Part shown: in pieces, positions 1 to 51,569 of the stretch
How positions within the stretch are numbered: the first letter of the stretch is position 1
Layout of the letters: every line of letters begins with the position of its first letter
Source: Actinomycetes bacterium
GTDB lineage: Bacteria; Actinomycetota; Acidimicrobiia; Acidimicrobiales; Palsa-688
Reading direction: 5' to 3'
NCBI GenBank assembly: GCA_021811865.1
Contig: JAKAQB010000020.1
Span: forward strand, 1-51,569
Length of the DNA stretch: 51,569 nt
Position numbers and translations under genes: made by a program
Notes under the pieces: generated by a model
What the model saw: the letters and a program-made list of their open reading frames with translations, nothing else
What the model was told of the DNA's origin: nothing
The model's database searches: none

Positions 1-1396
1 CCCGCTCTGGGTCCTGCCGCTGCCAGGTCAGCCCGGCCGAGTAGGTCATGAGCAGTTCCGACCCGGCGTGGGAGGTGACCACGGCGATGCCCTGCGAGGA
101 GTTCTCGAAGCCGAGGTTGCTCACGGTTCCTGACCCCCGCCAAACGGGCGCCCACCGAGAGCCGGCGTTCTCGCTCACCTCGATGACCGTCTGGCCACCG
201 AGCCGGCCTGCTGCGGCGAGGGTGGTGTTGGATGCGGCGGCGAACGCCTGCACCTGCAGACCCGACGGCAGCCGCCCCGAGCTCGTCCAGGTGCTCCCGC
301 CATCGGCGGAGTAGTAGACGGCGGCACCGGCTGCGCCGGTCGGCGCCTGGCACTCGGCGAAGAGATCCTGCGCCTTGACGGCGGCGAGGTGGACACGGAT
401 GCCGGGGCCGCACTGCCCACCCACCGGGACCCAGCTCCCCCAGCGCCCCGACGGGCCGCGGCGCGCGCCGGCGACGAACGTGGGGGCGTTGGCGACGATC
501 CAGCCGGCGTTGCCCTGCAGCACGAGCTGGGTGGACGGGTTGGAGCCGCTGGCCGGCAGGGTCGCGCTCACCGGTCGCCATGTCGCGGAGGACTGCGGGG
601 AGGAGATCATCGTCAGGCCCGCCGGCGACCCCCGGAAGACGGCCGCCTCGGCACGCCGCTGCGTCGCTTCCAGCGACAGGACCTCTCCACCCTGGGTCTG
701 GGCCTGGCCAACGGCCTGCCAGGTGGCCCCCTGGTTGGCCGTCCACCAGAGCACGTACTGGGTACCGACGCGCCCGTAGATCCAGCCATCGTTCTGGTCG
801 GAGAAGCGCGTCGACAGCTGGACGCTGCCAGAAGCCAGGAAGTTGGGAGCCGTACCGGGCGGCGCGGGCACGCCGAGGTCCTGCCAGCTCGAGCCGCCGT
901 CGAGCGTGCCGGCGAGGGCTAGGCAGCGTCCCGACGAGCAGCTCACGGTGCCGAGCACGTAGCCGATGCGGCTGGTGACGAACGTGGCCGACAGCGGGGT
1001 GAAGCTCACCGGGACTGAGACCGGGGCTGGGACCGGTCCGCCGCTGGCCGGCGGCGCGGACACCGCCGGCCTGATGGCCGGGACCTTTCCCTGGGTGTGG
1101 ACCATGGGCTGGTTGGCGGACCCCCCGCCCACTCCCACGGCGGTCGAGCGCAGCGGTTGGTTGGCGACGACGGCCGCCGAAACGCCGATCACAGCGACGC
1201 CCGCCACCGCCGCTACGGCGGCGGCGACGCGGCGACGGGCGGTGCGCCGGCGTGCCCGCCAGTCGTGGATGGCGGCGATCGACCGCAGCCGACCGGTGAA
1301 GGGGGCCACGGCGTCCGCCTCGAGGCGCAGGGTCTCCCGAAGGCGCTCGACGACAGGGTCGTCGTCCCGAGAGACCTTGGCGGTGGAGGGGTTCAC
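1..1396 (-). CDS. membrane-anchored beta-propeller protein, possible anti-sigma factor (partial)
   Basis: Read on the minus strand from a GTG whose GTGA overlaps the stop of the upstream sigma-factor gene, so the two are translationally coupled; the frame stays open to the window edge and the C-terminus is missing. Residues 1-50 are charged and cytoplasmic-looking (DDDPVVERLRETLRLEA, then HDWRARRRTARRR), followed by one Ala/Val-rich transmembrane helix, a Pro/Gly-rich linker and a long extracytoplasmic part. That part repeats GG(S/A)xWxxL/V-like motifs (GTLDGGSSWQDLG, NQGATWQAVG, ADGGSTWTSSG), typical of BNR/sialidase-like beta-propellers. Position behind an ECF sigma gene and the cytoplasm-TM-outside layout fit an anti-sigma/sensor protein, but I see no HxxxCxxC zinc motif, so the anti-sigma role is inference. 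Confidence 0.75.
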   Translation of the reverse strand, partial: MNPSTAKVSRDDDPVVERLRETLRLEADAVAPFTGRLRSIAAIHDWRARRRTARRRVAAAVAAVAGVAVIGVSAAVVANQPLRSTAVGVGGGSANQPMVHTQGKVPAIRPAVSAPPASGGPVPAPVSVPVSFTPLSATFVTSRIGYVLGTVSCSSGRCLALAGTLDGGSSWQDLGVPAPPGTAPNFLASGSVQLSTRFSDQNDGWIYGRVGTQYVLWWTANQGATWQAVGQAQTQGGEVLSLEATQRRAEAAVFRGSPAGLTMISSPQSSATWRPVSATLPASGSNPSTQLVLQGNAGWIVANAPTFVAGARRGPSGRWGSWVPVGGQCGPGIRVHLAAVKAQDLFAECQAPTGAAGAAVYYSADGGSTWTSSGRLPSGLQVQAFAAASNTTLAAAGRLGGQTVIEVSENAGSRWAPVWRGSGTVSNLGFENSSQGIAVVTSHAGSELLMTYSAGLTWQRQDPER

Positions 1397-1923
1397 GACT
1401 CGAGCACCCTCCGCAGGTCCTGGAGAGCTCGGTGCGTGGCCGACTTGACCGTCCCCACCCGACATCCGAGCACGCCGGCGACCTGTGCCTCCGAGTAGTC
1501 GAGGTAGTACCGGAGGACGAGCACGTGCCGGCGCCGGGGGGCGAGGCGTGCCAGCGCATCCCACATCTCGACGTCCGAGGTTCCGGCGACGACCACCGGT
1601 CGGTCGGGCCGGTACTGGTCCTCCCGGCGCCGGTGCCGGTGCCACGACCAGCAGGCGTTGGTCACGCTGCGGTGCAGGTACGCCGCCGGCTCGTCGACGG
1701 CCTCCAGCCGTGGCCGGGCCCGGAGGAACACGTCCTGGACGAGGTCCTCGGCGGCCGCCTGGCTGCCGGTCAGGAGGAACGCCAGCCGTACGAGCCCGTC
1801 CCGCTCCCGGCGGTAGAGGTCGTCGAACAGCGGCGGCGCCGGCCGGTCCCGCCGCCGGCGCGCCGGGTGGGGCCCTGCCGGCCCGTCGGCGGTCGTCGGC
1901 CCGCTGTCACCCACGTCTGTCAC
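1393..1923 (-). CDS. ECF RNA polymerase sigma factor, SigE-like family
   Basis: A 176-residue sigma-70 family protein. Region 2 spans about residues 34-70 (LYRRERDGLVRLAFLLTGS then AAEDLVQDVFLRA) and region 4 about 125-172 (RRRHVLVLRYYLDYSEAQVA, then GTVKSATHRALQDLR), the usual ECF size and order. I chose the GTG at 1923 because it gives a normal ECF length and is preceded by a GGGGAG-like site; an in-frame extension to 2178 is low-complexity and lacks homology-like features. It is coupled to the downstream membrane protein by GTGA. Such pairs usually respond to envelope signals; the target genes are unknown, although the pilin-like operon lies just upstream on the same strand. About 275 bases of non-coding DNA separate the two units. 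Confidence 0.88.
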   Translation of the reverse strand: MTDVGDSGPTTADGPAGPHPARRRRDRPAPPLFDDLYRRERDGLVRLAFLLTGSQAAAEDLVQDVFLRARPRLEAVDEPAAYLHRSVTNACWSWHRHRRREDQYRPDRPVVVAGTSDVEMWDALARLAPRRRHVLVLRYYLDYSEAQVAGVLGCRVGTVKSATHRALQDLRRVLES

Positions 1924-2198
1924 GACGCCCCAGCTCCCCGAAAAGTTCCCGCCACACGCCGCCATTGTCGCGGTTCGGGCGGCGCCGAGGGAGCTTCCGG
2001 CGCGCGTCGAGACCCGGCGGGGGGGGTGCCGGGTCTCGACGGCTCGCTCCACGGACAGGGGGGACATCCGGAGCCGAGCAGGTGTTGCAACCACGGGCAG
2101 GCGACATGCATTCCCGCCGCCGGGAGATCTTCGGCCCAGGCCGGGCGGCGGTGCTCGAGGTCCTCCGTCGGCCACCACGCCTCCTCACCGGAGCGCAG

Positions 2199-3962
2199 TC
2201 ACTCGTGGGTGTTGGTCACCTGGGAGGGCGCGAGGTCCGGGGGGGCGTTCCAACGCTGCGACAGGTTCCCGTCACAGGTGTCCACCTGGATCATCGTCCA
2301 GGCGTCCCCGCTCCCGACCGCTCCGGAGGGCCAGACGATGCCGGTGGACGAGTTCGCCTGGAGGCAGCGGCCCTGGTAGTCCTGGTAGGTGTAGTCGGTG
2401 AGTGAGGTCCCGCCGGAGCCGACGGAGACCCAGACCATGCTGGCGTCTCCCGCCGGCACGGTGCCCGAGCGCACGCTGGCCAGGAGGCTGCTGCAGTCGA
2501 CCACCGTCACGGCCGTGGGGTTGTAGCCCCCGGTGACCTGTATCGGCCCGCCGCCCGGCGGCTGGTCGGCCGGGTTGGTGGCGTTGTCCGGTGCTGTCCG
2601 GAGGCAGTAGGGGGTGACCCCGCTCGGGGGCCTGTCGGCCGGGTTGGGGCACTGGCCCTGGAGGTTGTAAGGGGTGTAGAGCAGGCCCGAGTTGGCCGGC
2701 TCGCCGCTGATCGAGGACAGCGGCACCCAGCACCACCGCTGGTTCCAGATGGGGTAGTTGGCGGTGTCCGGGAACTGCTTGCAGGTGTAGTCGATGAGTG
2801 AGCCAAAACTGGTGTCCTGGTTGGTGACGTCCATGCACCGGCCGAACTCCAGGTAGTTCACCAGCTGGTCGGACGGCCCTTCTGTCCCCGGGGTCGGGTT
2901 CGAGCCACCCGAGCCGACCTGGGAGGTCATCTGCCAGGTCCAGGTGTCGCTGAAGGGCTGGGCACAGTCGTTGGGGCCACCAGGGCCGCCCTGGATGGTC
3001 ACGGGCTGCTCGGCCGCGGACGGATCGGCGTTCATCAGGCACCAGCTGTTGGGGTCGCCGGCCGTGTTGACGCCCTCGATCTGGGCGGTGTCCTGGACGC
3101 CCCACTGCTGGTCGAACGGCGTTGGCGTCGCCGTGCTGCAAGGCTCGAGCAGGACGGCGTTGGTGCTGAGGGAGCTCGCGTTGATCGTCCCGGTCTGCGT
3201 CTGGCCGGGATCGGTGACGCAGTAGGCCTGCCCTCCGAGGATCGTCTGGATCGTGTAGTTGGGCTCGTAGCCGAACTGCTCCCTCGGGTTGGCGGTGCTG
3301 CAGGCAGTGGAGATGATCGTGTCGAGGTAGTAGTTCCTGCCGCCGGCGGAGGGACCGATCGTCCAGCAGTTGTCGCGGTTGAAGCTCCAGATCAGGCCGC
3401 CCGGGAAGTTCTGATTGGTAGGCGACAGGAAGGTGTAGGTCGAGTAGACGGTCCGCGTCGGCACCGTCGAGCTGGACGGGTTGTCGCTGCCGACCGATGT
3501 GATGCCCGCCTTCACGACGGTGTACTCGATCCCGCGGCCTGGCGCCGGGCCGGCACCGTGGGTGCATGTGGCGGTGGAAGTACCCGACGAGGTCCTGATC
3601 GTGTAGGTGATGGTGACGCTGTAGTGGAGGGTGGAGCTGGACCCGGAGTCGATCGTGCCGGTCAGCGGCGAGCTGGAGGTGGCGCACGGCAGCTGGGCGA
3701 CGTTGCCCACGAGCTGGCCTCTTGCGGTGTGCGAGGCCGCCCGGATCTCGCCGACCGCCGCCTGTACACCGGCGAGCGCTCCTTGGAGGGCGTCGTCGCG
3801 CTGCGCCAGCCGCGAGGCGAAGTTGAGCTGGAACGCCGCCGCCGTCGCCAGGGTGCTGACCAGGACGGACATGAACATGATCAGGGCCAGCACCAGCAGG
3901 ATAGAGCCCCGATCGTCCGCCGGCCGGGCGGGAGCGACGCGCGAGCGAAGACGGAGCCTCAT
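2199..3962 (-). CDS. PilX-like surface protein with ricin-type lectin region
   Basis: 587 residues from the ATG that overlaps the stop of the preceding prepilin gene (ATGA). The N-terminus is short and basic, then DDRG is followed by one hydrophobic helix (SILLVLALIMFMSVLVSTLA), the layout of PilX/GspK-like minor pilins and of TadE-like anchors. The outer part is Cys/Trp-rich with several QxW-like repeats (FDQQWGVQ, DTWTWQM, WNQRWCW, LSQRWNA) and CLxxN/CMDV segments, the signature of ricin-B beta-trefoil carbohydrate-binding domains. This suggests a pilus- or membrane-displayed lectin for polysaccharide adhesion. The helix is recognisable, but a type III prepilin peptidase site is not canonical (no GFTLVE). 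Last gene of a three-gene operon. Confidence 0.8.
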   Translation of the reverse strand: MRLRLRSRVAPARPADDRGSILLVLALIMFMSVLVSTLATAAAFQLNFASRLAQRDDALQGALAGVQAAVGEIRAASHTARGQLVGNVAQLPCATSSSPLTGTIDSGSSSTLHYSVTITYTIRTSSGTSTATCTHGAGPAPGRGIEYTVVKAGITSVGSDNPSSSTVPTRTVYSTYTFLSPTNQNFPGGLIWSFNRDNCWTIGPSAGGRNYYLDTIISTACSTANPREQFGYEPNYTIQTILGGQAYCVTDPGQTQTGTINASSLSTNAVLLEPCSTATPTPFDQQWGVQDTAQIEGVNTAGDPNSWCLMNADPSAAEQPVTIQGGPGGPNDCAQPFSDTWTWQMTSQVGSGGSNPTPGTEGPSDQLVNYLEFGRCMDVTNQDTSFGSLIDYTCKQFPDTANYPIWNQRWCWVPLSSISGEPANSGLLYTPYNLQGQCPNPADRPPSGVTPYCLRTAPDNATNPADQPPGGGPIQVTGGYNPTAVTVVDCSSLLASVRSGTVPAGDASMVWVSVGSGGTSLTDYTYQDYQGRCLQANSSTGIVWPSGAVGSGDAWTMIQVDTCDGNLSQRWNAPPDLAPSQVTNTHE

Positions 3963-4618
3963 GACGTGCACACCGGGACGCTCGGGGGCTGGGAGCTGGT
4001 GGTGTTGACGGCGGTGAAGGTGACGCTCGCCTGGGAGCTGACCGCGTCCAGCGCTGTGGTGTTGTCGGCGAGCAGGGTGATGGTGAGCTGCTGGTTGTCC
4101 ACGGTCGTCCCGCCCGGGGGGAAGCTGAACGGGGGCGTGCCCGGACTGGTCGACAGCCCGGTCGCGAGGACCGTCCACGAAGGCGCAGCGGGGGCGCTCT
4201 GGGTCACGGGCCATGTCTGCTCCTCGAGGGTGCCTGTCGACGTGGCGTAGAGCAGCTCGGTGCAGGTGGCGTCGTAGCCCGAGTAGAAGGTCACAGCGTC
4301 GGCTCCCGACGGGGCGCTCGTGTAGGTGCGCGCCTGCTGGGTGCCGTTGCAGGGGGCCGTCGAGGCGGTCCAGCCGAGCGGGCAGTCGACGGTCGACGCG
4401 TACCGCACCTGCCGGTCGAGGGAGATGAAGGCGCCCGCCACGGCTGCTTGCGACTGCTCCAGCGTCGCACTGCGCGACTGCTCGCCGAAGGCGGTCTGGA
4501 ACATGCCCATGGCCATCACCAGCACGATGCCGAGCAGGAGCATCGCGACGGCGAGCTCCACCAGGGTGAAGCCTGCCTCCGGGTCATCCGGATCCGGCTG
4601 GGGGTGCGCGGTCGTCAC
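3959..4618 (-). CDS. type IV prepilin-like protein (PilW/GspJ-like)
   Basis: 219 residues. The N-terminus has a short polar leader ending in G, then FTLVELAVAMLLLG, the canonical type III prepilin signal with Glu at +5, so it should be cut by a prepilin peptidase (none in this window) and assembled into a pilus or pseudopilus. The remainder is a Ser/Thr-rich extracellular domain with Cys residues. Start is a GTG overlapping the stop of the upstream gene (GTGA); the lectin-like gene follows with another ATGA overlap. Size and position (second of three prepilin-like genes) match PilW/GspJ minor pilins, but family assignment beyond prepilin is tentative. Confidence 0.82.
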   Translation of the reverse strand: MTTAHPQPDPDDPEAGFTLVELAVAMLLLGIVLVMAMGMFQTAFGEQSRSATLEQSQAAVAGAFISLDRQVRYASTVDCPLGWTASTAPCNGTQQARTYTSAPSGADAVTFYSGYDATCTELLYATSTGTLEEQTWPVTQSAPAAPSWTVLATGLSTSPGTPPFSFPPGGTTVDNQQLTITLLADNTTALDAVSSQASVTFTAVNTTSSQPPSVPVCTS

Positions 4619-5274
4619 CTGTCCCCGCTGGTGGTCGTCGTCTCGGGTGTCGTAGTCGTGGTGGTGGGCTCCACCGTCGTCGTCGTGGTCGGCGGCTCGG
4701 GGGCCGTGACGGCCGAGAACTGGGCGTCGGGGGCGGTGCTGATGACAGTGGACGTCGCATAGGAGCACCTACCGGAGGCGCAAACGGCGCTCGGCCAGGT
4801 CACGGCGACGACGGCGCGCACCATCGGAGGGTTGGAGCCGGTGCTGGTCGTGCAGGTCGTCGACCCACCGGATGTCTGGAGGTAGCACAGCCCGAGGTAG
4901 GCGTAGGTGGTGAACGCGGCGTTGTCCACCGTGGTGGACGTGCTGAGCGGCACGGTCGGCGTGCCGTTGGCGACGTCGTACTCGGTCATGCCCGCGAGCG
5001 ACACGCCCGGGGGGGTGGACGTGGCGTCGCCCATCTGCCGTCCGGCGAGGATGTCGGACGCCGATGGTGTGGCGCTCTGGGGGATGATGGCCCGGATGGC
5101 GTCGAGCTCGGAGTCCGCCAGCGTGACGGCGACCTGGTGGAGGCGCCCGTCGTTGCTGGCTCGCGCTCCGCCTGTCATCGCGAACGCGAACGCGAGGGAG
5201 ACGATGGAGAACAACAGCAGCGCCACGACCAGCTCCACGAGGGTGAAGCCGCTGTCGTGATCACGCCTTGCCAC
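4615..5274 (-). CDS. type IV prepilin-like protein (minor pilin)
   Basis: First gene of the pilin-like operon, about 219 residues if started at the GTG at 5274 (VARRDHDSG then FTLVELVVALLLF). The motif with Gly before Phe and Glu at +5 is a classical class III signal sequence; longer in-frame starts upstream would give an unusually long leader, and I cannot exclude the GTG about 40 bases further out. The C-terminal half contains a predicted globular extracellular domain and ends in a Thr/Glu-rich tail (TTTTTVEPTTTTT), a likely glycosylated or flexible stalk. Together with the next two genes it probably builds a minor-pilin tip complex that displays the ricin-like lectin. Confidence 0.8.
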   Translation of the reverse strand: MARRDHDSGFTLVELVVALLLFSIVSLAFAFAMTGGARASNDGRLHQVAVTLADSELDAIRAIIPQSATPSASDILAGRQMGDATSTPPGVSLAGMTEYDVANGTPTVPLSTSTTVDNAAFTTYAYLGLCYLQTSGGSTTCTTSTGSNPPMVRAVVAVTWPSAVCASGRCSYATSTVISTAPDAQFSAVTAPEPPTTTTTVEPTTTTTTPETTTTSGDR

Positions 5275-5716
5275 GCCGGGGTTCCGGCACGAGGAGTGGC
5301 ACGACAGACGCACACCGTAAGTATCGGGTGGACGGAGCTGCACGTGGAGGCCGCCTTCCTCGATTCCCGTATTTCCGGTCGGGAACGAAGGCCCGGAGGC
5401 TCCTACTGAGGGCGGGGCGCCGGCGGGCATCACCCTTCGATCGTCCGCCCGCGCGGCAACCTGAGACATGCTGCGCCTTCATGCTGGATTGCCCGGCTAG
5501 GAGGACTTCGGGACCTTATCCACCCTCGGTCAGCGCACCGGTGGTTGCGGCAGGCTCCCCGGGCCGGCAGCTCCCGGTGTTCCGCCTGTTCCATCCTCCG
5601 CACCGGGCCGTCACGGTGGTACCGTCTCGCCGCGCTCACCCAGCTGCTCCTGGGCTGGTGTGCCCGCCACGGCGAGCAGAGCGCCCGTCGACCAGAAAGA
5701 GGGGGGTTGTCGATAC
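5275..5716. other. intergenic region between divergent pilin operon and permease
   Basis: About 440 bases with no ORF I would accept: the open frames here are short, Arg/Pro-rich and overlap on both strands. It must hold the promoters of the minus-strand pilin operon and of the permease. A purine-rich stretch (GAAAGAGGGGGG) at about 5694-5707 could be the permease ribosome site. I see no convincing riboswitch or operator palindrome. Confidence 0.5.
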
Positions 5717-7468
5717 ATGGCTGCAACCGAACGTCAAGCGGTGCTGGAGGCCGAGGGCCTCAATCGGGCGGTCGGACTGGTAGGCCTCATGTGGGCCTCC
5801 GAGACGTCCATCATCGGGTCCGGGTGGCTCTTCGGCGCCCTCGGCGCTGCGACCCTCGCCGGACCGTCGGCGATCCTCTCGTGGCTCATCGCCTCGGTGA
5901 TCATCACCATCCTTGCTCTCGTCCACGCCGAGCTCGGTGGCCTGTTCCCTGTCACCGGCGGGACAAGCCGCTTCCCCCACTACGCCTTCGGCAGCTTCGC
6001 CGGCGCCACGTTCGGCTGGTTCTCGTACCTCCAGGCGGCAGCCGTGGCGCCGATCGAGGTGGAGGCCGTCATCCAGTACCTGGGGGTCATCCCGAGTGCC
6101 GGCTTCGGGGGCTTGTTCAACAGCAAGGGCATGCTCTCGTGGGAGTACGGCATACCCGTGGCGGTGGTGCTCATGATCGCCTGCACCTACATGAACCTGG
6201 TCGGCATCCGCTGGCTGGCGAAGACAAACAATGGCATCACCACCTGGAAGGTGTTGATCCCGGTGCTGGCGATCTTGATCTTCCTCGTCTTCAAGTTCCA
6301 CGGAGGCAACTTCGGCGGAGGCCACGCCGGACCCTTCTTCGTGAAGGGCGCGGCGGTGAAGACGCTGTTCGAGGCCATGCCAGCGGCCGGGATCATCTTC
6401 TCGCTCCTCGGGTTCGAGCAGGCCGTGCAGCTCGGCGGCGAGAGCGCCAACCCGCAACGGGACCTCCCCAGGGCCGTGATCGGCTCGATCCTCCTCGGAG
6501 CGGCGATCTACGTGCTCGTCCAGATTGCGTTCATCGCTGCCCTGAAGCCGAGCGTGCTCGCCGCCGGCGGGGGTTGGTCGGGCATACCGAGCCATCTGAC
6601 CAACGCCACGATCCACAGCCTGACATCGGCGCCCTTCGCGACGCTTGCCGCCGTTGGCGGCCTCGCCTGGTTGGCCTGGATCTTCCGGGTCGACGCCTTC
6701 GTCTCGCCGGGTGGAACCGCCCTCATGTACCTCACGTCGGCGTCCCGCATATCGTTCGGCCTCTCGAAGAACGGCTACGTCCCGGAGGTCTTCGAGCGGA
6801 CCAGCACCGAGAAGATACCGGTCTTCGCTGTGATCTTCTCAGCCGGTCTCGGCCTCCTCTTCCTCCTGCCCTTCCCGTCGTGGTTCGCCCTCGTCGGGGT
6901 CATAACCAGTGCCTCGGTGATGATGTACGCGGCCGCCCCGCTGTCGCTCGGCGCGCTTCGGCGGAGCAAGCCGGACCTGCCTCGGTCATACAGGCTGCCG
7001 GCCGGCGAGATCATCGCCCCGATCGCGTTCGTCTTCGCCAACCTCGTCGTGTACTTCTCGGGTTGGGGCACTTACAGCGCGCTGATGGCGTTCATGGTGA
7101 TCGGAGCGGTACTCATCGGGCTCTCGTTCACCTTCCACCTCAACCAGCACCAGCCGAGGTTGGACTGGAATGCCGCCCCGTGGGTCCTCACCTACCTCGT
7201 GGGGATGGGTGTCATCTCCTTCGTCGGGGCGTTCCCAGGTGCACCGGGGCTCTACGTCCCCAAGGGCGTCGGCCTCTTCAATGGCATCTTCGGCCTCAAC
7301 CACACGTTGGTGGGCGGCAAGGGGACCATCCTGCCGTTCTGGTGGAGCATGCTTGTCGTCATCATCTTCTCCCTCCTGATCTACGCGTGGGCGATCTCGA
7401 CCCGCATGCCGAGCGACAAGGTCGACGAGTACGTCCGGGACGTGTACCCCCCGCCGGTCGCCGAGTAG
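5717..7468 (+). CDS. APC superfamily amino acid/polyamine permease
   Basis: 583 residues with about twelve hydrophobic helices, beginning GLNRAVGLVGLMWASETSIIGSG-like, i.e. the helix 1 region that binds substrate in APC transporters, and a helix 6 segment (AAGIIFSLLGFEQAVQLGGE followed by NPQRDLPRAVIGS) typical of the family. Acts in the cytoplasmic membrane as a secondary transporter of amino acids or related compounds; substrate cannot be read from sequence. Start at ATG 5717 follows a GAGGGGGG-rich stretch; upstream in-frame codons are non-conserved-looking. It is followed by a strong hairpin, so it seems monocistronic. No link to the carboxylase or microcompartment genes is evident. Confidence 0.88.
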   Translation: MAATERQAVLEAEGLNRAVGLVGLMWASETSIIGSGWLFGALGAATLAGPSAILSWLIASVIITILALVHAELGGLFPVTGGTSRFPHYAFGSFAGATFGWFSYLQAAAVAPIEVEAVIQYLGVIPSAGFGGLFNSKGMLSWEYGIPVAVVLMIACTYMNLVGIRWLAKTNNGITTWKVLIPVLAILIFLVFKFHGGNFGGGHAGPFFVKGAAVKTLFEAMPAAGIIFSLLGFEQAVQLGGESANPQRDLPRAVIGSILLGAAIYVLVQIAFIAALKPSVLAAGGGWSGIPSHLTNATIHSLTSAPFATLAAVGGLAWLAWIFRVDAFVSPGGTALMYLTSASRISFGLSKNGYVPEVFERTSTEKIPVFAVIFSAGLGLLFLLPFPSWFALVGVITSASVMMYAAAPLSLGALRRSKPDLPRSYRLPAGEIIAPIAFVFANLVVYFSGWGTYSALMAFMVIGAVLIGLSFTFHLNQHQPRLDWNAAPWVLTYLVGMGVISFVGAFPGAPGLYVPKGVGLFNGIFGLNHTLVGGKGTILPFWWSMLVVIIFSLLIYAWAISTRMPSDKVDEYVRDVYPPPVAE

Positions 7469-7485
7469 CGCTGGCAGGTATCGTC

Positions 7486-7518
7486 GTAGCGACCGCCGGA
7501 GCCGCCGGCGGTCGCTAC
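7486..7518 (+). terminator. strong hairpin after permease gene
   Basis: Perfect 14-base arms, GTAGCGACCGCCGG (7486-7499) and CCGGCGGTCGCTAC (7505-7518), with a 5-base loop, 18 bases after the permease stop. No T-run follows, as is common for terminators in high-GC actinobacteria. It may act in either direction. Confidence 0.7.
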
Positions 7519-7602
7519 GCATCCCACCCAATCCCCTATCGTGGATCTCGGTGGACCGCGTGTCGATCCGCTGCCTGGTTGCACCGAGGATGCGAGGTGA
7601 CG

Positions 7603-8061
7603 ATGCCCACGCGACCGGTCGTGCGAGCCGACCGGACCTCCCGCATCTTGCTTGCAGCGGCAGCGCTTTGGAGCGGCGGCCTGTTGGTCGCGGCGTGTAC
7701 CGCACCGGTCTACAGCTCCGAGTCGACATCGGGCTCCTCGACGTCGGTGCCAGGCGCCACAAGTCCTTCGATGACCGCTCGCGCGCACCTTGTGCACGCT
7801 TCCGCCACCCTGGTGCAAGTCAACGGGTTCAAGGCGCTCGCACCTGTCGGCATACCTCTCCTCGCCGTCATCGTCGTGGCCTTCGCCTCCTGGTACGGCG
7901 GCAAGCACGGAAACCGCGCCGCCAGGTGGCTTGCGTGGACGGTGACCGCGCTGGCCGGTTGCGTCGCAGTCGTTGGGATGCTCAGCATCGGGCCGTTCAT
8001 CCTCCCGGTCCCGGTCCTGCTCGGAGTGGTTTGTGCAAGATCCTCAGCAGGGCCTTCCTGA
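7603..8061 (+). CDS. small membrane protein of unknown function
   Basis: 152 residues, not recognised. ATG at 7603 follows GAGGTGA at a good distance. Hydrophobic helices lie at about residues 15-35 (ILLAAAALWSGGLLVAAC, resembling a lipoprotein-type signal with a Cys), 85-100 (VGIPLLAVIVVAFASWYGG) and 110-145. The middle is Ser/Thr-rich. Probably a three-helix membrane protein or a signal-anchored protein with two helices. It stands alone between the hairpin and the convergent regulator gene; nothing in the context suggests a job. Confidence 0.6.
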   Translation: MPTRPVVRADRTSRILLAAAALWSGGLLVAACTAPVYSSESTSGSSTSVPGATSPSMTARAHLVHASATLVQVNGFKALAPVGIPLLAVIVVAFASWYGGKHGNRAARWLAWTVTALAGCVAVVGMLSIGPFILPVPVLLGVVCARSSAGPS

Positions 8062-8228
8062 CGAACCTCGGCGGCGACGCAGGCCCGTCGCCCAGCACCA
8101 CGGACGGGCCCCACACCTCGACGCCGGGCCAGTGACTTGGGTCATTTTCGGACGGACTTCCGCGGCAGAGTCAGACACGCCCAGTTTCATGGGATTGGGA
8201 TGGGCGAGTGCCGGCATGGCGGCCGGGA

Positions 8229-9950
8229 TCAGACGCGGCTGGGGCCCGCCTGCTCGCCGAAGGCGTGGAGGTCTGCGATCCGTACCGCGAGCTCGAGCTG
8301 GAACAGGTCGTCGCTGTCGTGGAAGTCCATCTGGAGGAGCTGCTCGATGCGCCGGAGGCGGTACCGGAGCGAGTTCACGTGCAGGTGCAGGTCTTCTGCG
8401 GTGTGCTGCAGGTGCCGGTCATTGCTGAGATAGGCGCGAAGGGTGCGGACGTGGTCGGTGTGGCGCTGCCGGTCGGACTCGAGGAGCGGTGCGAGCACGG
8501 GTAGCACGCGGGACCTCAACGCCTCGGGATCGAGGGCGCCCGCGAGGAGACCGTAAACTCCGAGCTCCTCGCTCGCCACGACCCCGCCGCCCGACACCCG
8601 GCTCCGCGCCAGCTCCAGCGCGAGCGCCGCATCGTGGTATGAGACCGGGTAGTCGTCGAGGCTCGTGCACGCTGGGCCGAGGCCGGCCGCGAGCGGCATC
8701 CCCCCGAGCCCCCGGCTTGCATCGGCGAGCACAGCGCCGAGATCTCTGAGCAGGGCAGTGCGGTCGCCGGATGGGTGCGGCAGGAGGACGACGGCCAGCG
8801 CGCCCTGCAGGATCGTGATCGTGCAGGCAAATCGCCGCGCCAGAGCGACCTCCAGCACCTGGAGGGAGCGCAGGCTGAGCACGGGCGGCCGGAGCGGCGA
8901 GCCGGTCGGGCCCTCGTGGATGCCTACGCAGCACACCACCCTTGGCGCCTCGATGTCCAGGCCCATGAGCGACGAGCGGCTGAGGAGGTCGTCGTGGTCG
9001 CGCGCCGGCTTCAGCAGGTCGCTCAGTAGCTGCCGCGAGAGCCTTTGCTCTGTCTCGTAGCGCTCCTTGTGGCGCGCGAGGTGCAGGCTGAGCATCGCAG
9101 CGGCCAGGGCCAGCGCCTGGCTCGTCACCTCGGCGCCGGGTCCTTCGCTGCAGCCGGCCTGGCGGGCCGCCAGCGTGCCGACCGGGGCGTCGTATACGGA
9201 GAGGGCATGCTCGGCGACGACCTGCCCGCCCTGATCCCCCGCAGAGCCCACCACATGGCCGGCCGGGTCGCTGAGCTCGAGCGAGAGCTCCAGCGCGGCG
9301 CTGAGCGGCGCCAGAGCCTGCCCGGTATCCGCGCCGGCGAGCAGGAGCTCGGCGCTCTGTTGCAGGGCTCCGAGCACGAGGCGACAACCGCCGGCGTCGC
9401 GCTCGAGCGCCTCGGTATGGCTGAGCAGGCTGGCACGCTGCTTCGCACGCTCCAGAGCGACAGCGCCTATGCGGGCATACAACGCGAGCAGCTCGATATC
9501 GTCAGCGCTGATACGCCCCGGGCGGGGGTCCGCGACGTAGAGCACCCCGAAGAGGGCGCCTGCGGCCGACACAGGCACGACCGCTGCGGAGCGCAGCTTC
9601 TCCTCGTCGATGATCAGCTTTACGAGGCTCACGCGCCGGGGATCCCGGCGGTAGTCGCGGACGAGCGTAGGCTGGCCCGAAGCGGCAACGGCGCCGCCGA
9701 TGCCCTGCCCCATCTCGAGCGACCAACGGGCAGGCATGTCGGGGTTGCGCAACCCGCTGTGGGCGGCAATCCGGAGACCGTCAGGCCCGAGCTGCGCCAG
9801 CCAGCTGGCGGGCGCGCCGAGGAGCTGGCGGGCTCCGTCGACGAGCCGCTGGAGGACTTCGGAGACGCTGGCCGTATCTGCCACCAGGCGCTCGCACGCG
9901 TACATCGCGCTGCGGCTGGCGAGCTGCCGCGGGCGCCAGGTGTCCTCCAC
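8229..9950 (-). CDS. GAF-domain PucR-type transcriptional regulator (ketone carboxylase operon)
   Basis: About 573 residues from GTG 9950, which follows AGGGGGG; an ATG at 9992 is also in frame but has no ribosome site. Order: GAF domain at about residues 20-160, a central linker/CdaR-like region (WLAQLG..., VVLLPHPSGDRTALLRD), and a C-terminal PucR helix-turn-helix (TLRAYLSNDRHLQHTAEDLH then VNSLRYRLRRIEQLL). Proteins of this layout are cytoplasmic activators that sense a small molecule. It is divergent from the acetone carboxylase-like genes with about 120 bases between, so it most likely controls them, perhaps responding to the ketone or its product (inference). Confidence 0.85.
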   Translation of the reverse strand: MEDTWRPRQLASRSAMYACERLVADTASVSEVLQRLVDGARQLLGAPASWLAQLGPDGLRIAAHSGLRNPDMPARWSLEMGQGIGGAVAASGQPTLVRDYRRDPRRVSLVKLIIDEEKLRSAAVVPVSAAGALFGVLYVADPRPGRISADDIELLALYARIGAVALERAKQRASLLSHTEALERDAGGCRLVLGALQQSAELLLAGADTGQALAPLSAALELSLELSDPAGHVVGSAGDQGGQVVAEHALSVYDAPVGTLAARQAGCSEGPGAEVTSQALALAAAMLSLHLARHKERYETEQRLSRQLLSDLLKPARDHDDLLSRSSLMGLDIEAPRVVCCVGIHEGPTGSPLRPPVLSLRSLQVLEVALARRFACTITILQGALAVVLLPHPSGDRTALLRDLGAVLADASRGLGGMPLAAGLGPACTSLDDYPVSYHDAALALELARSRVSGGGVVASEELGVYGLLAGALDPEALRSRVLPVLAPLLESDRQRHTDHVRTLRAYLSNDRHLQHTAEDLHLHVNSLRYRLRRIEQLLQMDFHDSDDLFQLELAVRIADLHAFGEQAGPSRV

Positions 9951-10069
9951 GGTCCCCCCTGTTGTCGGCAACCTACAAGCGTCCTCGCGCATTGTAGAGG
10001 AAGCGCACGTTGAGGCGCGGGGGTGTGAGGCGGACAATGTCGCCATACGTGAAGAGAGGAGCCATGCCC
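9951..10069. promoter_or_regulatory. divergent promoter region between PucR regulator and carboxylase operon
   Basis: About 120 bases that must hold both promoters and the regulator's operator. I find no clear palindrome; the AGAGGAG ribosome site of the carboxylase operon is at about 10054-10060. Extents of promoter elements cannot be fixed by eye. Confidence 0.45.
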
Positions 10070-12241
10070 ATGAGCTCTGCGGAGATACGAGAGGCGAGCT
10101 CCGCCACCAGCCCCGCTCGCATCTTGGCCGTTGACGCCGGTGGCACCATGACCGATGCCTTCGTCGTGGACGAGGACGGCGGGTTCACGATCGGCAAGGC
10201 CCAGACGACGCCGGAGGACGAGAGCATCGGCGTCGTCGCCTCGCTGCGTGACGCAGCTCGCTACTGGGGCCGCAGCGCCGAGGAGACTGGAGCCGAGTTG
10301 CTGGCGACCGTCTACTCCGGGACGGCGATGCTCAACCGCCTGCTCGAACGCACGAGCAGCGAGCGCATCGGCGTGATCGTCACGGCAGGCATGGAGGATT
10401 ACCTGCAGCTCGAGCGGGCCGTGCAGACTTACGCCGGCTACCACTATGCCGATCGGCTGCACGCGGTCACCCACGTGCACAACGAGCCGCTCGTCCCGAG
10501 GCGGAGGATCCGCGGGGTCCGCGGCCGGATCAGCTTCTTCGGGGAGGAGGTGATCCCCGTCTACGAGCAGGAAGCGGCGCGTGCAGTGCGAGAGCTGCTC
10601 GACCTCGACATCACTGCGCTGTGCATCTCTCTCCTTTACTCCTACCGCGATCCGCGACATGAGGAGAAGGTGGCCGAGATTGCCCGCAGGGAGATCGGCG
10701 AACGCGGGCTCGCCGTACCGGTGTTCACCTCCTCCGAGCACTCGCCGGTCAGGGGGGATCTCGCCCGCCTGAACACACTGCTGGTGGAGCTCTACGCCGC
10801 GAGGCCGAGCCGCGAGCAGCTCCTCGCCATCCGCAGTCGCCTCAACAGGGAGGTCGGCTCGCGCGCGCCGGTGCGGGTGCTCACGTCCTACGGCGGCACC
10901 ATCTCGCCGGAGCACCAGTCGCTGGTCTCTACCATCGTCTCAGGCCCCATCGGGGGCTTGATCGGTGCCGACCGGGTGGCGTCGGAGCTCTACGGCGGCG
11001 CGAACGTGGTCTGCACCGACGTCGGCGGCACGTCCTTCGACGTTGGGCTGATCTCCGAGCGCGTCGTCGCCACCCGCACGGAGCCGATGGTCGCGAGGAT
11101 GCTTCTTGCCCTCCCCCACGTAGCGATGGACTCCATAGGAGCGGGGACCGGCACGCGCGTCCGGGTCGACGAGGCAGTGAAGCGGGTCGTTCTCGGGCCG
11201 GACTCCGCGGGCAGCCGGATCGGCGTCTCGTGGGAGCCCGGTGGCGAAGTGGTCCCGAGCCTCACGGACTGCGACGTCGTCCTCGGCTACCTCAACCCTG
11301 GCTACTTCCTGGGTGGCACCATCGAGCTCGACGTCGACCGGGCACGGCGCGCGCTCTCTGACCACGTGGCTGCGCCGCTCGGCAGCACGGACGTCGAGGC
11401 GACGGCGCTAGGCGTCGTGCGCCTGCTCGAGACCCAGATGCGCGACCACCTCACCGGGATGATCCTCGGGATGGGATATGCCCCGGAGAACTACCAGCTG
11501 CTTTCTTACGGCGGCGGAGGACCGCTCCATGTGGCCGGGTACACCCACGGGATGGGCTTCCAGTCCGTGAGGGTACCGTCATGGGCAGCCGCGTTCTCGG
11601 CGTTCGGCTGCGCATGCGCGGACTACACGTACCGCTACGACCGGTCGGTGGACGTGCTCGTACCGCCCGAGGGGGACCTTGAGGGCATCGTGAAGATGCT
11701 CACCCAGACCTGGGAGGCGATCGAGGGCCAGATCCTCGCCGACGCGCGCCGCGACGGCGTCGATCCGGCCCGGCTCAGCTTCAACCGCAGCGTGCGGATG
11801 CAGTACTTCGGCATGCTCGACGATCTCGAGGTCAGGGTGGGCGGTTCCACAGGCGAGCCTGCCGCCGTGCTTGGAAGGTTGACAGCGGACTTCGACGAGC
11901 TGTTCTCCAAGGTCTTCGCGCGGGCAGCCCGAAGTCCCGAGTCCGGATACTTCATCACCAAGGCCATCGGGGTCGGCACGTTCCGGACGGAGAAGCCGGT
12001 CATTCCAGAGTTTTCCGAGTCCGGAGCCGCGCCGCCGTCCTCGGCGGAGAAGGGCTTGCGGCGCATCTTCGAAACTCACGGCTGGTCCGAGGCACGGCTC
12101 TACGAGATGGACGAGCTCGTCCCCGGCAACGTGGTGGAGGGCCCGGCGGTCATCGAGAGCCCCGCGACCACGTTCTACGTCCCCACCGGAATGCACACCC
12201 GGCTCGACCGCTACCGGGTCTTCGAGCTCTTCAGCGGGTGA
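10070..12241 (+). CDS. acxA: acetone/ketone carboxylase beta subunit (HyuA-like)
   Basis: About 723 residues (two Met codons, 10064 and 10070; the second has better spacing from AGAGGAG). Hydantoinase-A/oxoprolinase family with ASKHA-fold ATP-binding motifs: VDAGGTMTDAFVVDEDGG near the start, TDVGGTSFDVGLI in the middle and YGGGGPLHVAG in the C-terminal half. In acetone carboxylase the beta subunit performs the ATP-dependent phosphorylation that activates ketone and bicarbonate, giving AMP plus two phosphates (established for the Xanthobacter enzyme). Identity as a ketone carboxylase rather than a hydantoinase rests on the gamma-subunit gene two genes downstream. First gene of a four-gene operon. 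Acetophenone carboxylase-like substrate use is an alternative. Confidence 0.85.
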   Translation: MSSAEIREASSATSPARILAVDAGGTMTDAFVVDEDGGFTIGKAQTTPEDESIGVVASLRDAARYWGRSAEETGAELLATVYSGTAMLNRLLERTSSERIGVIVTAGMEDYLQLERAVQTYAGYHYADRLHAVTHVHNEPLVPRRRIRGVRGRISFFGEEVIPVYEQEAARAVRELLDLDITALCISLLYSYRDPRHEEKVAEIARREIGERGLAVPVFTSSEHSPVRGDLARLNTLLVELYAARPSREQLLAIRSRLNREVGSRAPVRVLTSYGGTISPEHQSLVSTIVSGPIGGLIGADRVASELYGGANVVCTDVGGTSFDVGLISERVVATRTEPMVARMLLALPHVAMDSIGAGTGTRVRVDEAVKRVVLGPDSAGSRIGVSWEPGGEVVPSLTDCDVVLGYLNPGYFLGGTIELDVDRARRALSDHVAAPLGSTDVEATALGVVRLLETQMRDHLTGMILGMGYAPENYQLLSYGGGGPLHVAGYTHGMGFQSVRVPSWAAAFSAFGCACADYTYRYDRSVDVLVPPEGDLEGIVKMLTQTWEAIEGQILADARRDGVDPARLSFNRSVRMQYFGMLDDLEVRVGGSTGEPAAVLGRLTADFDELFSKVFARAARSPESGYFITKAIGVGTFRTEKPVIPEFSESGAAPPSSAEKGLRRIFETHGWSEARLYEMDELVPGNVVEGPAVIESPATTFYVPTGMHTRLDRYRVFELFSG

Positions 12242-12254
12242 CAGGAGGAGGAAC

Positions 12255-14462
12255 ATGCCCGACACCCAATCCCCGTCGGCCCTAAAGGCCGCAGCCACCC
12301 CAAGCCTTGCCGCCCGCCTCGCCCTCTCCGAGGAGCGCTACGCCGAGAGCGGCCACTACAAGGGCATCGAGCGTCTCGCCCTGAAAGGGGAGGACCACTT
12401 CCGCTACGAGCGGGTCTGGGCCGAGCTTCGAGGTGCCCTGGTTTCCGCGCGCGAGACGGCACTTCACATCTCGGCGTCGCCCATAGTGCGCAACATCGGC
12501 GAGCTCTGCTTCGCGCTGTACACGCCCGAGGGCGACTCGGTTGCCGTGTCCACAGGGATAATCACGCATGTCCACACCATGTCCGAAGGCATCAAGTACA
12601 TGATCCGCCAGGGCTACGAGGACAAGCCTGGGATCGCGGAGGGCGACATCTATTGCAACAACGACCCGACGCTCGGCAACGTCCACACGACCGACGTGCA
12701 CACCATCATCCCGGTGTTCCACGAAGGAGAGCTGATCGCATGGGTTGGCGGTACGGCGCACCAAGTCGACATCGGTGCCGGGACTCCGGGCCATGATCCG
12801 GTTGCGTCGGCCAATCGCTTCGAGGACGGTTTCTACGTCACCTGCGAGAAGGTCGGGTCAGGACACGAGCTGCACAAGGACTGGCTGATCAAGGCGAGCC
12901 GGAGCGTGCGGACACCGCTCTACTGGGGGCTCGACGAGAAATGCCGCATCGCAGGCTGCTACATCGTCGCCGAGGCACTGCAGCGTATGATCAACTCCGA
13001 AGGATTCGCCTACGTCGGGCAGTTCATGGACGAAGCTGTCGAGGAAGGCCGCCAGAACTTCCTTGCCCGCGTCCGGGAGCGACTGGTGCCGGGCGAGTAC
13101 CAGACGGCCTCGTTCATCGACATGCCCATGGCCGACAAGGCGTGGCATCCCGAGTCGCGGGTCGACCTGCTCATGCACGCGCCCCTGCGGCTCACGATCG
13201 GGGCCGGCGGCGAGTTCCACATGTCGATGGACGGGGCGAGCGGGACCGTCAACGCTCCGTTCAACGCGTCGGAGGGGTCCATGCAGGGCGCCCTGTGGGT
13301 TCTCATCACCCAGACCCTCATCTACGACGGCAAGGTCAACGACGGTGCCTACCTCGCGGCTGGGCACTACTTCCCGCCTGGCACCTGGTGCAACGCGACC
13401 GACCCGATGCTCGCCTACGGCACGCCTTGGGCGTTCCTCATCCCGTCGTTCACCGGCCTGCTGCGGTGCCTCTCCCGTGGTTACTTCACCCGCGGGTATC
13501 GCGAGGAGATAGTCACCGGCTACGGCTTCACGGGTGATCCCCTGCAGGGGGGCGGGGTGCTCGCAGATGGGAAGACCTACTTCCCCGTGTCCAACTTCGA
13601 GCTCTGCTCGGTCGGGCTGGGCGCGCGCGGGACGATGGATGGCCTCGACGCCGCCTACGCGATGTGGAACCCCGAAGCCGACATGGGGGATGCGGAGGTG
13701 TGGGAGACCATCGAGTCGGGACTCCTCTACCTGTCGCGCCGCTTCAAGCCGGACACCGCGGGCTACGGGAAGTACCGCGGCGGGTCGGGGTGGGAGGCCC
13801 TGCGCTACGTGCACGGGGTCACCAGCCTCCAGCTGTACTCCTTCCGGGAAGGAAGGACCTTCCATGGCGGCGCCGGCGTGTTTGGCGGCTACCCGAACTC
13901 GGCTGACTACAAGGTCTGGGTGCGCAACACCAACATGGCACAGCTGGCCGCGGCGCAGCAGCCCTACCCGCTCGGCGAGCTCTCCCCCTCCTCTTCCGAG
14001 ATCGAAGAGCTCGTGCAAGGCGACGTCACCCGCGTGAACGAGGGGCTGATGTTCCCGGAGGTCTTCGGCAACGGCGACCTGTTCTTGTCCATGTTCTCCG
14101 GCGGTCCCGGCTACGGTGACCCGCTCGAACGCGATCCGGCCGCTATCGTCGCCGACGTCGAGCGCCGCGTGTACCTTCCCGAGACCGCCCGCCGCGCGTT
14201 CGGCGTCGTGGTGGTCGAAGGTGGCGACGGTCCGGCAGTGGACGCCGCGGCGACCGGTGCCGAGCGCGAGCGGCTGCGCCAGCGCCGCGCCGCCCGCGCC
14301 GTCACCTACGACGAGTTTTTCCAGCGCGAGCGGGCCCGGCTGCTCAAGGGCGCGCTGATCCCCCCGGTGAAGAAGATGTACAGGGAGTCGATGTCGCTCT
14401 CGGCGGGCTGGGGAGCCGGCTTCCGCAGCTTCTGGAACCTGCCGGACACGTTCACGATGTGA
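12255..14462 (+). CDS. acxB: acetone/ketone carboxylase alpha subunit (HyuB-like)
   Basis: 735 residues, ATG after a strong AGGAGGAGG site, 13 bases after acxA. Hydantoinase-B family over its full length. The segment NNDPTLGNVHTTDVHTIIP and the following GGTAHQVDIGAG are His/Asp-rich, where the Mn site lies in characterised acetone carboxylase alpha subunits (from memory of the family). Glycine-rich motifs GGSGWEALR and GAGVFGGYPNS are family-typical. This subunit is thought to catalyse carbon-carbon bond formation between the enol phosphate and CO2 to form acetoacetate or a homologue. Length is close to the roughly 770 residues of known alpha subunits. Confidence 0.87.
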   Translation: MPDTQSPSALKAAATPSLAARLALSEERYAESGHYKGIERLALKGEDHFRYERVWAELRGALVSARETALHISASPIVRNIGELCFALYTPEGDSVAVSTGIITHVHTMSEGIKYMIRQGYEDKPGIAEGDIYCNNDPTLGNVHTTDVHTIIPVFHEGELIAWVGGTAHQVDIGAGTPGHDPVASANRFEDGFYVTCEKVGSGHELHKDWLIKASRSVRTPLYWGLDEKCRIAGCYIVAEALQRMINSEGFAYVGQFMDEAVEEGRQNFLARVRERLVPGEYQTASFIDMPMADKAWHPESRVDLLMHAPLRLTIGAGGEFHMSMDGASGTVNAPFNASEGSMQGALWVLITQTLIYDGKVNDGAYLAAGHYFPPGTWCNATDPMLAYGTPWAFLIPSFTGLLRCLSRGYFTRGYREEIVTGYGFTGDPLQGGGVLADGKTYFPVSNFELCSVGLGARGTMDGLDAAYAMWNPEADMGDAEVWETIESGLLYLSRRFKPDTAGYGKYRGGSGWEALRYVHGVTSLQLYSFREGRTFHGGAGVFGGYPNSADYKVWVRNTNMAQLAAAQQPYPLGELSPSSSEIEELVQGDVTRVNEGLMFPEVFGNGDLFLSMFSGGPGYGDPLERDPAAIVADVERRVYLPETARRAFGVVVVEGGDGPAVDAAATGAERERLRQRRAARAVTYDEFFQRERARLLKGALIPPVKKMYRESMSLSAGWGAGFRSFWNLPDTFTM

Positions 14463-14476
14463 GGGAGGAGCCGACG

Positions 14477-14977
14477 ATGACCAGCTTGGACAAGGCAGGC
14501 CTGGCAGACCTGATAGACGGGAAGCTGCCCTGGCAGCAGCTGAAGGGCTTGATGTCGGGGACCAAGGACCCGGAGCGGTTCGACCTGTGCATCCAGGTGC
14601 TCCAGGAGCGAGCTCGCTTCGACGACCCCATCCTGCTCCCGCTCACGGAGCACCTCTTCGTCGTGGCGCGCGGCGGCGAGAGGGTCGTCGTCTGCGACTG
14701 CGGCTACGAGCTCGGTCCGCTCGAGCGCAACTGGAAGGAGGCAGCGCGGATCTTGGTGCGCGACTCCGAGGAGTTGCTCGAGGAGATCTACGATCCTTAC
14801 CACCGCTGCGACCCCGAGTGGATGGAGCTCCGGGAGTACTGCTGCCCCGGATGCTGGTCCTTGCTCGAGGTCGAGGCCGTGCCGCCCGGCTATCCGGTGC
14901 TCTACGACTTCAAGCCGGACATCGACGCGTTCTACGAGAGCTTCCTCGGCCGGCCGGCGCCAGATCGCGGTTCCTGA
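14477..14977 (+). CDS. acxC: acetone carboxylase gamma subunit
   Basis: 166 residues; ATG 14477 sits 6 bases after GGGAGGAG. The protein begins with a helical part (LADLIDGKLPWQQLKGLMSG) and carries Cys73, Cys75, Cys111, Cys122, Cys123 and Cys126 in CDCG and CCPGC motifs, a zinc-ribbon-like set that the small gamma subunits share. The usual length is about 168-178 residues. Presence of this subunit is what separates ketone carboxylases from hydantoinases and 5-oxoprolinases, and so fixes the operon's function. The next gene begins within or just after its stop codon. Confidence 0.88.
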   Translation: MTSLDKAGLADLIDGKLPWQQLKGLMSGTKDPERFDLCIQVLQERARFDDPILLPLTEHLFVVARGGERVVVCDCGYELGPLERNWKEAARILVRDSEELLEEIYDPYHRCDPEWMELREYCCPGCWSLLEVEAVPPGYPVLYDFKPDIDAFYESFLGRPAPDRGS

Positions 14978-14988
14978 CCGAACGCACC

Positions 14989-16461
14989 GTGCACGCCGCA
15001 AGGATTCTCGAGGATCGCTGCGAGAGAGACCCTGCAGCGCCCTGCCTCGAAGATCTCGACCGTCGCTGGACGTCCGCCGAGCTCGATGCCGAGGTGAAGA
15101 GGGTCGCCGCCGGCTTGGCCTGTCACGGCGTGCGAAGCGGCGACGTCGTCGGCGCGATGCTCCCCAACCGGCTGGAGCTCGTCAGCCTGCTCTTTGCCAC
15201 CTGGCGGCTCGGTGCAGCTCTCACGCCGGTGAACCCGGCGCTCACCGCCGAGGAAGCGTGCTACCAACTCGACGACTGCCACGCGCGCCTCGTCGTCTCC
15301 GACGAGGGCGGCATCGCCAAGCTCGCGAGCGTCCGTGCAGAGGTTCTAGGTCTCGACGGCTACCGCGCGCTCGAGGGGGCGCCCCCTGCAACCCGCACAG
15401 ATCCCTCGGATGTCGCTCTCGTCGTCTACACCTCCGGCACGACCGGGCGACCGAAAGGTGTCGTGCTCGACCACGCGAACCTGAGTGCGATGGCCGGCAT
15501 GCTGGTGTCCTGGCTCCAGCTCGGTCCCGCCGACCGCTGCCTCCTCGTCCTGCCGTTGTTCCACGTGAACGGGCTGGTGGTGAGCGTCGTGTCGCCGCTT
15601 GCTGCGGGCGGGGCGACCATCGTCGTGCCGCGCTTCGACATCGATCAGTTCTGGTCGTGGGTGGAGCGTTTCCGGCCCACGTACTTCTCCGCGGTGCCGA
15701 CCATCTACCTGCAGCTCGTGAGCCAGCCCGCGGGCGCGCAGCCCGACGTGTCGTCGCTTCGATTCGCGGTCTGCGGGGCGGCGCCTATGCCGGCCGGAGC
15801 GATCCAGGCGTTCGAGGAGCGCTTTGGTGTCCCGCTGGTGGAGGGCTATGGGCTCTCCGAGGGAACGACCGCGTCGACCATCAACCCGCTCGACGGGTTG
15901 CGCAAGCCCGGCACGGTCGGCGTCGCGCTGCCGGGCCAGCAGGTGGCGGTCGTGGACGGAGACGACAGGGTCGTTGCTCCGGGCACGTCCGGCGAGGTGG
16001 TGGTTCGCGGCCCGAACGTCATGCGAGGTTACCTGGGGCTGCCGGAAGAGACCGCGAGCTGCCTGCGAGGCGGGTGGCTCCACACCGGGGATGTCGGGTT
16101 CCTCGACGAAGACGGATACCTGACGCTCGTGGACCGCAAGAAGGACCTGATCATCCGCGGCGGGGAGAACATCTCGCCGAAGGAGATCGAGTCGGTGCTC
16201 TACGCCCACCCCGCGGTCCTCGAGGCCGCGGTGGTAGGCAAGCCGGATCCTCTTTACGGTGAGCAGCCGGTAGCCTTCGTGTCGCTGCGTCCTGGCCCGG
16301 CTCCGAGCACCGAGCAGCTTGCCGCGCACTGCCGTGTCCGCCTGGCAGGCTACAAGGTTCCCCGCGAGTTCCTGGTTCTCGACAGCCTGCCGAAGAACTC
16401 GGTCGGCAAGATCGTGAAGGGCCCCCTGCGAGAGCAGGCCTGGCATCACGGCCGCCGGTGA
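14989..16461 (+). CDS. AMP-forming acyl-CoA synthetase, probably beta-ketoacid:CoA ligase
   Basis: 490 residues from GTG 14989; a CTG at 14974 overlaps the acxC stop as CTGA and could be the true coupled start. ANL superfamily: YTSGTTGRPKG (P-loop), GYGLSEGT, GWLHTGDVG, DRKKDLIIRGGENI and the catalytic Lys in LPKNSVGKIVK near the C-terminus. It should activate the carboxylation product (acetoacetate, or benzoylacetate if the ketone is aromatic) to its CoA thioester, as the dedicated ligases next to acetone and acetophenone carboxylases do. Substrate is inferred from context only; family members also use malonate or medium-chain acids. Confidence 0.85.
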   Translation: MHAARILEDRCERDPAAPCLEDLDRRWTSAELDAEVKRVAAGLACHGVRSGDVVGAMLPNRLELVSLLFATWRLGAALTPVNPALTAEEACYQLDDCHARLVVSDEGGIAKLASVRAEVLGLDGYRALEGAPPATRTDPSDVALVVYTSGTTGRPKGVVLDHANLSAMAGMLVSWLQLGPADRCLLVLPLFHVNGLVVSVVSPLAAGGATIVVPRFDIDQFWSWVERFRPTYFSAVPTIYLQLVSQPAGAQPDVSSLRFAVCGAAPMPAGAIQAFEERFGVPLVEGYGLSEGTTASTINPLDGLRKPGTVGVALPGQQVAVVDGDDRVVAPGTSGEVVVRGPNVMRGYLGLPEETASCLRGGWLHTGDVGFLDEDGYLTLVDRKKDLIIRGGENISPKEIESVLYAHPAVLEAAVVGKPDPLYGEQPVAFVSLRPGPAPSTEQLAAHCRVRLAGYKVPREFLVLDSLPKNSVGKIVKGPLREQAWHHGRR

Positions 16462-16464
16462 GCG

Positions 16465-16815
16465 GGGCTGGCTGGCTGCTGGCGCTCGTGGCTCCAGGCG
16501 GGCTCGTGGCTTCAGATCGACCCGAACCAATCCCCGCACCGGCACCCGCAGCCGGGCCGCCACCCACCGCCACCCCAGCCCCGACACGTTCAACCCCAAC
16601 GCCCCCCGATCACCGCTACTGGGTCACGGCGCCGGGCCAGGCACACGTCGGGCAGCAAGACGTGCGTAATCCCGCAAGACCTGCACCGCATACGCCGCGG
16701 CGCGAACGCCTGCGACCGGTCCTGGCCCCGCAGTAACTGCCCGCGGCCATGACCCCAGGGGCCAGGCCCCCGAACAGTCAGGACACTCCAGCCAGGACAC
16801 GGCGACCTGGCGATT
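16465..16815 (-). pseudogene. DUF6431-like (transposase-associated) remnant, frameshifted
   Basis: On the minus strand one frame gives WLECPDCSGAWPLGSW and another, after a shift, gives RRMRCRSCGITHVLLPDVC, then GLGWRWVAARLRVPVRGLVR. The two Cys pairs and the THxLLPD segment resemble DUF6431 zinc-ribbon/helix-turn-helix proteins linked to transposition in actinobacteria (from memory). At least two frameshifts and stops break it. It is a gene relic between the carboxylase operon and the BMC locus. Confidence 0.5.
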
Positions 16816-16985
16816 CGGCCCTGGCCCGGGCCGTCGGCTCGGATGCCAAGGACCTCATCTTGCTCGCCATTTACGCCGGCGGGGCGGCATTCGCCTGGCT
16901 CAGCCCGTGGATCCCAGCAACGGCCTCTACGCTCTGGTGTCGGTCTTCTGGTTCGTGCCCGACAGCCGGTTCACCGCCGGCTCAG
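16812..16985 (+). pseudogene. C-terminal fragment of a TMEM175-like (DUF1211) membrane protein
   Basis: In two plus-strand frames: DAKDLILLAIYAGGAAFAWL then SPWI, and after a shift NGLYALVSVFWFVPDSRF. This matches the end of bacterial TMEM175-type potassium channel proteins (pattern: small-residue helix, SPW, helix, WLVPDRRIE) as I remember them. No N-terminal part is present and the frame is broken. A relic only. Confidence 0.4.
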
Positions 16986-18880
16986 CCCAGATCGAGGGCC
17001 CGCACCGCCACGTCGGCCCGCATCCGGTCCCGGTGCTCGTCGAGGGACAGGCCGCTCAGCCGCTCGATCAACTCCAGGCGGTACTTGACGGTCTTCTGGT
17101 GCACCAGCAGCTTGGCCGCGGTGTCGCGCTGGTTGCAGTTGGAGTCGAGATAGGTGCGCAGCGTCTCCAGGAGGCTGGTGGCGTTCTGGCTGTCGTGCCT
17201 CATCACCGAGCCGAGCGTGGCCCGGGCGAAATCGGTGAGGGACCCGCCCTTGGGCCCGGCGATGAGCAGGCCGAGGATCCCGAGATCCTGGTAGAAGGCG
17301 ACCAGCCGGGTGGAGTCGAGGCCGAGCGCCTGGATGGCCACCATGGCCTCGTCGAACCCGGCGTCGAGATCGGTCGCCCCGACGTGGTCGGAGCTCACCC
17401 CCCACCGGGCGTTGAGGGCCGGCAGGTGGCGGCGCAACTCCTGGATCACGCCGCTCAGAAGCGCCTGGAGCTTCGCCGGGTCGGCAGACTGGACCAAGGC
17501 CACCACGTCCTCGCCGGTCACGGCCACGAGCTTGAGCAGGCCCGACTCGGCCAGGTCCGATTCGCACAGGGAGACCAGGCGGCGGCGTAGCTGATCCTCG
17601 TAGGCCTCGCTCCAGTCGGGGGGGCGGGACGAACCGGGGCCGGCCAGCCGGCACGCCGCCACCCGGAGCGGGCCGCGCAGGTCGACATGGAGGTACCTGG
17701 CCCGGGCGGCGGCGGCCCGGCGCTCCTCGGGGCTGCCCCGCAGCAGGTGCACCAGGATCTCCTCCCGCAGCGACGCCCGGGCCTGCAACGCCGCCTGCTC
17801 CTCCAGGTGCTTGAGGGCCACCGCCATGGCCGTCTGGCGGGCGGCCAGCTCCGCCTCGCTGCCGGCGGCCTGGGACCCGGCAGCATGGGAGCCGGCGGCC
17901 TGCGAACCGCCGGCTTGGAACCCGGCCAGGGCTACCCAGCCGATCTGCACCTGCGCCGTGCGGATCGGCATGAGCACCGCCGGCCCGGAGGCCAGGTCCC
18001 GCCACTCCGGCGCTCTCTCGGCCGTCCGCCCAGCGCTGGTCCGGCCGCCGATCGACGCCCTGACCCCGGCCGGATCCGTGCCGGCCGGCCATGACGCTAG
18101 GTGCTCCAACTCGGCGCCGAGGACGGTCACCGCCAGCCCGGTCCGCTCGCCCACCACCTGGCAGATCCCCTCCAGGGTGGTGCCGTCGAGGAGGGTCTCG
18201 ATCAGATCCTGCTGCAGCTCGAGGGCCCGCTCGACCCGGGCTAGCTGCGCCTCCATGGTGCGGTGGGCCTCCTCCACGGCCCGGGCGCTGGCCTCCGAGG
18301 CGGCGTGCAGCCGGGCGTTGTCCAAGGCGATGGCGGCCAGGTCGGCCAGGGCCACCAGGCGGTGGCTCTCGGCCGCGCTGAAGGTGGATCCGCGCCGCCG
18401 CCACACCTCCAACACCCCGATGATGGCCCCGTCCACGCTGAGCGGGGCGGCCAGGGCCGACCGGGTGCGCTCGAGCCGGGCCAGGTTGCGGAAGTCGTCG
18501 GAGATCACCGAGCTGCTGGAGTAGTCGTCCACCTTCTCGGCCCGGCCGGTGGCGAACACCAGGCCGGCCAGACCCTGGCCCCGGCGCATGCGCAGCTGGG
18601 CCGTCTCGGCCATCTGGTTGCCGGCGCAGCTGCGCATGAAGATCTCGTCGCCGTCGCGCAGCATCACCCCGGCGATGTCGGCGCCGAGCAGGCTCAGCGT
18701 CTCGTTGGTGACGGCGACAAGAGCCTCGTCGAGCTCCCGGGCCCGCAGGATCCGCCCAGCCACGCTGCGGAGCACGTCCACCTCGGCCAGGGCGTCGAGA
18801 GCGGCCGCTTCCAGGCGTCGCTCTCGCACCGACGGCCGCGACGCGGTGGCCGGCCGCGGTGGCGACCCGCCGGTGGCCAT
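16982..18880 (-). CDS. GAF-domain PucR-type regulator of the BMC locus
   Basis: 632 residues. ATG 18880 overlaps the alcohol dehydrogenase stop (TGATG); a GTG one codon earlier is equivalent. GAF domain at about residues 45-195 (LSLLGADIAGVMLRDGDEIF ... AAPLSVDGAIIGVLEVWR), then a coiled-coil-like linker (EAHRTMEAQLARVERALELQ), a CdaR-like middle part with a short AAGS(Q/H) repeat near residues 315-335 (AGGSQAAGSHAAGSQAAGSE), and a C-terminal HTH (TYLDSNCNQRDTAAKLLVH then KTVKYRLELIERL). It is the last gene of the minus BMC operon, so it should be autoregulated. It probably senses the compartment's substrate and acts at the GGATAA repeats in 24690-24893 (inference). Confidence 0.85.
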   Translation of the reverse strand: MATGGSPPRPATASRPSVRERRLEAAALDALAEVDVLRSVAGRILRARELDEALVAVTNETLSLLGADIAGVMLRDGDEIFMRSCAGNQMAETAQLRMRRGQGLAGLVFATGRAEKVDDYSSSSVISDDFRNLARLERTRSALAAPLSVDGAIIGVLEVWRRRGSTFSAAESHRLVALADLAAIALDNARLHAASEASARAVEEAHRTMEAQLARVERALELQQDLIETLLDGTTLEGICQVVGERTGLAVTVLGAELEHLASWPAGTDPAGVRASIGGRTSAGRTAERAPEWRDLASGPAVLMPIRTAQVQIGWVALAGFQAGGSQAAGSHAAGSQAAGSEAELAARQTAMAVALKHLEEQAALQARASLREEILVHLLRGSPEERRAAAARARYLHVDLRGPLRVAACRLAGPGSSRPPDWSEAYEDQLRRRLVSLCESDLAESGLLKLVAVTGEDVVALVQSADPAKLQALLSGVIQELRRHLPALNARWGVSSDHVGATDLDAGFDEAMVAIQALGLDSTRLVAFYQDLGILGLLIAGPKGGSLTDFARATLGSVMRHDSQNATSLLETLRTYLDSNCNQRDTAAKLLVHQKTVKYRLELIERLSGLSLDEHRDRMRADVAVRALDLG

Positions 18881-19932
18881 CACTTGGGACCGTTTGCGAG
18901 ATCGAGCACGACCTTCATTTCCCTGCTCTCCCGCATGTCACGGTAGCCCCCGGGGGCGGCGCCGAGCGGGGCGTGGCGGGTGATCACGAACCCGGGGTCG
19001 AGCACGCCGGTGGCGATCAGTGCGGCCAGGTCGTCGCGCACCGGTATCGGGTTGCCGATCACGAACCGCAGGCTCACCTCGGCGGCGAAGGCCCGGGCCA
19101 GCGGCAGCTCCCACGCCGGCTCGGTGTGGGCACTGACGCTGGCCACCGTCCCGCCCGGGCGGACCAGGTCCAAGGCGGCGTCGAGGCCGAAGGTCCGGCC
19201 CACCGCCTCGACCACGCCGTCACTGCCCCGGCCACCGGTCAGGTCGTCGATCGCGGCTCGGGCCGCGGCCGGCTCCACCGCGACGGCGCCGTGGGCGGCG
19301 GCGACGGCCCGGCGCTCCGGTATCGGATCGGAGAGGACGACCACGGCCGCCCCCCTCACCTGGGCCGCCAGGCTGGCCAGCTGCCCGACCGGCCCCCCGC
19401 CGAGCACCGCCACCACGTCGCCCGGAGCCACCCCGGCCCGCTCCGCCGCCACCCAGCCGGTGGCCAGGTTGTCCCCGGCCAGCAGGGCCGGGTCGGACCC
19501 CACGCCGGCCGGCCGGCGGGCCAGGGTCACGTCGGCGAAGGGCACCCGCACCAGCTCCGCCTGGCCCCCCGGCAGCGGAGGGCCGAACACCCGGCCGGTG
19601 CCGAAGAACCGGCGCTCGGGGCAGTGCCAGTGGGCGTGGCGCCGGCACCACCAGCAGCGCCCGCAGGCGGTGAAGTCGGAGGTCATGACCCCGTCGCCGA
19701 CCTTCAGGCCCCGCACCCCGGGCCCGGTCTCGACCACGGTCCCGGTGTACTCGTGGCCGAGCACCGTGCCGGGCTCCATCCCGGCGCGGTGCCCGGACGT
19801 CACGTGCAGGTCGGTCCCGCACACCGCTGCCGCCGACACCGCCACGATGGCGTCCTCGGTCGCCTCGATGCGCGGCTCGGGCACGTCGGCCACGGCGACC
19901 GAGCCCCCACCGGCGTAGACGACGGCCTTCAC
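18880..19932 (-). CDS. zinc-dependent medium-chain alcohol dehydrogenase
   Basis: 350 residues from GTG 19932, three bases after the preceding stop (a CTG overlapping that stop is a less likely start). MDR family: catalytic-zinc motifs CGTDLH and GHEYTGTV, a structural zinc set of four Cys in CGRCWWCRRHAHWHC, and the Rossmann motif VLGGGPVGQL. It converts an alcohol and aldehyde or ketone with NAD(P). In a BMC operon next to an acylating aldehyde dehydrogenase it most likely either reduces the aldehyde to regenerate NAD+ or feeds alcohol into the pathway. No obvious encapsulation peptide at either end, so it may work outside the shell. Confidence 0.87.
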   Translation of the reverse strand: MKAVVYAGGGSVAVADVPEPRIEATEDAIVAVSAAAVCGTDLHVTSGHRAGMEPGTVLGHEYTGTVVETGPGVRGLKVGDGVMTSDFTACGRCWWCRRHAHWHCPERRFFGTGRVFGPPLPGGQAELVRVPFADVTLARRPAGVGSDPALLAGDNLATGWVAAERAGVAPGDVVAVLGGGPVGQLASLAAQVRGAAVVVLSDPIPERRAVAAAHGAVAVEPAAARAAIDDLTGGRGSDGVVEAVGRTFGLDAALDLVRPGGTVASVSAHTEPAWELPLARAFAAEVSLRFVIGNPIPVRDDLAALIATGVLDPGFVITRHAPLGAAPGGYRDMRESREMKVVLDLANGPK

Positions 19933-19934
19933 GG

Positions 19935-21176
19935 TCAGCTCACTGCATGGATGCGCTCGCTCAGGCTCCGCGCCGCCCCGCGGAGCTGGTCCAGCTCGTC
20001 CGGTTCGAGCGGGAGGGTGACTATCTCGGAGAGTCCGCCTGGCCCCAGCCGGACGGGCAGGCCCACCCGGGTGTAGGTGAGCCCGTACTCGCCGCGAGGA
20101 GCGACGGCGCAGACCAGCAGGGAGGCCCTCCCGGTGACCATCTCGCAGACCATCTCGGCCGCCGCCCGGCCCGGCGCGAAGTAGGCGCTCCCGCTCTTCA
20201 GCAGGGAGACGATCTCGGCACCCGAGTCCCGGGCCCTCTCGGTGATGGCCGTGATCGTGGCGCTGTCGAGCACATCGCGCAGCGGCCGGCCCCGGACCGT
20301 CGCCAGGCTGATCGGTATGACCATTTCGGCCCCGTGGCTGCCGAGGGCGTAGGCCACCACCTCGTCGGGCCGTCCCACCCCCGTCAGGGCCACGAGGGCC
20401 GCGAAGCGGGCCGAGTCGAGCACGCCGGCCATGCCGAGCACCCGCTCCGGTGGGAACCCGGTCCTGATCTCGGTGAGGTGAGTCATCTCTTCGAGCGGGT
20501 TGGTGACGACCACCACCTCCGCATCCGGGGCCGACCGGCGGATCTGGTCGGCCACCGGCCCCACGATCTCGGCGTTGGCCTCGGTCAGGTCGGTGCGGGT
20601 CATGCCAGGCTTGCGGGCCCGGCCGGCGGTGACGACGACGTAGTCGCATCCGGCCAGGTCGGCGAGCGACGTGCTCCCCCGGACCTCACCCGCGAAGCCG
20701 GCCAGCGCGGCGCTGTGCCACAGGTCCAGGGCCACCCCGGCGGCCAGGCCCTCGACCACGTCTACCAGCGTGACCGACGAGAACAGGTCGGATGCTGCGA
20801 GGTGCAGGGCGGCCAGGGACCCGACGTGCCCGGCGCCGATCACGGCCGCCCGGGCGGTACCGCCCGGCGGGGAGGGGGACAACTCGTCCGGAACCGGGGC
20901 GCCGCGGCGGTACAGCCCGTTGACGGTGTCGGCCCGGCCGGCCGCCGGAGGCGGCGGGGGGCCCTGGGCTACCGCCGTCCTGCCCAGCGCCGCCGCCGGC
21001 CGGTGGTGGGACCGGCCCGGCCGGCTCTGCTGGTCATCCGGGCCGGGGGCGGCGTAGCGGACCTCCACCCCGAGCTCGCCGGCCCGGTCCCGGGCCAGCG
21101 GGGTGATCACATCCCCGGGTCCGACGATGACTGGCCCGGTGGCTTCCTCTATGTCGCGCGCGCCGATGATGGTCAT
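19935..21176 (-). CDS. malate/lactate dehydrogenase-family enzyme with BMC-type N-terminal extension
   Basis: 413 residues from the ATG overlapping the BMC-T stop (ATGA). Residues 1-42 (IVGPGDVITPLARDRAGELG) resemble a short module I have seen on several BMC-locus proteins; residues 43-105 are Pro/Ala-rich linker; from 109 on is a full LDH/MDH: AAVIGAGHVGS (NAD site), TLVDVVEG (Asp for NAD), RKPGMTRTDL (mobile loop), VVTNPLEEMTHL, GVLDSARF and the catalytic His in GSHGAEMVIP. The 2-hydroxyacid/2-ketoacid substrate is not defined: RKPGMTR is malate-type but NPLEE replaces the usual NPVD. The likely job is redox recycling of NADH from the aldehyde dehydrogenase, or oxidation of a pathway hydroxyacid. 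The extension may be an encapsulation signal. Confidence 0.83.
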   Translation of the reverse strand: MTIIGARDIEEATGPVIVGPGDVITPLARDRAGELGVEVRYAAPGPDDQQSRPGRSHHRPAAALGRTAVAQGPPPPPAAGRADTVNGLYRRGAPVPDELSPSPPGGTARAAVIGAGHVGSLAALHLAASDLFSSVTLVDVVEGLAAGVALDLWHSAALAGFAGEVRGSTSLADLAGCDYVVVTAGRARKPGMTRTDLTEANAEIVGPVADQIRRSAPDAEVVVVTNPLEEMTHLTEIRTGFPPERVLGMAGVLDSARFAALVALTGVGRPDEVVAYALGSHGAEMVIPISLATVRGRPLRDVLDSATITAITERARDSGAEIVSLLKSGSAYFAPGRAAAEMVCEMVTGRASLLVCAVAPRGEYGLTYTRVGLPVRLGPGGLSEIVTLPLEPDELDQLRGAARSLSERIHAVS

Positions 21177-21811
21177 GATGACGTGCCCTCCAACGCCTCG
21201 AGCGCCCCGACGGCGGCATCTCGGGCGCTCTGCACCTCGCTCTCGCTGCCCGACAGGAACACCCGCCCGAACCGGCCGACCGCCCGGACCTCGACGATGG
21301 TGATGTTGGCCGTCTTCTCGGCCTCGTTGGCGGCGAGGGTGGCATAGGCGGCCGGTGCCACCTCCAGGACGAACAGGCTGGTGCCGGGCATCAGCAGGCT
21401 GCCCTTGCGCCACTTGTTGATCAGCTGAGCCTGGTAGGGGCTCACGTTGGTGACGAACTGCGCCGACGCGACCTGGGGCCGGACCCGGTCGCCCTCCGAC
21501 AACCCCAGGTGGTCGAGGATGGCTTGGCCGGCGGCCAGAACCTCGGCCTGCTGGCCGGCGTGCACCTCGAGCAGTCCGAACTCCCGCTCGACGATCTGGA
21601 GGGCGGGCCGCACGTCGGCGGCCTTTAGCGCCACGTCCATCACCCGGAACACCTCGTTGCCCGGCGCCACCTCTACGAAGAGTTGCGACATGCCGGCCAC
21701 CGGGACGTCCCCCTGGCAGGTGGCGGCGACGTGGGCAGCCGACTGGGGCTGCATCCGGTCGATGAAGACGTAGGAGCGCAGCGAGAAGTTGGATGCAGTG
21801 GAGGGTGTCAT
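21173..21811 (-). CDS. BMC-T (tandem-domain) shell protein
   Basis: 212 residues, twice the size of a BMC-H protein. Two BMC-like halves are visible: LRSYVFIDRMQPQSAAHVAA to VEREFGLLEVHAGQQAEVLAAG, and VASAQFVTNVSPYQAQLINK to VGRFGRVFLSGSESEVQSA. It should form trimeric pseudohexamers in the shell facets; tandem proteins often carry larger, sometimes gated pores. The FIDxxQPQ beginning resembles BMC-T proteins of orphan metabolosomes rather than PduB or EutL. Start ATG overlaps the EutJ-like stop (ATGA) and its own stop overlaps the next start. Confidence 0.85.
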   Translation of the reverse strand: MTPSTASNFSLRSYVFIDRMQPQSAAHVAATCQGDVPVAGMSQLFVEVAPGNEVFRVMDVALKAADVRPALQIVEREFGLLEVHAGQQAEVLAAGQAILDHLGLSEGDRVRPQVASAQFVTNVSPYQAQLINKWRKGSLLMPGTSLFVLEVAPAAYATLAANEAEKTANITIVEVRAVGRFGRVFLSGSESEVQSARDAAVGALEALEGTSS

Positions 21812-22623
21812 GAGAGAGCTATCCCGAACGGGGTGACGAGCAGGGCGTGGGCGTACTCAGCGACCGGGTGACCGATGTAGCGGGCCACGATCGGCCCGGC
21901 ACCGGGGTACATCATCGTCCCGCCGATCAGGTGCACCGGGCCGCTGGGCGGTGGCCCCATCAGCCGGCGGATGTTGTCGGCGATGCGCTCTATGCCGGGG
22001 CCCAGGATGCTCAGGTCCTGGTTGCCGCCGGCCCGCTTGCGCTCTTCCGCCTCGGCCACATCCATGGACAGTGCTCCTGCCAGTATCAGGTTGAGCTGAG
22101 CGCCCCCGCCGGGCCGGTCCCCGAGCGACACCAGGGACCCGTCGCGGTAGACGCCCACACCGGTCGAACCGCCCCCCACGTCGGCGATGGCGCCGTCGCG
22201 CACGCCCAGCAGGGCCTGGGCGGCGGAGACCTCGTCCACCAACCGGCGGCAGTTCACCCCGGCGTTCTCCAGCACGTACCGGCAGGCCCGGCTCTCGGCC
22301 TCCCCCACGCCGGGGGGGTAGGCGGCGGCGGCATCTCGCACGCGGGCCCGCAGGAGCTCCTCGGCCCGGCCCACCAGCTCCCGGACGGCCGCCACCGCCC
22401 CGGCAAAGTCGACCACGACGCCGTCGCGGACCACCCCGGTCCGCAGCTCGTCGTAGTACGCCGGCTCGCCGCCGGAGGTGACCGCGGTCAGAGCGACGGT
22501 GGCGGTGCCGAGGTCCACACCGAAGCTCAGGTCGGCGTCCGGCTCGACCCGGGGATGGCGGTACGACGAGGCGGCATCATGCAAGTAGCGCTCGACCGCC
22601 ATAGGTGTCACTAGTAGTGTCAC
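21808..22623 (-). CDS. eutJ: EutJ-like actin-fold ATPase/chaperone
   Basis: 271 residues. ASKHA-fold motifs: GVDLGTATVALTAV (phosphate 1), IADVGGGSTGVGVY (phosphate 2) and HLIGGTMMYPG (adenosine). This is the pattern and length of EutJ (about 278 residues), the BMC-associated Hsp70-like protein whose exact role is unproven but is thought to be chaperone or reactivation of compartment enzymes. I used the GTG overlapping the aldehyde dehydrogenase stop (GTGA); an ATG 21 bases later (MAVERYLHD) is possible. Its presence without ethanolamine ammonia-lyase or any B12 enzyme is odd. Confidence 0.82.
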   Translation of the reverse strand: MTLLVTPMAVERYLHDAASSYRHPRVEPDADLSFGVDLGTATVALTAVTSGGEPAYYDELRTGVVRDGVVVDFAGAVAAVRELVGRAEELLRARVRDAAAAYPPGVGEAESRACRYVLENAGVNCRRLVDEVSAAQALLGVRDGAIADVGGGSTGVGVYRDGSLVSLGDRPGGGAQLNLILAGALSMDVAEAEERKRAGGNQDLSILGPGIERIADNIRRLMGPPPSGPVHLIGGTMMYPGAGPIVARYIGHPVAEYAHALLVTPFGIALS

Positions 22624-24026
22624 GAGCCCAGCATCTCGTAAAGGGACCTCCAGGGCCGCACCTCGTAGGCGACCCGCTTGATGTTGATCAGGTGGAGCGG
22701 GCTCACGTTGTCGGAGACCATGGAGCCGCTCCAGGTTCCGGTGCCGAGCATGAACGAGGGGCCGATGGAGGTGCTGTAACCCATCCCGCCGAACAGGCTC
22801 GGCGTGTTGACCGGGATGCGGGACGCCGGGAGCCGCCCGAACGACGCGATGACCGACTCGTCGGTGGCGTGCAGCCCGAGGGTGTGGCCGGCCCCGCCGA
22901 AGGCCAGCACTTCGGCACAGCGCTCGATGGCGCCGTCCACCGTGTCGGCCCGGTAGAACGACAGGACGGGCCCGAGGATCTCGGCGGAAAGGGGAGAGGG
23001 GCGGCCCACCTCGGTCAGCACGGCACCGAGCACCCGGGTCGACCCGGGGACGGCCACGCCGATCCGTCGGGCCAGTTCGACCGCCGGCTGGCCCACGTGG
23101 TCGGGGTCGAGGCCGCCGCTGTCGGTGAAGAGCAGGCGGGTCAGCTTCTCCTGCTGCGGGTCATCCAGGAAGAACACGCCGCGGGCGCTGAACGCCTCGA
23201 CGGCCTGGTCGAAGATCCCCCCGTCGATCACCACCGTCTGCTCGGCCACGCAGGCCGTACCGTTGTCGAACGACTTGGACGTGACCACCATCTCCGCCGC
23301 CTCGGCCACGTCGGGCACGCTGCGGTGAACGTACACCGGCACGTTGCCGGCGCCCACCGCCAAGGTGGGCTTGCCGCTGCTGTAGGCGGCCTTCACCATC
23401 CCGGCGCCGCCGGTGGCCAGGACCAGCGCCACGTCGGGGTGGCGCATCAACTCGGTCGTGGCCGGGATGCTGGCCCGCTCCAGGCAGGCGATCACCCCGG
23501 GCGGGGCGCCGGCGCCGACGGCGGCTTCCGCCATCACCTCCGCGGTGCGGGCGCAGGCTCGGGCGGCCCGCGGGTGCGGGGCGTGCACCACGGTGTTGCC
23601 TGCCTTCAGCGCGGCCAGGCACTTGAAGATCACGGTGGAGGTGGGATTGGTGACGGGGATGATGGCGGCGATCACGCCCATCGGGCTGCCGATGGCTGTC
23701 ATGCGTCCGGGCTTGTCCACCCACAGCACGCCCTTGGCCCTCATGCCGGCCATGGAGCGGGCCACGAACCCGGCGTTGTACCGGTTCTTCAGGATCTTGT
23801 CCTCGTAGACGCCGTAGCCGGTCTCGTCCACGGCCATGCGGGCCAGCTCCGGCGAAGCGTCCCATGCCGCCGCCGCCATGGCGGCGACCACGCGGTCGAG
23901 GTCCTCCTGGGTGGCGTCCTCGAAGGCGTCGAGTGCCTGGCGGGCCTGGCGGGCCTTGTGCCGGGCCTCGGCCAGGCCGGCCAGGTCGTCGTCGAGGGGT
24001 GCGGCGGTGTCGAACGTGGCGGCCAT
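22620..24026 (-). CDS. CoA-acylating aldehyde dehydrogenase (EutE/PduP/SauS-like), BMC core enzyme
   Basis: 468 residues of the aldehyde dehydrogenase fold. It has the short acylating-type layout: IIPVTNPTSTVIFK for the NAD site, LATGGAGMVKAAY, the catalytic Cys in DNGTACVAEQ, and the C-terminal HLINIKRVAYE typical of EutE/PduP relatives. It oxidises an aldehyde with NAD+ and CoA to an acyl-CoA, the central reaction of metabolosomes. The N-terminus (about 25 residues before the first helix) is too short for a PduP-style encapsulation peptide. Neighbours upstream are two shell genes. Aldehyde identity is not readable; resemblance to sulfoacetaldehyde dehydrogenases means a sulfonated or other substituted aldehyde cannot be excluded. 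Confidence 0.88.
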   Translation of the reverse strand: MAATFDTAAPLDDDLAGLAEARHKARQARQALDAFEDATQEDLDRVVAAMAAAAWDASPELARMAVDETGYGVYEDKILKNRYNAGFVARSMAGMRAKGVLWVDKPGRMTAIGSPMGVIAAIIPVTNPTSTVIFKCLAALKAGNTVVHAPHPRAARACARTAEVMAEAAVGAGAPPGVIACLERASIPATTELMRHPDVALVLATGGAGMVKAAYSSGKPTLAVGAGNVPVYVHRSVPDVAEAAEMVVTSKSFDNGTACVAEQTVVIDGGIFDQAVEAFSARGVFFLDDPQQEKLTRLLFTDSGGLDPDHVGQPAVELARRIGVAVPGSTRVLGAVLTEVGRPSPLSAEILGPVLSFYRADTVDGAIERCAEVLAFGGAGHTLGLHATDESVIASFGRLPASRIPVNTPSLFGGMGYSTSIGPSFMLGTGTWSGSMVSDNVSPLHLINIKRVAYEVRPWRSLYEMLGS

Positions 24027-24041
24027 CTACTGCCGGGATCC

Positions 24042-24365
24042 CTACTTGGGAGCAGGAGCGGGGGCCGCCGCCGAAGGCTTCATCAAGATGGCTTCCACTT
24101 CGTCGTGGGGGCGGGGGATCACGTGCACGGAGACCACCTCGCCGATCTTGTTGGCGGCGACGGCGCCTGCATCGGTCGCTGCTTTGACTGCCCCGACGTC
24201 GCCTCGGACCATGACGGTCACCAGGCCGCCGCCGATCTGCTCTCGCCCGAGCAGCACGACGTTGGCTGCCTTGACCATGGCATCGGCGGCCTCTATGGCT
24301 CCGACGAGACCCTTGGTCTCGATAAGGCCCAGGGCGCTCTGTGGTACCGGGTTGCCCGTCGGCAT
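24042..24365 (-). CDS. BMC-H shell protein (PduA/EutM-like), copy 1
   Basis: 107 residues, one BMC domain: [20 protein letters not shown], then the pore loop in [19 protein letters not shown] and [15 protein letters not shown]. It makes the hexameric tiles of the shell facets; GGG at the pore suggests a small polar-metabolite channel. An Ala/Pro-rich C-terminal tail follows. AAGGAGAGAGG precedes the ATG at 24365. It is close in sequence to the second BMC-H at the far end of the locus, implying duplication or shared use in one shell. Confidence 0.93.
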
Positions 24366-24386
24366 CGTGTCCTCTCTCCTTGTGCG

Positions 24387-24689
24387 TCAGCTCTTGCGGA
24401 AGACCGTCTGGGTGCGGATGGTGACGGAGTCGACGATGCCCACGACGGCGGCGTCGGTGGGAACCGAGACCGAGTCTCCCTCGACGCGCGCCGCGCTGCC
24501 CCTCGCCACCAGGACCACCTCTCCCAGGCCGGCTCCGATGTAGTCGGCGGCCACGTAGGCGGCCCCGTCCGGGCCGTCCCTGGTGGCATCGTGCATATCG
24601 ACCGGCACCACCATGAGGAGGGTGCGACCGTGGAGGCCGGGTTGCTTCACGGTGGCCACGACCTGCCCCACGACCCGCCCGATCTCCAT
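24387..24689 (-). CDS. BMC-P vertex protein (EutN/CcmL family)
   Basis: 100 residues: MEIGRVVGQVVATVKQPGLH, then LLMVVPVD, YVAADYIGAGLGEVVLVARG and a C-terminal VGIVDSVTI, the EutN/CcmL pattern. These pentamers close the twelve vertices of a microcompartment shell. First gene of the minus operon, with a strong GGGGGAGGTGA ribosome site, 21 bases before the BMC-H gene. Confidence 0.93.
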   Translation of the reverse strand: MEIGRVVGQVVATVKQPGLHGRTLLMVVPVDMHDATRDGPDGAAYVAADYIGAGLGEVVLVARGSAARVEGDSVSVPTDAAVVGIVDSVTIRTQTVFRKS

Positions 24690-24893
24690 CGTCACCTCCC
24701 CCGAGTGGTTCCTGGTTGCCGGGTCACCCCTAACCATAAGGGAGGTCGGGGATAGCGGCTTTATCCCTCGCGGATAAGAAGCACGGGATAAATGTCCGCA
24801 CGGGGACATGGAGCCCGGTTGCCCGACTTGCGAGACTGGCGGCGGACGGGTGGCCAGGGAGATCATCCGACCGTGCAACCCTGGGGGATATGC
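24690..24893. promoter_or_regulatory. divergent control region of the BMC locus with GGATAA repeats
   Basis: 204 bases between the two BMC operons. TTATCC (24761-24766), CTCGC, GGATAA (24772-24777) form a palindrome, and a second direct GGATAA lies at 24786-24791, 14 bases further; a related GGATAG is near 24750. Such spacing suggests an operator for a dimeric regulator, the best candidate being the PucR-type protein at the end of the minus operon. Both operons could be switched together from here. Confidence 0.6.
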
Positions 24894-25883
24894 ATGATTA
24901 CGGACGCGGATGCCGAGTTCCACCCACCGGCCGGGGGTGATCCGAGCTGGGCCGAGACCAACTATTTCGGCTTCTACTCGGCCGAGGCGCCGCTCAACGT
25001 GGGCGTGTACGCCTTGTTCCGGCCAAACCTGGGGGTGGTGCACTCGACGGTCTGCATGAACTCCGGCGACGCCCCCATGCCCTGGAGGGCCGACTTCTGC
25101 GACATGCGGTCGCACCTGCCGATCCCCGAGCCCCGTTCGCTGCGCACCTACGCCTTGGCCAACGGGCTGAGTGTTGCCACGGTGAAGCCCAACGACACCT
25201 GGCACATCGGCTATGACGACGACGCCGGCACCTCCATCGACGTCACCTACCAGGCGCTGATGCCGGCGTTCGACATCCACGACCCGGACATGGATCCGAT
25301 CACGGCCGCCCAGAGCCGGGAGCGCTTCGCCTGGGGGACGGCGTACAACGGGCACTTCGACCAGACCGGCCACGTGCAGGGGAGGGTGACCGTGCGGGGC
25401 CGCGAGGTCCCGATCGACTGCGTGAGCACCATGGACCACAGCTGGGGTCCCCGGTTCGAGCGAGGCAGCCCCAACATGAGCTGGCTACATGCCCACTTCT
25501 CCGACCAGTTGGCGGTGCACGGCATCTTCTCCTTCGACGAGGCCGATGGGGGCGGGGCACTGGCGTTGATGCACGGTTACGTGATCAGGGACGGAAAGTG
25601 CATCGGCCTGGCGTCGGGCCGCGGGGTGACCGGTCGCGACGCCGACTTCTACGCCCGCCGGCTGGAGATCCGGGTCGAGGACGCCCACGGCGACAGCTAC
25701 GACCTGCGGGGCGAGGGGTTCACCCGGTTTCCGTGGCAGGCCTGGCCGAACGTGGTCGGCTTCAATGTCCTGGCCCGCTGGGACTGCGCCGGGCGGACCG
25801 GCTACGGCGAAGTGCAGGACTTCGTCGACCTGACCCGGCTGTGCGAGGGCCGGGCCATGCCCACCAACGCGGCAGCCGGCTGA
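24894..25883 (+). CDS. DUF7064/DUF7065-like (lipocalin/CrtC-fold) protein
   Basis: 329 residues, first gene of the plus BMC operon. No clear catalytic motif, but CVSTMDHSWGPRFERG contains the DHSWGxR signature that I associate with the DUF7064/7065 group of AttH/CrtC-type beta-barrel proteins, some of which act on or bind hydrophobic substrates such as steroids and carotenoids. No signal peptide, so cytosolic. Start ATG 24894 follows GGGGGATATGC; upstream in-frame sequence is inside the control region. Its place in the operon suggests substrate binding, hydration or isomerisation upstream of the compartment; function unknown. Confidence 0.7.
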   Translation: MITDADAEFHPPAGGDPSWAETNYFGFYSAEAPLNVGVYALFRPNLGVVHSTVCMNSGDAPMPWRADFCDMRSHLPIPEPRSLRTYALANGLSVATVKPNDTWHIGYDDDAGTSIDVTYQALMPAFDIHDPDMDPITAAQSRERFAWGTAYNGHFDQTGHVQGRVTVRGREVPIDCVSTMDHSWGPRFERGSPNMSWLHAHFSDQLAVHGIFSFDEADGGGALALMHGYVIRDGKCIGLASGRGVTGRDADFYARRLEIRVEDAHGDSYDLRGEGFTRFPWQAWPNVVGFNVLARWDCAGRTGYGEVQDFVDLTRLCEGRAMPTNAAAG

Positions 25884-25888
25884 TCCGG

Positions 25889-26866
25889 ATGGCCACCCGT
25901 CTTGTCGTGTTCGACATGGACGGCACGCTGGTCCAGACCCGCGCCGCGTCGTGGGAGGTGTTCCAGGCCACCGCCAGCCGGTTCCACCTCCCGGTCCGCA
26001 GCGCGGAAGAGTTCTTCGAGCTCTTCCGCGACAACTTCTACGCCAGCCTGGCCAAGCTGTGCAGCACGCCCGAGCAGGAGGCCGAGGTGCGGGATCACTT
26101 CCTCGAGGGGTTGCGGGAGCGGTACGTGCCCGGCTTCATCCCGGGGATGCTCGACGTGGTCAAGGCGCTGGCGGAGCGCTACCCGCTCGCCGTCCTGTCA
26201 TCTAACGCCATGGCCGCCATCCGGCGGATCCTCGAGGGCGAGGGGGTGGCCGAGTGCTTCGCCCACGTGTTCTCGGGTGAGGTCGGGGCCAGCAAGGAGG
26301 CGGCCCTGCTCCGGCTGCTATCCGAGCCGTCCTACAGCCGCGCCCGGCATTGCTCCCCGACCTACGCAGAGGGCAACGGCAACGACGACTTCGAGGTGGT
26401 GCTGGTGACCGACACCGTGGGCGACGTCCGGGAGGCGGCCCGGGTCGGCGTCCGCGTGATCGGAGTGGCCTGGGGCATGCACAGCCGGGAAGCCCTGCTC
26501 GCAGCCGGGGCGGAGACCGTCGCCCTCTGGCCCCAGGAACTGGTTGCCATCCTGGCGGACCGGCCCGGCTCCGACGGCGCCGCCTGCGCCTGCACCGGCG
26601 CGAGCGGGACCTGCGCCTGCTCCTGCTCGGTGGTCGCGACCGTCGGTCGGGGTACGGGTCCCCCCACCGAGCCCTCGGCCGGGGCGGCAGCCGAGGCCGG
26701 GCGGATACGCAGGGAGCGGCGCCACCGGGCCGCTCCCGCGCTCGCCGCCGCCCCGGCTGTCGGTGCCCCCCGCCGTCGTCCTGGACCGGACCGGGCCCTG
26801 GTCGGTGCCCTCCGCCGCATCTCGAACCCGAAGACCACCGCCCCCACCGGCTCCCGCCGGACCTGA
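25889..26866 (+). CDS. HAD-family phosphatase with Cys-rich linker and C-terminal tail
   Basis: 325 residues. Residues 1-225 are a HAD hydrolase of the phosphoglycolate phosphatase-like type: VVFDMDGTLVQ (nucleophile Asp9), LSSNA (motif II), SKEAALLRLL (motif III Lys) and VTDTVGDVREA (motif IV). Residues 231-247 hold five Cys (CACTGASGTCACSC), then a low-complexity Ala/Arg/Pro tail with a short amphipathic stretch at about 300-312 (DRALVGALRRISN) that looks like a C-terminal encapsulation peptide. It would dephosphorylate a small phosphorylated metabolite, possibly inside the shell, which fits a pathway that also has a dikinase-like enzyme. Only 5 bases separate it from the gene before. Confidence 0.8.
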   Translation: MATRLVVFDMDGTLVQTRAASWEVFQATASRFHLPVRSAEEFFELFRDNFYASLAKLCSTPEQEAEVRDHFLEGLRERYVPGFIPGMLDVVKALAERYPLAVLSSNAMAAIRRILEGEGVAECFAHVFSGEVGASKEAALLRLLSEPSYSRARHCSPTYAEGNGNDDFEVVLVTDTVGDVREAARVGVRVIGVAWGMHSREALLAAGAETVALWPQELVAILADRPGSDGAACACTGASGTCACSCSVVATVGRGTGPPTEPSAGAAAEAGRIRRERRHRAAPALAAAPAVGAPRRRPGPDRALVGALRRISNPKTTAPTGSRRT

Positions 26867-26886
26867 GAGAGAACAAGGAGCAGAGA

Positions 26887-27303
26887 TTGTCCAACGTAAT
26901 AGCCGAGGGCTACAACGCTTTCGAGACCGAGAAGACGCCGTCGGGCACGGTGAAGTACCTTCCCGACCCGCCGTCGGTCATGGCCCTGATCCGCAGCGGG
27001 AAGCTGGGAGAGCACATCCTGCTGGTACGCGGTGGGACCACCACCTTCCTGGCCCCGGCGCTCTCAATGGGAGCGATCGGGATCATCACCATGTCCGGGG
27101 CCCCCGAATCGCACCTCGGGATCCTGTCCCGGGAGTTCCAGACGCCCTGCGTGATGACGACCGGGCTCCTGGCCAGCGAGTCCCGCTACGTCCCGGGCGA
27201 GACCGGCGACGCCCACTTCAACGAGATCGTCCAAGCGCTCGAGGGGGTCAAAGTGCAGCTCGACTGCTCCGATCCCCAGACGGGCCGGGTCATCGCTCTC
27301 TGA
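26887..27303 (+). CDS. standalone phosphohistidine swivel-domain protein
   Basis: 138 residues from a TTG start, chosen because AAGGAG sits 6 bases before it and the frame gives a complete domain. It matches the mobile domain of PEP synthase and PPDK alone: VRGGTTTFLAPALSMGAIG, then GAPESHLGILSREFQTPCV with the acceptor His76 in place of the canonical TSHAAVVAR histidine. In PPDK-type enzymes this domain carries the phosphoryl group between an ATP-grasp site and a substrate site. As a free protein it resembles the separate subunits of phenylphosphate synthase-like systems. Likely partners are the dikinase-like protein at 29378 and the unassigned protein that follows. Confidence 0.82.
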   Translation: MSNVIAEGYNAFETEKTPSGTVKYLPDPPSVMALIRSGKLGEHILLVRGGTTTFLAPALSMGAIGIITMSGAPESHLGILSREFQTPCVMTTGLLASESRYVPGETGDAHFNEIVQALEGVKVQLDCSDPQTGRVIAL

Positions 27304-27340
27304 TCGGCCGAGTCCCCACACAGAAAAAGGAGTCCAACCA

Positions 27341-28762
27341 ATGAGTGTTAGCGCGCCCGGCGCTGAATACCTGAAGCGATACGAGGACGGCGACGAGGGC
27401 GTCCGGTTCCAGTCGCTCGTCTATACGGGGAACTTCACCGACCTCGAGCCGGTACCCGACGGGATTCTGGGGGACCGCCTCATGCGCCGGCGCATGAAGA
27501 CGAAGGTCATGGAGCGGGTGTCCGAGGAGGACGTGCTGCGCGACCAGTTCACCCTGGATGAGCTGAACGACCTCAACAACTACCTGGCCTGGAACATCTG
27601 GGACGTGCTCGTCATGAGGGCGACGGAGGGCGTCTCGGGAATGATCCCCCGCCAGGAGTACGAGATCCTGTCGTTCATGCAGGAGTTCTACCGCTACCCC
27701 GAGTTCATGCGGATGATGACCGACCAGGTCGGGGCCCAAGGCGTCATGGACATCGGCAAGAGCGCCCGCTCACAGATCGGCACGAAGATCAACTGCGTAC
27801 ACGACTGGTGCCTGGGCGCAGTCGCGTTCGGCATGGGCCGGTGCGGGCTGCTGGCCCTCGAGGTGATCGAGGCCAACGACTACGTCGAGGAGTCCAACAT
27901 CATCCTCAAGTTCATGCAGCGCGTGCTCTGGGGCAAGCGCCAGGACGGCTACATCCTCAACTCTCAAGACCGCTACCGCTGCACCATCCACGAGCAGTCG
28001 GTGATCGACCAGGTGATGAGCCAGGTGGTCGAGTTCGAGGAGGGTTCGCCCGACCACGACGCCTTCACCAAGTTCAACGCCACCGCTGAGCTGCTGGCCT
28101 TCTTCGACCACTACGACTGCCGCCTCGGTCTGGGCGACACCGGGCCCTACATCCTTCCCGACGGGCGGATCCTGATCATCCGGGACCTCTTCGTCAACGA
28201 GGAGGTGTACCACTGGTCCGACGTGTGCGCCGACCTGCCGCACTGCTACACCCTGGCAGTGGTGCTCGACCCGGCGAAGATGGGACTTCAGGAGATCCGG
28301 GTCAACGACATCTCCACCACGTTCACGGCGCCAAAGAACTACATCCCGGCCATCACCGCGGGGGCCATCTTCGTGCGGGAGAAGTGGGACACGCCCATGG
28401 ACCACGTCTACGAGCTCCCCCTGAAGGACACCGAGCCGCACCTGGAGAAGATCCGGGAGGCCACCGTCAAGATGTACGACAAGACCCTGCGGATGTCCAA
28501 GCGCATCCTCTGCACCAACGGGATCTACAGCTACTACATCGACATGATCCTCCCATACCTGCGGGCCACCGGTGTCTACGACGAGGTGTGCGCCAAGTAT
28601 GACTTCTGGGAGATCGACCAGCGCGTGTCCAACTACTACTACGAGATCACCAAGCGGAACTTCGTCCAGGTCACGGTCCCCCAGAAGATCTTCTCCGGCT
28701 CCGGCTACCTGCCCTTCCCCGAGGGCACCGACCTGCGTCGCTCTAAGTACAGCCTCCTCTGA
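27341..28762 (+). CDS. unassigned 473-residue protein of the BMC operon
   Basis: I do not recognise a family. ATG 27341 follows AAAAAGGAG. Soluble, no signal peptide or membrane helix; acidic and aromatic-rich with many Tyr/Trp/Met. Conspicuous Cys/His/Asp groups: NCVHDWCLGAVAFGMGRCG (about 150-168), DRYRCTIHEQSV, FFDHYDCRLGLGDTGPYILP, YHWSDVCADLPHCYT and RILCTNGIYSYYIDM. These could form a metal or substrate site. It lies between the swivel-domain gene and a helical-protein gene, ahead of the dikinase-like gene, so it may be the substrate-binding component replacing a PEP/pyruvate barrel. It is the best candidate for the signature enzyme of the compartment (inference). Confidence 0.85.
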   Translation: MSVSAPGAEYLKRYEDGDEGVRFQSLVYTGNFTDLEPVPDGILGDRLMRRRMKTKVMERVSEEDVLRDQFTLDELNDLNNYLAWNIWDVLVMRATEGVSGMIPRQEYEILSFMQEFYRYPEFMRMMTDQVGAQGVMDIGKSARSQIGTKINCVHDWCLGAVAFGMGRCGLLALEVIEANDYVEESNIILKFMQRVLWGKRQDGYILNSQDRYRCTIHEQSVIDQVMSQVVEFEEGSPDHDAFTKFNATAELLAFFDHYDCRLGLGDTGPYILPDGRILIIRDLFVNEEVYHWSDVCADLPHCYTLAVVLDPAKMGLQEIRVNDISTTFTAPKNYIPAITAGAIFVREKWDTPMDHVYELPLKDTEPHLEKIREATVKMYDKTLRMSKRILCTNGIYSYYIDMILPYLRATGVYDEVCAKYDFWEIDQRVSNYYYEITKRNFVQVTVPQKIFSGSGYLPFPEGTDLRRSKYSLL

Positions 28763-28793
28763 CCGCCCGAGCGACCGCCGAGGGAAGGATCCG

Positions 28794-29381
28794 ATGACCG
28801 AGGAGGAGTTCCTCGCACTGAACAGCGTCTACCTGAAGAAGATCGCCACCGGCCGGGCGGTCGCCCAGGCCACGGGCCTTCCGGAGGCGGTGGTCGGAGA
28901 GGTGCTGGCCGGGGCCGAATCGGAATCCGCCGGCGCTGTGGTCGACGTCGGCGGCGGGATGCTCATGCTCTCCGAGGACGGCGTGCGTGCCGTCCTCGGA
29001 GGGTACGAGGCCCGCTACGCCGACTGCCGGGTCGACCCGGCGGTGGAGGACTGGTACCAGCGCTTCGAGACGCTCAACAAGCAGTTCCTCGAAGGGGTCA
29101 CCGCCTGGCAGCAGGATGTCGGCGACATGGCCAAGATGGATCGCCTGCTCAAGCTGGTCGAGCGTCAGATCCGGGCGCTGGCGTCGATCAGCGAGCGGAT
29201 CCCCCGCTACGAGGCCTACGCCGGACGATTCTCCCACGCCATCGATCAGGTGGACACCGGCGCCACGAACTACCTGGTCAGCCCGGATGTCGACTCCATC
29301 CACAACATCTGGTTCGAGTTCCACGAGGACATCCTCACCGTGCTCGGGCGGCCCCGCGACGTGGCGGAGTCCGCCGGGTGA
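28794..29381 (+). CDS. unassigned helical 195-residue protein of the BMC operon
   Basis: Not recognised. ATG 28794 follows GGGAAGGA. Mostly alpha-helical: an N-terminal segment with NSVYLKKIATGRAVAQATGL looking like a small winged or UBA-like helix bundle, GAVVDVGGGMLMLSEDGVRA, then a long amphipathic region (WYQRFETLNKQFLEGVTAWQ, MAKMDRLLKLVERQIRAL) suited to a coiled coil or an adaptor. It overlaps the dikinase-like gene by GTGA, so the two are probably made in equal amounts and may form a complex. Confidence 0.8.
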   Translation: MTEEEFLALNSVYLKKIATGRAVAQATGLPEAVVGEVLAGAESESAGAVVDVGGGMLMLSEDGVRAVLGGYEARYADCRVDPAVEDWYQRFETLNKQFLEGVTAWQQDVGDMAKMDRLLKLVERQIRALASISERIPRYEAYAGRFSHAIDQVDTGATNYLVSPDVDSIHNIWFEFHEDILTVLGRPRDVAESAG

Positions 29382-31849
29382 GCGCCATGGCCGGGGGTGG
29401 TCCCGAACTGGTCCACGACGTGGACGGCATCGACCCGCTCGACACCGCCCGCTTCGGGGGCAAGGCCGCTGGCCTGGCCCGCATGCGCCGGCTGGGCCTG
29501 CGGGTCCCACCCGCCTTCGTGGTGGAGACGGCGGCGTGCCGATTCTACCGGGAGAACGGCCAGCGTATCCCCTCCGGCATCGTCTCGGAATGCCATGTCC
29601 AGATGTCCCGGCTCGAGAGCCAGACCGGCAAGGTGTTCGGCCGCGACGACGGCGTGCCTCTCCTGGTATCGGTGCGGTCGGGGGCCCAGATCAGCATGCC
29701 CGGGATGATGGACACCGTCCTCAACCTGGGGCTGGACCGCCGGTCGGTGCTGTCCCTGGCCGAGGCGTGCGCCGATCCGGTGTTCGCCCTCGACACGTGG
29801 ATCCGCTTCTGGTCGATGTTCTCGGACATAGTCCTCGACGTGGACTCGGCCCTGCTGCAGGATCAGATCGCCGAGGCTCGCCGGGCGGCGGCCGGGGCCC
29901 TCGACGCCGCCAGCGCGGCCCGGCTCGAGGAGCGGATCGTCGCCGTCCTCGACGCCGAATCGGGACCGGTGCCGCTCGACCCGCGCGATCAGCTCGAGGC
30001 GGCCGCCCGGGCGGTCCTGGACTCGTGGGACTCGCGGCGGGCCCGGCTTTACCGCGAGCATCACGGCATATCGCACGACCTGGGCACGGCCATAACCGTG
30101 CAGGCCATGGTGTTCGGGAACCTGGGCCGGCCAGCCGGAAGCGGCGTGGCGTTCACCCGGGACCCGTCCACCGGCGCCGCCCGCCTCTACGGCGAGTACC
30201 TGCCGGGCGGCCAGGGGGAGGAGGTCGTAGCCGGCACCAAGACCCCGGTCAAGCTGGAGGAGGCCGGGCTGGGTTTGGCGCCCATCGCGGCCGAGCTGGA
30301 GGCCTACGGGCGCCGGCTGGAGGAGGAGTACCGCGACGCCCTGGACATCGAGTTCACGGTGGAGTCGGGCGTGCTGTACCTGCTGCAGGTCCGCCCGGCC
30401 AAGCGGTCGGCGGCGGCCGCGGTCCACATCGCCACCGCGATGGTGGGTGAGGGACTGATAGAGCCAGCCGAGGCGGTACGGAGGGTCTCGGCCGAGCAGG
30501 TCAAGCGGCTGCTCTCGCCGGAATTCGATCCGGACGCGGTCGCCACGGCCCGGGCCGGGGGCCGCCTGCTGGCCAGGGGAGTGCCGGCCTCGCCCGGCCA
30601 CTCCAGCGGGCGGGTCGCGCTCGACGCCGACCGGGCCATCGAGCAGGCTGCCGGCGGCGCCTGCGTGATCCTGCTCCGCCCGACCACCAGCCCGCAGGAC
30701 CTGAGGGGGATGCTGGCCGCCGCCGCCGTGGTCACGGCCCGGGGCGGGGCCACCAGCCACGCCGCGGTGGTGTCGCGGGCCCTCGACAAACCGTGTGTGG
30801 TGGGCTGCGAGGACATCGAGGTGCGTCCCGACGAGCGGGCCTTCTTCGTCGACGGGCGGCGGGTCGGCGAGGGGGAGGTGGTGTCGGTGGACGGGGCCTC
30901 CGGCGAGATCCTGCTGGGCGAGCTGCCCCGGCGGGTGCCGACCCGCAACGTGGACCGCCTCAGCCAGATCCTGGGTTGGGCCGACGCGCTGTCGCAGGTG
31001 TCGCTCTGGACCGAGGCCACGTCGCCGCCCCTTCCGGTGGACCTGGCCCGGCGGACCAGCTCGGCCGGGCTCGGCATCGTGCCCCTGACCGACCTGTTCC
31101 AAGCGGCGGGGCAGTTGCCGGTACTGCTCGACGCCATCGCCCGCTACGACGCCGACCCCGACGCGGACGGGTCGGTCATCGAGGAGCCGCTGGCATCGGC
31201 GACCGCGGCGGCGCTGGGACCCTTGCTGGCGGCCGCCCCCGACCTCCCCGTCGATGTCCGCCTGCCCAACCTGACCTCGGTCCGGGCCCGGGCGTGGGTG
31301 GAGAAGTGGACCACCCTGTCCCCGCACCTGCTCATGCCGCTGGGAGCCACCCGGCTGATCGATGCCTACGTCCGGGGGGTGCGAGCGGCCGCCACGCAGG
31401 CCAGCCACCAGCGGCTGACCATCCTGGCGGCCGGCATCACCTCGGCGGAGGAGCTGTCCGAGTTCGCCGGGCTGGTGGGACCGGACCTGGCGGCCGGCGC
31501 CGTCCTCCAGAACCCGGCCGTGGTCGCCGACGCGCCGGCGCTGGCGGCGACCGGCCTGCCGCTTTGGATCGACCTGGCCGAGCTGGTGCGCACCACGCTG
31601 GGGCGGCCAGAGGAGCTGCTCTACACCGACAACTCGTTCCGGCTGCCTCCCCTGCTGCTCAGCCTCTTGGCGAGGCTGGTGGGGGAGGGCCCCCGCGCCC
31701 GGGTGGGGGTGAGGCTCACCGGCAACTCCATCGCTTCTTCGTCGGTCCTGCACGATCTCGGCTTTCGGGTGTTCAGCAGCTCGGCCGCCCAGGCCGGGGA
31801 GCTCCGCCTGCTACTCGGCCAACACGTGCTCGAGGAGGAATCGCCATGA
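29378..31849 (+). CDS. pyruvate phosphate dikinase-like protein with degenerate PEP/pyruvate barrel
   Basis: 823 residues, GTG start overlapping the previous stop. Residues 1-350 are a PPDK-type ATP-grasp domain ([77 protein letters not shown]); the swivel domain follows with [20 protein letters not shown], acceptor His461. Residues 510-823 align in layout with the C-terminal TIM barrel but key residues are gone: the CRTEHMF-like segment is VPLTDLF, and the catalytic CGE motif is VGVRLTGN with Arg779. It is therefore unlikely to interconvert PEP and pyruvate; it should still phosphorylate its His from ATP and pass the group elsewhere. Followed by BMC-H with ATGA overlap. Confidence 0.85.
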
Positions 31850-32139
31850 CCGATCTCGGTGGCCGGGCCCTGGGCCTGGTGGAGACGATGGGGCTGGTCG
31901 CGGCCACGGAGGCGGCCGACGCCATGGTCAAGTCGGCCAACGTCCGGCTGGTCAGCAAGCAGCAAGTGGGTGGGGGGCTCATCACCATCCTGGTCGCCGG
32001 GGACGTGGGTGCGGTCCAGGCAGCGGTCGACGCCGGCCGGGCGGCGGCGTCGGCGGTGGGGCGGGTCGTGTCGGCCCATGTGATTCCCCGACCCCATGAC
32101 GAGATCCCCGACATCCTGGAGCGTCCCCCCGTCCGTTGA
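31846..32139 (+). CDS. BMC-H shell protein, copy 2
   Basis: 97 residues, single BMC domain: [20 protein letters not shown], pore loop [20 protein letters not shown] and [20 protein letters not shown]. Very like the first BMC-H but without the Ala/Pro tail. GAGGAGGAA precedes an ATG that overlaps the dikinase-like stop. It ends the plus operon, so shell genes bracket both ends of the cargo genes. Confidence 0.93.
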
Positions 32140-32777
32140 CGGCCCCCGTTGCCCGTTGGCGGCCTCCCGCCGGTGGGCGCCCCATCCGGCGGCTGCTTCC
32201 GCGGAATCGCCGCCAACTGCACCCGGGCCCGGGAGCGGCTGTGCTCTTCGTCTGCTCGGGAACCGGGGTGTTGGCGGCGCTGCCACGTCGGAGTGGCGGA
32301 ATAGGCAAAAGCGTGTTGACGGCTGACTTTCTGACCACGGTCGGCCCTGGTTCGGCAGCGCTCTTTGCGCGTCGTGCGGACCGGCTGGTTGGCCGAGCGC
32401 GGCGACCGAAAGCGACGATGGCCGGTCCCTGAACGCGAGGGACCCCTCCGGCACAGTTGATCGCTGACGCCGGGAGGGGTCCAAGCCGGTCATGGCCCTG
32501 GGGGTGTCGTCTACACCGACGACGTCGGGGATCTCCGTAGGATCCCTGACGTCGCGGAACCAACCGGAGTGTCCCGCTAGCGGAAGTTTCCGGGCTGCGG
32601 CCTGGTCCGTCTGCATATCACCAGCTCAGTAGGGGTGTGGGGGCCGACGCCGCGTAATACCTAACTCGGGTCTGGCAGGCCGTTGGAGGTGATGGCGATG
32701 GTGACCTTGTCGATGGCGGGGAAGGGGGTGGCGGGCTTCGAGGGGCTCCCATGCGCTTGTGCGGCCAGCTGTGGTGG
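32140..32777. other. non-coding boundary after the BMC locus
   Basis: About 640 bases without an acceptable gene; open frames here are Pro/Arg/Ser-rich shadows. It contains the hairpin listed separately and, near 32655, TAATACCTAACTCGG, which may be an outer end of the truncated insertion sequence that follows on the minus strand. Confidence 0.5.
32439..32481 (+). terminator. hairpin downstream of the BMC plus operon
   Basis: Perfect 10-base arms GGACCCCTCC (32439-32448) and GGAGGGGTCC (32472-32481) with a 23-base loop, about 300 bases after the last BMC gene. Could be a distal terminator or part of an insertion sequence end; no T-run follows. Confidence 0.4.
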
Positions 32778-33428
32778 TCATGGTCTCGCGGGGGCGTAGC
32801 GGGCCAGGCCGAACAGGTCGTAGAGGCGTTGGGCGGTGGGGTCGATCTCGGTGAGCATCCGCCGGGCACGGGGCCGTCCTCGTTCGCCTTGGTAGAGCAG
32901 CACCGTCTCCTGGATGGCTGCGAGGTTCGACAGGAGGGCTCGGACGCTGAGGCGGAGCCCTGCTCGGTCGGCTTCGCGGACCATGACACGGGCGACTGTC
33001 AAGGCGAGCACGCAGTATGAGACGTGCACGCGGATCTTCGCTTCGGTGAAATGGAACATCGGTGAGAAGGAGACGACCGTGGGATCTTTCATCTGCCGGA
33101 AGGCGCCTTCGACGGTTTCTTGGGAGCGGTAGTCGGCGACGATGGTCCTGGTCGATGCGGCGTCGATGGTCTTGTCGCTGAACAGGATCCTCTTGCCGAA
33201 CAGCTCGTCTTCGAGCGCAAAGCGGGCCGTGGCGCTGGTGCGAAACGTCAGTCGCAGCTCAGCTGGGTTGTCGCCGGTGAGGGTGGTGGAGATCACTCGG
33301 GCCACCCAGCGGGCTGCGACGATGGCGGCTATGTCGGCTTCCACCTTGTCCTTGGGTTTGCGGCACTTGCCGCGTGCGAGGCGGGCAGCGATCTCGCCGA
33401 GCTGGCGGGCCGAATCCGTCGGCGCCAA
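32778..33428 (-). pseudogene. IS1634-like (IS4 superfamily) transposase, N-terminally truncated
   Basis: About 216 residues correspond to the C-terminal part of a DDE transposase: LFGKRILFSDKTIDAAS, IVADYRSQETVEGAFRQMKD (the YREMP-like acidic motif region) and FHFTEAKIRVHVSYCVLALT. Known family members are roughly 450-600 residues, so half is missing. The fragment begins exactly where a GyrI-like effector domain starts on the other strand, which suggests the element replaced the front of that gene. Not functional. Confidence 0.75.
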
Positions 33429-33429
33429 G

Positions 33430-33755
33430 GCGGGGATCTCGGTCGGGGTCTACCAGGACGAAGGCGGCACCGTCGCCGAAGGCGACCTCGTACTGCACGC
33501 CGGCTTCGAGATCGGCGACCAGGACGTACCCGGCACCGACACGGTGAACGTCGTTGACCTGCCCGTGGTGGAGGTCGCGGCGGCCGTCTACCGGGGAGGT
33601 GACGACGGGATCGTGGCCGCGTGGGAAGCGCTGGTCCGCTGGATCGACGACGGCGGCTACCACCTCCTGGGTGACTGTCGTGAGCTGTACCACGAGTGGG
33701 AGGAGGGCGACCCCAGCCGCAACGTCATGGAGATGCAACAGCCACAATCGGCAGG
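33430..33755 (+). pseudogene. GyrI-like effector-binding domain fragment of a MerR/AraC-type regulator
   Basis: The plus frame reads GISVGVYQDEGGTVAEGDLV, LPVVEVAAAVYRGGDDGIV, WEALVRWIDDGGYHLLGDCR and ELYHEWEEGDPSRNVMEMQQ, the C-terminal multidrug-effector-binding module of BmrR/GyrI-type regulators. No DNA-binding domain precedes it; the transposase remnant abuts it instead. The reading frame runs on past the domain into unrelated sequence. Confidence 0.6.
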
Positions 33756-33827
33756 TAAAAGCGACCCGGCTGTGCCATGTGCCGCGAGAGCCCCCCTTGG
33801 GGCCGACACGAGGGGCGCCCCCATAGA

Positions 33828-33844
33828 CGATCCGCTACCGGGGC
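33828..33844 (+). repeat. 17-base direct repeat, left copy
   Basis: CGATCCGCTACCGGGGC here recurs identically in the same orientation at 34514-34530. The two copies flank the toxin-antitoxin pair, so they may mark insertion or excision of that cassette. Confidence 0.7.
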
Positions 33845-33863
33845 GGCCACACGGGCCAGGCGG

Positions 33864-34157
33864 TCACGGGGAGCGGAAGATCTCATGGGTTCCGATCCGG
33901 CGCCACACCACGTGGGCCTGACCGGCCTTGACCTCTGGTCCGAACTGCCAGGTGGCCCGCCCGTCGGGCGCGAAGGTGATCTCCATGATGTCGCCTGCGA
34001 CCTGAACGCCCTTTACCCGAAGGCCCCGACGGAAGCGCCGGCCCGCCTCCAGGTCCTCGATGAAGCGGGCAACGACAGTACGGAACCGCTGTTGGTCGGC
34101 AGCACTGAGTGATCGCCAGTCCTCATCGAAGCGAGGGAGGCGCTGGTAGGTCGGCAC
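33864..34157 (-). CDS. RelE/ParE-like toxin
   Basis: 97 residues: PRFDEDWRSLSAADQQRF, FIEDLEAGRRFRRGLRVKGV and an ATWQFGPEVKAGQAHVVWRR beta-hairpin region ending HEIF, a RelE-fold layout. Such toxins cut mRNA at the ribosome or poison gyrase. GTG 34157 directly follows the TAG of the antitoxin gene, so they form one operon with the antitoxin first. The whole module sits between the 17-base direct repeats. Confidence 0.75.
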   Translation of the reverse strand: MPTYQRLPRFDEDWRSLSAADQQRFRTVVARFIEDLEAGRRFRRGLRVKGVQVAGDIMEITFAPDGRATWQFGPEVKAGQAHVVWRRIGTHEIFRSP

Positions 34158-34427
34158 CTACAGGAGGGAGTCCAGGAATGCATCACTGTCGTCGAACACG
34201 GTGCCCTCGCCCGCGGCGAGCTGGTCACTGGCCTCGCGCTCTCCCCTCTGCCACGCATCGCTCCAGAACCACGCCTGGTCAGCGGGGATCGACTTCATCC
34301 CCCGCATCGTCACCTGCCCGGCCTCGATGACGAAGGCCACGTCATCGCCTTCGTCGACATGCAGAGCCTCCCGCACCTCCCGAGGCAACGTGATCTGGCC
34401 CCTGCCTCGGACAATCGCTCGAATCAT
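34158..34427 (-). CDS. AbrB/MazE-type antitoxin
   Basis: 89 residues. The N-terminal RGRGQITLPREVREALHVDE is the SpoVT/AbrB swapped-hairpin DNA-binding motif; the C-terminal half (ADQAWFWSDAWQRGE, FDDSDAFLDSLL) is acidic and would wrap the toxin. It should neutralise the downstream RelE-like protein and repress the operon from the region at about 34428-34500. Confidence 0.8.
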   Translation of the reverse strand: MIRAIVRGRGQITLPREVREALHVDEGDDVAFVIEAGQVTMRGMKSIPADQAWFWSDAWQRGEREASDQLAAGEGTVFDDSDAFLDSLL

Positions 34428-34513
34428 CGAACCCTCCTCAGAGCTTCGGACTTTCCGAGATTCAGGCTAACACCACTCCACCCGGGAGAGGGTCAGCAGG
34501 TCGGTCCGGTTCG

Positions 34514-34530
34514 CGATCCGCTACCGGGGC
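34514..34530 (+). repeat. 17-base direct repeat, right copy
   Basis: Second copy of CGATCCGCTACCGGGGC (see 33828-33844), 686 bases downstream, just outside the toxin-antitoxin promoter region. Confidence 0.7.
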
Positions 34531-34591
34531 TGTGACCGCGGTGGTCACTTGGTAGACCTTGCGGCCAGCTCCTTGGGCCAGACTGGGCGCC

Positions 34592-35305
34592 ATGTTGCGG
34601 GAGGCATGGGACCGCCACGCTGAGGAGTGGACGGCCTGGGCACGTGCACCGGGGCACGACAGCTACTGGCGGTTCCATCGAGACGCGTTCCTGCTGCTGG
34701 TACCCCCACCAGGCTTGTTGACCATCGACGTCGGATGCGGCGAAGGCCGCCTCGCCCGGGACCTCGCCCGTCTTGGTCACCGGGTGGTCGGGATCGACGG
34801 GTCGCCGACGATGGCTGTTGAGGCTGCGAGCCACCCGGACTGTGGGGGGCCCGTCGTGGTCGCCGACGCGGCCGCGCTGCCGTTGGCGAACAGCACGGCG
34901 GACTGCGTGGTCGCCTTCATGAGCCTCCAGGACATCGACGCCATGGAGACCGCGGTGGGCGAGGCCGCCCGTGTTCTGACCGTGGGAGGCCGCATGGTCC
35001 TGGCGATCACCCATCCCCTCAACACGGCGGGCAACTTCGCTTCGCCTGCTGATGCCGACGACCGGTACCGACCGTTCGTCATCAGTGGCTCCTGGTTCGA
35101 GCGGCGACGACTCGCCGACACCTGCGAGCGAGGCGGGTACGCGATGACCTTCCACTCGGAGCATCGGCCGCTGCAGGCCTACGCCGACGCGCTTGCTGGG
35201 GCGGGCTTCCTCATCGAGCAGTTACGTGAAGTGACCGAGCCGGATCCCTCCGACAAGTGGCACCGGATCCCGCTGTTCCTGCATGTGCGTGCGCTGCGTG
35301 CGTGA
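34592..35305 (+). CDS. class I SAM-dependent methyltransferase
   Basis: 237 residues. Motif I LTIDVGCGEGRLARDLA (about 47-63), the acidic residue after the next strand in GHRVVGIDGSP, VVADAAALPLANSTADC (motif II/III) and LTVGGRMVLAITHP (motif IV/post). This is the UbiE/type-11 methyltransferase fold; the acceptor (small molecule, lipid or antibiotic) is not identifiable. It stands alone, ATG at 34592, flanked by mobile-element debris on the right, so it may be accessory. Confidence 0.85.
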   Translation: MLREAWDRHAEEWTAWARAPGHDSYWRFHRDAFLLLVPPPGLLTIDVGCGEGRLARDLARLGHRVVGIDGSPTMAVEAASHPDCGGPVVVADAAALPLANSTADCVVAFMSLQDIDAMETAVGEAARVLTVGGRMVLAITHPLNTAGNFASPADADDRYRPFVISGSWFERRRLADTCERGGYAMTFHSEHRPLQAYADALAGAGFLIEQLREVTEPDPSDKWHRIPLFLHVRALRA

Positions 35306-35455
35306 TCGAGAGTCCCGAGAGGGCTGGTACACCATGCTCCTGGGCCCGGTCCCGGCGGACGATCCGTGACCGGGACACCGTCGAACGACGGTGGCATTGG
35401 CACCAAGCCGTGTCAATTCAGGGCCACCGCGGCGGGCACCCGCTGGGATGGGGGT

Positions 35456-35566
35456 GTGGCGTTGCACGAGGATGAGATCGAGGTCGGGTTGCCGTTGGTG
35501 CGCGCGCTTGTTGATCGGGCGTTGCCGGACCTCGCCGGCCGGCCGCTCCGGCCGCTTCAGGCTTCG
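35456..35566 (+). pseudogene. N-terminal fragment of an aminoglycoside phosphotransferase-like kinase
   Basis: GTG 35456 opens VALHEDEIEVGLPLVRALVD followed by LPDLAGRPLRPLQ, which matches the start of APH-family kinases (typical: HEDEVxVxxxLVRxLVxxQFP, LPLRPLxSSGT). The homology stops after about 37 residues, before the glycine loop, and unrelated sequence follows. A truncated scrap. Confidence 0.45.
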
Positions 35567-35698
35567 CTTTCGGGAAGGACGATGACGTGCAGGAATACAA
35601 CCCGTGACCAGCTTCGGGCGCGCGCAGTCGCTGCGCTACGAAGACTCGGACGCACGGTCCTCGATCACCCTTTGGGCGTCTGCAACCGCGTCGGAGAG

Positions 35699-35795
35699 CA
35701 TGGCCGTTCGACTGAGGAAGAGGTGCGAGAAATCCTCCGTCAGGCTGTCCGCTCCGACGAAGGCGCGCCGGTTCGGCTGGGCACGGCGATAGCGG
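35699..35795 (+). repeat. 97-base scrap identical to part of vapB at 44786-44882 (inverted)
   Basis: Read on the plus strand it encodes GRSTEEEVREILRQAVRSDE and GAPVRLGTAIA, identical base for base to the minus-strand vapB gene near 44.8 kb. The rest of that gene is missing here. It shows recent copying or recombination between the two accessory regions, 9 kb apart. Confidence 0.85.
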
Positions 35796-35869
35796 CTCGC
35801 TTGCAGGGAGCCCAGAGGTCACCTGGCCGCGCGGCCCGTGCGCGCGGCGTGCGCCGGCACGCCGACGGG

Positions 35870-36136
35870 TCACCCTGGATCCTTCGACACGGTCTCGACG
35901 AGCCCGGACTGCACGGTGCCGGACCCCGCGCCGCCGATGGCCGTGCAGGCTGCCGACGGGCAGGGGACTCCCGAGAGGACCGCGCTCTTGGCGGAGATCG
36001 TCGGTGTCGTGGCGGCGAGCCAGGTGCTGCCGTCGAAGCGCTCGGCGAAGGGCGCGCCCGCTGTGGTGCCAACCGCCCAGCAGTCCGAAGCCACTGCACA
36101 TGCCACAGACTCGAGGTCGGTGCCCCTTGATCCTGC
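35870..36136 (-). pseudogene. fragment of a secreted SCxAVG-type beta-propeller protein
   Basis: Minus frame contains LESVACAVASDCWAVGTTAG, FAERFDGSTWLAATTP and VPCPSAACTAIGG, the CPSxxxCxAVG / DGxxW repeats of large actinobacterial surface proteins. It is joined in frame to a transposase fragment upstream and ends after about two repeats. A scrap only. Confidence 0.5.
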
Positions 36137-36139
36137 GCT

Positions 36140-36352
36140 CCGGGCGGCTCGCCAGAAGCTGCCAACCAGACGGAGCAGCAGGGGCAGATCGGTCCCCGAG
36201 TATCCGGCCATGACGTTGAGGGCGAGCCACGCCGCGTTCGCCCCGAAACGCCCCGACGGGAGGTGGTTCAAGCCGACCCCGTACTTGAGGTCGCGGATAG
36301 CGTTCGCGACCACGGCATGGCTCCGGTGCCAGGCGTCGCGGGCCACGGCGTC
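36140..36352 (-). pseudogene. C-terminal fragment of an IS1380-like transposase
   Basis: Minus frame: AWHRSHAVVANAIRDLKYGV, GLNHLPSGRFGANAAWLALN, the conserved C-terminal stretch of IS1380-type transposases (H..VENRIRDLKYG.GL...PS..F.AN.AWL.L...A). No upstream catalytic part remains. Confidence 0.6.
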
Positions 36353-36376
36353 ACCTGGCAGGTCGGTGTGGGATCG

Positions 36377-36475
36377 AACCGGGACGCGGTGCCTGCCTTG
36401 CGGCAGGTCCGTTTCCCCGGCCCGTCCCCCGAACCGGACGTGCGCCTTGCAACGCATCCGGCTCTCCACAAGTCA
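36377..36475 (-). mobile_element. group II intron fragment
   Basis: On the minus strand the sequence reads GGAGAGCCGGATGCG, then GCGCACGTCCGGTTCGG, GGGCCGGGGAAACGGACC and a short TGCCGCAAGGCA stem, the domain just before the reverse transcriptase ORF in bacterial group II introns. No intron-encoded protein and no domain V could be found nearby, so this is a truncated relic. Confidence 0.55.
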
Positions 36476-36484
36476 TGCCGCCGG

Positions 36485-36800
36485 GCTATGCGGCTCCTGT
36501 CGTCGCCGTGCTCCATGGCGTGGGGATGCCACCGGCCCGGTAGCGGTAGCGGGTGATCGCCACCGTGGATGGGTCGAACAGCACCACCTTGCCCTCCTTC
36601 GGCTGCCACTCTGTTCCGAGGTGGGAGCGCTCCGCCATCGAAGCCACGCCCAATGCCATGCCCAAGGCTCGCCGACCTCCAACCCCGGGTGGTGGATCCT
36701 CGACGACTACTTCAGGGCTCTCCCAGGGCAAGCTCGCCGCCGCCAACACGGCGAAGCAGGCGATCGGGGTGGCTGTCGCACCCCCGGAGGAGGATGGTCG
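36485..36800. other. unassigned stretch within fragment cluster
   Basis: Both strands have short open frames. The minus frame SMAERSHLGTEWQPKEGKVV, LFDPSTVAITRYRYRAGGIP looks protein-like but matches nothing I know. No complete gene is visible. Confidence 0.4.
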
Positions 36801-36803
36801 GTG

Positions 36804-37000
36804 ATGGCTCGCAGTGACCTCGCCGAGGGTTTCCACCACAGGGGCATCGAGCTTCGTGCCGACCCGACGCCCGAGCAGCGCTCCCGCATCGCCGGGATGT
36901 CGGCGCCAACCGCTTCGTCTGCAACTTCGGCCTCGGCCTCGTGAAGGACCTCTGGGAGGCCAGGCAGGTGCTGACCGCCCTGGCCCTGCGCCAAGGCACG
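36804..37000 (+). pseudogene. IS200/IS605-type TnpB (OrfB) N-terminal fragment, frameshifted
   Basis: ATG 36804 gives FHHRGIELRADPTPEQRSRI, the start of TnpB-like proteins (YRxxLxPTPEQ); after a frameshift the continuation is GANRFVCNFGLGLVKDLWEA. The RNA-guided nuclease core is absent. Non-functional. Confidence 0.6.
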
Positions 37001-37158
37001 CTCGGCCGAGGCGGACGCCTGGGTGGACGAGGTGCTCCCCTCCGGCGGGCACTCCGATCGCAGCGCCCAGCATCGTCGTCCTCCCGGGCGCCTGCGACGC
37101 CCACGACGAGCCCAGCCCGACGCGCGGCTGGATCGTCGCCGAACCCGAGCGCCGTGAC

Positions 37159-38046
37159 TCATCCCTCGGGGCGCAGGTCGAGACCGAGGTCGAGGGCGGG
37201 GCTGGAGTGGGTGAGGGCCCCGACGGCCAGGTAGTGCACCCCGGTGGCGGCCACCTCCCGGGCCCGGTCGAGGGTGAGCCCACCACTGGCCTCGAAGCGG
37301 ACCTCCGGCCGGCCGGCGGCCAGGGCGACGGCGGCCCGCATGTCCGTGGGGTCCATGTTGTCGAGCAGCACGAAGGTGGCGCCGGCGTCGAGGGCCTCGG
37401 CCACCTCGGCCACGGTGTCGCACTCGACCTCGAGGGGGGCGGCGGGGGCCGCCCGGCGCACCAGGGCGATGGCTGCGGCGATGCCACCGGCGGCCAGGAC
37501 GTGGTTGTCCTTGAGCAGGGCGGCGTCACCGAGGCCCATGCGGTGGTTGACCCCGCCGCCGCAGCGCACGGCGTACTTCTCCAGGCGGCGCAGGCCCGGC
37601 AGCGTCTTGCGGGTGTCGCGCACGGCGCAGCCGGTGCCCTCCAGGGCGTCGACCCACTCGGCAGTGGCGGTGGCGATGCCGGAGAGGTGGGTGAGCACGT
37701 TGAGGACCGTCCGCTCGGCGGTGAGGAGCTCGACGAGGGGCCCGGAGATGGTGGCGACCACCGTGCCGGGGGCGACCCGGGAGCCGTCGGGGAGGTGCAC
37801 CCGGCAGCCGGCGGCGGCCAACCCGGCGGCGTCGGCGACGGCGACGGCCACGGGCAGGCCGGCGACGACCCCGCCTGCGCGGGCGACCACGTCGGCGCTG
37901 GCCGAGGCGGACGGGTCGATGGTGGCAGCGGTCGTGACGTCGGGTCCCCAGGCCAGGTCCTCGGCCAGGGCGGCGTCGACGACCCGGGCGGTGTCCTCGG
38001 GGTCGAGCCCGGCGGCGGCGAGGAGGCGGGCGACCTCGGGGCTCAT
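37159..38046 (-). CDS. nadC: nicotinate-nucleotide pyrophosphorylase (quinolinate phosphoribosyltransferase)
   Basis: 295 residues. Converts quinolinate and PRPP to nicotinate mononucleotide and CO2, the third step of de novo NAD synthesis. Family motifs: ALAEDLAWGPDVTT, ERTVLNVLTHLSGIAT, DTRKTLPGLRRLEKYAVRCG, HRMGLGDAALLKDNH, EVECDTVAE and FEASGGL. ATG overlaps the nadB stop (ATGA). Last gene of nadABC, ending near the scrapyard region. Confidence 0.95.
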   Translation of the reverse strand: MSPEVARLLAAAGLDPEDTARVVDAALAEDLAWGPDVTTAATIDPSASASADVVARAGGVVAGLPVAVAVADAAGLAAAGCRVHLPDGSRVAPGTVVATISGPLVELLTAERTVLNVLTHLSGIATATAEWVDALEGTGCAVRDTRKTLPGLRRLEKYAVRCGGGVNHRMGLGDAALLKDNHVLAAGGIAAAIALVRRAAPAAPLEVECDTVAEVAEALDAGATFVLLDNMDPTDMRAAVALAAGRPEVRFEASGGLTLDRAREVAATGVHYLAVGALTHSSPALDLGLDLRPEG

Positions 38047-39680
38047 CGCCCGCCCAAGGTGGCGCCCACGGCCACCTCGAGGGTGGCGCCGCGGCGGCAA
38101 AGGACGATCCGCCGCTCCCACGCCGGGTCGGGATCGGGGAAATCGCCGCGCCGGTGGCTCCCCCGGCTCTCGGTGCGAGCCCAGGCCGCCGTGGCCACGA
38201 GCAGCGACACCAGGTGGAGGTTGGCCGACTCCACCGCGGCGGCGCAGGCGGCGGCGGGGCCGGGGGGCTCGGCGGCGAGGAGGGCGGCGAGATGCTCGAG
38301 GCCCTCCCCGTGGCGCAGGACCCCGGCGTGGTGGGCCATGGCGTCGGCCCGGGCGTCGCGGGCGGCGGGCGCTGCGCCGGTGCCGGGGGCGGGCAGGTCC
38401 GGGTCGGGGCCGGCCGGCCGGCGCAGGTCGCCGGCGGCGGCCAGCCGCCCCAGGCGCCCGCCGGCCCGGCGGCCCGCGACCAGGGACTCGGTGATCGAGT
38501 TGGACGCCAGGCGGTTGGCGCCGTGCAGGCCGGTGGCCGCCACCTCGCCCACGGCGAGCAGGCCGGGGACCGAGGTGGTGCCGTCGAGGTCGGCTCGCAC
38601 GCCGCCGCAGGCATAGTGGTGGCCGGGGGCCACCGGGATGGGCTGCTCGGCGGGGTCGATGCCCTGCGCCCGGCAGGCGGCGGTCATGGTCGGGAACCCC
38701 ACCTCGAGCCGCTCCCGGCCCACCCGCCTGGCGTCGAGCCACAGGTGGGGGACGCCGAGGGTGGCCATCCGGCGGGCCATGGTCGCCGACACGACGTCGC
38801 GGGGGGCGAGGTCGCCCCGGGGGTGGGCGCCGGCCATGACCCGCCGGCCGTCGTCGTCGACGAGCACGGCGCCGGCGCCCCGTAGGGCCTCGGTGACCAG
38901 CGGCCGCCGGCCCCGGCCACCGGCCACCCACAGCACGGTCGGGTGGAACTGGACGAACTCCACGTCGGCCACCTCCGCCCCGGCCCGGGCGGCCAGGGCC
39001 AGCCCGTCGCCGGTGATGGCCTCGGGGTTGGTGGTGGTGGCGTAGGCGTGCCCGAAGCCTCCCGTGGCCAGCACGAGCGCCGCCGTGCGCACCAGCGTGA
39101 CGGTGAGCGGGCCACCCCCGGCTGGCGCCTCACCGACCAGGACACCGGTCACCCGGCCGGCGCCGTCGAGGACGGCGTCGAGGGCCACGCCCCCGTCGCG
39201 AACCCGGACCCGCCCGGTGGCGCAGGCGGCGGCCAGGTCGGCGTCGAGCACCCGCTGGACCTCGGCGCCGGAGGCGTCCCCGCCGGCGTGCACGATGCGG
39301 TGGTGGGAGTGCCCGCCCTCCATGCCGAGGTGGGCCGTGTCGAAGCGGCCGCCCAGGGCGACCAGGCGGCGGACCTCGGCGGGGGCCGCCCCCACCACGG
39401 CGGCGACGGCGGCGTCGTCGCACAGGCCGGCGCCGGCCACGGTGGTGTCGGCGGCGTGCTCGGCCAGGCTGTCGCCCCGCCCGACGGCAGCGGCCAGGCC
39501 GCCCTGGGCCCAGCGGGTGGAGCCGTCCCCCTTGCGCAGGACGAGCACGTCGGCCCCGGCGGCGGCCGCTTCGAGCGCGGCGCTGGCCCCGGCCGCCCCG
39601 GCGCCTACCACCACGACGGTGGCGGCGTCCTCGCCGGTGACGGGGAACGCCGGCAGGTCCCGCACCAGCGGGGCGGTCAC
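38043..39680 (-). CDS. nadB: L-aspartate oxidase
   Basis: 545 residues. FAD enzyme oxidising L-aspartate to iminoaspartate, first step of NAD synthesis. N-terminal [20 protein letters not shown] (FAD site), [62 protein letters not shown] and [19 protein letters not shown] start overlaps the nadA stop (GTGA), so the three genes are coupled. Somewhat longer C-terminal helical part with [15 protein letters not shown], normal for the family. Confidence 0.95.
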
Positions 39681-40672
39681 TCGCCGCCCCCGGGCCGGCC
39701 GACGGCGATCATGGCCTCCACCGCCCGGCGGGCCCGCTCGGCCACGCCGGGCTCGACGGTCACCTCGGTGGTGCCGTCGCGCAGGCTGGCCAACAGGACC
39801 TCCGGGGTCGTCATCTTCATGTAGCGGCACTCGGCCCGGGCGTCCACGGCGTCCCACAGCACGAGCGGGTTGGCCTTGCGCAGCTGGTGGAGCATTCCGG
39901 TCTCGGTGGCGACCAGCACCCGACGAGCCGTCTCCTCCCGCGCTGCGTCGAGCATCCCACCCGTGGACAGCACCCGGGTGCGCCCGGCGGGCAGGTCGCC
40001 GGTGCCGGCCAGCCACAGCGCCGCGGTGGTGCAGCCGCACTCGGGGTGGACGTACAAGGCGGCGTCGGGGTCGGCGGCCACGGCCGAGCGCAGGCCCTCG
40101 GCGCTGATGCCGGCGTGCACGTGGCACTCGCCGAGCCAGATGTGCATGTTGTCGCGGCCGAGGGTCCGCTGGACGTGGGAGCCGAGGAACTGGTCCGGGA
40201 GGAACAGGACCTCCCGCTCGGCCGGGATGGCGGCGACCACATCGACGGCGTTGGCCGACGTGCAGCACACGTCCGCCTCGGCCTTCACCTCGGCGCTGGT
40301 GTTGACGTAGGCGACGACGGCCGCCCCGGGGTGCTCGGCCTTCCACGCCCGCACCTGCCCGGCGGTGATCCCGTCGGCGAGCGAGCAGCCCGCGGCCGGG
40401 TCGGGGATGAGGACCGTCTTGGCGGGGGAGAGGATCTTGGCCGTCTCGGCCATGAAGACCACGCCGGCGAAGACGATCACCTCGGCGTCGGTGGCGGCGG
40501 CCAGGCGGGACAGCGCCAGCGAGTCGCCCACGTGGTCGGCCACGTCCTGGATGGCGGGCGGCTGGTAGTTGTGGGCCAGGATGACGGCGCGCCGCCGGGC
40601 CTTGAGCCGCTCGATCTCGGCGGCCCACTCCGTCCGGTCATCGCCGCGCTGTGGTGCGTCCACCAGTGACAT
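39677..40672 (-). CDS. nadA: quinolinate synthase
   Basis: 331 residues. 4Fe-4S enzyme that condenses iminoaspartate and dihydroxyacetone phosphate to quinolinate. Motifs: [34 protein letters not shown] and AECRYMKM; the three cluster Cys are in CCTS, PECG and AECR. First gene of the operon, directly downstream of the palindromic operator at 40688-40712. Confidence 0.95.
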
Positions 40673-40687
40673 GACGAGCTCCCATCG

Positions 40688-40712
40688 GGTTTTCGACTTA
40701 TTATCGAAAACC
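40688..40712. promoter_or_regulatory. NrtR-type operator between nadA and nrtR
   Basis: Palindrome GGTTTTCGA, 7-base spacer, TCGAAAACC, located 16 bases upstream of nadA and 18 bases upstream of nrtR. Its position between a Nudix-type regulator and nadABC fits NrtR autoregulation and NAD-pathway repression as described for other bacteria. Confidence 0.8.
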
Positions 40713-40729
40713 GGGCTAGGCTACCACCC

Positions 40730-41425
40730 GTGGCGAGCATTTCCAGACCCGGCGGGAGCTTCTACCACGAGGTCCTGGCGGTCGTGCTGCAGGTGCGAAG
40801 GGGCTGCCTCCACGTCCTGCTGTGGCGGCGCGCCCGGCCCCCCTTCGAGGGGGCCTGGGCCCTGCCCGGGGGACCCCTCGGCGCGGACGAGCGCCTCGGC
40901 ACCTCGCTCGGCCGCCACCTGGCCGCCAAGGTGGCGCTGACCGAGATCGCCCAACTCGAGCAGCTCGAGACCCGCAGCGACCCCGACCGCGACCCGCGCC
41001 AGCGGGAGGTGGCCACCGCCTACCTGGCCCTCGTCGCCGCCGGCCTCGACCCCTGCCTTCCGGCGGACACGGCCTGGCACCCCCTCGACCGGCTGCCGGC
41101 GGTGGCCTTCGACCACGGCTCGATCATCGCCTCGGCCCGGGACCGGCTGCGGGCCAAGCTGTCCTACACCAACCTCGGATTCGCCCTGGCCCCGCCCGTC
41201 TTCACCGTGGCCGAGCTGCGCGACCTCTACGCCGCCGCCCTCGGCCACCCCGTGTCGGCCACCAACCTGCAGCGGATCCTGGTCCGGCGGGGGGTGATCG
41301 CTCCTACCGACGAGGTGGCGCCCCCCAGCGCTGCGGGCGGGCGGCCGGCCACCCGCTACCGCTTCGCCGAGCGCGAGCTGCGCGTCACCAACCCCCTCGC
41401 TGCGTTCCGGCCACCTTCACCGTAG
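40730..41425 (+). CDS. nrtR: NrtR-type Nudix-related transcriptional regulator of NAD synthesis
   Basis: 231 residues from GTG 40730. N-terminal Nudix-like domain (VLQVRRGCLHVLLWRRARPP, GAWALPGGPLGADE) with a degenerate Nudix box, as in NrtR proteins that bind ADP-ribose rather than hydrolyse it, then a C-terminal winged helix (FTVAELRDLYAAALGHPVSA, LQRILVRRGVI). Divergent from nadABC over a palindrome; it should repress both units when NAD turnover is high. Assignment rests on domain order and context. Confidence 0.9.
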   Translation: MASISRPGGSFYHEVLAVVLQVRRGCLHVLLWRRARPPFEGAWALPGGPLGADERLGTSLGRHLAAKVALTEIAQLEQLETRSDPDRDPRQREVATAYLALVAAGLDPCLPADTAWHPLDRLPAVAFDHGSIIASARDRLRAKLSYTNLGFALAPPVFTVAELRDLYAAALGHPVSATNLQRILVRRGVIAPTDEVAPPSAAGGRPATRYRFAERELRVTNPLAAFRPPSP

Positions 41426-41482
41426 GCGGCAGGGGCCCTACGCTCTGGCCATCGACCCGACGGGGGACAGACCACCACCAGC

Positions 41483-41665
41483 GTGGCCACCGAGCGCTTC
41501 GCGCCGGTCCCCGCCGGGCGGGACGTGGTCGTCCGCAACGGGCGGCCCACCAAATGGCACTTTCCCGCCGACAAGCTGACCGTGGACGCCCTCGACCTGC
41601 CGTTTGGGACGGAACTCGGCGACGAGCCGAGCTCCGTCAATCCTGCCGGCGCAGCGATCGCATAG
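41483..41665 (+). CDS. possible small protein, unknown
   Basis: 60 residues from GTG 41483 (ATERFAPVPAGRDVVVRNGR, then HFPADKLTVDALDLPFGTEL). Composition is protein-like, but there is no clear ribosome site or recognised domain, and an open frame on the other strand overlaps it. It may be a fragment of a longer gene. Confidence 0.3.
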   Translation: MATERFAPVPAGRDVVVRNGRPTKWHFPADKLTVDALDLPFGTELGDEPSSVNPAGAAIA

Positions 41666-41689
41666 ACAGGTTCGCCACTCCGGGTGCGA

Positions 41690-42170
41690 CGTCGAAGCAC
41701 TGGCAGCGGTGCCCCGTACCGGCCGGTAAGCGGCCAGCTCATCAGCAGGGAGCGCGTCGCGCGCGCTCTCGCAGGCCGCGGCTGCGCTGTCAGCGGCGGT
41801 CGCAGCCATCCTCGCCTCATGCCGGGAGAGCCGGGACTTCCGCCGGGCGGCGTCGATCGCCGGGGTCATGGTCCGGGACATCACCACGCTCCCGAGGAGG
41901 ACGAGCCCGGCTGACAGGACCCGTCATGAGCGCGGCCTGCAGCACCGAGGCGAGGAGGCGCACCCCGCTAACGGCGGCCAGGTAGTCGGACCGGAGCCCG
42001 AAGAGCGCGAGGTAGCCGCCGGAGATGAGCAGGAGGGCCGTCCGGCGGCCGGTCGGGTCCTCAAGTTGGCGCCGCGACTGCAAGGACGCCCGGTCAGCCG
42101 CAGCCTCTTCGCCGGCGCGCTCGGCTTCTTCGAGGGCACGGAGGTGGGCGCGGTGATCCAGTTCGTCCAT
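41690..42170 (-). pseudogene. possible small membrane protein, frameshifted
   Basis: From ATG 42170 on the minus strand: a charged helix (LRALEEAERAGEEAAADRAS), then a hydrophobic segment (TALLLISGGYLALFGL) and LLASVLQAALMTGPVS; the hydrophobic pattern continues only in the next frame (AGLVLLGSVVMSRTMTPAID, then an Ala-rich helix). One base change near 41910 would restore a roughly 160-residue two-helix membrane protein. Could equally be a sequencing error. Confidence 0.35.
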
Positions 42171-42411
42171 GGGCTCCTCCTATTCGCCGGGGTTCTCGCC
42201 GGCGCCGCCCTCGGGGACCTCACGCAGGACAGCCGGAGGCGCTTCGGGGCGACCGAGCCCCCGTTGACAGGACCGCCGGCCGGCGACGCCCGGGTGCGGC
42301 CAGCGGAGCCACCGGGAGGGGAGCCGGCCGGCGGTCCGAGGAGCTGAGGCCCCCGGGCTGGTCGGCGCACCGGCACCGAGCGGTCGGGGTCCGGGGGTCC
42401 GGGTCCCGAGA
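42171..42411. other. short gene-poor stretch
   Basis: About 240 bases; open frames are Pro/Gly/Arg-rich shadows. Nothing assignable seen. Confidence 0.4.
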
Positions 42412-42801
42412 TCAGCCGACGAAGGACTTCAGGTTCTTCACGAACTTGTCCTCGATCTCGATGTCCCAGCCGGACTCGGCGACGTCGACCACGAGGAACA
42501 GGTCGGAGATCAGCAGGGTCTCCACTGCGGCCACCGCCAGGTGCTCGAGCCACTTTCCGAGCCCGACGCGCACCACGAAGTCGTCCGGGGAGCCGCTCAC
42601 CATGATGGTGAGCGCCCGGTCGGCGTCGATGACCTTGGAGAGGAAACCACCCTTCTTGGCCTGGATGACCACTCCGTGGTCACTCGGGGGAGAGGTCTGG
42701 ACGGTGAAGCCGTCGGACTTGAAGTACTCCTCCACATGGGATTGCAGGGCCGCCAGGTCGGTGCCCTTGCCCTGGAAGTGCAACACCTTCTCGCCGATCA
42801 T
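42412..42801 (-). CDS. conserved-looking small soluble protein of unknown function
   Basis: 129 residues, ATG at 42801 after a GAAAGGCAG-like site. Balanced composition with alternating strands and helices (MIGEKVLHFQGKGTDLAALQ, YFKSDGFTVQTSPPSDHGVV, IQAKKGGFLSKVIDADRALT, then LAVAAVETLLISDLFLVVDV). Looks like a real single-domain cytoplasmic protein with an alpha/beta fold. No family recognised and no functional neighbours. Confidence 0.7.
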   Translation of the reverse strand: MIGEKVLHFQGKGTDLAALQSHVEEYFKSDGFTVQTSPPSDHGVVIQAKKGGFLSKVIDADRALTIMVSGSPDDFVVRVGLGKWLEHLAVAAVETLLISDLFLVVDVAESGWDIEIEDKFVKNLKSFVG

Positions 42802-42969
42802 CTTGCTGCCTTTCGTCGGAGGTGGACGACCGCGAACGGCCGGCGTTGAAGCTAGCCCGCCCCCTCCCGGGAGGGGTGTCGGGGGAGGACGGGCGAACCG
42901 GACGCCGGGTAGCTGGAGGCCCGGCAGGAGGAGGCTGACGAGCCGGCAGCGACATCGGGTCGGCGTCGG

Positions 42970-43690
42970 TCAGGATGCCGGCGGCGGTCCGGCGGCACGC
43001 ACCGCCCGTTGTGCGGCGTTCATCGCCGCGACCACCTCGTCAGCAGGGGCGGGCCGGGCGAGGAGGAAGCCCTGGGCAGCGTCGCAGCCGACCTCGGCGA
43101 GCACTCCCAGCTGCCCGGTGGTCTCCACTCCCTCGGTGACCACCCGGAGCCCGAGGCCGTGGGCGAGCGCGATCACTGCCCTCCATGAGCAACCGGTCGA
43201 CGGGGTCGACCCCGAGGCCGGCGACGAGGTTCCGGTCGACCTTGACCACATCGAGGGGCAGGCGCTTCAGGTAGGCGAGCGACGAGGGCGGTCTCGGTCA
43301 GCTCGACGCACCGAGCCCGCCGGCAACCCCGAGGCGCCGCACGCGGCGACGAAGCGGTCGAGGAGGTGGTCGTCACGCAGTTGCCGGGCGGTGAGGTTGA
43401 CCGCGACCTTCGGACGGGACCCGGTCCGCTCCGGCCAGGACGCGGCGTCGGCGATGGCGCGTCCGATCACCCAGGATCCCATCTCGACGATCAGCCCGGA
43501 CCGCTCGGCGATCGGGATGAAGCGGTCGGGAGCGACTCCACCGGTCCCGCCGGTCGGAACCGGGGCCTCGACCGTGACCGGGGCCGGGGACGGCGGGCCC
43601 GGGCGACGGCGCCGGCCGGCCAGTCGGCGAAGAACGTCCTTCGAGGCCTCCGAGCCTGAGGGCGCCGGCGAGACTGCCGCGGAGGCGGGG
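42970..43690 (-). pseudogene. EAL-domain (c-di-GMP phosphodiesterase) remnant, truncated and frameshifted
   Basis: Minus-strand pieces in different frames: DRFIPIAERSGLIVEMGSWV, VAVNLTARQLRDDHLLDRFV, ELTETALVARLP, VDRNLVAGLGVDPVDR and HGLGLRVVTEGVETTGQLGV ending AAQGFLLARPAP. These follow the order of an EAL domain, but the N-terminal EAL motif is absent and at least two frameshifts occur. No active enzyme is expected unless the shifts are sequencing errors. Confidence 0.7.
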
Positions 43691-43759
43691 TGACGGCCGG
43701 CTTGCAATCAGCACCAGATGGATGCCTGATGGACGGATGGGAACTGAGGGAGCGCGATG

Positions 43760-44130
43760 CGATGCCGAGTACGCCGACCGGGGCCCTCGTGTCGGTGAGC
43801 GAGAACGTGGAGGAGACCGCCTCGGGGCGCCTGGTCGAGGGCCTCCACGCGCTCGAGGCCGAGTTCGACTCGTTCTCGACCCCGAACGCGCCGCGCTCAT
43901 CACCACCACCCTCGAGCACTTACGCGACCGGCGAGTGGACCCTCCAGCGCCCGGCCGGTGAGCTCGCCCACCAAGGCCTCACCAACCGGGGACGGCGGGA
44001 CCAGGAGCCCAAGGCCATCACCTGGCAGGGGCTCGCCAAGGTGCTCGCAAACCACGTCTACGTCGGCATCGTCGCATGGAACGGCGTCCGCCACCGAACG
44101 CCTGCGCGAGGAGATAGCCGCCGAGATCAT
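43760..44130 (+). pseudogene. large serine recombinase remnant
   Basis: Plus frame includes GALVSVSENVEETASGRLVE and, after an unrelated insert, GEWTLQRPAGELAHQGLTNR then AITWQGLAKVLANHVYVGIV and AWNGVRH. These match the resolvase-domain end and the recombinase-domain region of actinobacterial serine recombinases. The catalytic N-terminus and zinc ribbon are missing. The insert may be a DUF222-like scrap (PERAALITTTLEHLRD in another frame). Confidence 0.55.
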
Positions 44131-44265
44131 CGAACGCGTCCGAGCTCGAATACGGAACACGAGTGAGTGGTGCTGCGTTGTCGGTATTCGAACCAGACCG
44201 AGATGCAGGCACTGCTGCGCGAGGTGTTGTCCGCCGTTGAGCCGACGAGGCGCCGGCCTGCTGGC

Positions 44266-44703
44266 CTATCGACGCTTGGCGGCCGCTGGATGCCAGGGGT
44301 CGACGAGCCGCAGACCAAGATCCGTGAAGTGACGGAGGTTACCGGTCGCAAGGGTTGCCCTCCTGGCCAGCGAGATACCGGCAATCTGGGCGTCTCGGAC
44401 CTCGACGGTCCTTCCTGCTCGCTGCTGCCGAGCGGCGAGGGCTCCGGCCGCGTCAGCAGCAGCCGTGTCGAAGGAAAGCACCCGGCCATCCAGCTTCTCG
44501 GTGATCAGCCGTTCGAAGGCCGACTCCAGGCGCCGGCGGCGCCGAGAGGGCACCAGTAGATCGATCCCGGTGCGGATCTCGAACACCGTGACCGCCGTCG
44601 TCCAGATCGACTCGGCCGGTTGGCCGTCAAGCCACTCCACCACCGCGGCGTCAGGTTGGGTCCGCATGAGCGCCGAGAGGACGTTCGTGTCGAGCGCAAT
44701 CAT
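44266..44703 (-). CDS. PIN-domain toxin (VapC-type)
   Basis: 145 residues. PIN-domain RNase: Asp in MIALDTNVLSALM, Glu in TAVTVFEIRTGIDLL, then DAQIAGISLARRATLATGNL with the third acidic residue and the TGN motif ending in HFTDLGLRLVDPW. Predicted Mg-dependent RNase toxin. Its ATG overlaps the end of the upstream vapB gene (ATGA), the standard antitoxin-first order. Confidence 0.88.
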   Translation of the reverse strand: MIALDTNVLSALMRTQPDAAVVEWLDGQPAESIWTTAVTVFEIRTGIDLLVPSRRRRRLESAFERLITEKLDGRVLSFDTAAADAAGALAARQQRAGRTVEVRDAQIAGISLARRATLATGNLRHFTDLGLRLVDPWHPAAAKRR

Positions 44704-44951
44704 TCGTCGGCAAAGTCGGCGGCACGTACGGGATGGCCGCGGATCTCGGGCAAGTCCGCGTCCACCCCGGCGTCGCGGAAGAGCTCCGCTATCGCCGTGC
44801 CCAGCCGAACCGGCGCGCCTTCGTCGGAGCGGACAGCCTGACGGAGGATTTCTCGCACCTCTTCCTCAGTCGAACGGCCATGTGCTTTGGCTCTCCGCTG
44901 GAGACCAGTCTTCACGTCCTCGTCGAGCTGGCGAACCAGTAGCTGTGCCAT
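44700..44951 (-). CDS. VapB/FitA-like ribbon-helix-helix antitoxin
   Basis: 83 residues from ATG 44951 (a GTG one codon earlier is possible). AQLLVRQLDEDVKTGLQRRA then GRSTEEEVREILRQAV is the RHH DNA-binding fold of FitA-type antitoxins; the acidic C-terminus (GVDADLPEIRGHPVRAADFA) binds the PIN toxin. Bases 44786-44882 are duplicated identically at 35699-35795. Confidence 0.88.
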   Translation of the reverse strand: MAQLLVRQLDEDVKTGLQRRAKAHGRSTEEEVREILRQAVRSDEGAPVRLGTAIAELFRDAGVDADLPEIRGHPVRAADFADE

Positions 44952-44954
44952 CAC

Positions 44955-44975
44955 AACATGATAGCATGATATCGT
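44955..44975. promoter_or_regulatory. candidate vapBC operator/promoter
   Basis: Just upstream of vapB, an AT-rich patch in otherwise GC-rich DNA: ATGATAGCATGATATCGT, containing the inverted repeat GATA, six bases, TATC and two CATGAT copies. Typical place for an RHH antitoxin to repress its own operon. Confidence 0.45.
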
Positions 44976-45405
44976 CAGAAACGGTGGAGGCGATGGGAAT
45001 CGTCGTCTGACCTGGGAGTGGTGACGCCCGCAACCGCTGCTGGCCGCTTTTCCGCGCGCAGATCGCGTACGAGACGGGAGTCGTCCCGGTCACGATGGCG
45101 TCTGCTCGGACAGCGACAGCAGCCTCGAGCACGCGGTTGTCGGGCTCGTCGGCGACGACCGCCAGCTCGAAAGTAGGCTCGACCAGATAGACAACGGTCC
45201 GCAGCCGGGCGACGAGCCCTTCGGGATCAGGGAACACCCGGGCCAGCTTGGGGTAGGCGAGCACCCGCTCGAGCTCGGCGAGCAGTGCAGGGCTCGACGC
45301 CAGGACCAGTTGCCCGGCGAGCACGGCGTCGAGGATCCGCGCCGGCGGCCCTGACCAGCCGAGGCTGGAGACGAGGGTGTTGGTGTCGAGGACGACGACG
45401 ATCAC
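44972..45405 (-). pseudogene. second PIN-domain toxin gene, probably frameshifted
   Basis: GTG 45405 overlaps the Phd-like antitoxin stop (GTGA). It reads VVLDTNTLVSSLGWSGPPAR, LASSPALLAELERVLAYPKL and DNRVLEAAVAVRADAIVTG, a COG1569-type PIN protein, then the sequence stops matching. In another frame it resumes as DRDDSRLVRDLRAEKRP, as if a few bases were lost at the conserved VTGDRD motif near 45090. As it stands the frame runs into vapB. Two catalytic Asp are present, so partial activity cannot be excluded. Confidence 0.65.
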
Positions 45406-45680
45406 AACTGGCGGGCAGCAGCGATCGCCTCGTCGATCACGGCGACGTCGAGGCCGGCTTCGCGCACCGTCGAGCGCGCCTGGGCCAAGGCCTCGCTCAG
45501 CTCCGTCCGTGCCCGCTCGGTGGCCGCCAGCTTCAGCTCCAGGTACTCCTCGCGGCTCACCAGCACGGCCAGGACCTTGCCCCGCTTGGTCAGGGAGACG
45601 ACATCGCCGCCCGCAGCGACCTCCTCGACGAGGCGGCCTAGCGAGCTGCGGGCGTCATCGACTCCGACGAACCTCTCCAC
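45402..45680 (-). CDS. Phd/YefM-type antitoxin
   Basis: 92 residues. VGVDDARSSLGRLVEEVAAG, DVVSLTKRGKVLAVLVSREE is the Phd/YefM N-terminal DNA-binding fold; the helical acidic C-terminus would bind the partner PIN toxin, whose start overlaps this stop. The toxin seems broken, so the antitoxin may be an orphan. Confidence 0.82.
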   Translation of the reverse strand: MERFVGVDDARSSLGRLVEEVAAGGDVVSLTKRGKVLAVLVSREEYLELKLAATERARTELSEALAQARSTVREAGLDVAVIDEAIAAARQL

Positions 45681-46068
45681 GTCAACCTCCCGGTAGAGCG
45701 TACGGTTATCCTACAGGGAGGCTCAGGGCCGTGGACCTATTCGAGAGTAGGTCGAAGATGCAGCGCGCCCCTGACCTGCCGCCAGGAGGGGAGGGGGCGA
45801 CGACAGCGTGGTGCAGGAGCGGGCCGCCACTCGCCCCAGGGGAGCAGACAGACAGCTCCGACTGCGAGACATCAGCCAGCTCGGGCGAGGCGGACGACCC
45901 TACTCCAGCCAACGCACCGTCCCTGGGGTCCGCGCCACCTCGCAATTCGGTGCGGCTCACCGTGACGACGGCCACGTTGGGGAGCACGCCAGATCGCCGA
46001 TTTCGGGCGGCGGTCTGACGGTCGTTGGGCGACGAGCTGCCGTCGTCCTGCGTTCCTCAGGCGGCCGC
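45681..46068. other. gene-poor stretch
   Basis: About 390 bases between the antitoxin and the YdeI-like gene. A short AT-richer patch (GGTTATCCTACAGGG) near 45703-45720 may hold the antitoxin promoter. The open frames are low-complexity; no gene supported. Confidence 0.4.
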
Positions 46069-46674
46069 TCAGGACCGGGATCGCTGCGGGTAGATCGTGT
46101 CGCCGCGGGCGAGCATGTCGATGAACTGCTCGAGCCGACGGGCCCGGGTCTCGGCGCGCTTGGCGGCCGTGAGCCGGTACAGGATGGCGTAGCGGTTCTG
46201 CGCCGACAGCCCGTCGAAGGCGGCCGCCGCCGCCGGAGCGGCGTCCAGCGCCTGGGCGAGGTCCTCGGGAACGCTGATCGAGGCCGAACCGTGGTAGGCC
46301 GCTTCCCAGCGGCCGTCGGCGCGGGTCCGCTCCACCTCCGCCAAGCCGGCCGGTCGCATCCTCCCCTCGCCGATCAAACGCTCGGCGATGCCGACGTTGC
46401 GCTTGGACCAGAGCCCGCGGGGCCGACGGGGCGTGAATCGCACCGTCCAGGTGGTGTCGTCGCGCTTGCCCAGCTGGCCGTCTATCCACCCGAACATGAG
46501 CGCCACCTCGAGCGCCTCGCCGTGGGTTAGGCTGGTAGACGTCGTCCGTCCGCGCTTGGCGAGGACAAGGCGCACGCCACTGGATTCGGCGTGGTGCCGG
46601 TCAAGCCACTGCTCCCAGGCGCCGGGGTCGGGGACCAGCAGCTGCGGGGTGGACTCGACGGCGGACACGGCCAC
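46069..46674 (-). CDS. YdeI/OmpD-associated family protein
   Basis: About 201 residues from GTG 46674 (another GTG at 46668). Family motifs: AWEQWLDRHHAESSGVRLVL, TSLTHGEALEVALMFGWIDG, WTVRFTPRRPRGLWSKRNV, then LIGEGRMRPAGLAEVERTRA and a C-terminal helical half ending GDTIYPQ. Known relatives are linked to bacteriocin resistance or peptide tolerance; the molecular role is not established. It looks intact in an otherwise decaying area. Confidence 0.85.
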   Translation of the reverse strand: MAVSAVESTPQLLVPDPGAWEQWLDRHHAESSGVRLVLAKRGRTTSTSLTHGEALEVALMFGWIDGQLGKRDDTTWTVRFTPRRPRGLWSKRNVGIAERLIGEGRMRPAGLAEVERTRADGRWEAAYHGSASISVPEDLAQALDAAPAAAAAFDGLSAQNRYAILYRLTAAKRAETRARRLEQFIDMLARGDTIYPQRSRS

Positions 46675-46829
46675 CGGAGGCAGTGCGCCGTCAGCCCGCC
46701 GACGGGGCCGTGGCGACGAGCTTGCACTCGCGGGATCGCCGACTCGGTTCGACCGGGCGCGCGCACGCAACCTCGCCCGCGCTGTGGCTCTGCGCGCCCC
46801 GGTGGTACCGGTGGTGCTACCATCATGGT

Positions 46830-47093
46830 GTGGCTGTGGTGAAGCGGTCCGTCTCTCTCGATGCCGAAGTCGCGGCGGCTGCGGAGGCCGCCGCAGCCGA
46901 GGACGGCGTGTCCTTCAGCGGCTGGCTTTCCGAAGCGGCTCATCGGCAGCTTCTTGTTCGCGAGGGACTGCGTGGAGTCGCCGAGTGGGAGGCGGAGGCG
47001 GGTCCTCTGTCGCCAGATGAGCTGGCCGCAGGAGAAGTCTTGCTCGACCGTCTCCTCTCGGGCCGTCCTCGTCCGACGATGCGAACTGCATGA
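46830..47093 (+). CDS. ribbon-helix-helix antitoxin
   Basis: 87 residues from GTG 46830 (further GTG codons follow in frame). KRSVSLDAEVAAAAEAAAAE then GVSFSGWLSEAAHRQLLVRE is an RHH fold with an acidic C-terminal tail. It overlaps the following PIN-type toxin gene by ATGA and should repress the pair and bind the toxin. Confidence 0.78.
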   Translation: MAVVKRSVSLDAEVAAAAEAAAAEDGVSFSGWLSEAAHRQLLVREGLRGVAEWEAEAGPLSPDELAAGEVLLDRLLSGRPRPTMRTA

Positions 47094-47476
47094 GCAGCGA
47101 CGGACTGACCTACGACACGGGGGCGTTGGTGGCCGCCGAGCGCGATGACCGGATCATGTGGTCACTGCATCGCGGCGCTCTTGGACGGGGTCTGCCCCCA
47201 GCGGTGCCCGCTGCGGTGCTCGCCGAGGGCTGGCGTGGCGGTCCGCAAGCGAAGCTGTCCAGGCTGCTGAAGGGCTGCGACGTCGAGGACCTCACCAAGA
47301 CCCAGGCCCGAGCGGTCGGCGCTTTGGCCGCTCGAGCCCGCCACGATGACATCGTCGATGTGTCCGTGGTTGAGGGCGCCCTTCGCCGTAACCACGCGGT
47401 CGTCACCTCGAACGCCAGCCACGTCCGCAAGGTCGCCGCCGCCGCAGGCGCCGACATCACCATCCACAGCGTCTGA
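47090..47476 (+). CDS. PIN-domain toxin (VapC-like)
   Basis: 128 residues. LTYDTGALVAAERDDRIMWS gives the first Asp, AAVLAEGWRGGPQAKLSRLL the Glu, and RHDDIVDVSVVEGALRRNHA then TSNASHVRKVAAAAGADITI the C-terminal acidic residues and SN(D)-like motif. Predicted RNase toxin, translationally coupled to the antitoxin. Confidence 0.82.
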   Translation: MSSDGLTYDTGALVAAERDDRIMWSLHRGALGRGLPPAVPAAVLAEGWRGGPQAKLSRLLKGCDVEDLTKTQARAVGALAARARHDDIVDVSVVEGALRRNHAVVTSNASHVRKVAAAAGADITIHSV

Positions 47477-47715
47477 CGTTTGGGGCAACGCGGCGAACCG
47501 GATCCGGGGCTCAGCGTTGCCCGCCGAGCTCGATCGGAGCGCCCGTCAATCTGTGCGGGCCGCCAGCCCCATCCGCCCACCGGGCGCGCACGCCGAGCGC
47601 CGAATCCGTCGCGGTGGACCTTGCCTTCCGACTGCTCGCTGCCCGAGCGATCTGTTGGGTGGCCGGTGGGAGGCGCGGTCGTTCGTCGGGGATGGTGCGC
47701 TGGTAGCTTGCCACC

Positions 47716-47925
47716 ATGGCGAAGAACTTCACCGTCCGCCTTCCTGACGAGGTCGCCGCCGACGCCGAGGCCTTGGCGCGCGCCGAGGGCAAGAGCCTCA
47801 ACGAGACGGTCAAGACCGCCCTCATCGAGGCCGTCGAGCGTCGCCGCGGCGACCCGGAGTTCAAGAAGACGCTCGCTAAGATCATCGAGCAGGACAGGGA
47901 GTTGCTCGAGCGCCTCGCGCGGTGA
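47716..47925 (+). CDS. antitoxin of a Fic/Doc-type module
   Basis: 69 residues. AKNFTVRLPDEVAADAEALA then GKSLNETVKTALIEAVERRR is an Arc/RHH-type antitoxin, ending in a basic-acidic helix. The stop overlaps a GTG that begins a broken Doc-like gene, so this was an antitoxin-toxin operon. About 240 bases without a gene precede it. Confidence 0.75.
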   Translation: MAKNFTVRLPDEVAADAEALARAEGKSLNETVKTALIEAVERRRGDPEFKKTLAKIIEQDRELLERLAR

Positions 47926-48110
47926 GCCTCAGGTACCTCGCGCTTGACGACTCTGGCCAAGAACCACCCTCTCCCCGACGGCAACAAGCGAGCCGCCTGG
48001 GCGTCGCTGCGGGTGTTCGTCGCTCAACGGCTGGACGCGAGAAGCCCTGGCGGGAGGCTGACCGCCACCAGGACCTGTCCCCGGCGTGACCGGGCCTGGA
48101 TGACGAGCTA
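47922..48110 (+). pseudogene. Doc-like (Fic fold) toxin remnant
   Basis: Starts VSLRYLAL after the GTGA overlap, then, following a deletion and frameshift, LTTLAKNHPLPDGNKRAAWA and SLRVFVA appear, with LNGWTREAL in yet another frame. HPxxDGNKR is the Fic/Doc catalytic motif, here NHPLPDGNKR. About 60 residues of the front are missing, so it is inactive. Confidence 0.7.
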
Positions 48111-48323
48111 GCCGCTGAGGCGGCCACCGAGGCGTTCCTCGATCACGAGCTCGAGCGGACCAAGATCGCCCAGCGGCGCAAGCCCGTGGAACCGCCCGAG
48201 TGGGACAAGGCGACTGCGGTGGGCGGCTCGACGATGTGGCTGACCGCCAGCGAACTGGGCGAGGTCAAAGACGAGCTGCTCGGCGTGCTGCGCCGCTACG
48301 AGGACCGCGCCGCTTACAGGTGA
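48095..48323 (+). pseudogene. C-terminal fragment of a winged-helix regulator
   Basis: LDDELAAEAATEAFLDHELE, then PPEWDKATAVGGSTMWLTAS and ELGEVKDELLGVLRRYEDRA, ending at a stop. It resembles the C-terminal half of ArsR-type winged-helix regulators (LWLTPEELRELGEELLALL). No DNA-binding part precedes it. Confidence 0.45.
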
Positions 48324-48420
48324 CAGGAGCATCCAGGAGGCAGGAAACCGGTAGCTCGGGCATCTCACGCGCCAACGGGTGAGGACCTGTCACCCGACCC
48401 CGGCGCCGGGGTCCCCCACA

Positions 48421-48615
48421 TGACCGCCGCCCACTACGCCCTCCCGCGCCTCCTCACCATCGACCAGCTCGCCGACCACCTCGGTACACCCCCCGCCACG
48501 TCCGCCGCCTGATCGCCGAGCGCCCTACGTGAAGGTCGGCTTGGTCCGCCTCGACCCTGCGGGGATCGCCGCATGGCTCGACGACCGGCGAATGCCGGGA
48601 CGCCGGCCCGCTTAG
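48421..48615 (+). pseudogene. excisionase-like helix-turn-helix (HTH_17) remnant
   Basis: ATG 48421 gives LPRLLTIDQLADHLGT; after small deletions other frames give PRHVRRLIAER, PYVKVG and VRLDPAGIAAWLDDRR. The order is that of a phage/ICE excisionase-type DNA-binding protein directly before an integrase gene. At least two frameshifts. Confidence 0.6.
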
Positions 48616-48723
48616 GCGACGACGGGGGCGCCGGCCGGCAGTACGGTGATGCTCGCATCCAGCGCTCGCCGACCCGTTGTCCGGCCGGCCTCCCGTCCGC
48701 ACCCGACCAGCGGAGACCACCGA

Positions 48724-49697
48724 CATGAGCGCGCCTGCCCCCGGCCCTCGAACTGGCTCGAGGGGCGACGCCATATCGCGCCGGTCACCTTCCGGGTCAA
48801 GACCGACGCCCTCGCGTGGCTCAGCGCCGTCGAGACCGACATCCGACGGGGTCGCTGGGCCGATCCAGCCGAGGCGCGGACGACGCTGGGGGAGTGGCTC
48901 GACCACTGGCTCGCCACCGTCGTCGTCAACCGGGTCGGCTCGGACAACACGGTCGCCAACTATGCCACCGTAGTCCGCCGCCACCTCGAGCCGGGACTGG
49001 GGAGCGTCCCGATCGTCCGGCTGCCCCAGAGCAGGTGGACGAGCTCCTCGCCAGCAAGGCAGCTGCCGGACTGTCGAAGTCCTACGTCGGTCGTATGCGA
49101 ACCATCCTCGGCGACGCCCTGTCTCACGCCGAGCGCCGGCAGCTGGTCACCCGCAACGGCGCCCGCCAGTCGATCATGCCCCGCTGCGAGCCGGCGCCTC
49201 CGCGGCGCTCCTTCACCGCGGCAGAGGCGCGCCGCATCCTCGATGCTGCGGCCGGTGAGCGGCTCCACGCCCTGGTCGTCACCGGCCTGCTCGTCGGCCT
49301 GCGCCCGGGCGAGCTCACCGGCTTGCTGTGGAGCGACCTCGACTTCGAGAGCGACCCGCCGACGCTGTCGGTCACCGGGTCGATGAAGCGGCGCCCCGAC
49401 TCGTCTCTCTACCGGGGTCCGGTCAAGCGCTCGACGGCGGGGGAGCGGACCCTGGCGATGCCGCCCACGCTCACCGCTGCCCTGCTCGCCCACCGGTGCC
49501 GCCAGGACTCCGAGCGCCGGGCCGCAGGTGGGCTCTGGATGGAGCAGGGGCTGGTCTTCGGCACCGAGGTCGGCACCCCGCTGAACCCGTCCAACGTCCG
49601 CAAGGTCTTAGCGCGGGTTGCCCGCCGGGCCGGCATCGACCCCGCCGGCGTGGTGCCCGACCTCCTGCGCCACAGCGCCGTTATCACCCCCCCGGTT
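48724..49697 (+). pseudogene. tyrosine-type integrase, N-terminal and catalytic part, frameshifted and interrupted
   Basis: Core-binding part in one frame (FRVKTDALAWLSAVETDIRR, TLGEWLDHWLATVVVNRVGS, NTVANYATVVRRHLEPGLGS), then after a frameshift near 49035 the rest: EQVDELLASKAAAGLSKSYV, RSFTAAEARRILDAAAGERL and GLLVGLRPGELTGLLWSDLD (catalytic Arg). It reads to DLLRHSAV, where the HxxR box begins, and is then cut by an insertion. The C-terminal end resumes at about 51172. It would have been a phage or island integrase. Confidence 0.8.
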
Positions 49698-49730
49698 TAT
49701 CCCTGAGGGACGTGAGTTTGGTGGTGTGGG

Positions 49731-49976
49731 GTGATCTTGGACCCGGAGTTGGTGGCCCACCGGGAGGCCAGCGACTTCCTCCGGGCGTTGCATGGGCTGA
49801 GCCGTTCGCCGCACACGACCCGGGTGTACGCCGGGCGGGTGGCGCTGTTCCTTTCTTGGTGCGAGGAGCAGGGGGTCGACTGGAAGCGGATCGGATTGCA
49901 GGAGCTGGCCCGCTTCAAGCACTTCTTGGAGGCCACACCCATCGGCCGAGTCGCCTTCGCGCCGGGGCGACGGTGA
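49731..49976 (+). pseudogene. tyrosine recombinase N-terminal (core-binding) fragment
   Basis: From GTG 49731: LVAHREASDFLRALHGLSRS, PHTTRVYAGRVALFLSWCEE and ELARFKHFLEATP, the SAM-like core-binding domain of XerC-like recombinases. After a frameshift RLRAGATVNAVLTAVCE continues the domain, then homology ends. The catalytic domain is missing, perhaps replaced by the adjoining nuclease gene. Confidence 0.65.
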
Positions 49977-50064
49977 ACGCGGTGCTGACTGCGGTGTGCG
50001 AGACTCGAGGACGACCTCATCGCAGCGCGTGAGACCCTCCGGCGAGTCATACGAGCCGAGAGCC

Positions 50065-51045
50065 GTGGCCGGCCCAGCTGAGCTGCTGATCGCCCGCAAC
50101 CCCGACCCCGAGTCGAGCCTCGAGTATCTCCTGCGGGTGCCGCTCGGCGAGGGGATCGTGCTGCGCGCCGCCGGCACCTGGCCGCGCACCAAGGCTCTCT
50201 ACTGCTACCCGGTGCCATCCGAGGAGTGGCCCGCCGACCCCGACATCGTGGAGCGGGTGGCCCTGCGCTCATGTGTGCGCCGAGGGGCGGCCGTCGATCT
50301 GGTGGCCGCCCGTTCCCGGGAGAACCGCTCCCAGCTGGTGTTCACCACCGCCCGGGGCCGGGACGCAGTGTTCTGGCAGTCACCCCGCACCCGCAAGCAG
50401 GCCCGCCCGAACGTGGCAGTCCCCACCGCCCGGGCAGCCGGCGTCGCCGAGCTGGAGATCATCGTCGACACCCACGAGCGCTACGCCTACCGCTTCAGCG
50501 CCCAGGCCGTTCGCACGATTCCCCGGGCGCTGCCCTGCGGCGACTACGGCATCACCCTGAACGGGCAGCTGGTCGCCGCCGTCGAGCGAAAATCGCTCGA
50601 CGACTTGGTCTCCAGCCTCACGGACGGCCGTCTGCGCTACGCCCTCGGAGAGCTGGCGGCGCTCCCGCGCGCCGGGCTGGTCGTGGAGGACCGCTACTCG
50701 CAGCTGTTCAAGCCCGGCCGGGTCCGTCCGGCTCTACTCGTCGATGACCTGGCCGAATGCCACATCCGCTGGCCGGAGGTGCCCATCGTGTTCTGCGAGA
50801 CCCGCCCCCTGGCCGAGGAATGGACCTATCGCTACCTCGCCGCCGCCTACCAATGGGCGGCCAGCGATTCCCTGGCAGCACAACGAATCGCCGCCACGGC
50901 AGTGGCCCTGCGCGCCCCGGCCGCACCCGATCCAATCGTCGCCGAGATCCGGGCCTGGGCTCGGGCCACCGGCGTCGCAGTTCCTGCCAGAGGTCGTCTG
51001 CCAGCCGATGTCCGCCAAGCATGGATCGCCGCCAACCGCCCATGA
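50065..51045 (+). CDS. ERCC4-type (XPF-family) nuclease with Lsr2-like C-terminus
   Basis: 326 residues from GTG 50065. Catalytic XPF-type motifs are present: IIVDTHERYAY (for the VxDxRE motif), CGDYGI and VERKSLDDLVSSLTDGRLRY (ERKSxxDLxxS). The last 40 residues (VAEIRAWARATGVAVPARGR, LPADVRQAWIAANRP) match the Lsr2 DNA-binding end with its RGR minor-groove motif. The pairing suggests a structure- or AT-rich-DNA-directed nuclease. The N-terminal part (residues 1-115) is unassigned. It is the cargo of the insertion that splits the integrase gene. Confidence 0.82.
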   Translation: MAGPAELLIARNPDPESSLEYLLRVPLGEGIVLRAAGTWPRTKALYCYPVPSEEWPADPDIVERVALRSCVRRGAAVDLVAARSRENRSQLVFTTARGRDAVFWQSPRTRKQARPNVAVPTARAAGVAELEIIVDTHERYAYRFSAQAVRTIPRALPCGDYGITLNGQLVAAVERKSLDDLVSSLTDGRLRYALGELAALPRAGLVVEDRYSQLFKPGRVRPALLVDDLAECHIRWPEVPIVFCETRPLAEEWTYRYLAAAYQWAASDSLAAQRIAATAVALRAPAAPDPIVAEIRAWARATGVAVPARGRLPADVRQAWIAANRP

Positions 51046-51146
51046 TCCCCCGGCGTCCGTCCGCCCCGGGGCGCTCGCCTCGTCCGCCTCTTGCCCGCCG
51101 ACGTGCCTCACGTGCCTGAACCATCAGAGCCGCCCCCACCAGCTAC

Positions 51147-51341
51147 TTGCCGGAATCACTACAGATAACGACGGTGTCGCTGCTGATCGACGCGGGCGCC
51201 CCGATCGAGGAGGTCGCCGACCTGCTCGGCGACGACCCCCAGACCATCTACCGCCACTACCGGCACCGGGTCCGGCCCGTCGTCACCACTGCGGCAGAGC
51301 GCATGGAGCGACTGCTCGGAGCCGAAGGCGACCGTCCGTGA
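51147..51341 (+). pseudogene. C-terminal end of the split integrase
   Basis: VSLLIDAGAPIEEVADLLGD then DDPQTIYRHYRHRVRPVVTT completes the tyrosine recombinase after the insertion: it carries the final helix with the catalytic Tyr (IYRHYRH) and follows directly on RHSA of the upstream part. The few residues in front (from about 51147) belong to the insertion. Confidence 0.75.
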
Positions 51342-51569
51342 CCGTGCATGTCCCGAGTCCTTCGCGCACGGATCGCGCACGAAGCCCTTCCGGACGGCTG
51401 CACCGGCCACCTCTTCTGGTGCAAAACCCCTGGTCAGGGGTGGTGAGGTCTTCACGTTTGGGGTTGACCAGGTCGTTCGCGTCGTGATCGGCGGTTCACC
51501 CACGGGATAAGCGCCCACCGACCACACCCTGAGGCTCAGCGCCGCCGGGGAGTACGGGGATCGGCTTCG
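51342..51569. other. sequence after the integrase, no gene seen
   Basis: About 230 bases. A small hairpin CCCCTG-GT-CAGGGG lies near 51428-51441. This is where an island attachment site would be expected, but no tRNA end or duplicate of it was found in the window. Confidence 0.35.

Follow-up and report, generated by a model that had tools for sequence, protein, structure and literature searches.

A MIC1-type microcompartment locus with a conserved dikinase module and a possible phosphate-dependent route from tertiary alcohols

MIC1 is an orphan class of bacterial microcompartments to which, in the available parts of its published description, no function is assigned (Axen et al. 2014). The characterized enzymes nearest to a kinase described below are two-component dikinases of phenol-type catabolism, in which, according to the portions of the source available, an ATP-grasp part and an acceptor part are linked by a swivel histidine that shuttles phosphate from the first to the second (PMC12167813). 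Tertiary alcohols can also be handled through phosphate: 25-phosphosteroid lyase, as its available description has it, expels phosphate from a tertiary-alcohol phosphate. Breakdown of another tertiary alcohol, 2-methyl-3-buten-2-ol, may start in Methylibium PM1 with isomerization to prenol, by an enzyme that the source, in the part available, gives as uncharacterized as of 2016 (PMC4791888).

Here, we describe a microcompartment locus of 15 genes, defined by gene calls and Pfam scans, at positions 16982-32139 of the window (the whole stretch of 51,569 nucleotides that was analyzed). The novelty lies in how its conserved gene module is interpreted, namely as a split dikinase accompanied by a tertiary-phosphoester enzyme and a lumenal phosphatase. 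We see about an even chance that the locus encodes a MIC1-type metabolosome that would derive its aldehyde from a small tertiary alcohol in a phosphate-dependent pathway. The chemistry of this pathway is deduced from the genes, and the substrate is its least certain part. With it MIC1, a class without a function since 2014, gains a concrete, testable pathway and a likely cargo protein.

Layout of the locus and its class

The locus consists of a minus-strand group (16982-24689) and a divergent plus-strand operon (24894-32139). The minus-strand genes encode, in order of position, a PucR/GAF transcriptional regulator (16982-18883; Pfam HTH_30 1e-18, GAF 2e-14), of which a homologue was detected in 12 of 18 related loci; a zinc alcohol dehydrogenase (18880-19932; ADH_N 9e-23, ADH_zinc_N 1e-15); a lactate/malate-type dehydrogenase with an N-terminal extension of about 95 residues (19935-21176; Ldh_1_N 9e-34); a BMC-T shell protein of the CcmP type (21173-21811; BMC 3e-09; top PDB match CcmP 4ht5, 1e-62); an EutJ-like protein (21808-22623; 257 bits with NCBIfam EutJ against a cut-off of 182), which also matches MreB_Mbl (3e-06, exactly at the cut-off); a CoA-acylating aldehyde dehydrogenase, AldDH (22620-24026); a first BMC-H shell protein (24042-24365; BMC 1e-28); and the BMC-P shell vertex protein (24387-24689; EutN_CcmL 3e-26). 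The top PDB match of AldDH is 5j78, an acetylating acetaldehyde dehydrogenase (1e-116), and its score with TIGR02518 is 477 bits, under the cut-off of 620. By sequence, AldDH is thus nearest to acetylating acetaldehyde dehydrogenases and of the short-chain acylating type. The reading frame of the lactate/malate-type dehydrogenase runs uninterrupted for 413 residues from an ATG at 21176; the 315-residue frame used in the original prediction begins at 20882. Elsewhere this gene is a single 416-residue open reading frame (locus L018) or a single annotated CDS (PM1), and in Rhodococcus oxybenzonivorans the annotation splits it into two CDS.

The plus-strand operon encodes a DUF7064/7065 protein (24894-25883), a HAD phosphatase (25889-26866; HAD_2 4e-13), a free phosphohistidine swivel domain (26887-27303; PEP-utilizers 8e-08), a protein of 473 residues (27341-28762), one of 195 residues (28794-29381), a PPDK-like dikinase with ATP-grasp and swivel domains and a diverged C-terminal third (29378-31849; PPDK_N 2e-41) and a second BMC-H shell protein (31846-32139; BMC 3e-27). 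Acetone carboxylase genes directly adjoin the locus in the window.

The gene content named in the original prediction was confirmed, i.e., all shell tile types (BMC-P, two BMC-H and BMC-T), the acylating aldehyde dehydrogenase, two dehydrogenases, the EutJ-like protein and the regulator, and in the plus operon a dikinase-like protein, a free swivel and two further proteins. Its statement that no classic signature enzyme is present also held, as Pfam scans of 16 locus pieces detected no domain of a diol dehydratase, EutBC, a glycyl radical enzyme, an aldolase or RuBisCO. The same scans found no PTAC, and PTAC was missing from all ten shell-bearing relatives with whole genomes (the control gave a signal in 2 of 14). 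The locus had been called complete, which is correct for the shell types but not for the metabolosome core, from which PTAC is missing.

It had also been suggested that the locus could belong to a catalogued orphan class, and it fits MIC1 in every feature tested, as judged against the class features given in the available parts of the published text. AldDH is combined with a lactate/malate-type and a zinc alcohol dehydrogenase, the single BMC-T is of the CcmP type, an MreB-like protein is present (the EutJ and MreB_Mbl matches), and PTAC and signature enzymes are missing. The class description, in its available portion, lists a hydrolase and a phosphatase, and the single HAD protein of the window could be either. 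Since MIC1 has already been published, albeit without a function, the class itself is not novel.

The conserved module and its predicted dikinase components

A contig scan of genomes with the 473-residue protein as query yielded 18 loci, which include records from Nocardioides, Acidimicrobiia, Eremiobacterota, Bradyrhizobium, Pseudonocardia and Paraburkholderia/Caballeronia. The gene set recurs across unrelated phyla, with median identities of 40-86%, and its occurrence is therefore not due to chance. Co-occurrence of the plus-operon proteins with the shell genes, which the original prediction had named as support for a distinct class, was borne out by this conserved set. The module has the composition DUF7064-HAD-swivel-473-195-dikinase. 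Gene order in the loci is mostly kept, with rearrangements in L014, L011 and R. oxybenzonivorans; in L011 the 195-residue gene and the dikinase gene are found at the opposite end, immediately preceding the regulator and about 10-13 kb away from the 473 gene. The swivel and the 473-residue protein are present in 18/18 loci, the 195-residue protein, the dikinase and the HAD protein in 17/18 each, and DUF7064 in 16/18; the HAD and DUF7064 misses (L003, L004) fall at contig ends, and the 195-residue homologue of L010 reads as two pieces. The 473-type gene itself is patchy, occurring in 8/394, 2/399 and 2/397 of the genomes sampled, with distant relatives in the majority.

Shell genes were seen in 14 of the 18 loci; L004 is cut by a contig end, and L008-L010 have none. 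A whole-genome search for BMC domains, which covered 13 genomes and left five of the 18 loci outside it, found the domain in ten and no BMC-domain gene in three, i.e., two Paraburkholderia and one Caballeronia. These shell-less genomes carry the same six module genes, followed by genes for an alcohol dehydrogenase, an aldehyde dehydrogenase and an AMP-forming acyl-CoA ligase (identified by Pfam for L008 and by tblastn for L009 and L010). Because the full set also occurs in three genomes without BMC genes, the plus-operon proteins form a pathway module rather than a set of shell accessories. In R. oxybenzonivorans, both versions of the tail end, shell and shell-less, lie side by side. We infer that the pathway served by the module yields an alcohol or aldehyde for oxidation to an acyl-CoA, whether or not a shell is present.

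The dikinase has 823 residues, and its homology to PPDK comprises the ATP-grasp and swivel domains. Most PDB matches end at about residues 578-590, and one at 629; with homology ending near residue 580, the pyruvate site of a dikinase is not recognizable by sequence. In the alignment, the swivel His is kept in 18/18, as are four columns (Arg, Glu, Gln, Arg) that we take to be the ATP-site residues of PPDK. The free swivel carries the motif GAPESHLGIL, with its His kept in 19/19.

The 473-residue protein is 70-93% identical across all 18 loci; searches of Pfam, NCBIfam and PDB sequences gave no match. Its AF2 model (pLDDT 83.8, pTM 0.88) gave no confident PDB fold match, and for an RPH-like acceptor domain, too, there was no sequence match and no confident fold match. 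The protein adjoins the swivel, or is fused to it, almost everywhere. In Rhodococcus opacus B4 a single chain holds the swivel, the 473 part and, after these two, the 195 part; open frames of 795-850 residues in three further genomes (G066, G364 and G098) suggest more such fusions. Among six sequences with identities down to 22-26%, the invariant residues include R93, R167, R194, R200, R261 and R281, as would be expected of a phosphate site. The 195-residue protein has no Pfam match. Both proteins, which the original prediction left unassigned, are best read as putative parts of the dikinase, the larger one, from its conservation and its adjacency or fusion to the swivel, as the predicted acceptor-binding subunit, and the smaller one, from the R. 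opacus fusion, as a putative further subunit. We consider it probable that the swivel, the 473- and 195-residue proteins and the dikinase together make up one split phosphohistidine-relay dikinase. This points to a split phosphate-relay kinase family with an acceptor subunit that has no match in the libraries searched.

An enzyme of this kind might act on a phenolic or aromatic hydroxyl, with the phosphate as a temporary tag that the HAD protein removes and the aldehyde derived from a side chain. The known split catabolic dikinases HpeHI, CreHI and PpsAB act on phenols, according to the available part of their description (PMC12167813). Moreover, carboxylase clusters in Pseudonocardia and Rhodococcus contain distant 473 paralogues beside genes for a biotin carboxylase, a carboxyltransferase, a CoA ligase and a thiolase, an arrangement that resembles the Hpe route; the Rhodococcus cluster also has a tyrosine-type phosphatase. 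However, no ring-processing or carboxylating gene is found among the locus proteins, AldDH is of the short-chain acylating type, and the DUF7064 fold is like that of a tertiary-phosphoester lyase. Phosphorylation of a phenol is, on balance, unlikely.

Tertiary alcohols as candidate substrates and the HAD phosphatase

By fold comparison, the DUF7064 protein folds like 25-phosphosteroid lyase/AttH, with no match to 25-phosphosteroid lyase at the sequence level, and it is predicted to be a tertiary-phosphoester lyase or isomerase. Together with the split dikinase, this suggests a sequence of steps. The ATP-grasp part would phosphorylate the swivel histidine at the expense of ATP, which is split into AMP and Pi. 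The swivel would then pass the phosphate to a substrate held by the 473-residue subunit. If this substrate is a tertiary alcohol, the DUF7064 protein could expel or move the phosphate as 25-phosphosteroid lyase does, and a lumenal HAD phosphatase would release the rearranged primary alcohol. The alcohol dehydrogenase and AldDH could then convert the primary alcohol to the aldehyde and on to the acyl-CoA, with the aldehyde retained by the shell. An AMP-forming dikinase would be sensible here because tertiary phosphoesters match ATP in energy, which would make the reaction of a plain kinase reversible. For the combination of a tertiary-alcohol substrate, expulsion or shift of its phosphate by DUF7064, a lumenal HAD protein and downstream oxidation, we put the probability at one half.

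An independent hint of tertiary alcohols comes from the proximity of the locus to mdpJ in two organisms. The gene mdpJ is Mpe_B0555, the tert-butyl alcohol hydroxylase in the available portion of its description (PMC4517660). The 599-kb plasmid of Methylibium PM1 carries the same shell locus (AldDH 67%, BMC-T 73%), in which the 473 gene is a remnant, and a second copy of the module, which precedes the 2-hydroxyisobutyryl-CoA mutase genes by 3.4 kb, two regulator genes lying in the gap. In PM1, mdpJ lies 45 kb from the shell locus, and a dikinase of the same family (40%) lies 3 kb from mdpJ; here mdpJ was equated with the Rieske gene by position and product, as the record does not use that name. 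In the Eremiobacterota genome, a gene for a 62% MdpJ follows the second BMC-H gene, 1 kb from the locus and with one GntR gene between, homologues of two genes of the PM1 mdpJ neighborhood lie near the dikinase gene, and an 80% HcmA is encoded on another contig. The 13 others of 14 genomes with a 473 protein of >70% identity have no MdpJ or HcmA orthologue, and the substrate must therefore usually arrive without these enzymes.

MdpJ is reportedly able to convert tert-amyl alcohol to methylbutenol, in work attributed to Schuster in 2012. One specific route would run from 2-methyl-3-buten-2-ol through prenyl phosphate, prenol and prenal to 3-methylcrotonyl-CoA and into leucine breakdown. Oxidation of prenol to prenal, acid and CoA ester is also what would be expected of the two dehydrogenases and the ligase encoded in the shell-less loci. 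As a tentative proposal, the substrate may be this hemiterpene tertiary alcohol, phosphorylated by a four-subunit dikinase of a novel type, with DUF7064 transposing the allylic phosphate and the HAD protein yielding prenol. If true, this would give MIC1 its first function, provide the first example of a tertiary alcohol feeding a microcompartment and supply the missing route from 2-methyl-3-buten-2-ol to prenol. Genes of the module are thus candidates for one step in degrading a compound that is both a volatile alcohol and a fuel-additive metabolite.

The same neighborhoods could be taken to indicate the tert-butanol branch, in which AldDH would turn 2-hydroxyisobutyraldehyde into a CoA ester for the mutase or for an acetone-forming lyase; in the window, the acetone would then be carboxylated by the neighboring acetone carboxylase. 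The module copy that directly precedes the mutase genes in PM1, the HcmA of the Eremiobacterota genome, two partial HcmA-like pieces (59% and 68%) in a genome with a 38% 473-like protein (G066) and the position of the acetone carboxylase genes beside the window locus all agree with this, and an actinobacterium breaks down 2-hydroxyisobutyrate via acetone, as the available part of that report describes (PMC7176365). Yet full-length HcmA of >51% and MdpJ of >45% each occur in only 1/16 genomes, the same one, and the acetone carboxylase alpha subunit in only 2/16, both shell-less (40-41%). The dikinase, DUF7064 and HAD proteins would also be left without a clear role, and we regard this branch as rather improbable.

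The placement of the HAD phosphatase in the lumen is predicted from its C-terminus, an extension of about 100 residues. HAD proteins of the three shell-less genomes have 231-232 residues and run 13-14 residues past a common WPxEL motif, in contrast to 89-146 residues in shell-bearing sequences (all 13 shell-bearing loci that hold the gene, plus L004, the window, Methylibium PM1 and R. oxybenzonivorans). A tail resembling an encapsulation peptide occurs in 13/13 shell-bearing loci with HAD and in 0/3 shell-less genomes. An Arg-rich motif is common to ten representative tails (score 247 versus 182+-8 in shuffles, 0/200), and with the Arg-rich part removed, these tails also share a terminal motif like DxxLLxALRR (best 11-mer 165 versus 135+-8 shuffled, 0/300), which lies 3-15 residues from the C-terminus in 9/10 of them. 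In the window, an 11-mer motif search against shuffles placed it as PDRALVGALRR in the last 34 codons (26762-26863, plus strand). Amphipathicity of single tails, a weak test per sequence, put 3/17 below 5% against their own shuffles. Encapsulation peptides are recognized as short terminal motifs behind a flexible linker. The HAD terminal motif looks like such a peptide, and the phosphatase is likely cargo of the lumen.

That the tail tracks the presence of a shell would also suit a scheme in which phosphorylation serves only for trapping: the molecule phosphorylated outside, either an aldehyde that is volatile or a primary alcohol, would enter through the pores and be released by the HAD protein in the lumen. 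A dikinase suits scavenging at low concentration, to judge from the available portion of the literature (PMC12167813). Such a trap would be senseless in the three shell-less genomes that keep the whole module, and it leaves DUF7064 without a role; we give it little credence.

Signature enzymes and comparison with known systems

The genome-wide search for core and signature enzymes covered PTAC, diol dehydratase and EutB; glycyl radical enzymes, aldolases and RuBisCO were searched for in the locus. Among ten shell-bearing genomes, diol dehydratase was found in one (control signal in 0/14) and EutB in five (control 1/14), never on the locus contig; a classic enzyme in every homologous locus, merely outside the window here, is what the original prediction had named as evidence against it. 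An ordinary metabolosome served by such an enzyme from elsewhere in the genome, to which these genes could be taken to point, is very improbable, with all of them on other contigs, EutB confined to the five Bradyrhizobium, neither enzyme found in the remaining five genomes (some of them incomplete metagenome bins), and the dikinase module as the conserved neighbor of the shell genes. The view that the locus has undescribed aldehyde-forming chemistry and belongs to a distinct class is thus supported; as a type it is catalogued, as MIC1, and in the available parts of the publication it carries no function. The MIC1 account of Axen et al. 2014, in those parts, names no dikinase, swivel, DUF7064 or 473-residue protein and proposes no pathway, and our literature search, mostly of titles, found no paper linking MIC1 to this phosphate or tertiary-alcohol chemistry.

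The locus is distinct from the EUT and PDU classes, whose marks, EutBC and diol dehydratase at the locus, are not present here. PVM loci, in their available description, likewise have a lactate/malate-type dehydrogenase as the core dehydrogenase, but they contain a class II aldolase, which the window locus lacks. PVM also carries PTAC, unlike the window locus. The RMM locus of Rhodococcus and Mycobacterium shares several features: in the portions of its description available, it is a metabolosome of actinobacteria that has a phosphotransferase gene but lacks the CoA-recycling core enzymes, and its BMC-T belongs to the same wider family as that of the window. However, the substrate proposed for RMM is an amino alcohol, with an aminotransferase, and those portions name no dikinase.

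Parallels to the module are also found outside microcompartments. HpeHI, CreHI, PpsAB and the one-chain rifampin phosphotransferase, in the available parts of their descriptions, share with the predicted split dikinase an ATP-grasp domain, a phosphohistidine swivel and a separate acceptor part. In contrast to them, the ATP-grasp protein here is PPDK-like, the free swivel has its own gene, a 195-residue subunit is added, and the putative acceptor protein lacks a Pfam, NCBIfam or confident PDB fold match. The 25-hydroxysteroid kinase/25-phosphosteroid lyase tandem of Sterolibacterium, in its available description, differs in its steroid substrate, in the lack of a shell and in its kinase, which is ADP-forming, belongs to another family and acts on tert-butanol at under 0.1% of the steroid rate. 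It nevertheless follows the logic predicted for the window locus, in which a tertiary alcohol is phosphorylated and the phosphate is then expelled.

Flanks of the microcompartment locus

Directly to the left of the microcompartment locus, positions 5660-16461 of the window carry genes for an APC-type permease, an AMP-forming ligase, the beta, alpha and gamma subunits of acetone carboxylase, and a second PucR/GAF regulator, which is 25% identical to the regulator of the locus itself. Acetone carboxylase alpha was found in only two of the 16 related genomes. The stretch to the right (32600-51569) looks mobile and decayed; it contains a FAD-binding flavoprotein frame and, as judged by eye, small AbrB/RelE-like and PIN-like genes and a transposase-like remnant that has no Pfam match.

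Phosphatases and the HAD extension

The extension of the HAD phosphatase encoded at 25889-26866 is rich in cysteines (CACTGASGTCACSCS), a property also seen in several shell-bearing loci; these residues may bind metal or form disulfides. Additional phosphatase genes occur near the module in related loci: a tyrosine-type gene (L014, 14712-15455) and two histidine-type genes (L020, 6416-7603; L002, 14804-15430, the latter recognized by eye only).

Divergent copies and distant paralogues

In Methylibium PM1, the 473-aa subunit gene within the shell locus is decayed (L045, 20448-20762), and there is a second, divergent copy of the module (L046, 8094-15131), close to which lie part of a HAD gene and remnants of BMC-P and BMC-H genes. 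On a Rhodococcus opacus B4 plasmid (L023, 4407-16677), the swivel, 473-aa and 195-aa counterparts are fused and the dikinase has 570 aa; this cluster also encodes ALDH, ADH, an acetate-CoA ligase family protein and a tyrosine-type phosphatase, with a P450, a ferredoxin and a FAD oxidoreductase close by.

Three clusters of distant paralogues from Pseudonocardia and Rhodococcus (L019, L025 and L027) each contain three units of a swivel and a 473-like protein, identified by annotation in L025 and L027, alongside paralogues of the 195-aa protein and of the dikinase. They also carry genes for a biotin carboxylase, a carboxyltransferase, a ligase, an OB-fold protein and a thiolase, and L025 and L027 additionally encode a tyrosine-type phosphatase. 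These clusters likely encode an ATP-dependent carboxylation pathway for a ketone or hydroxyketone.
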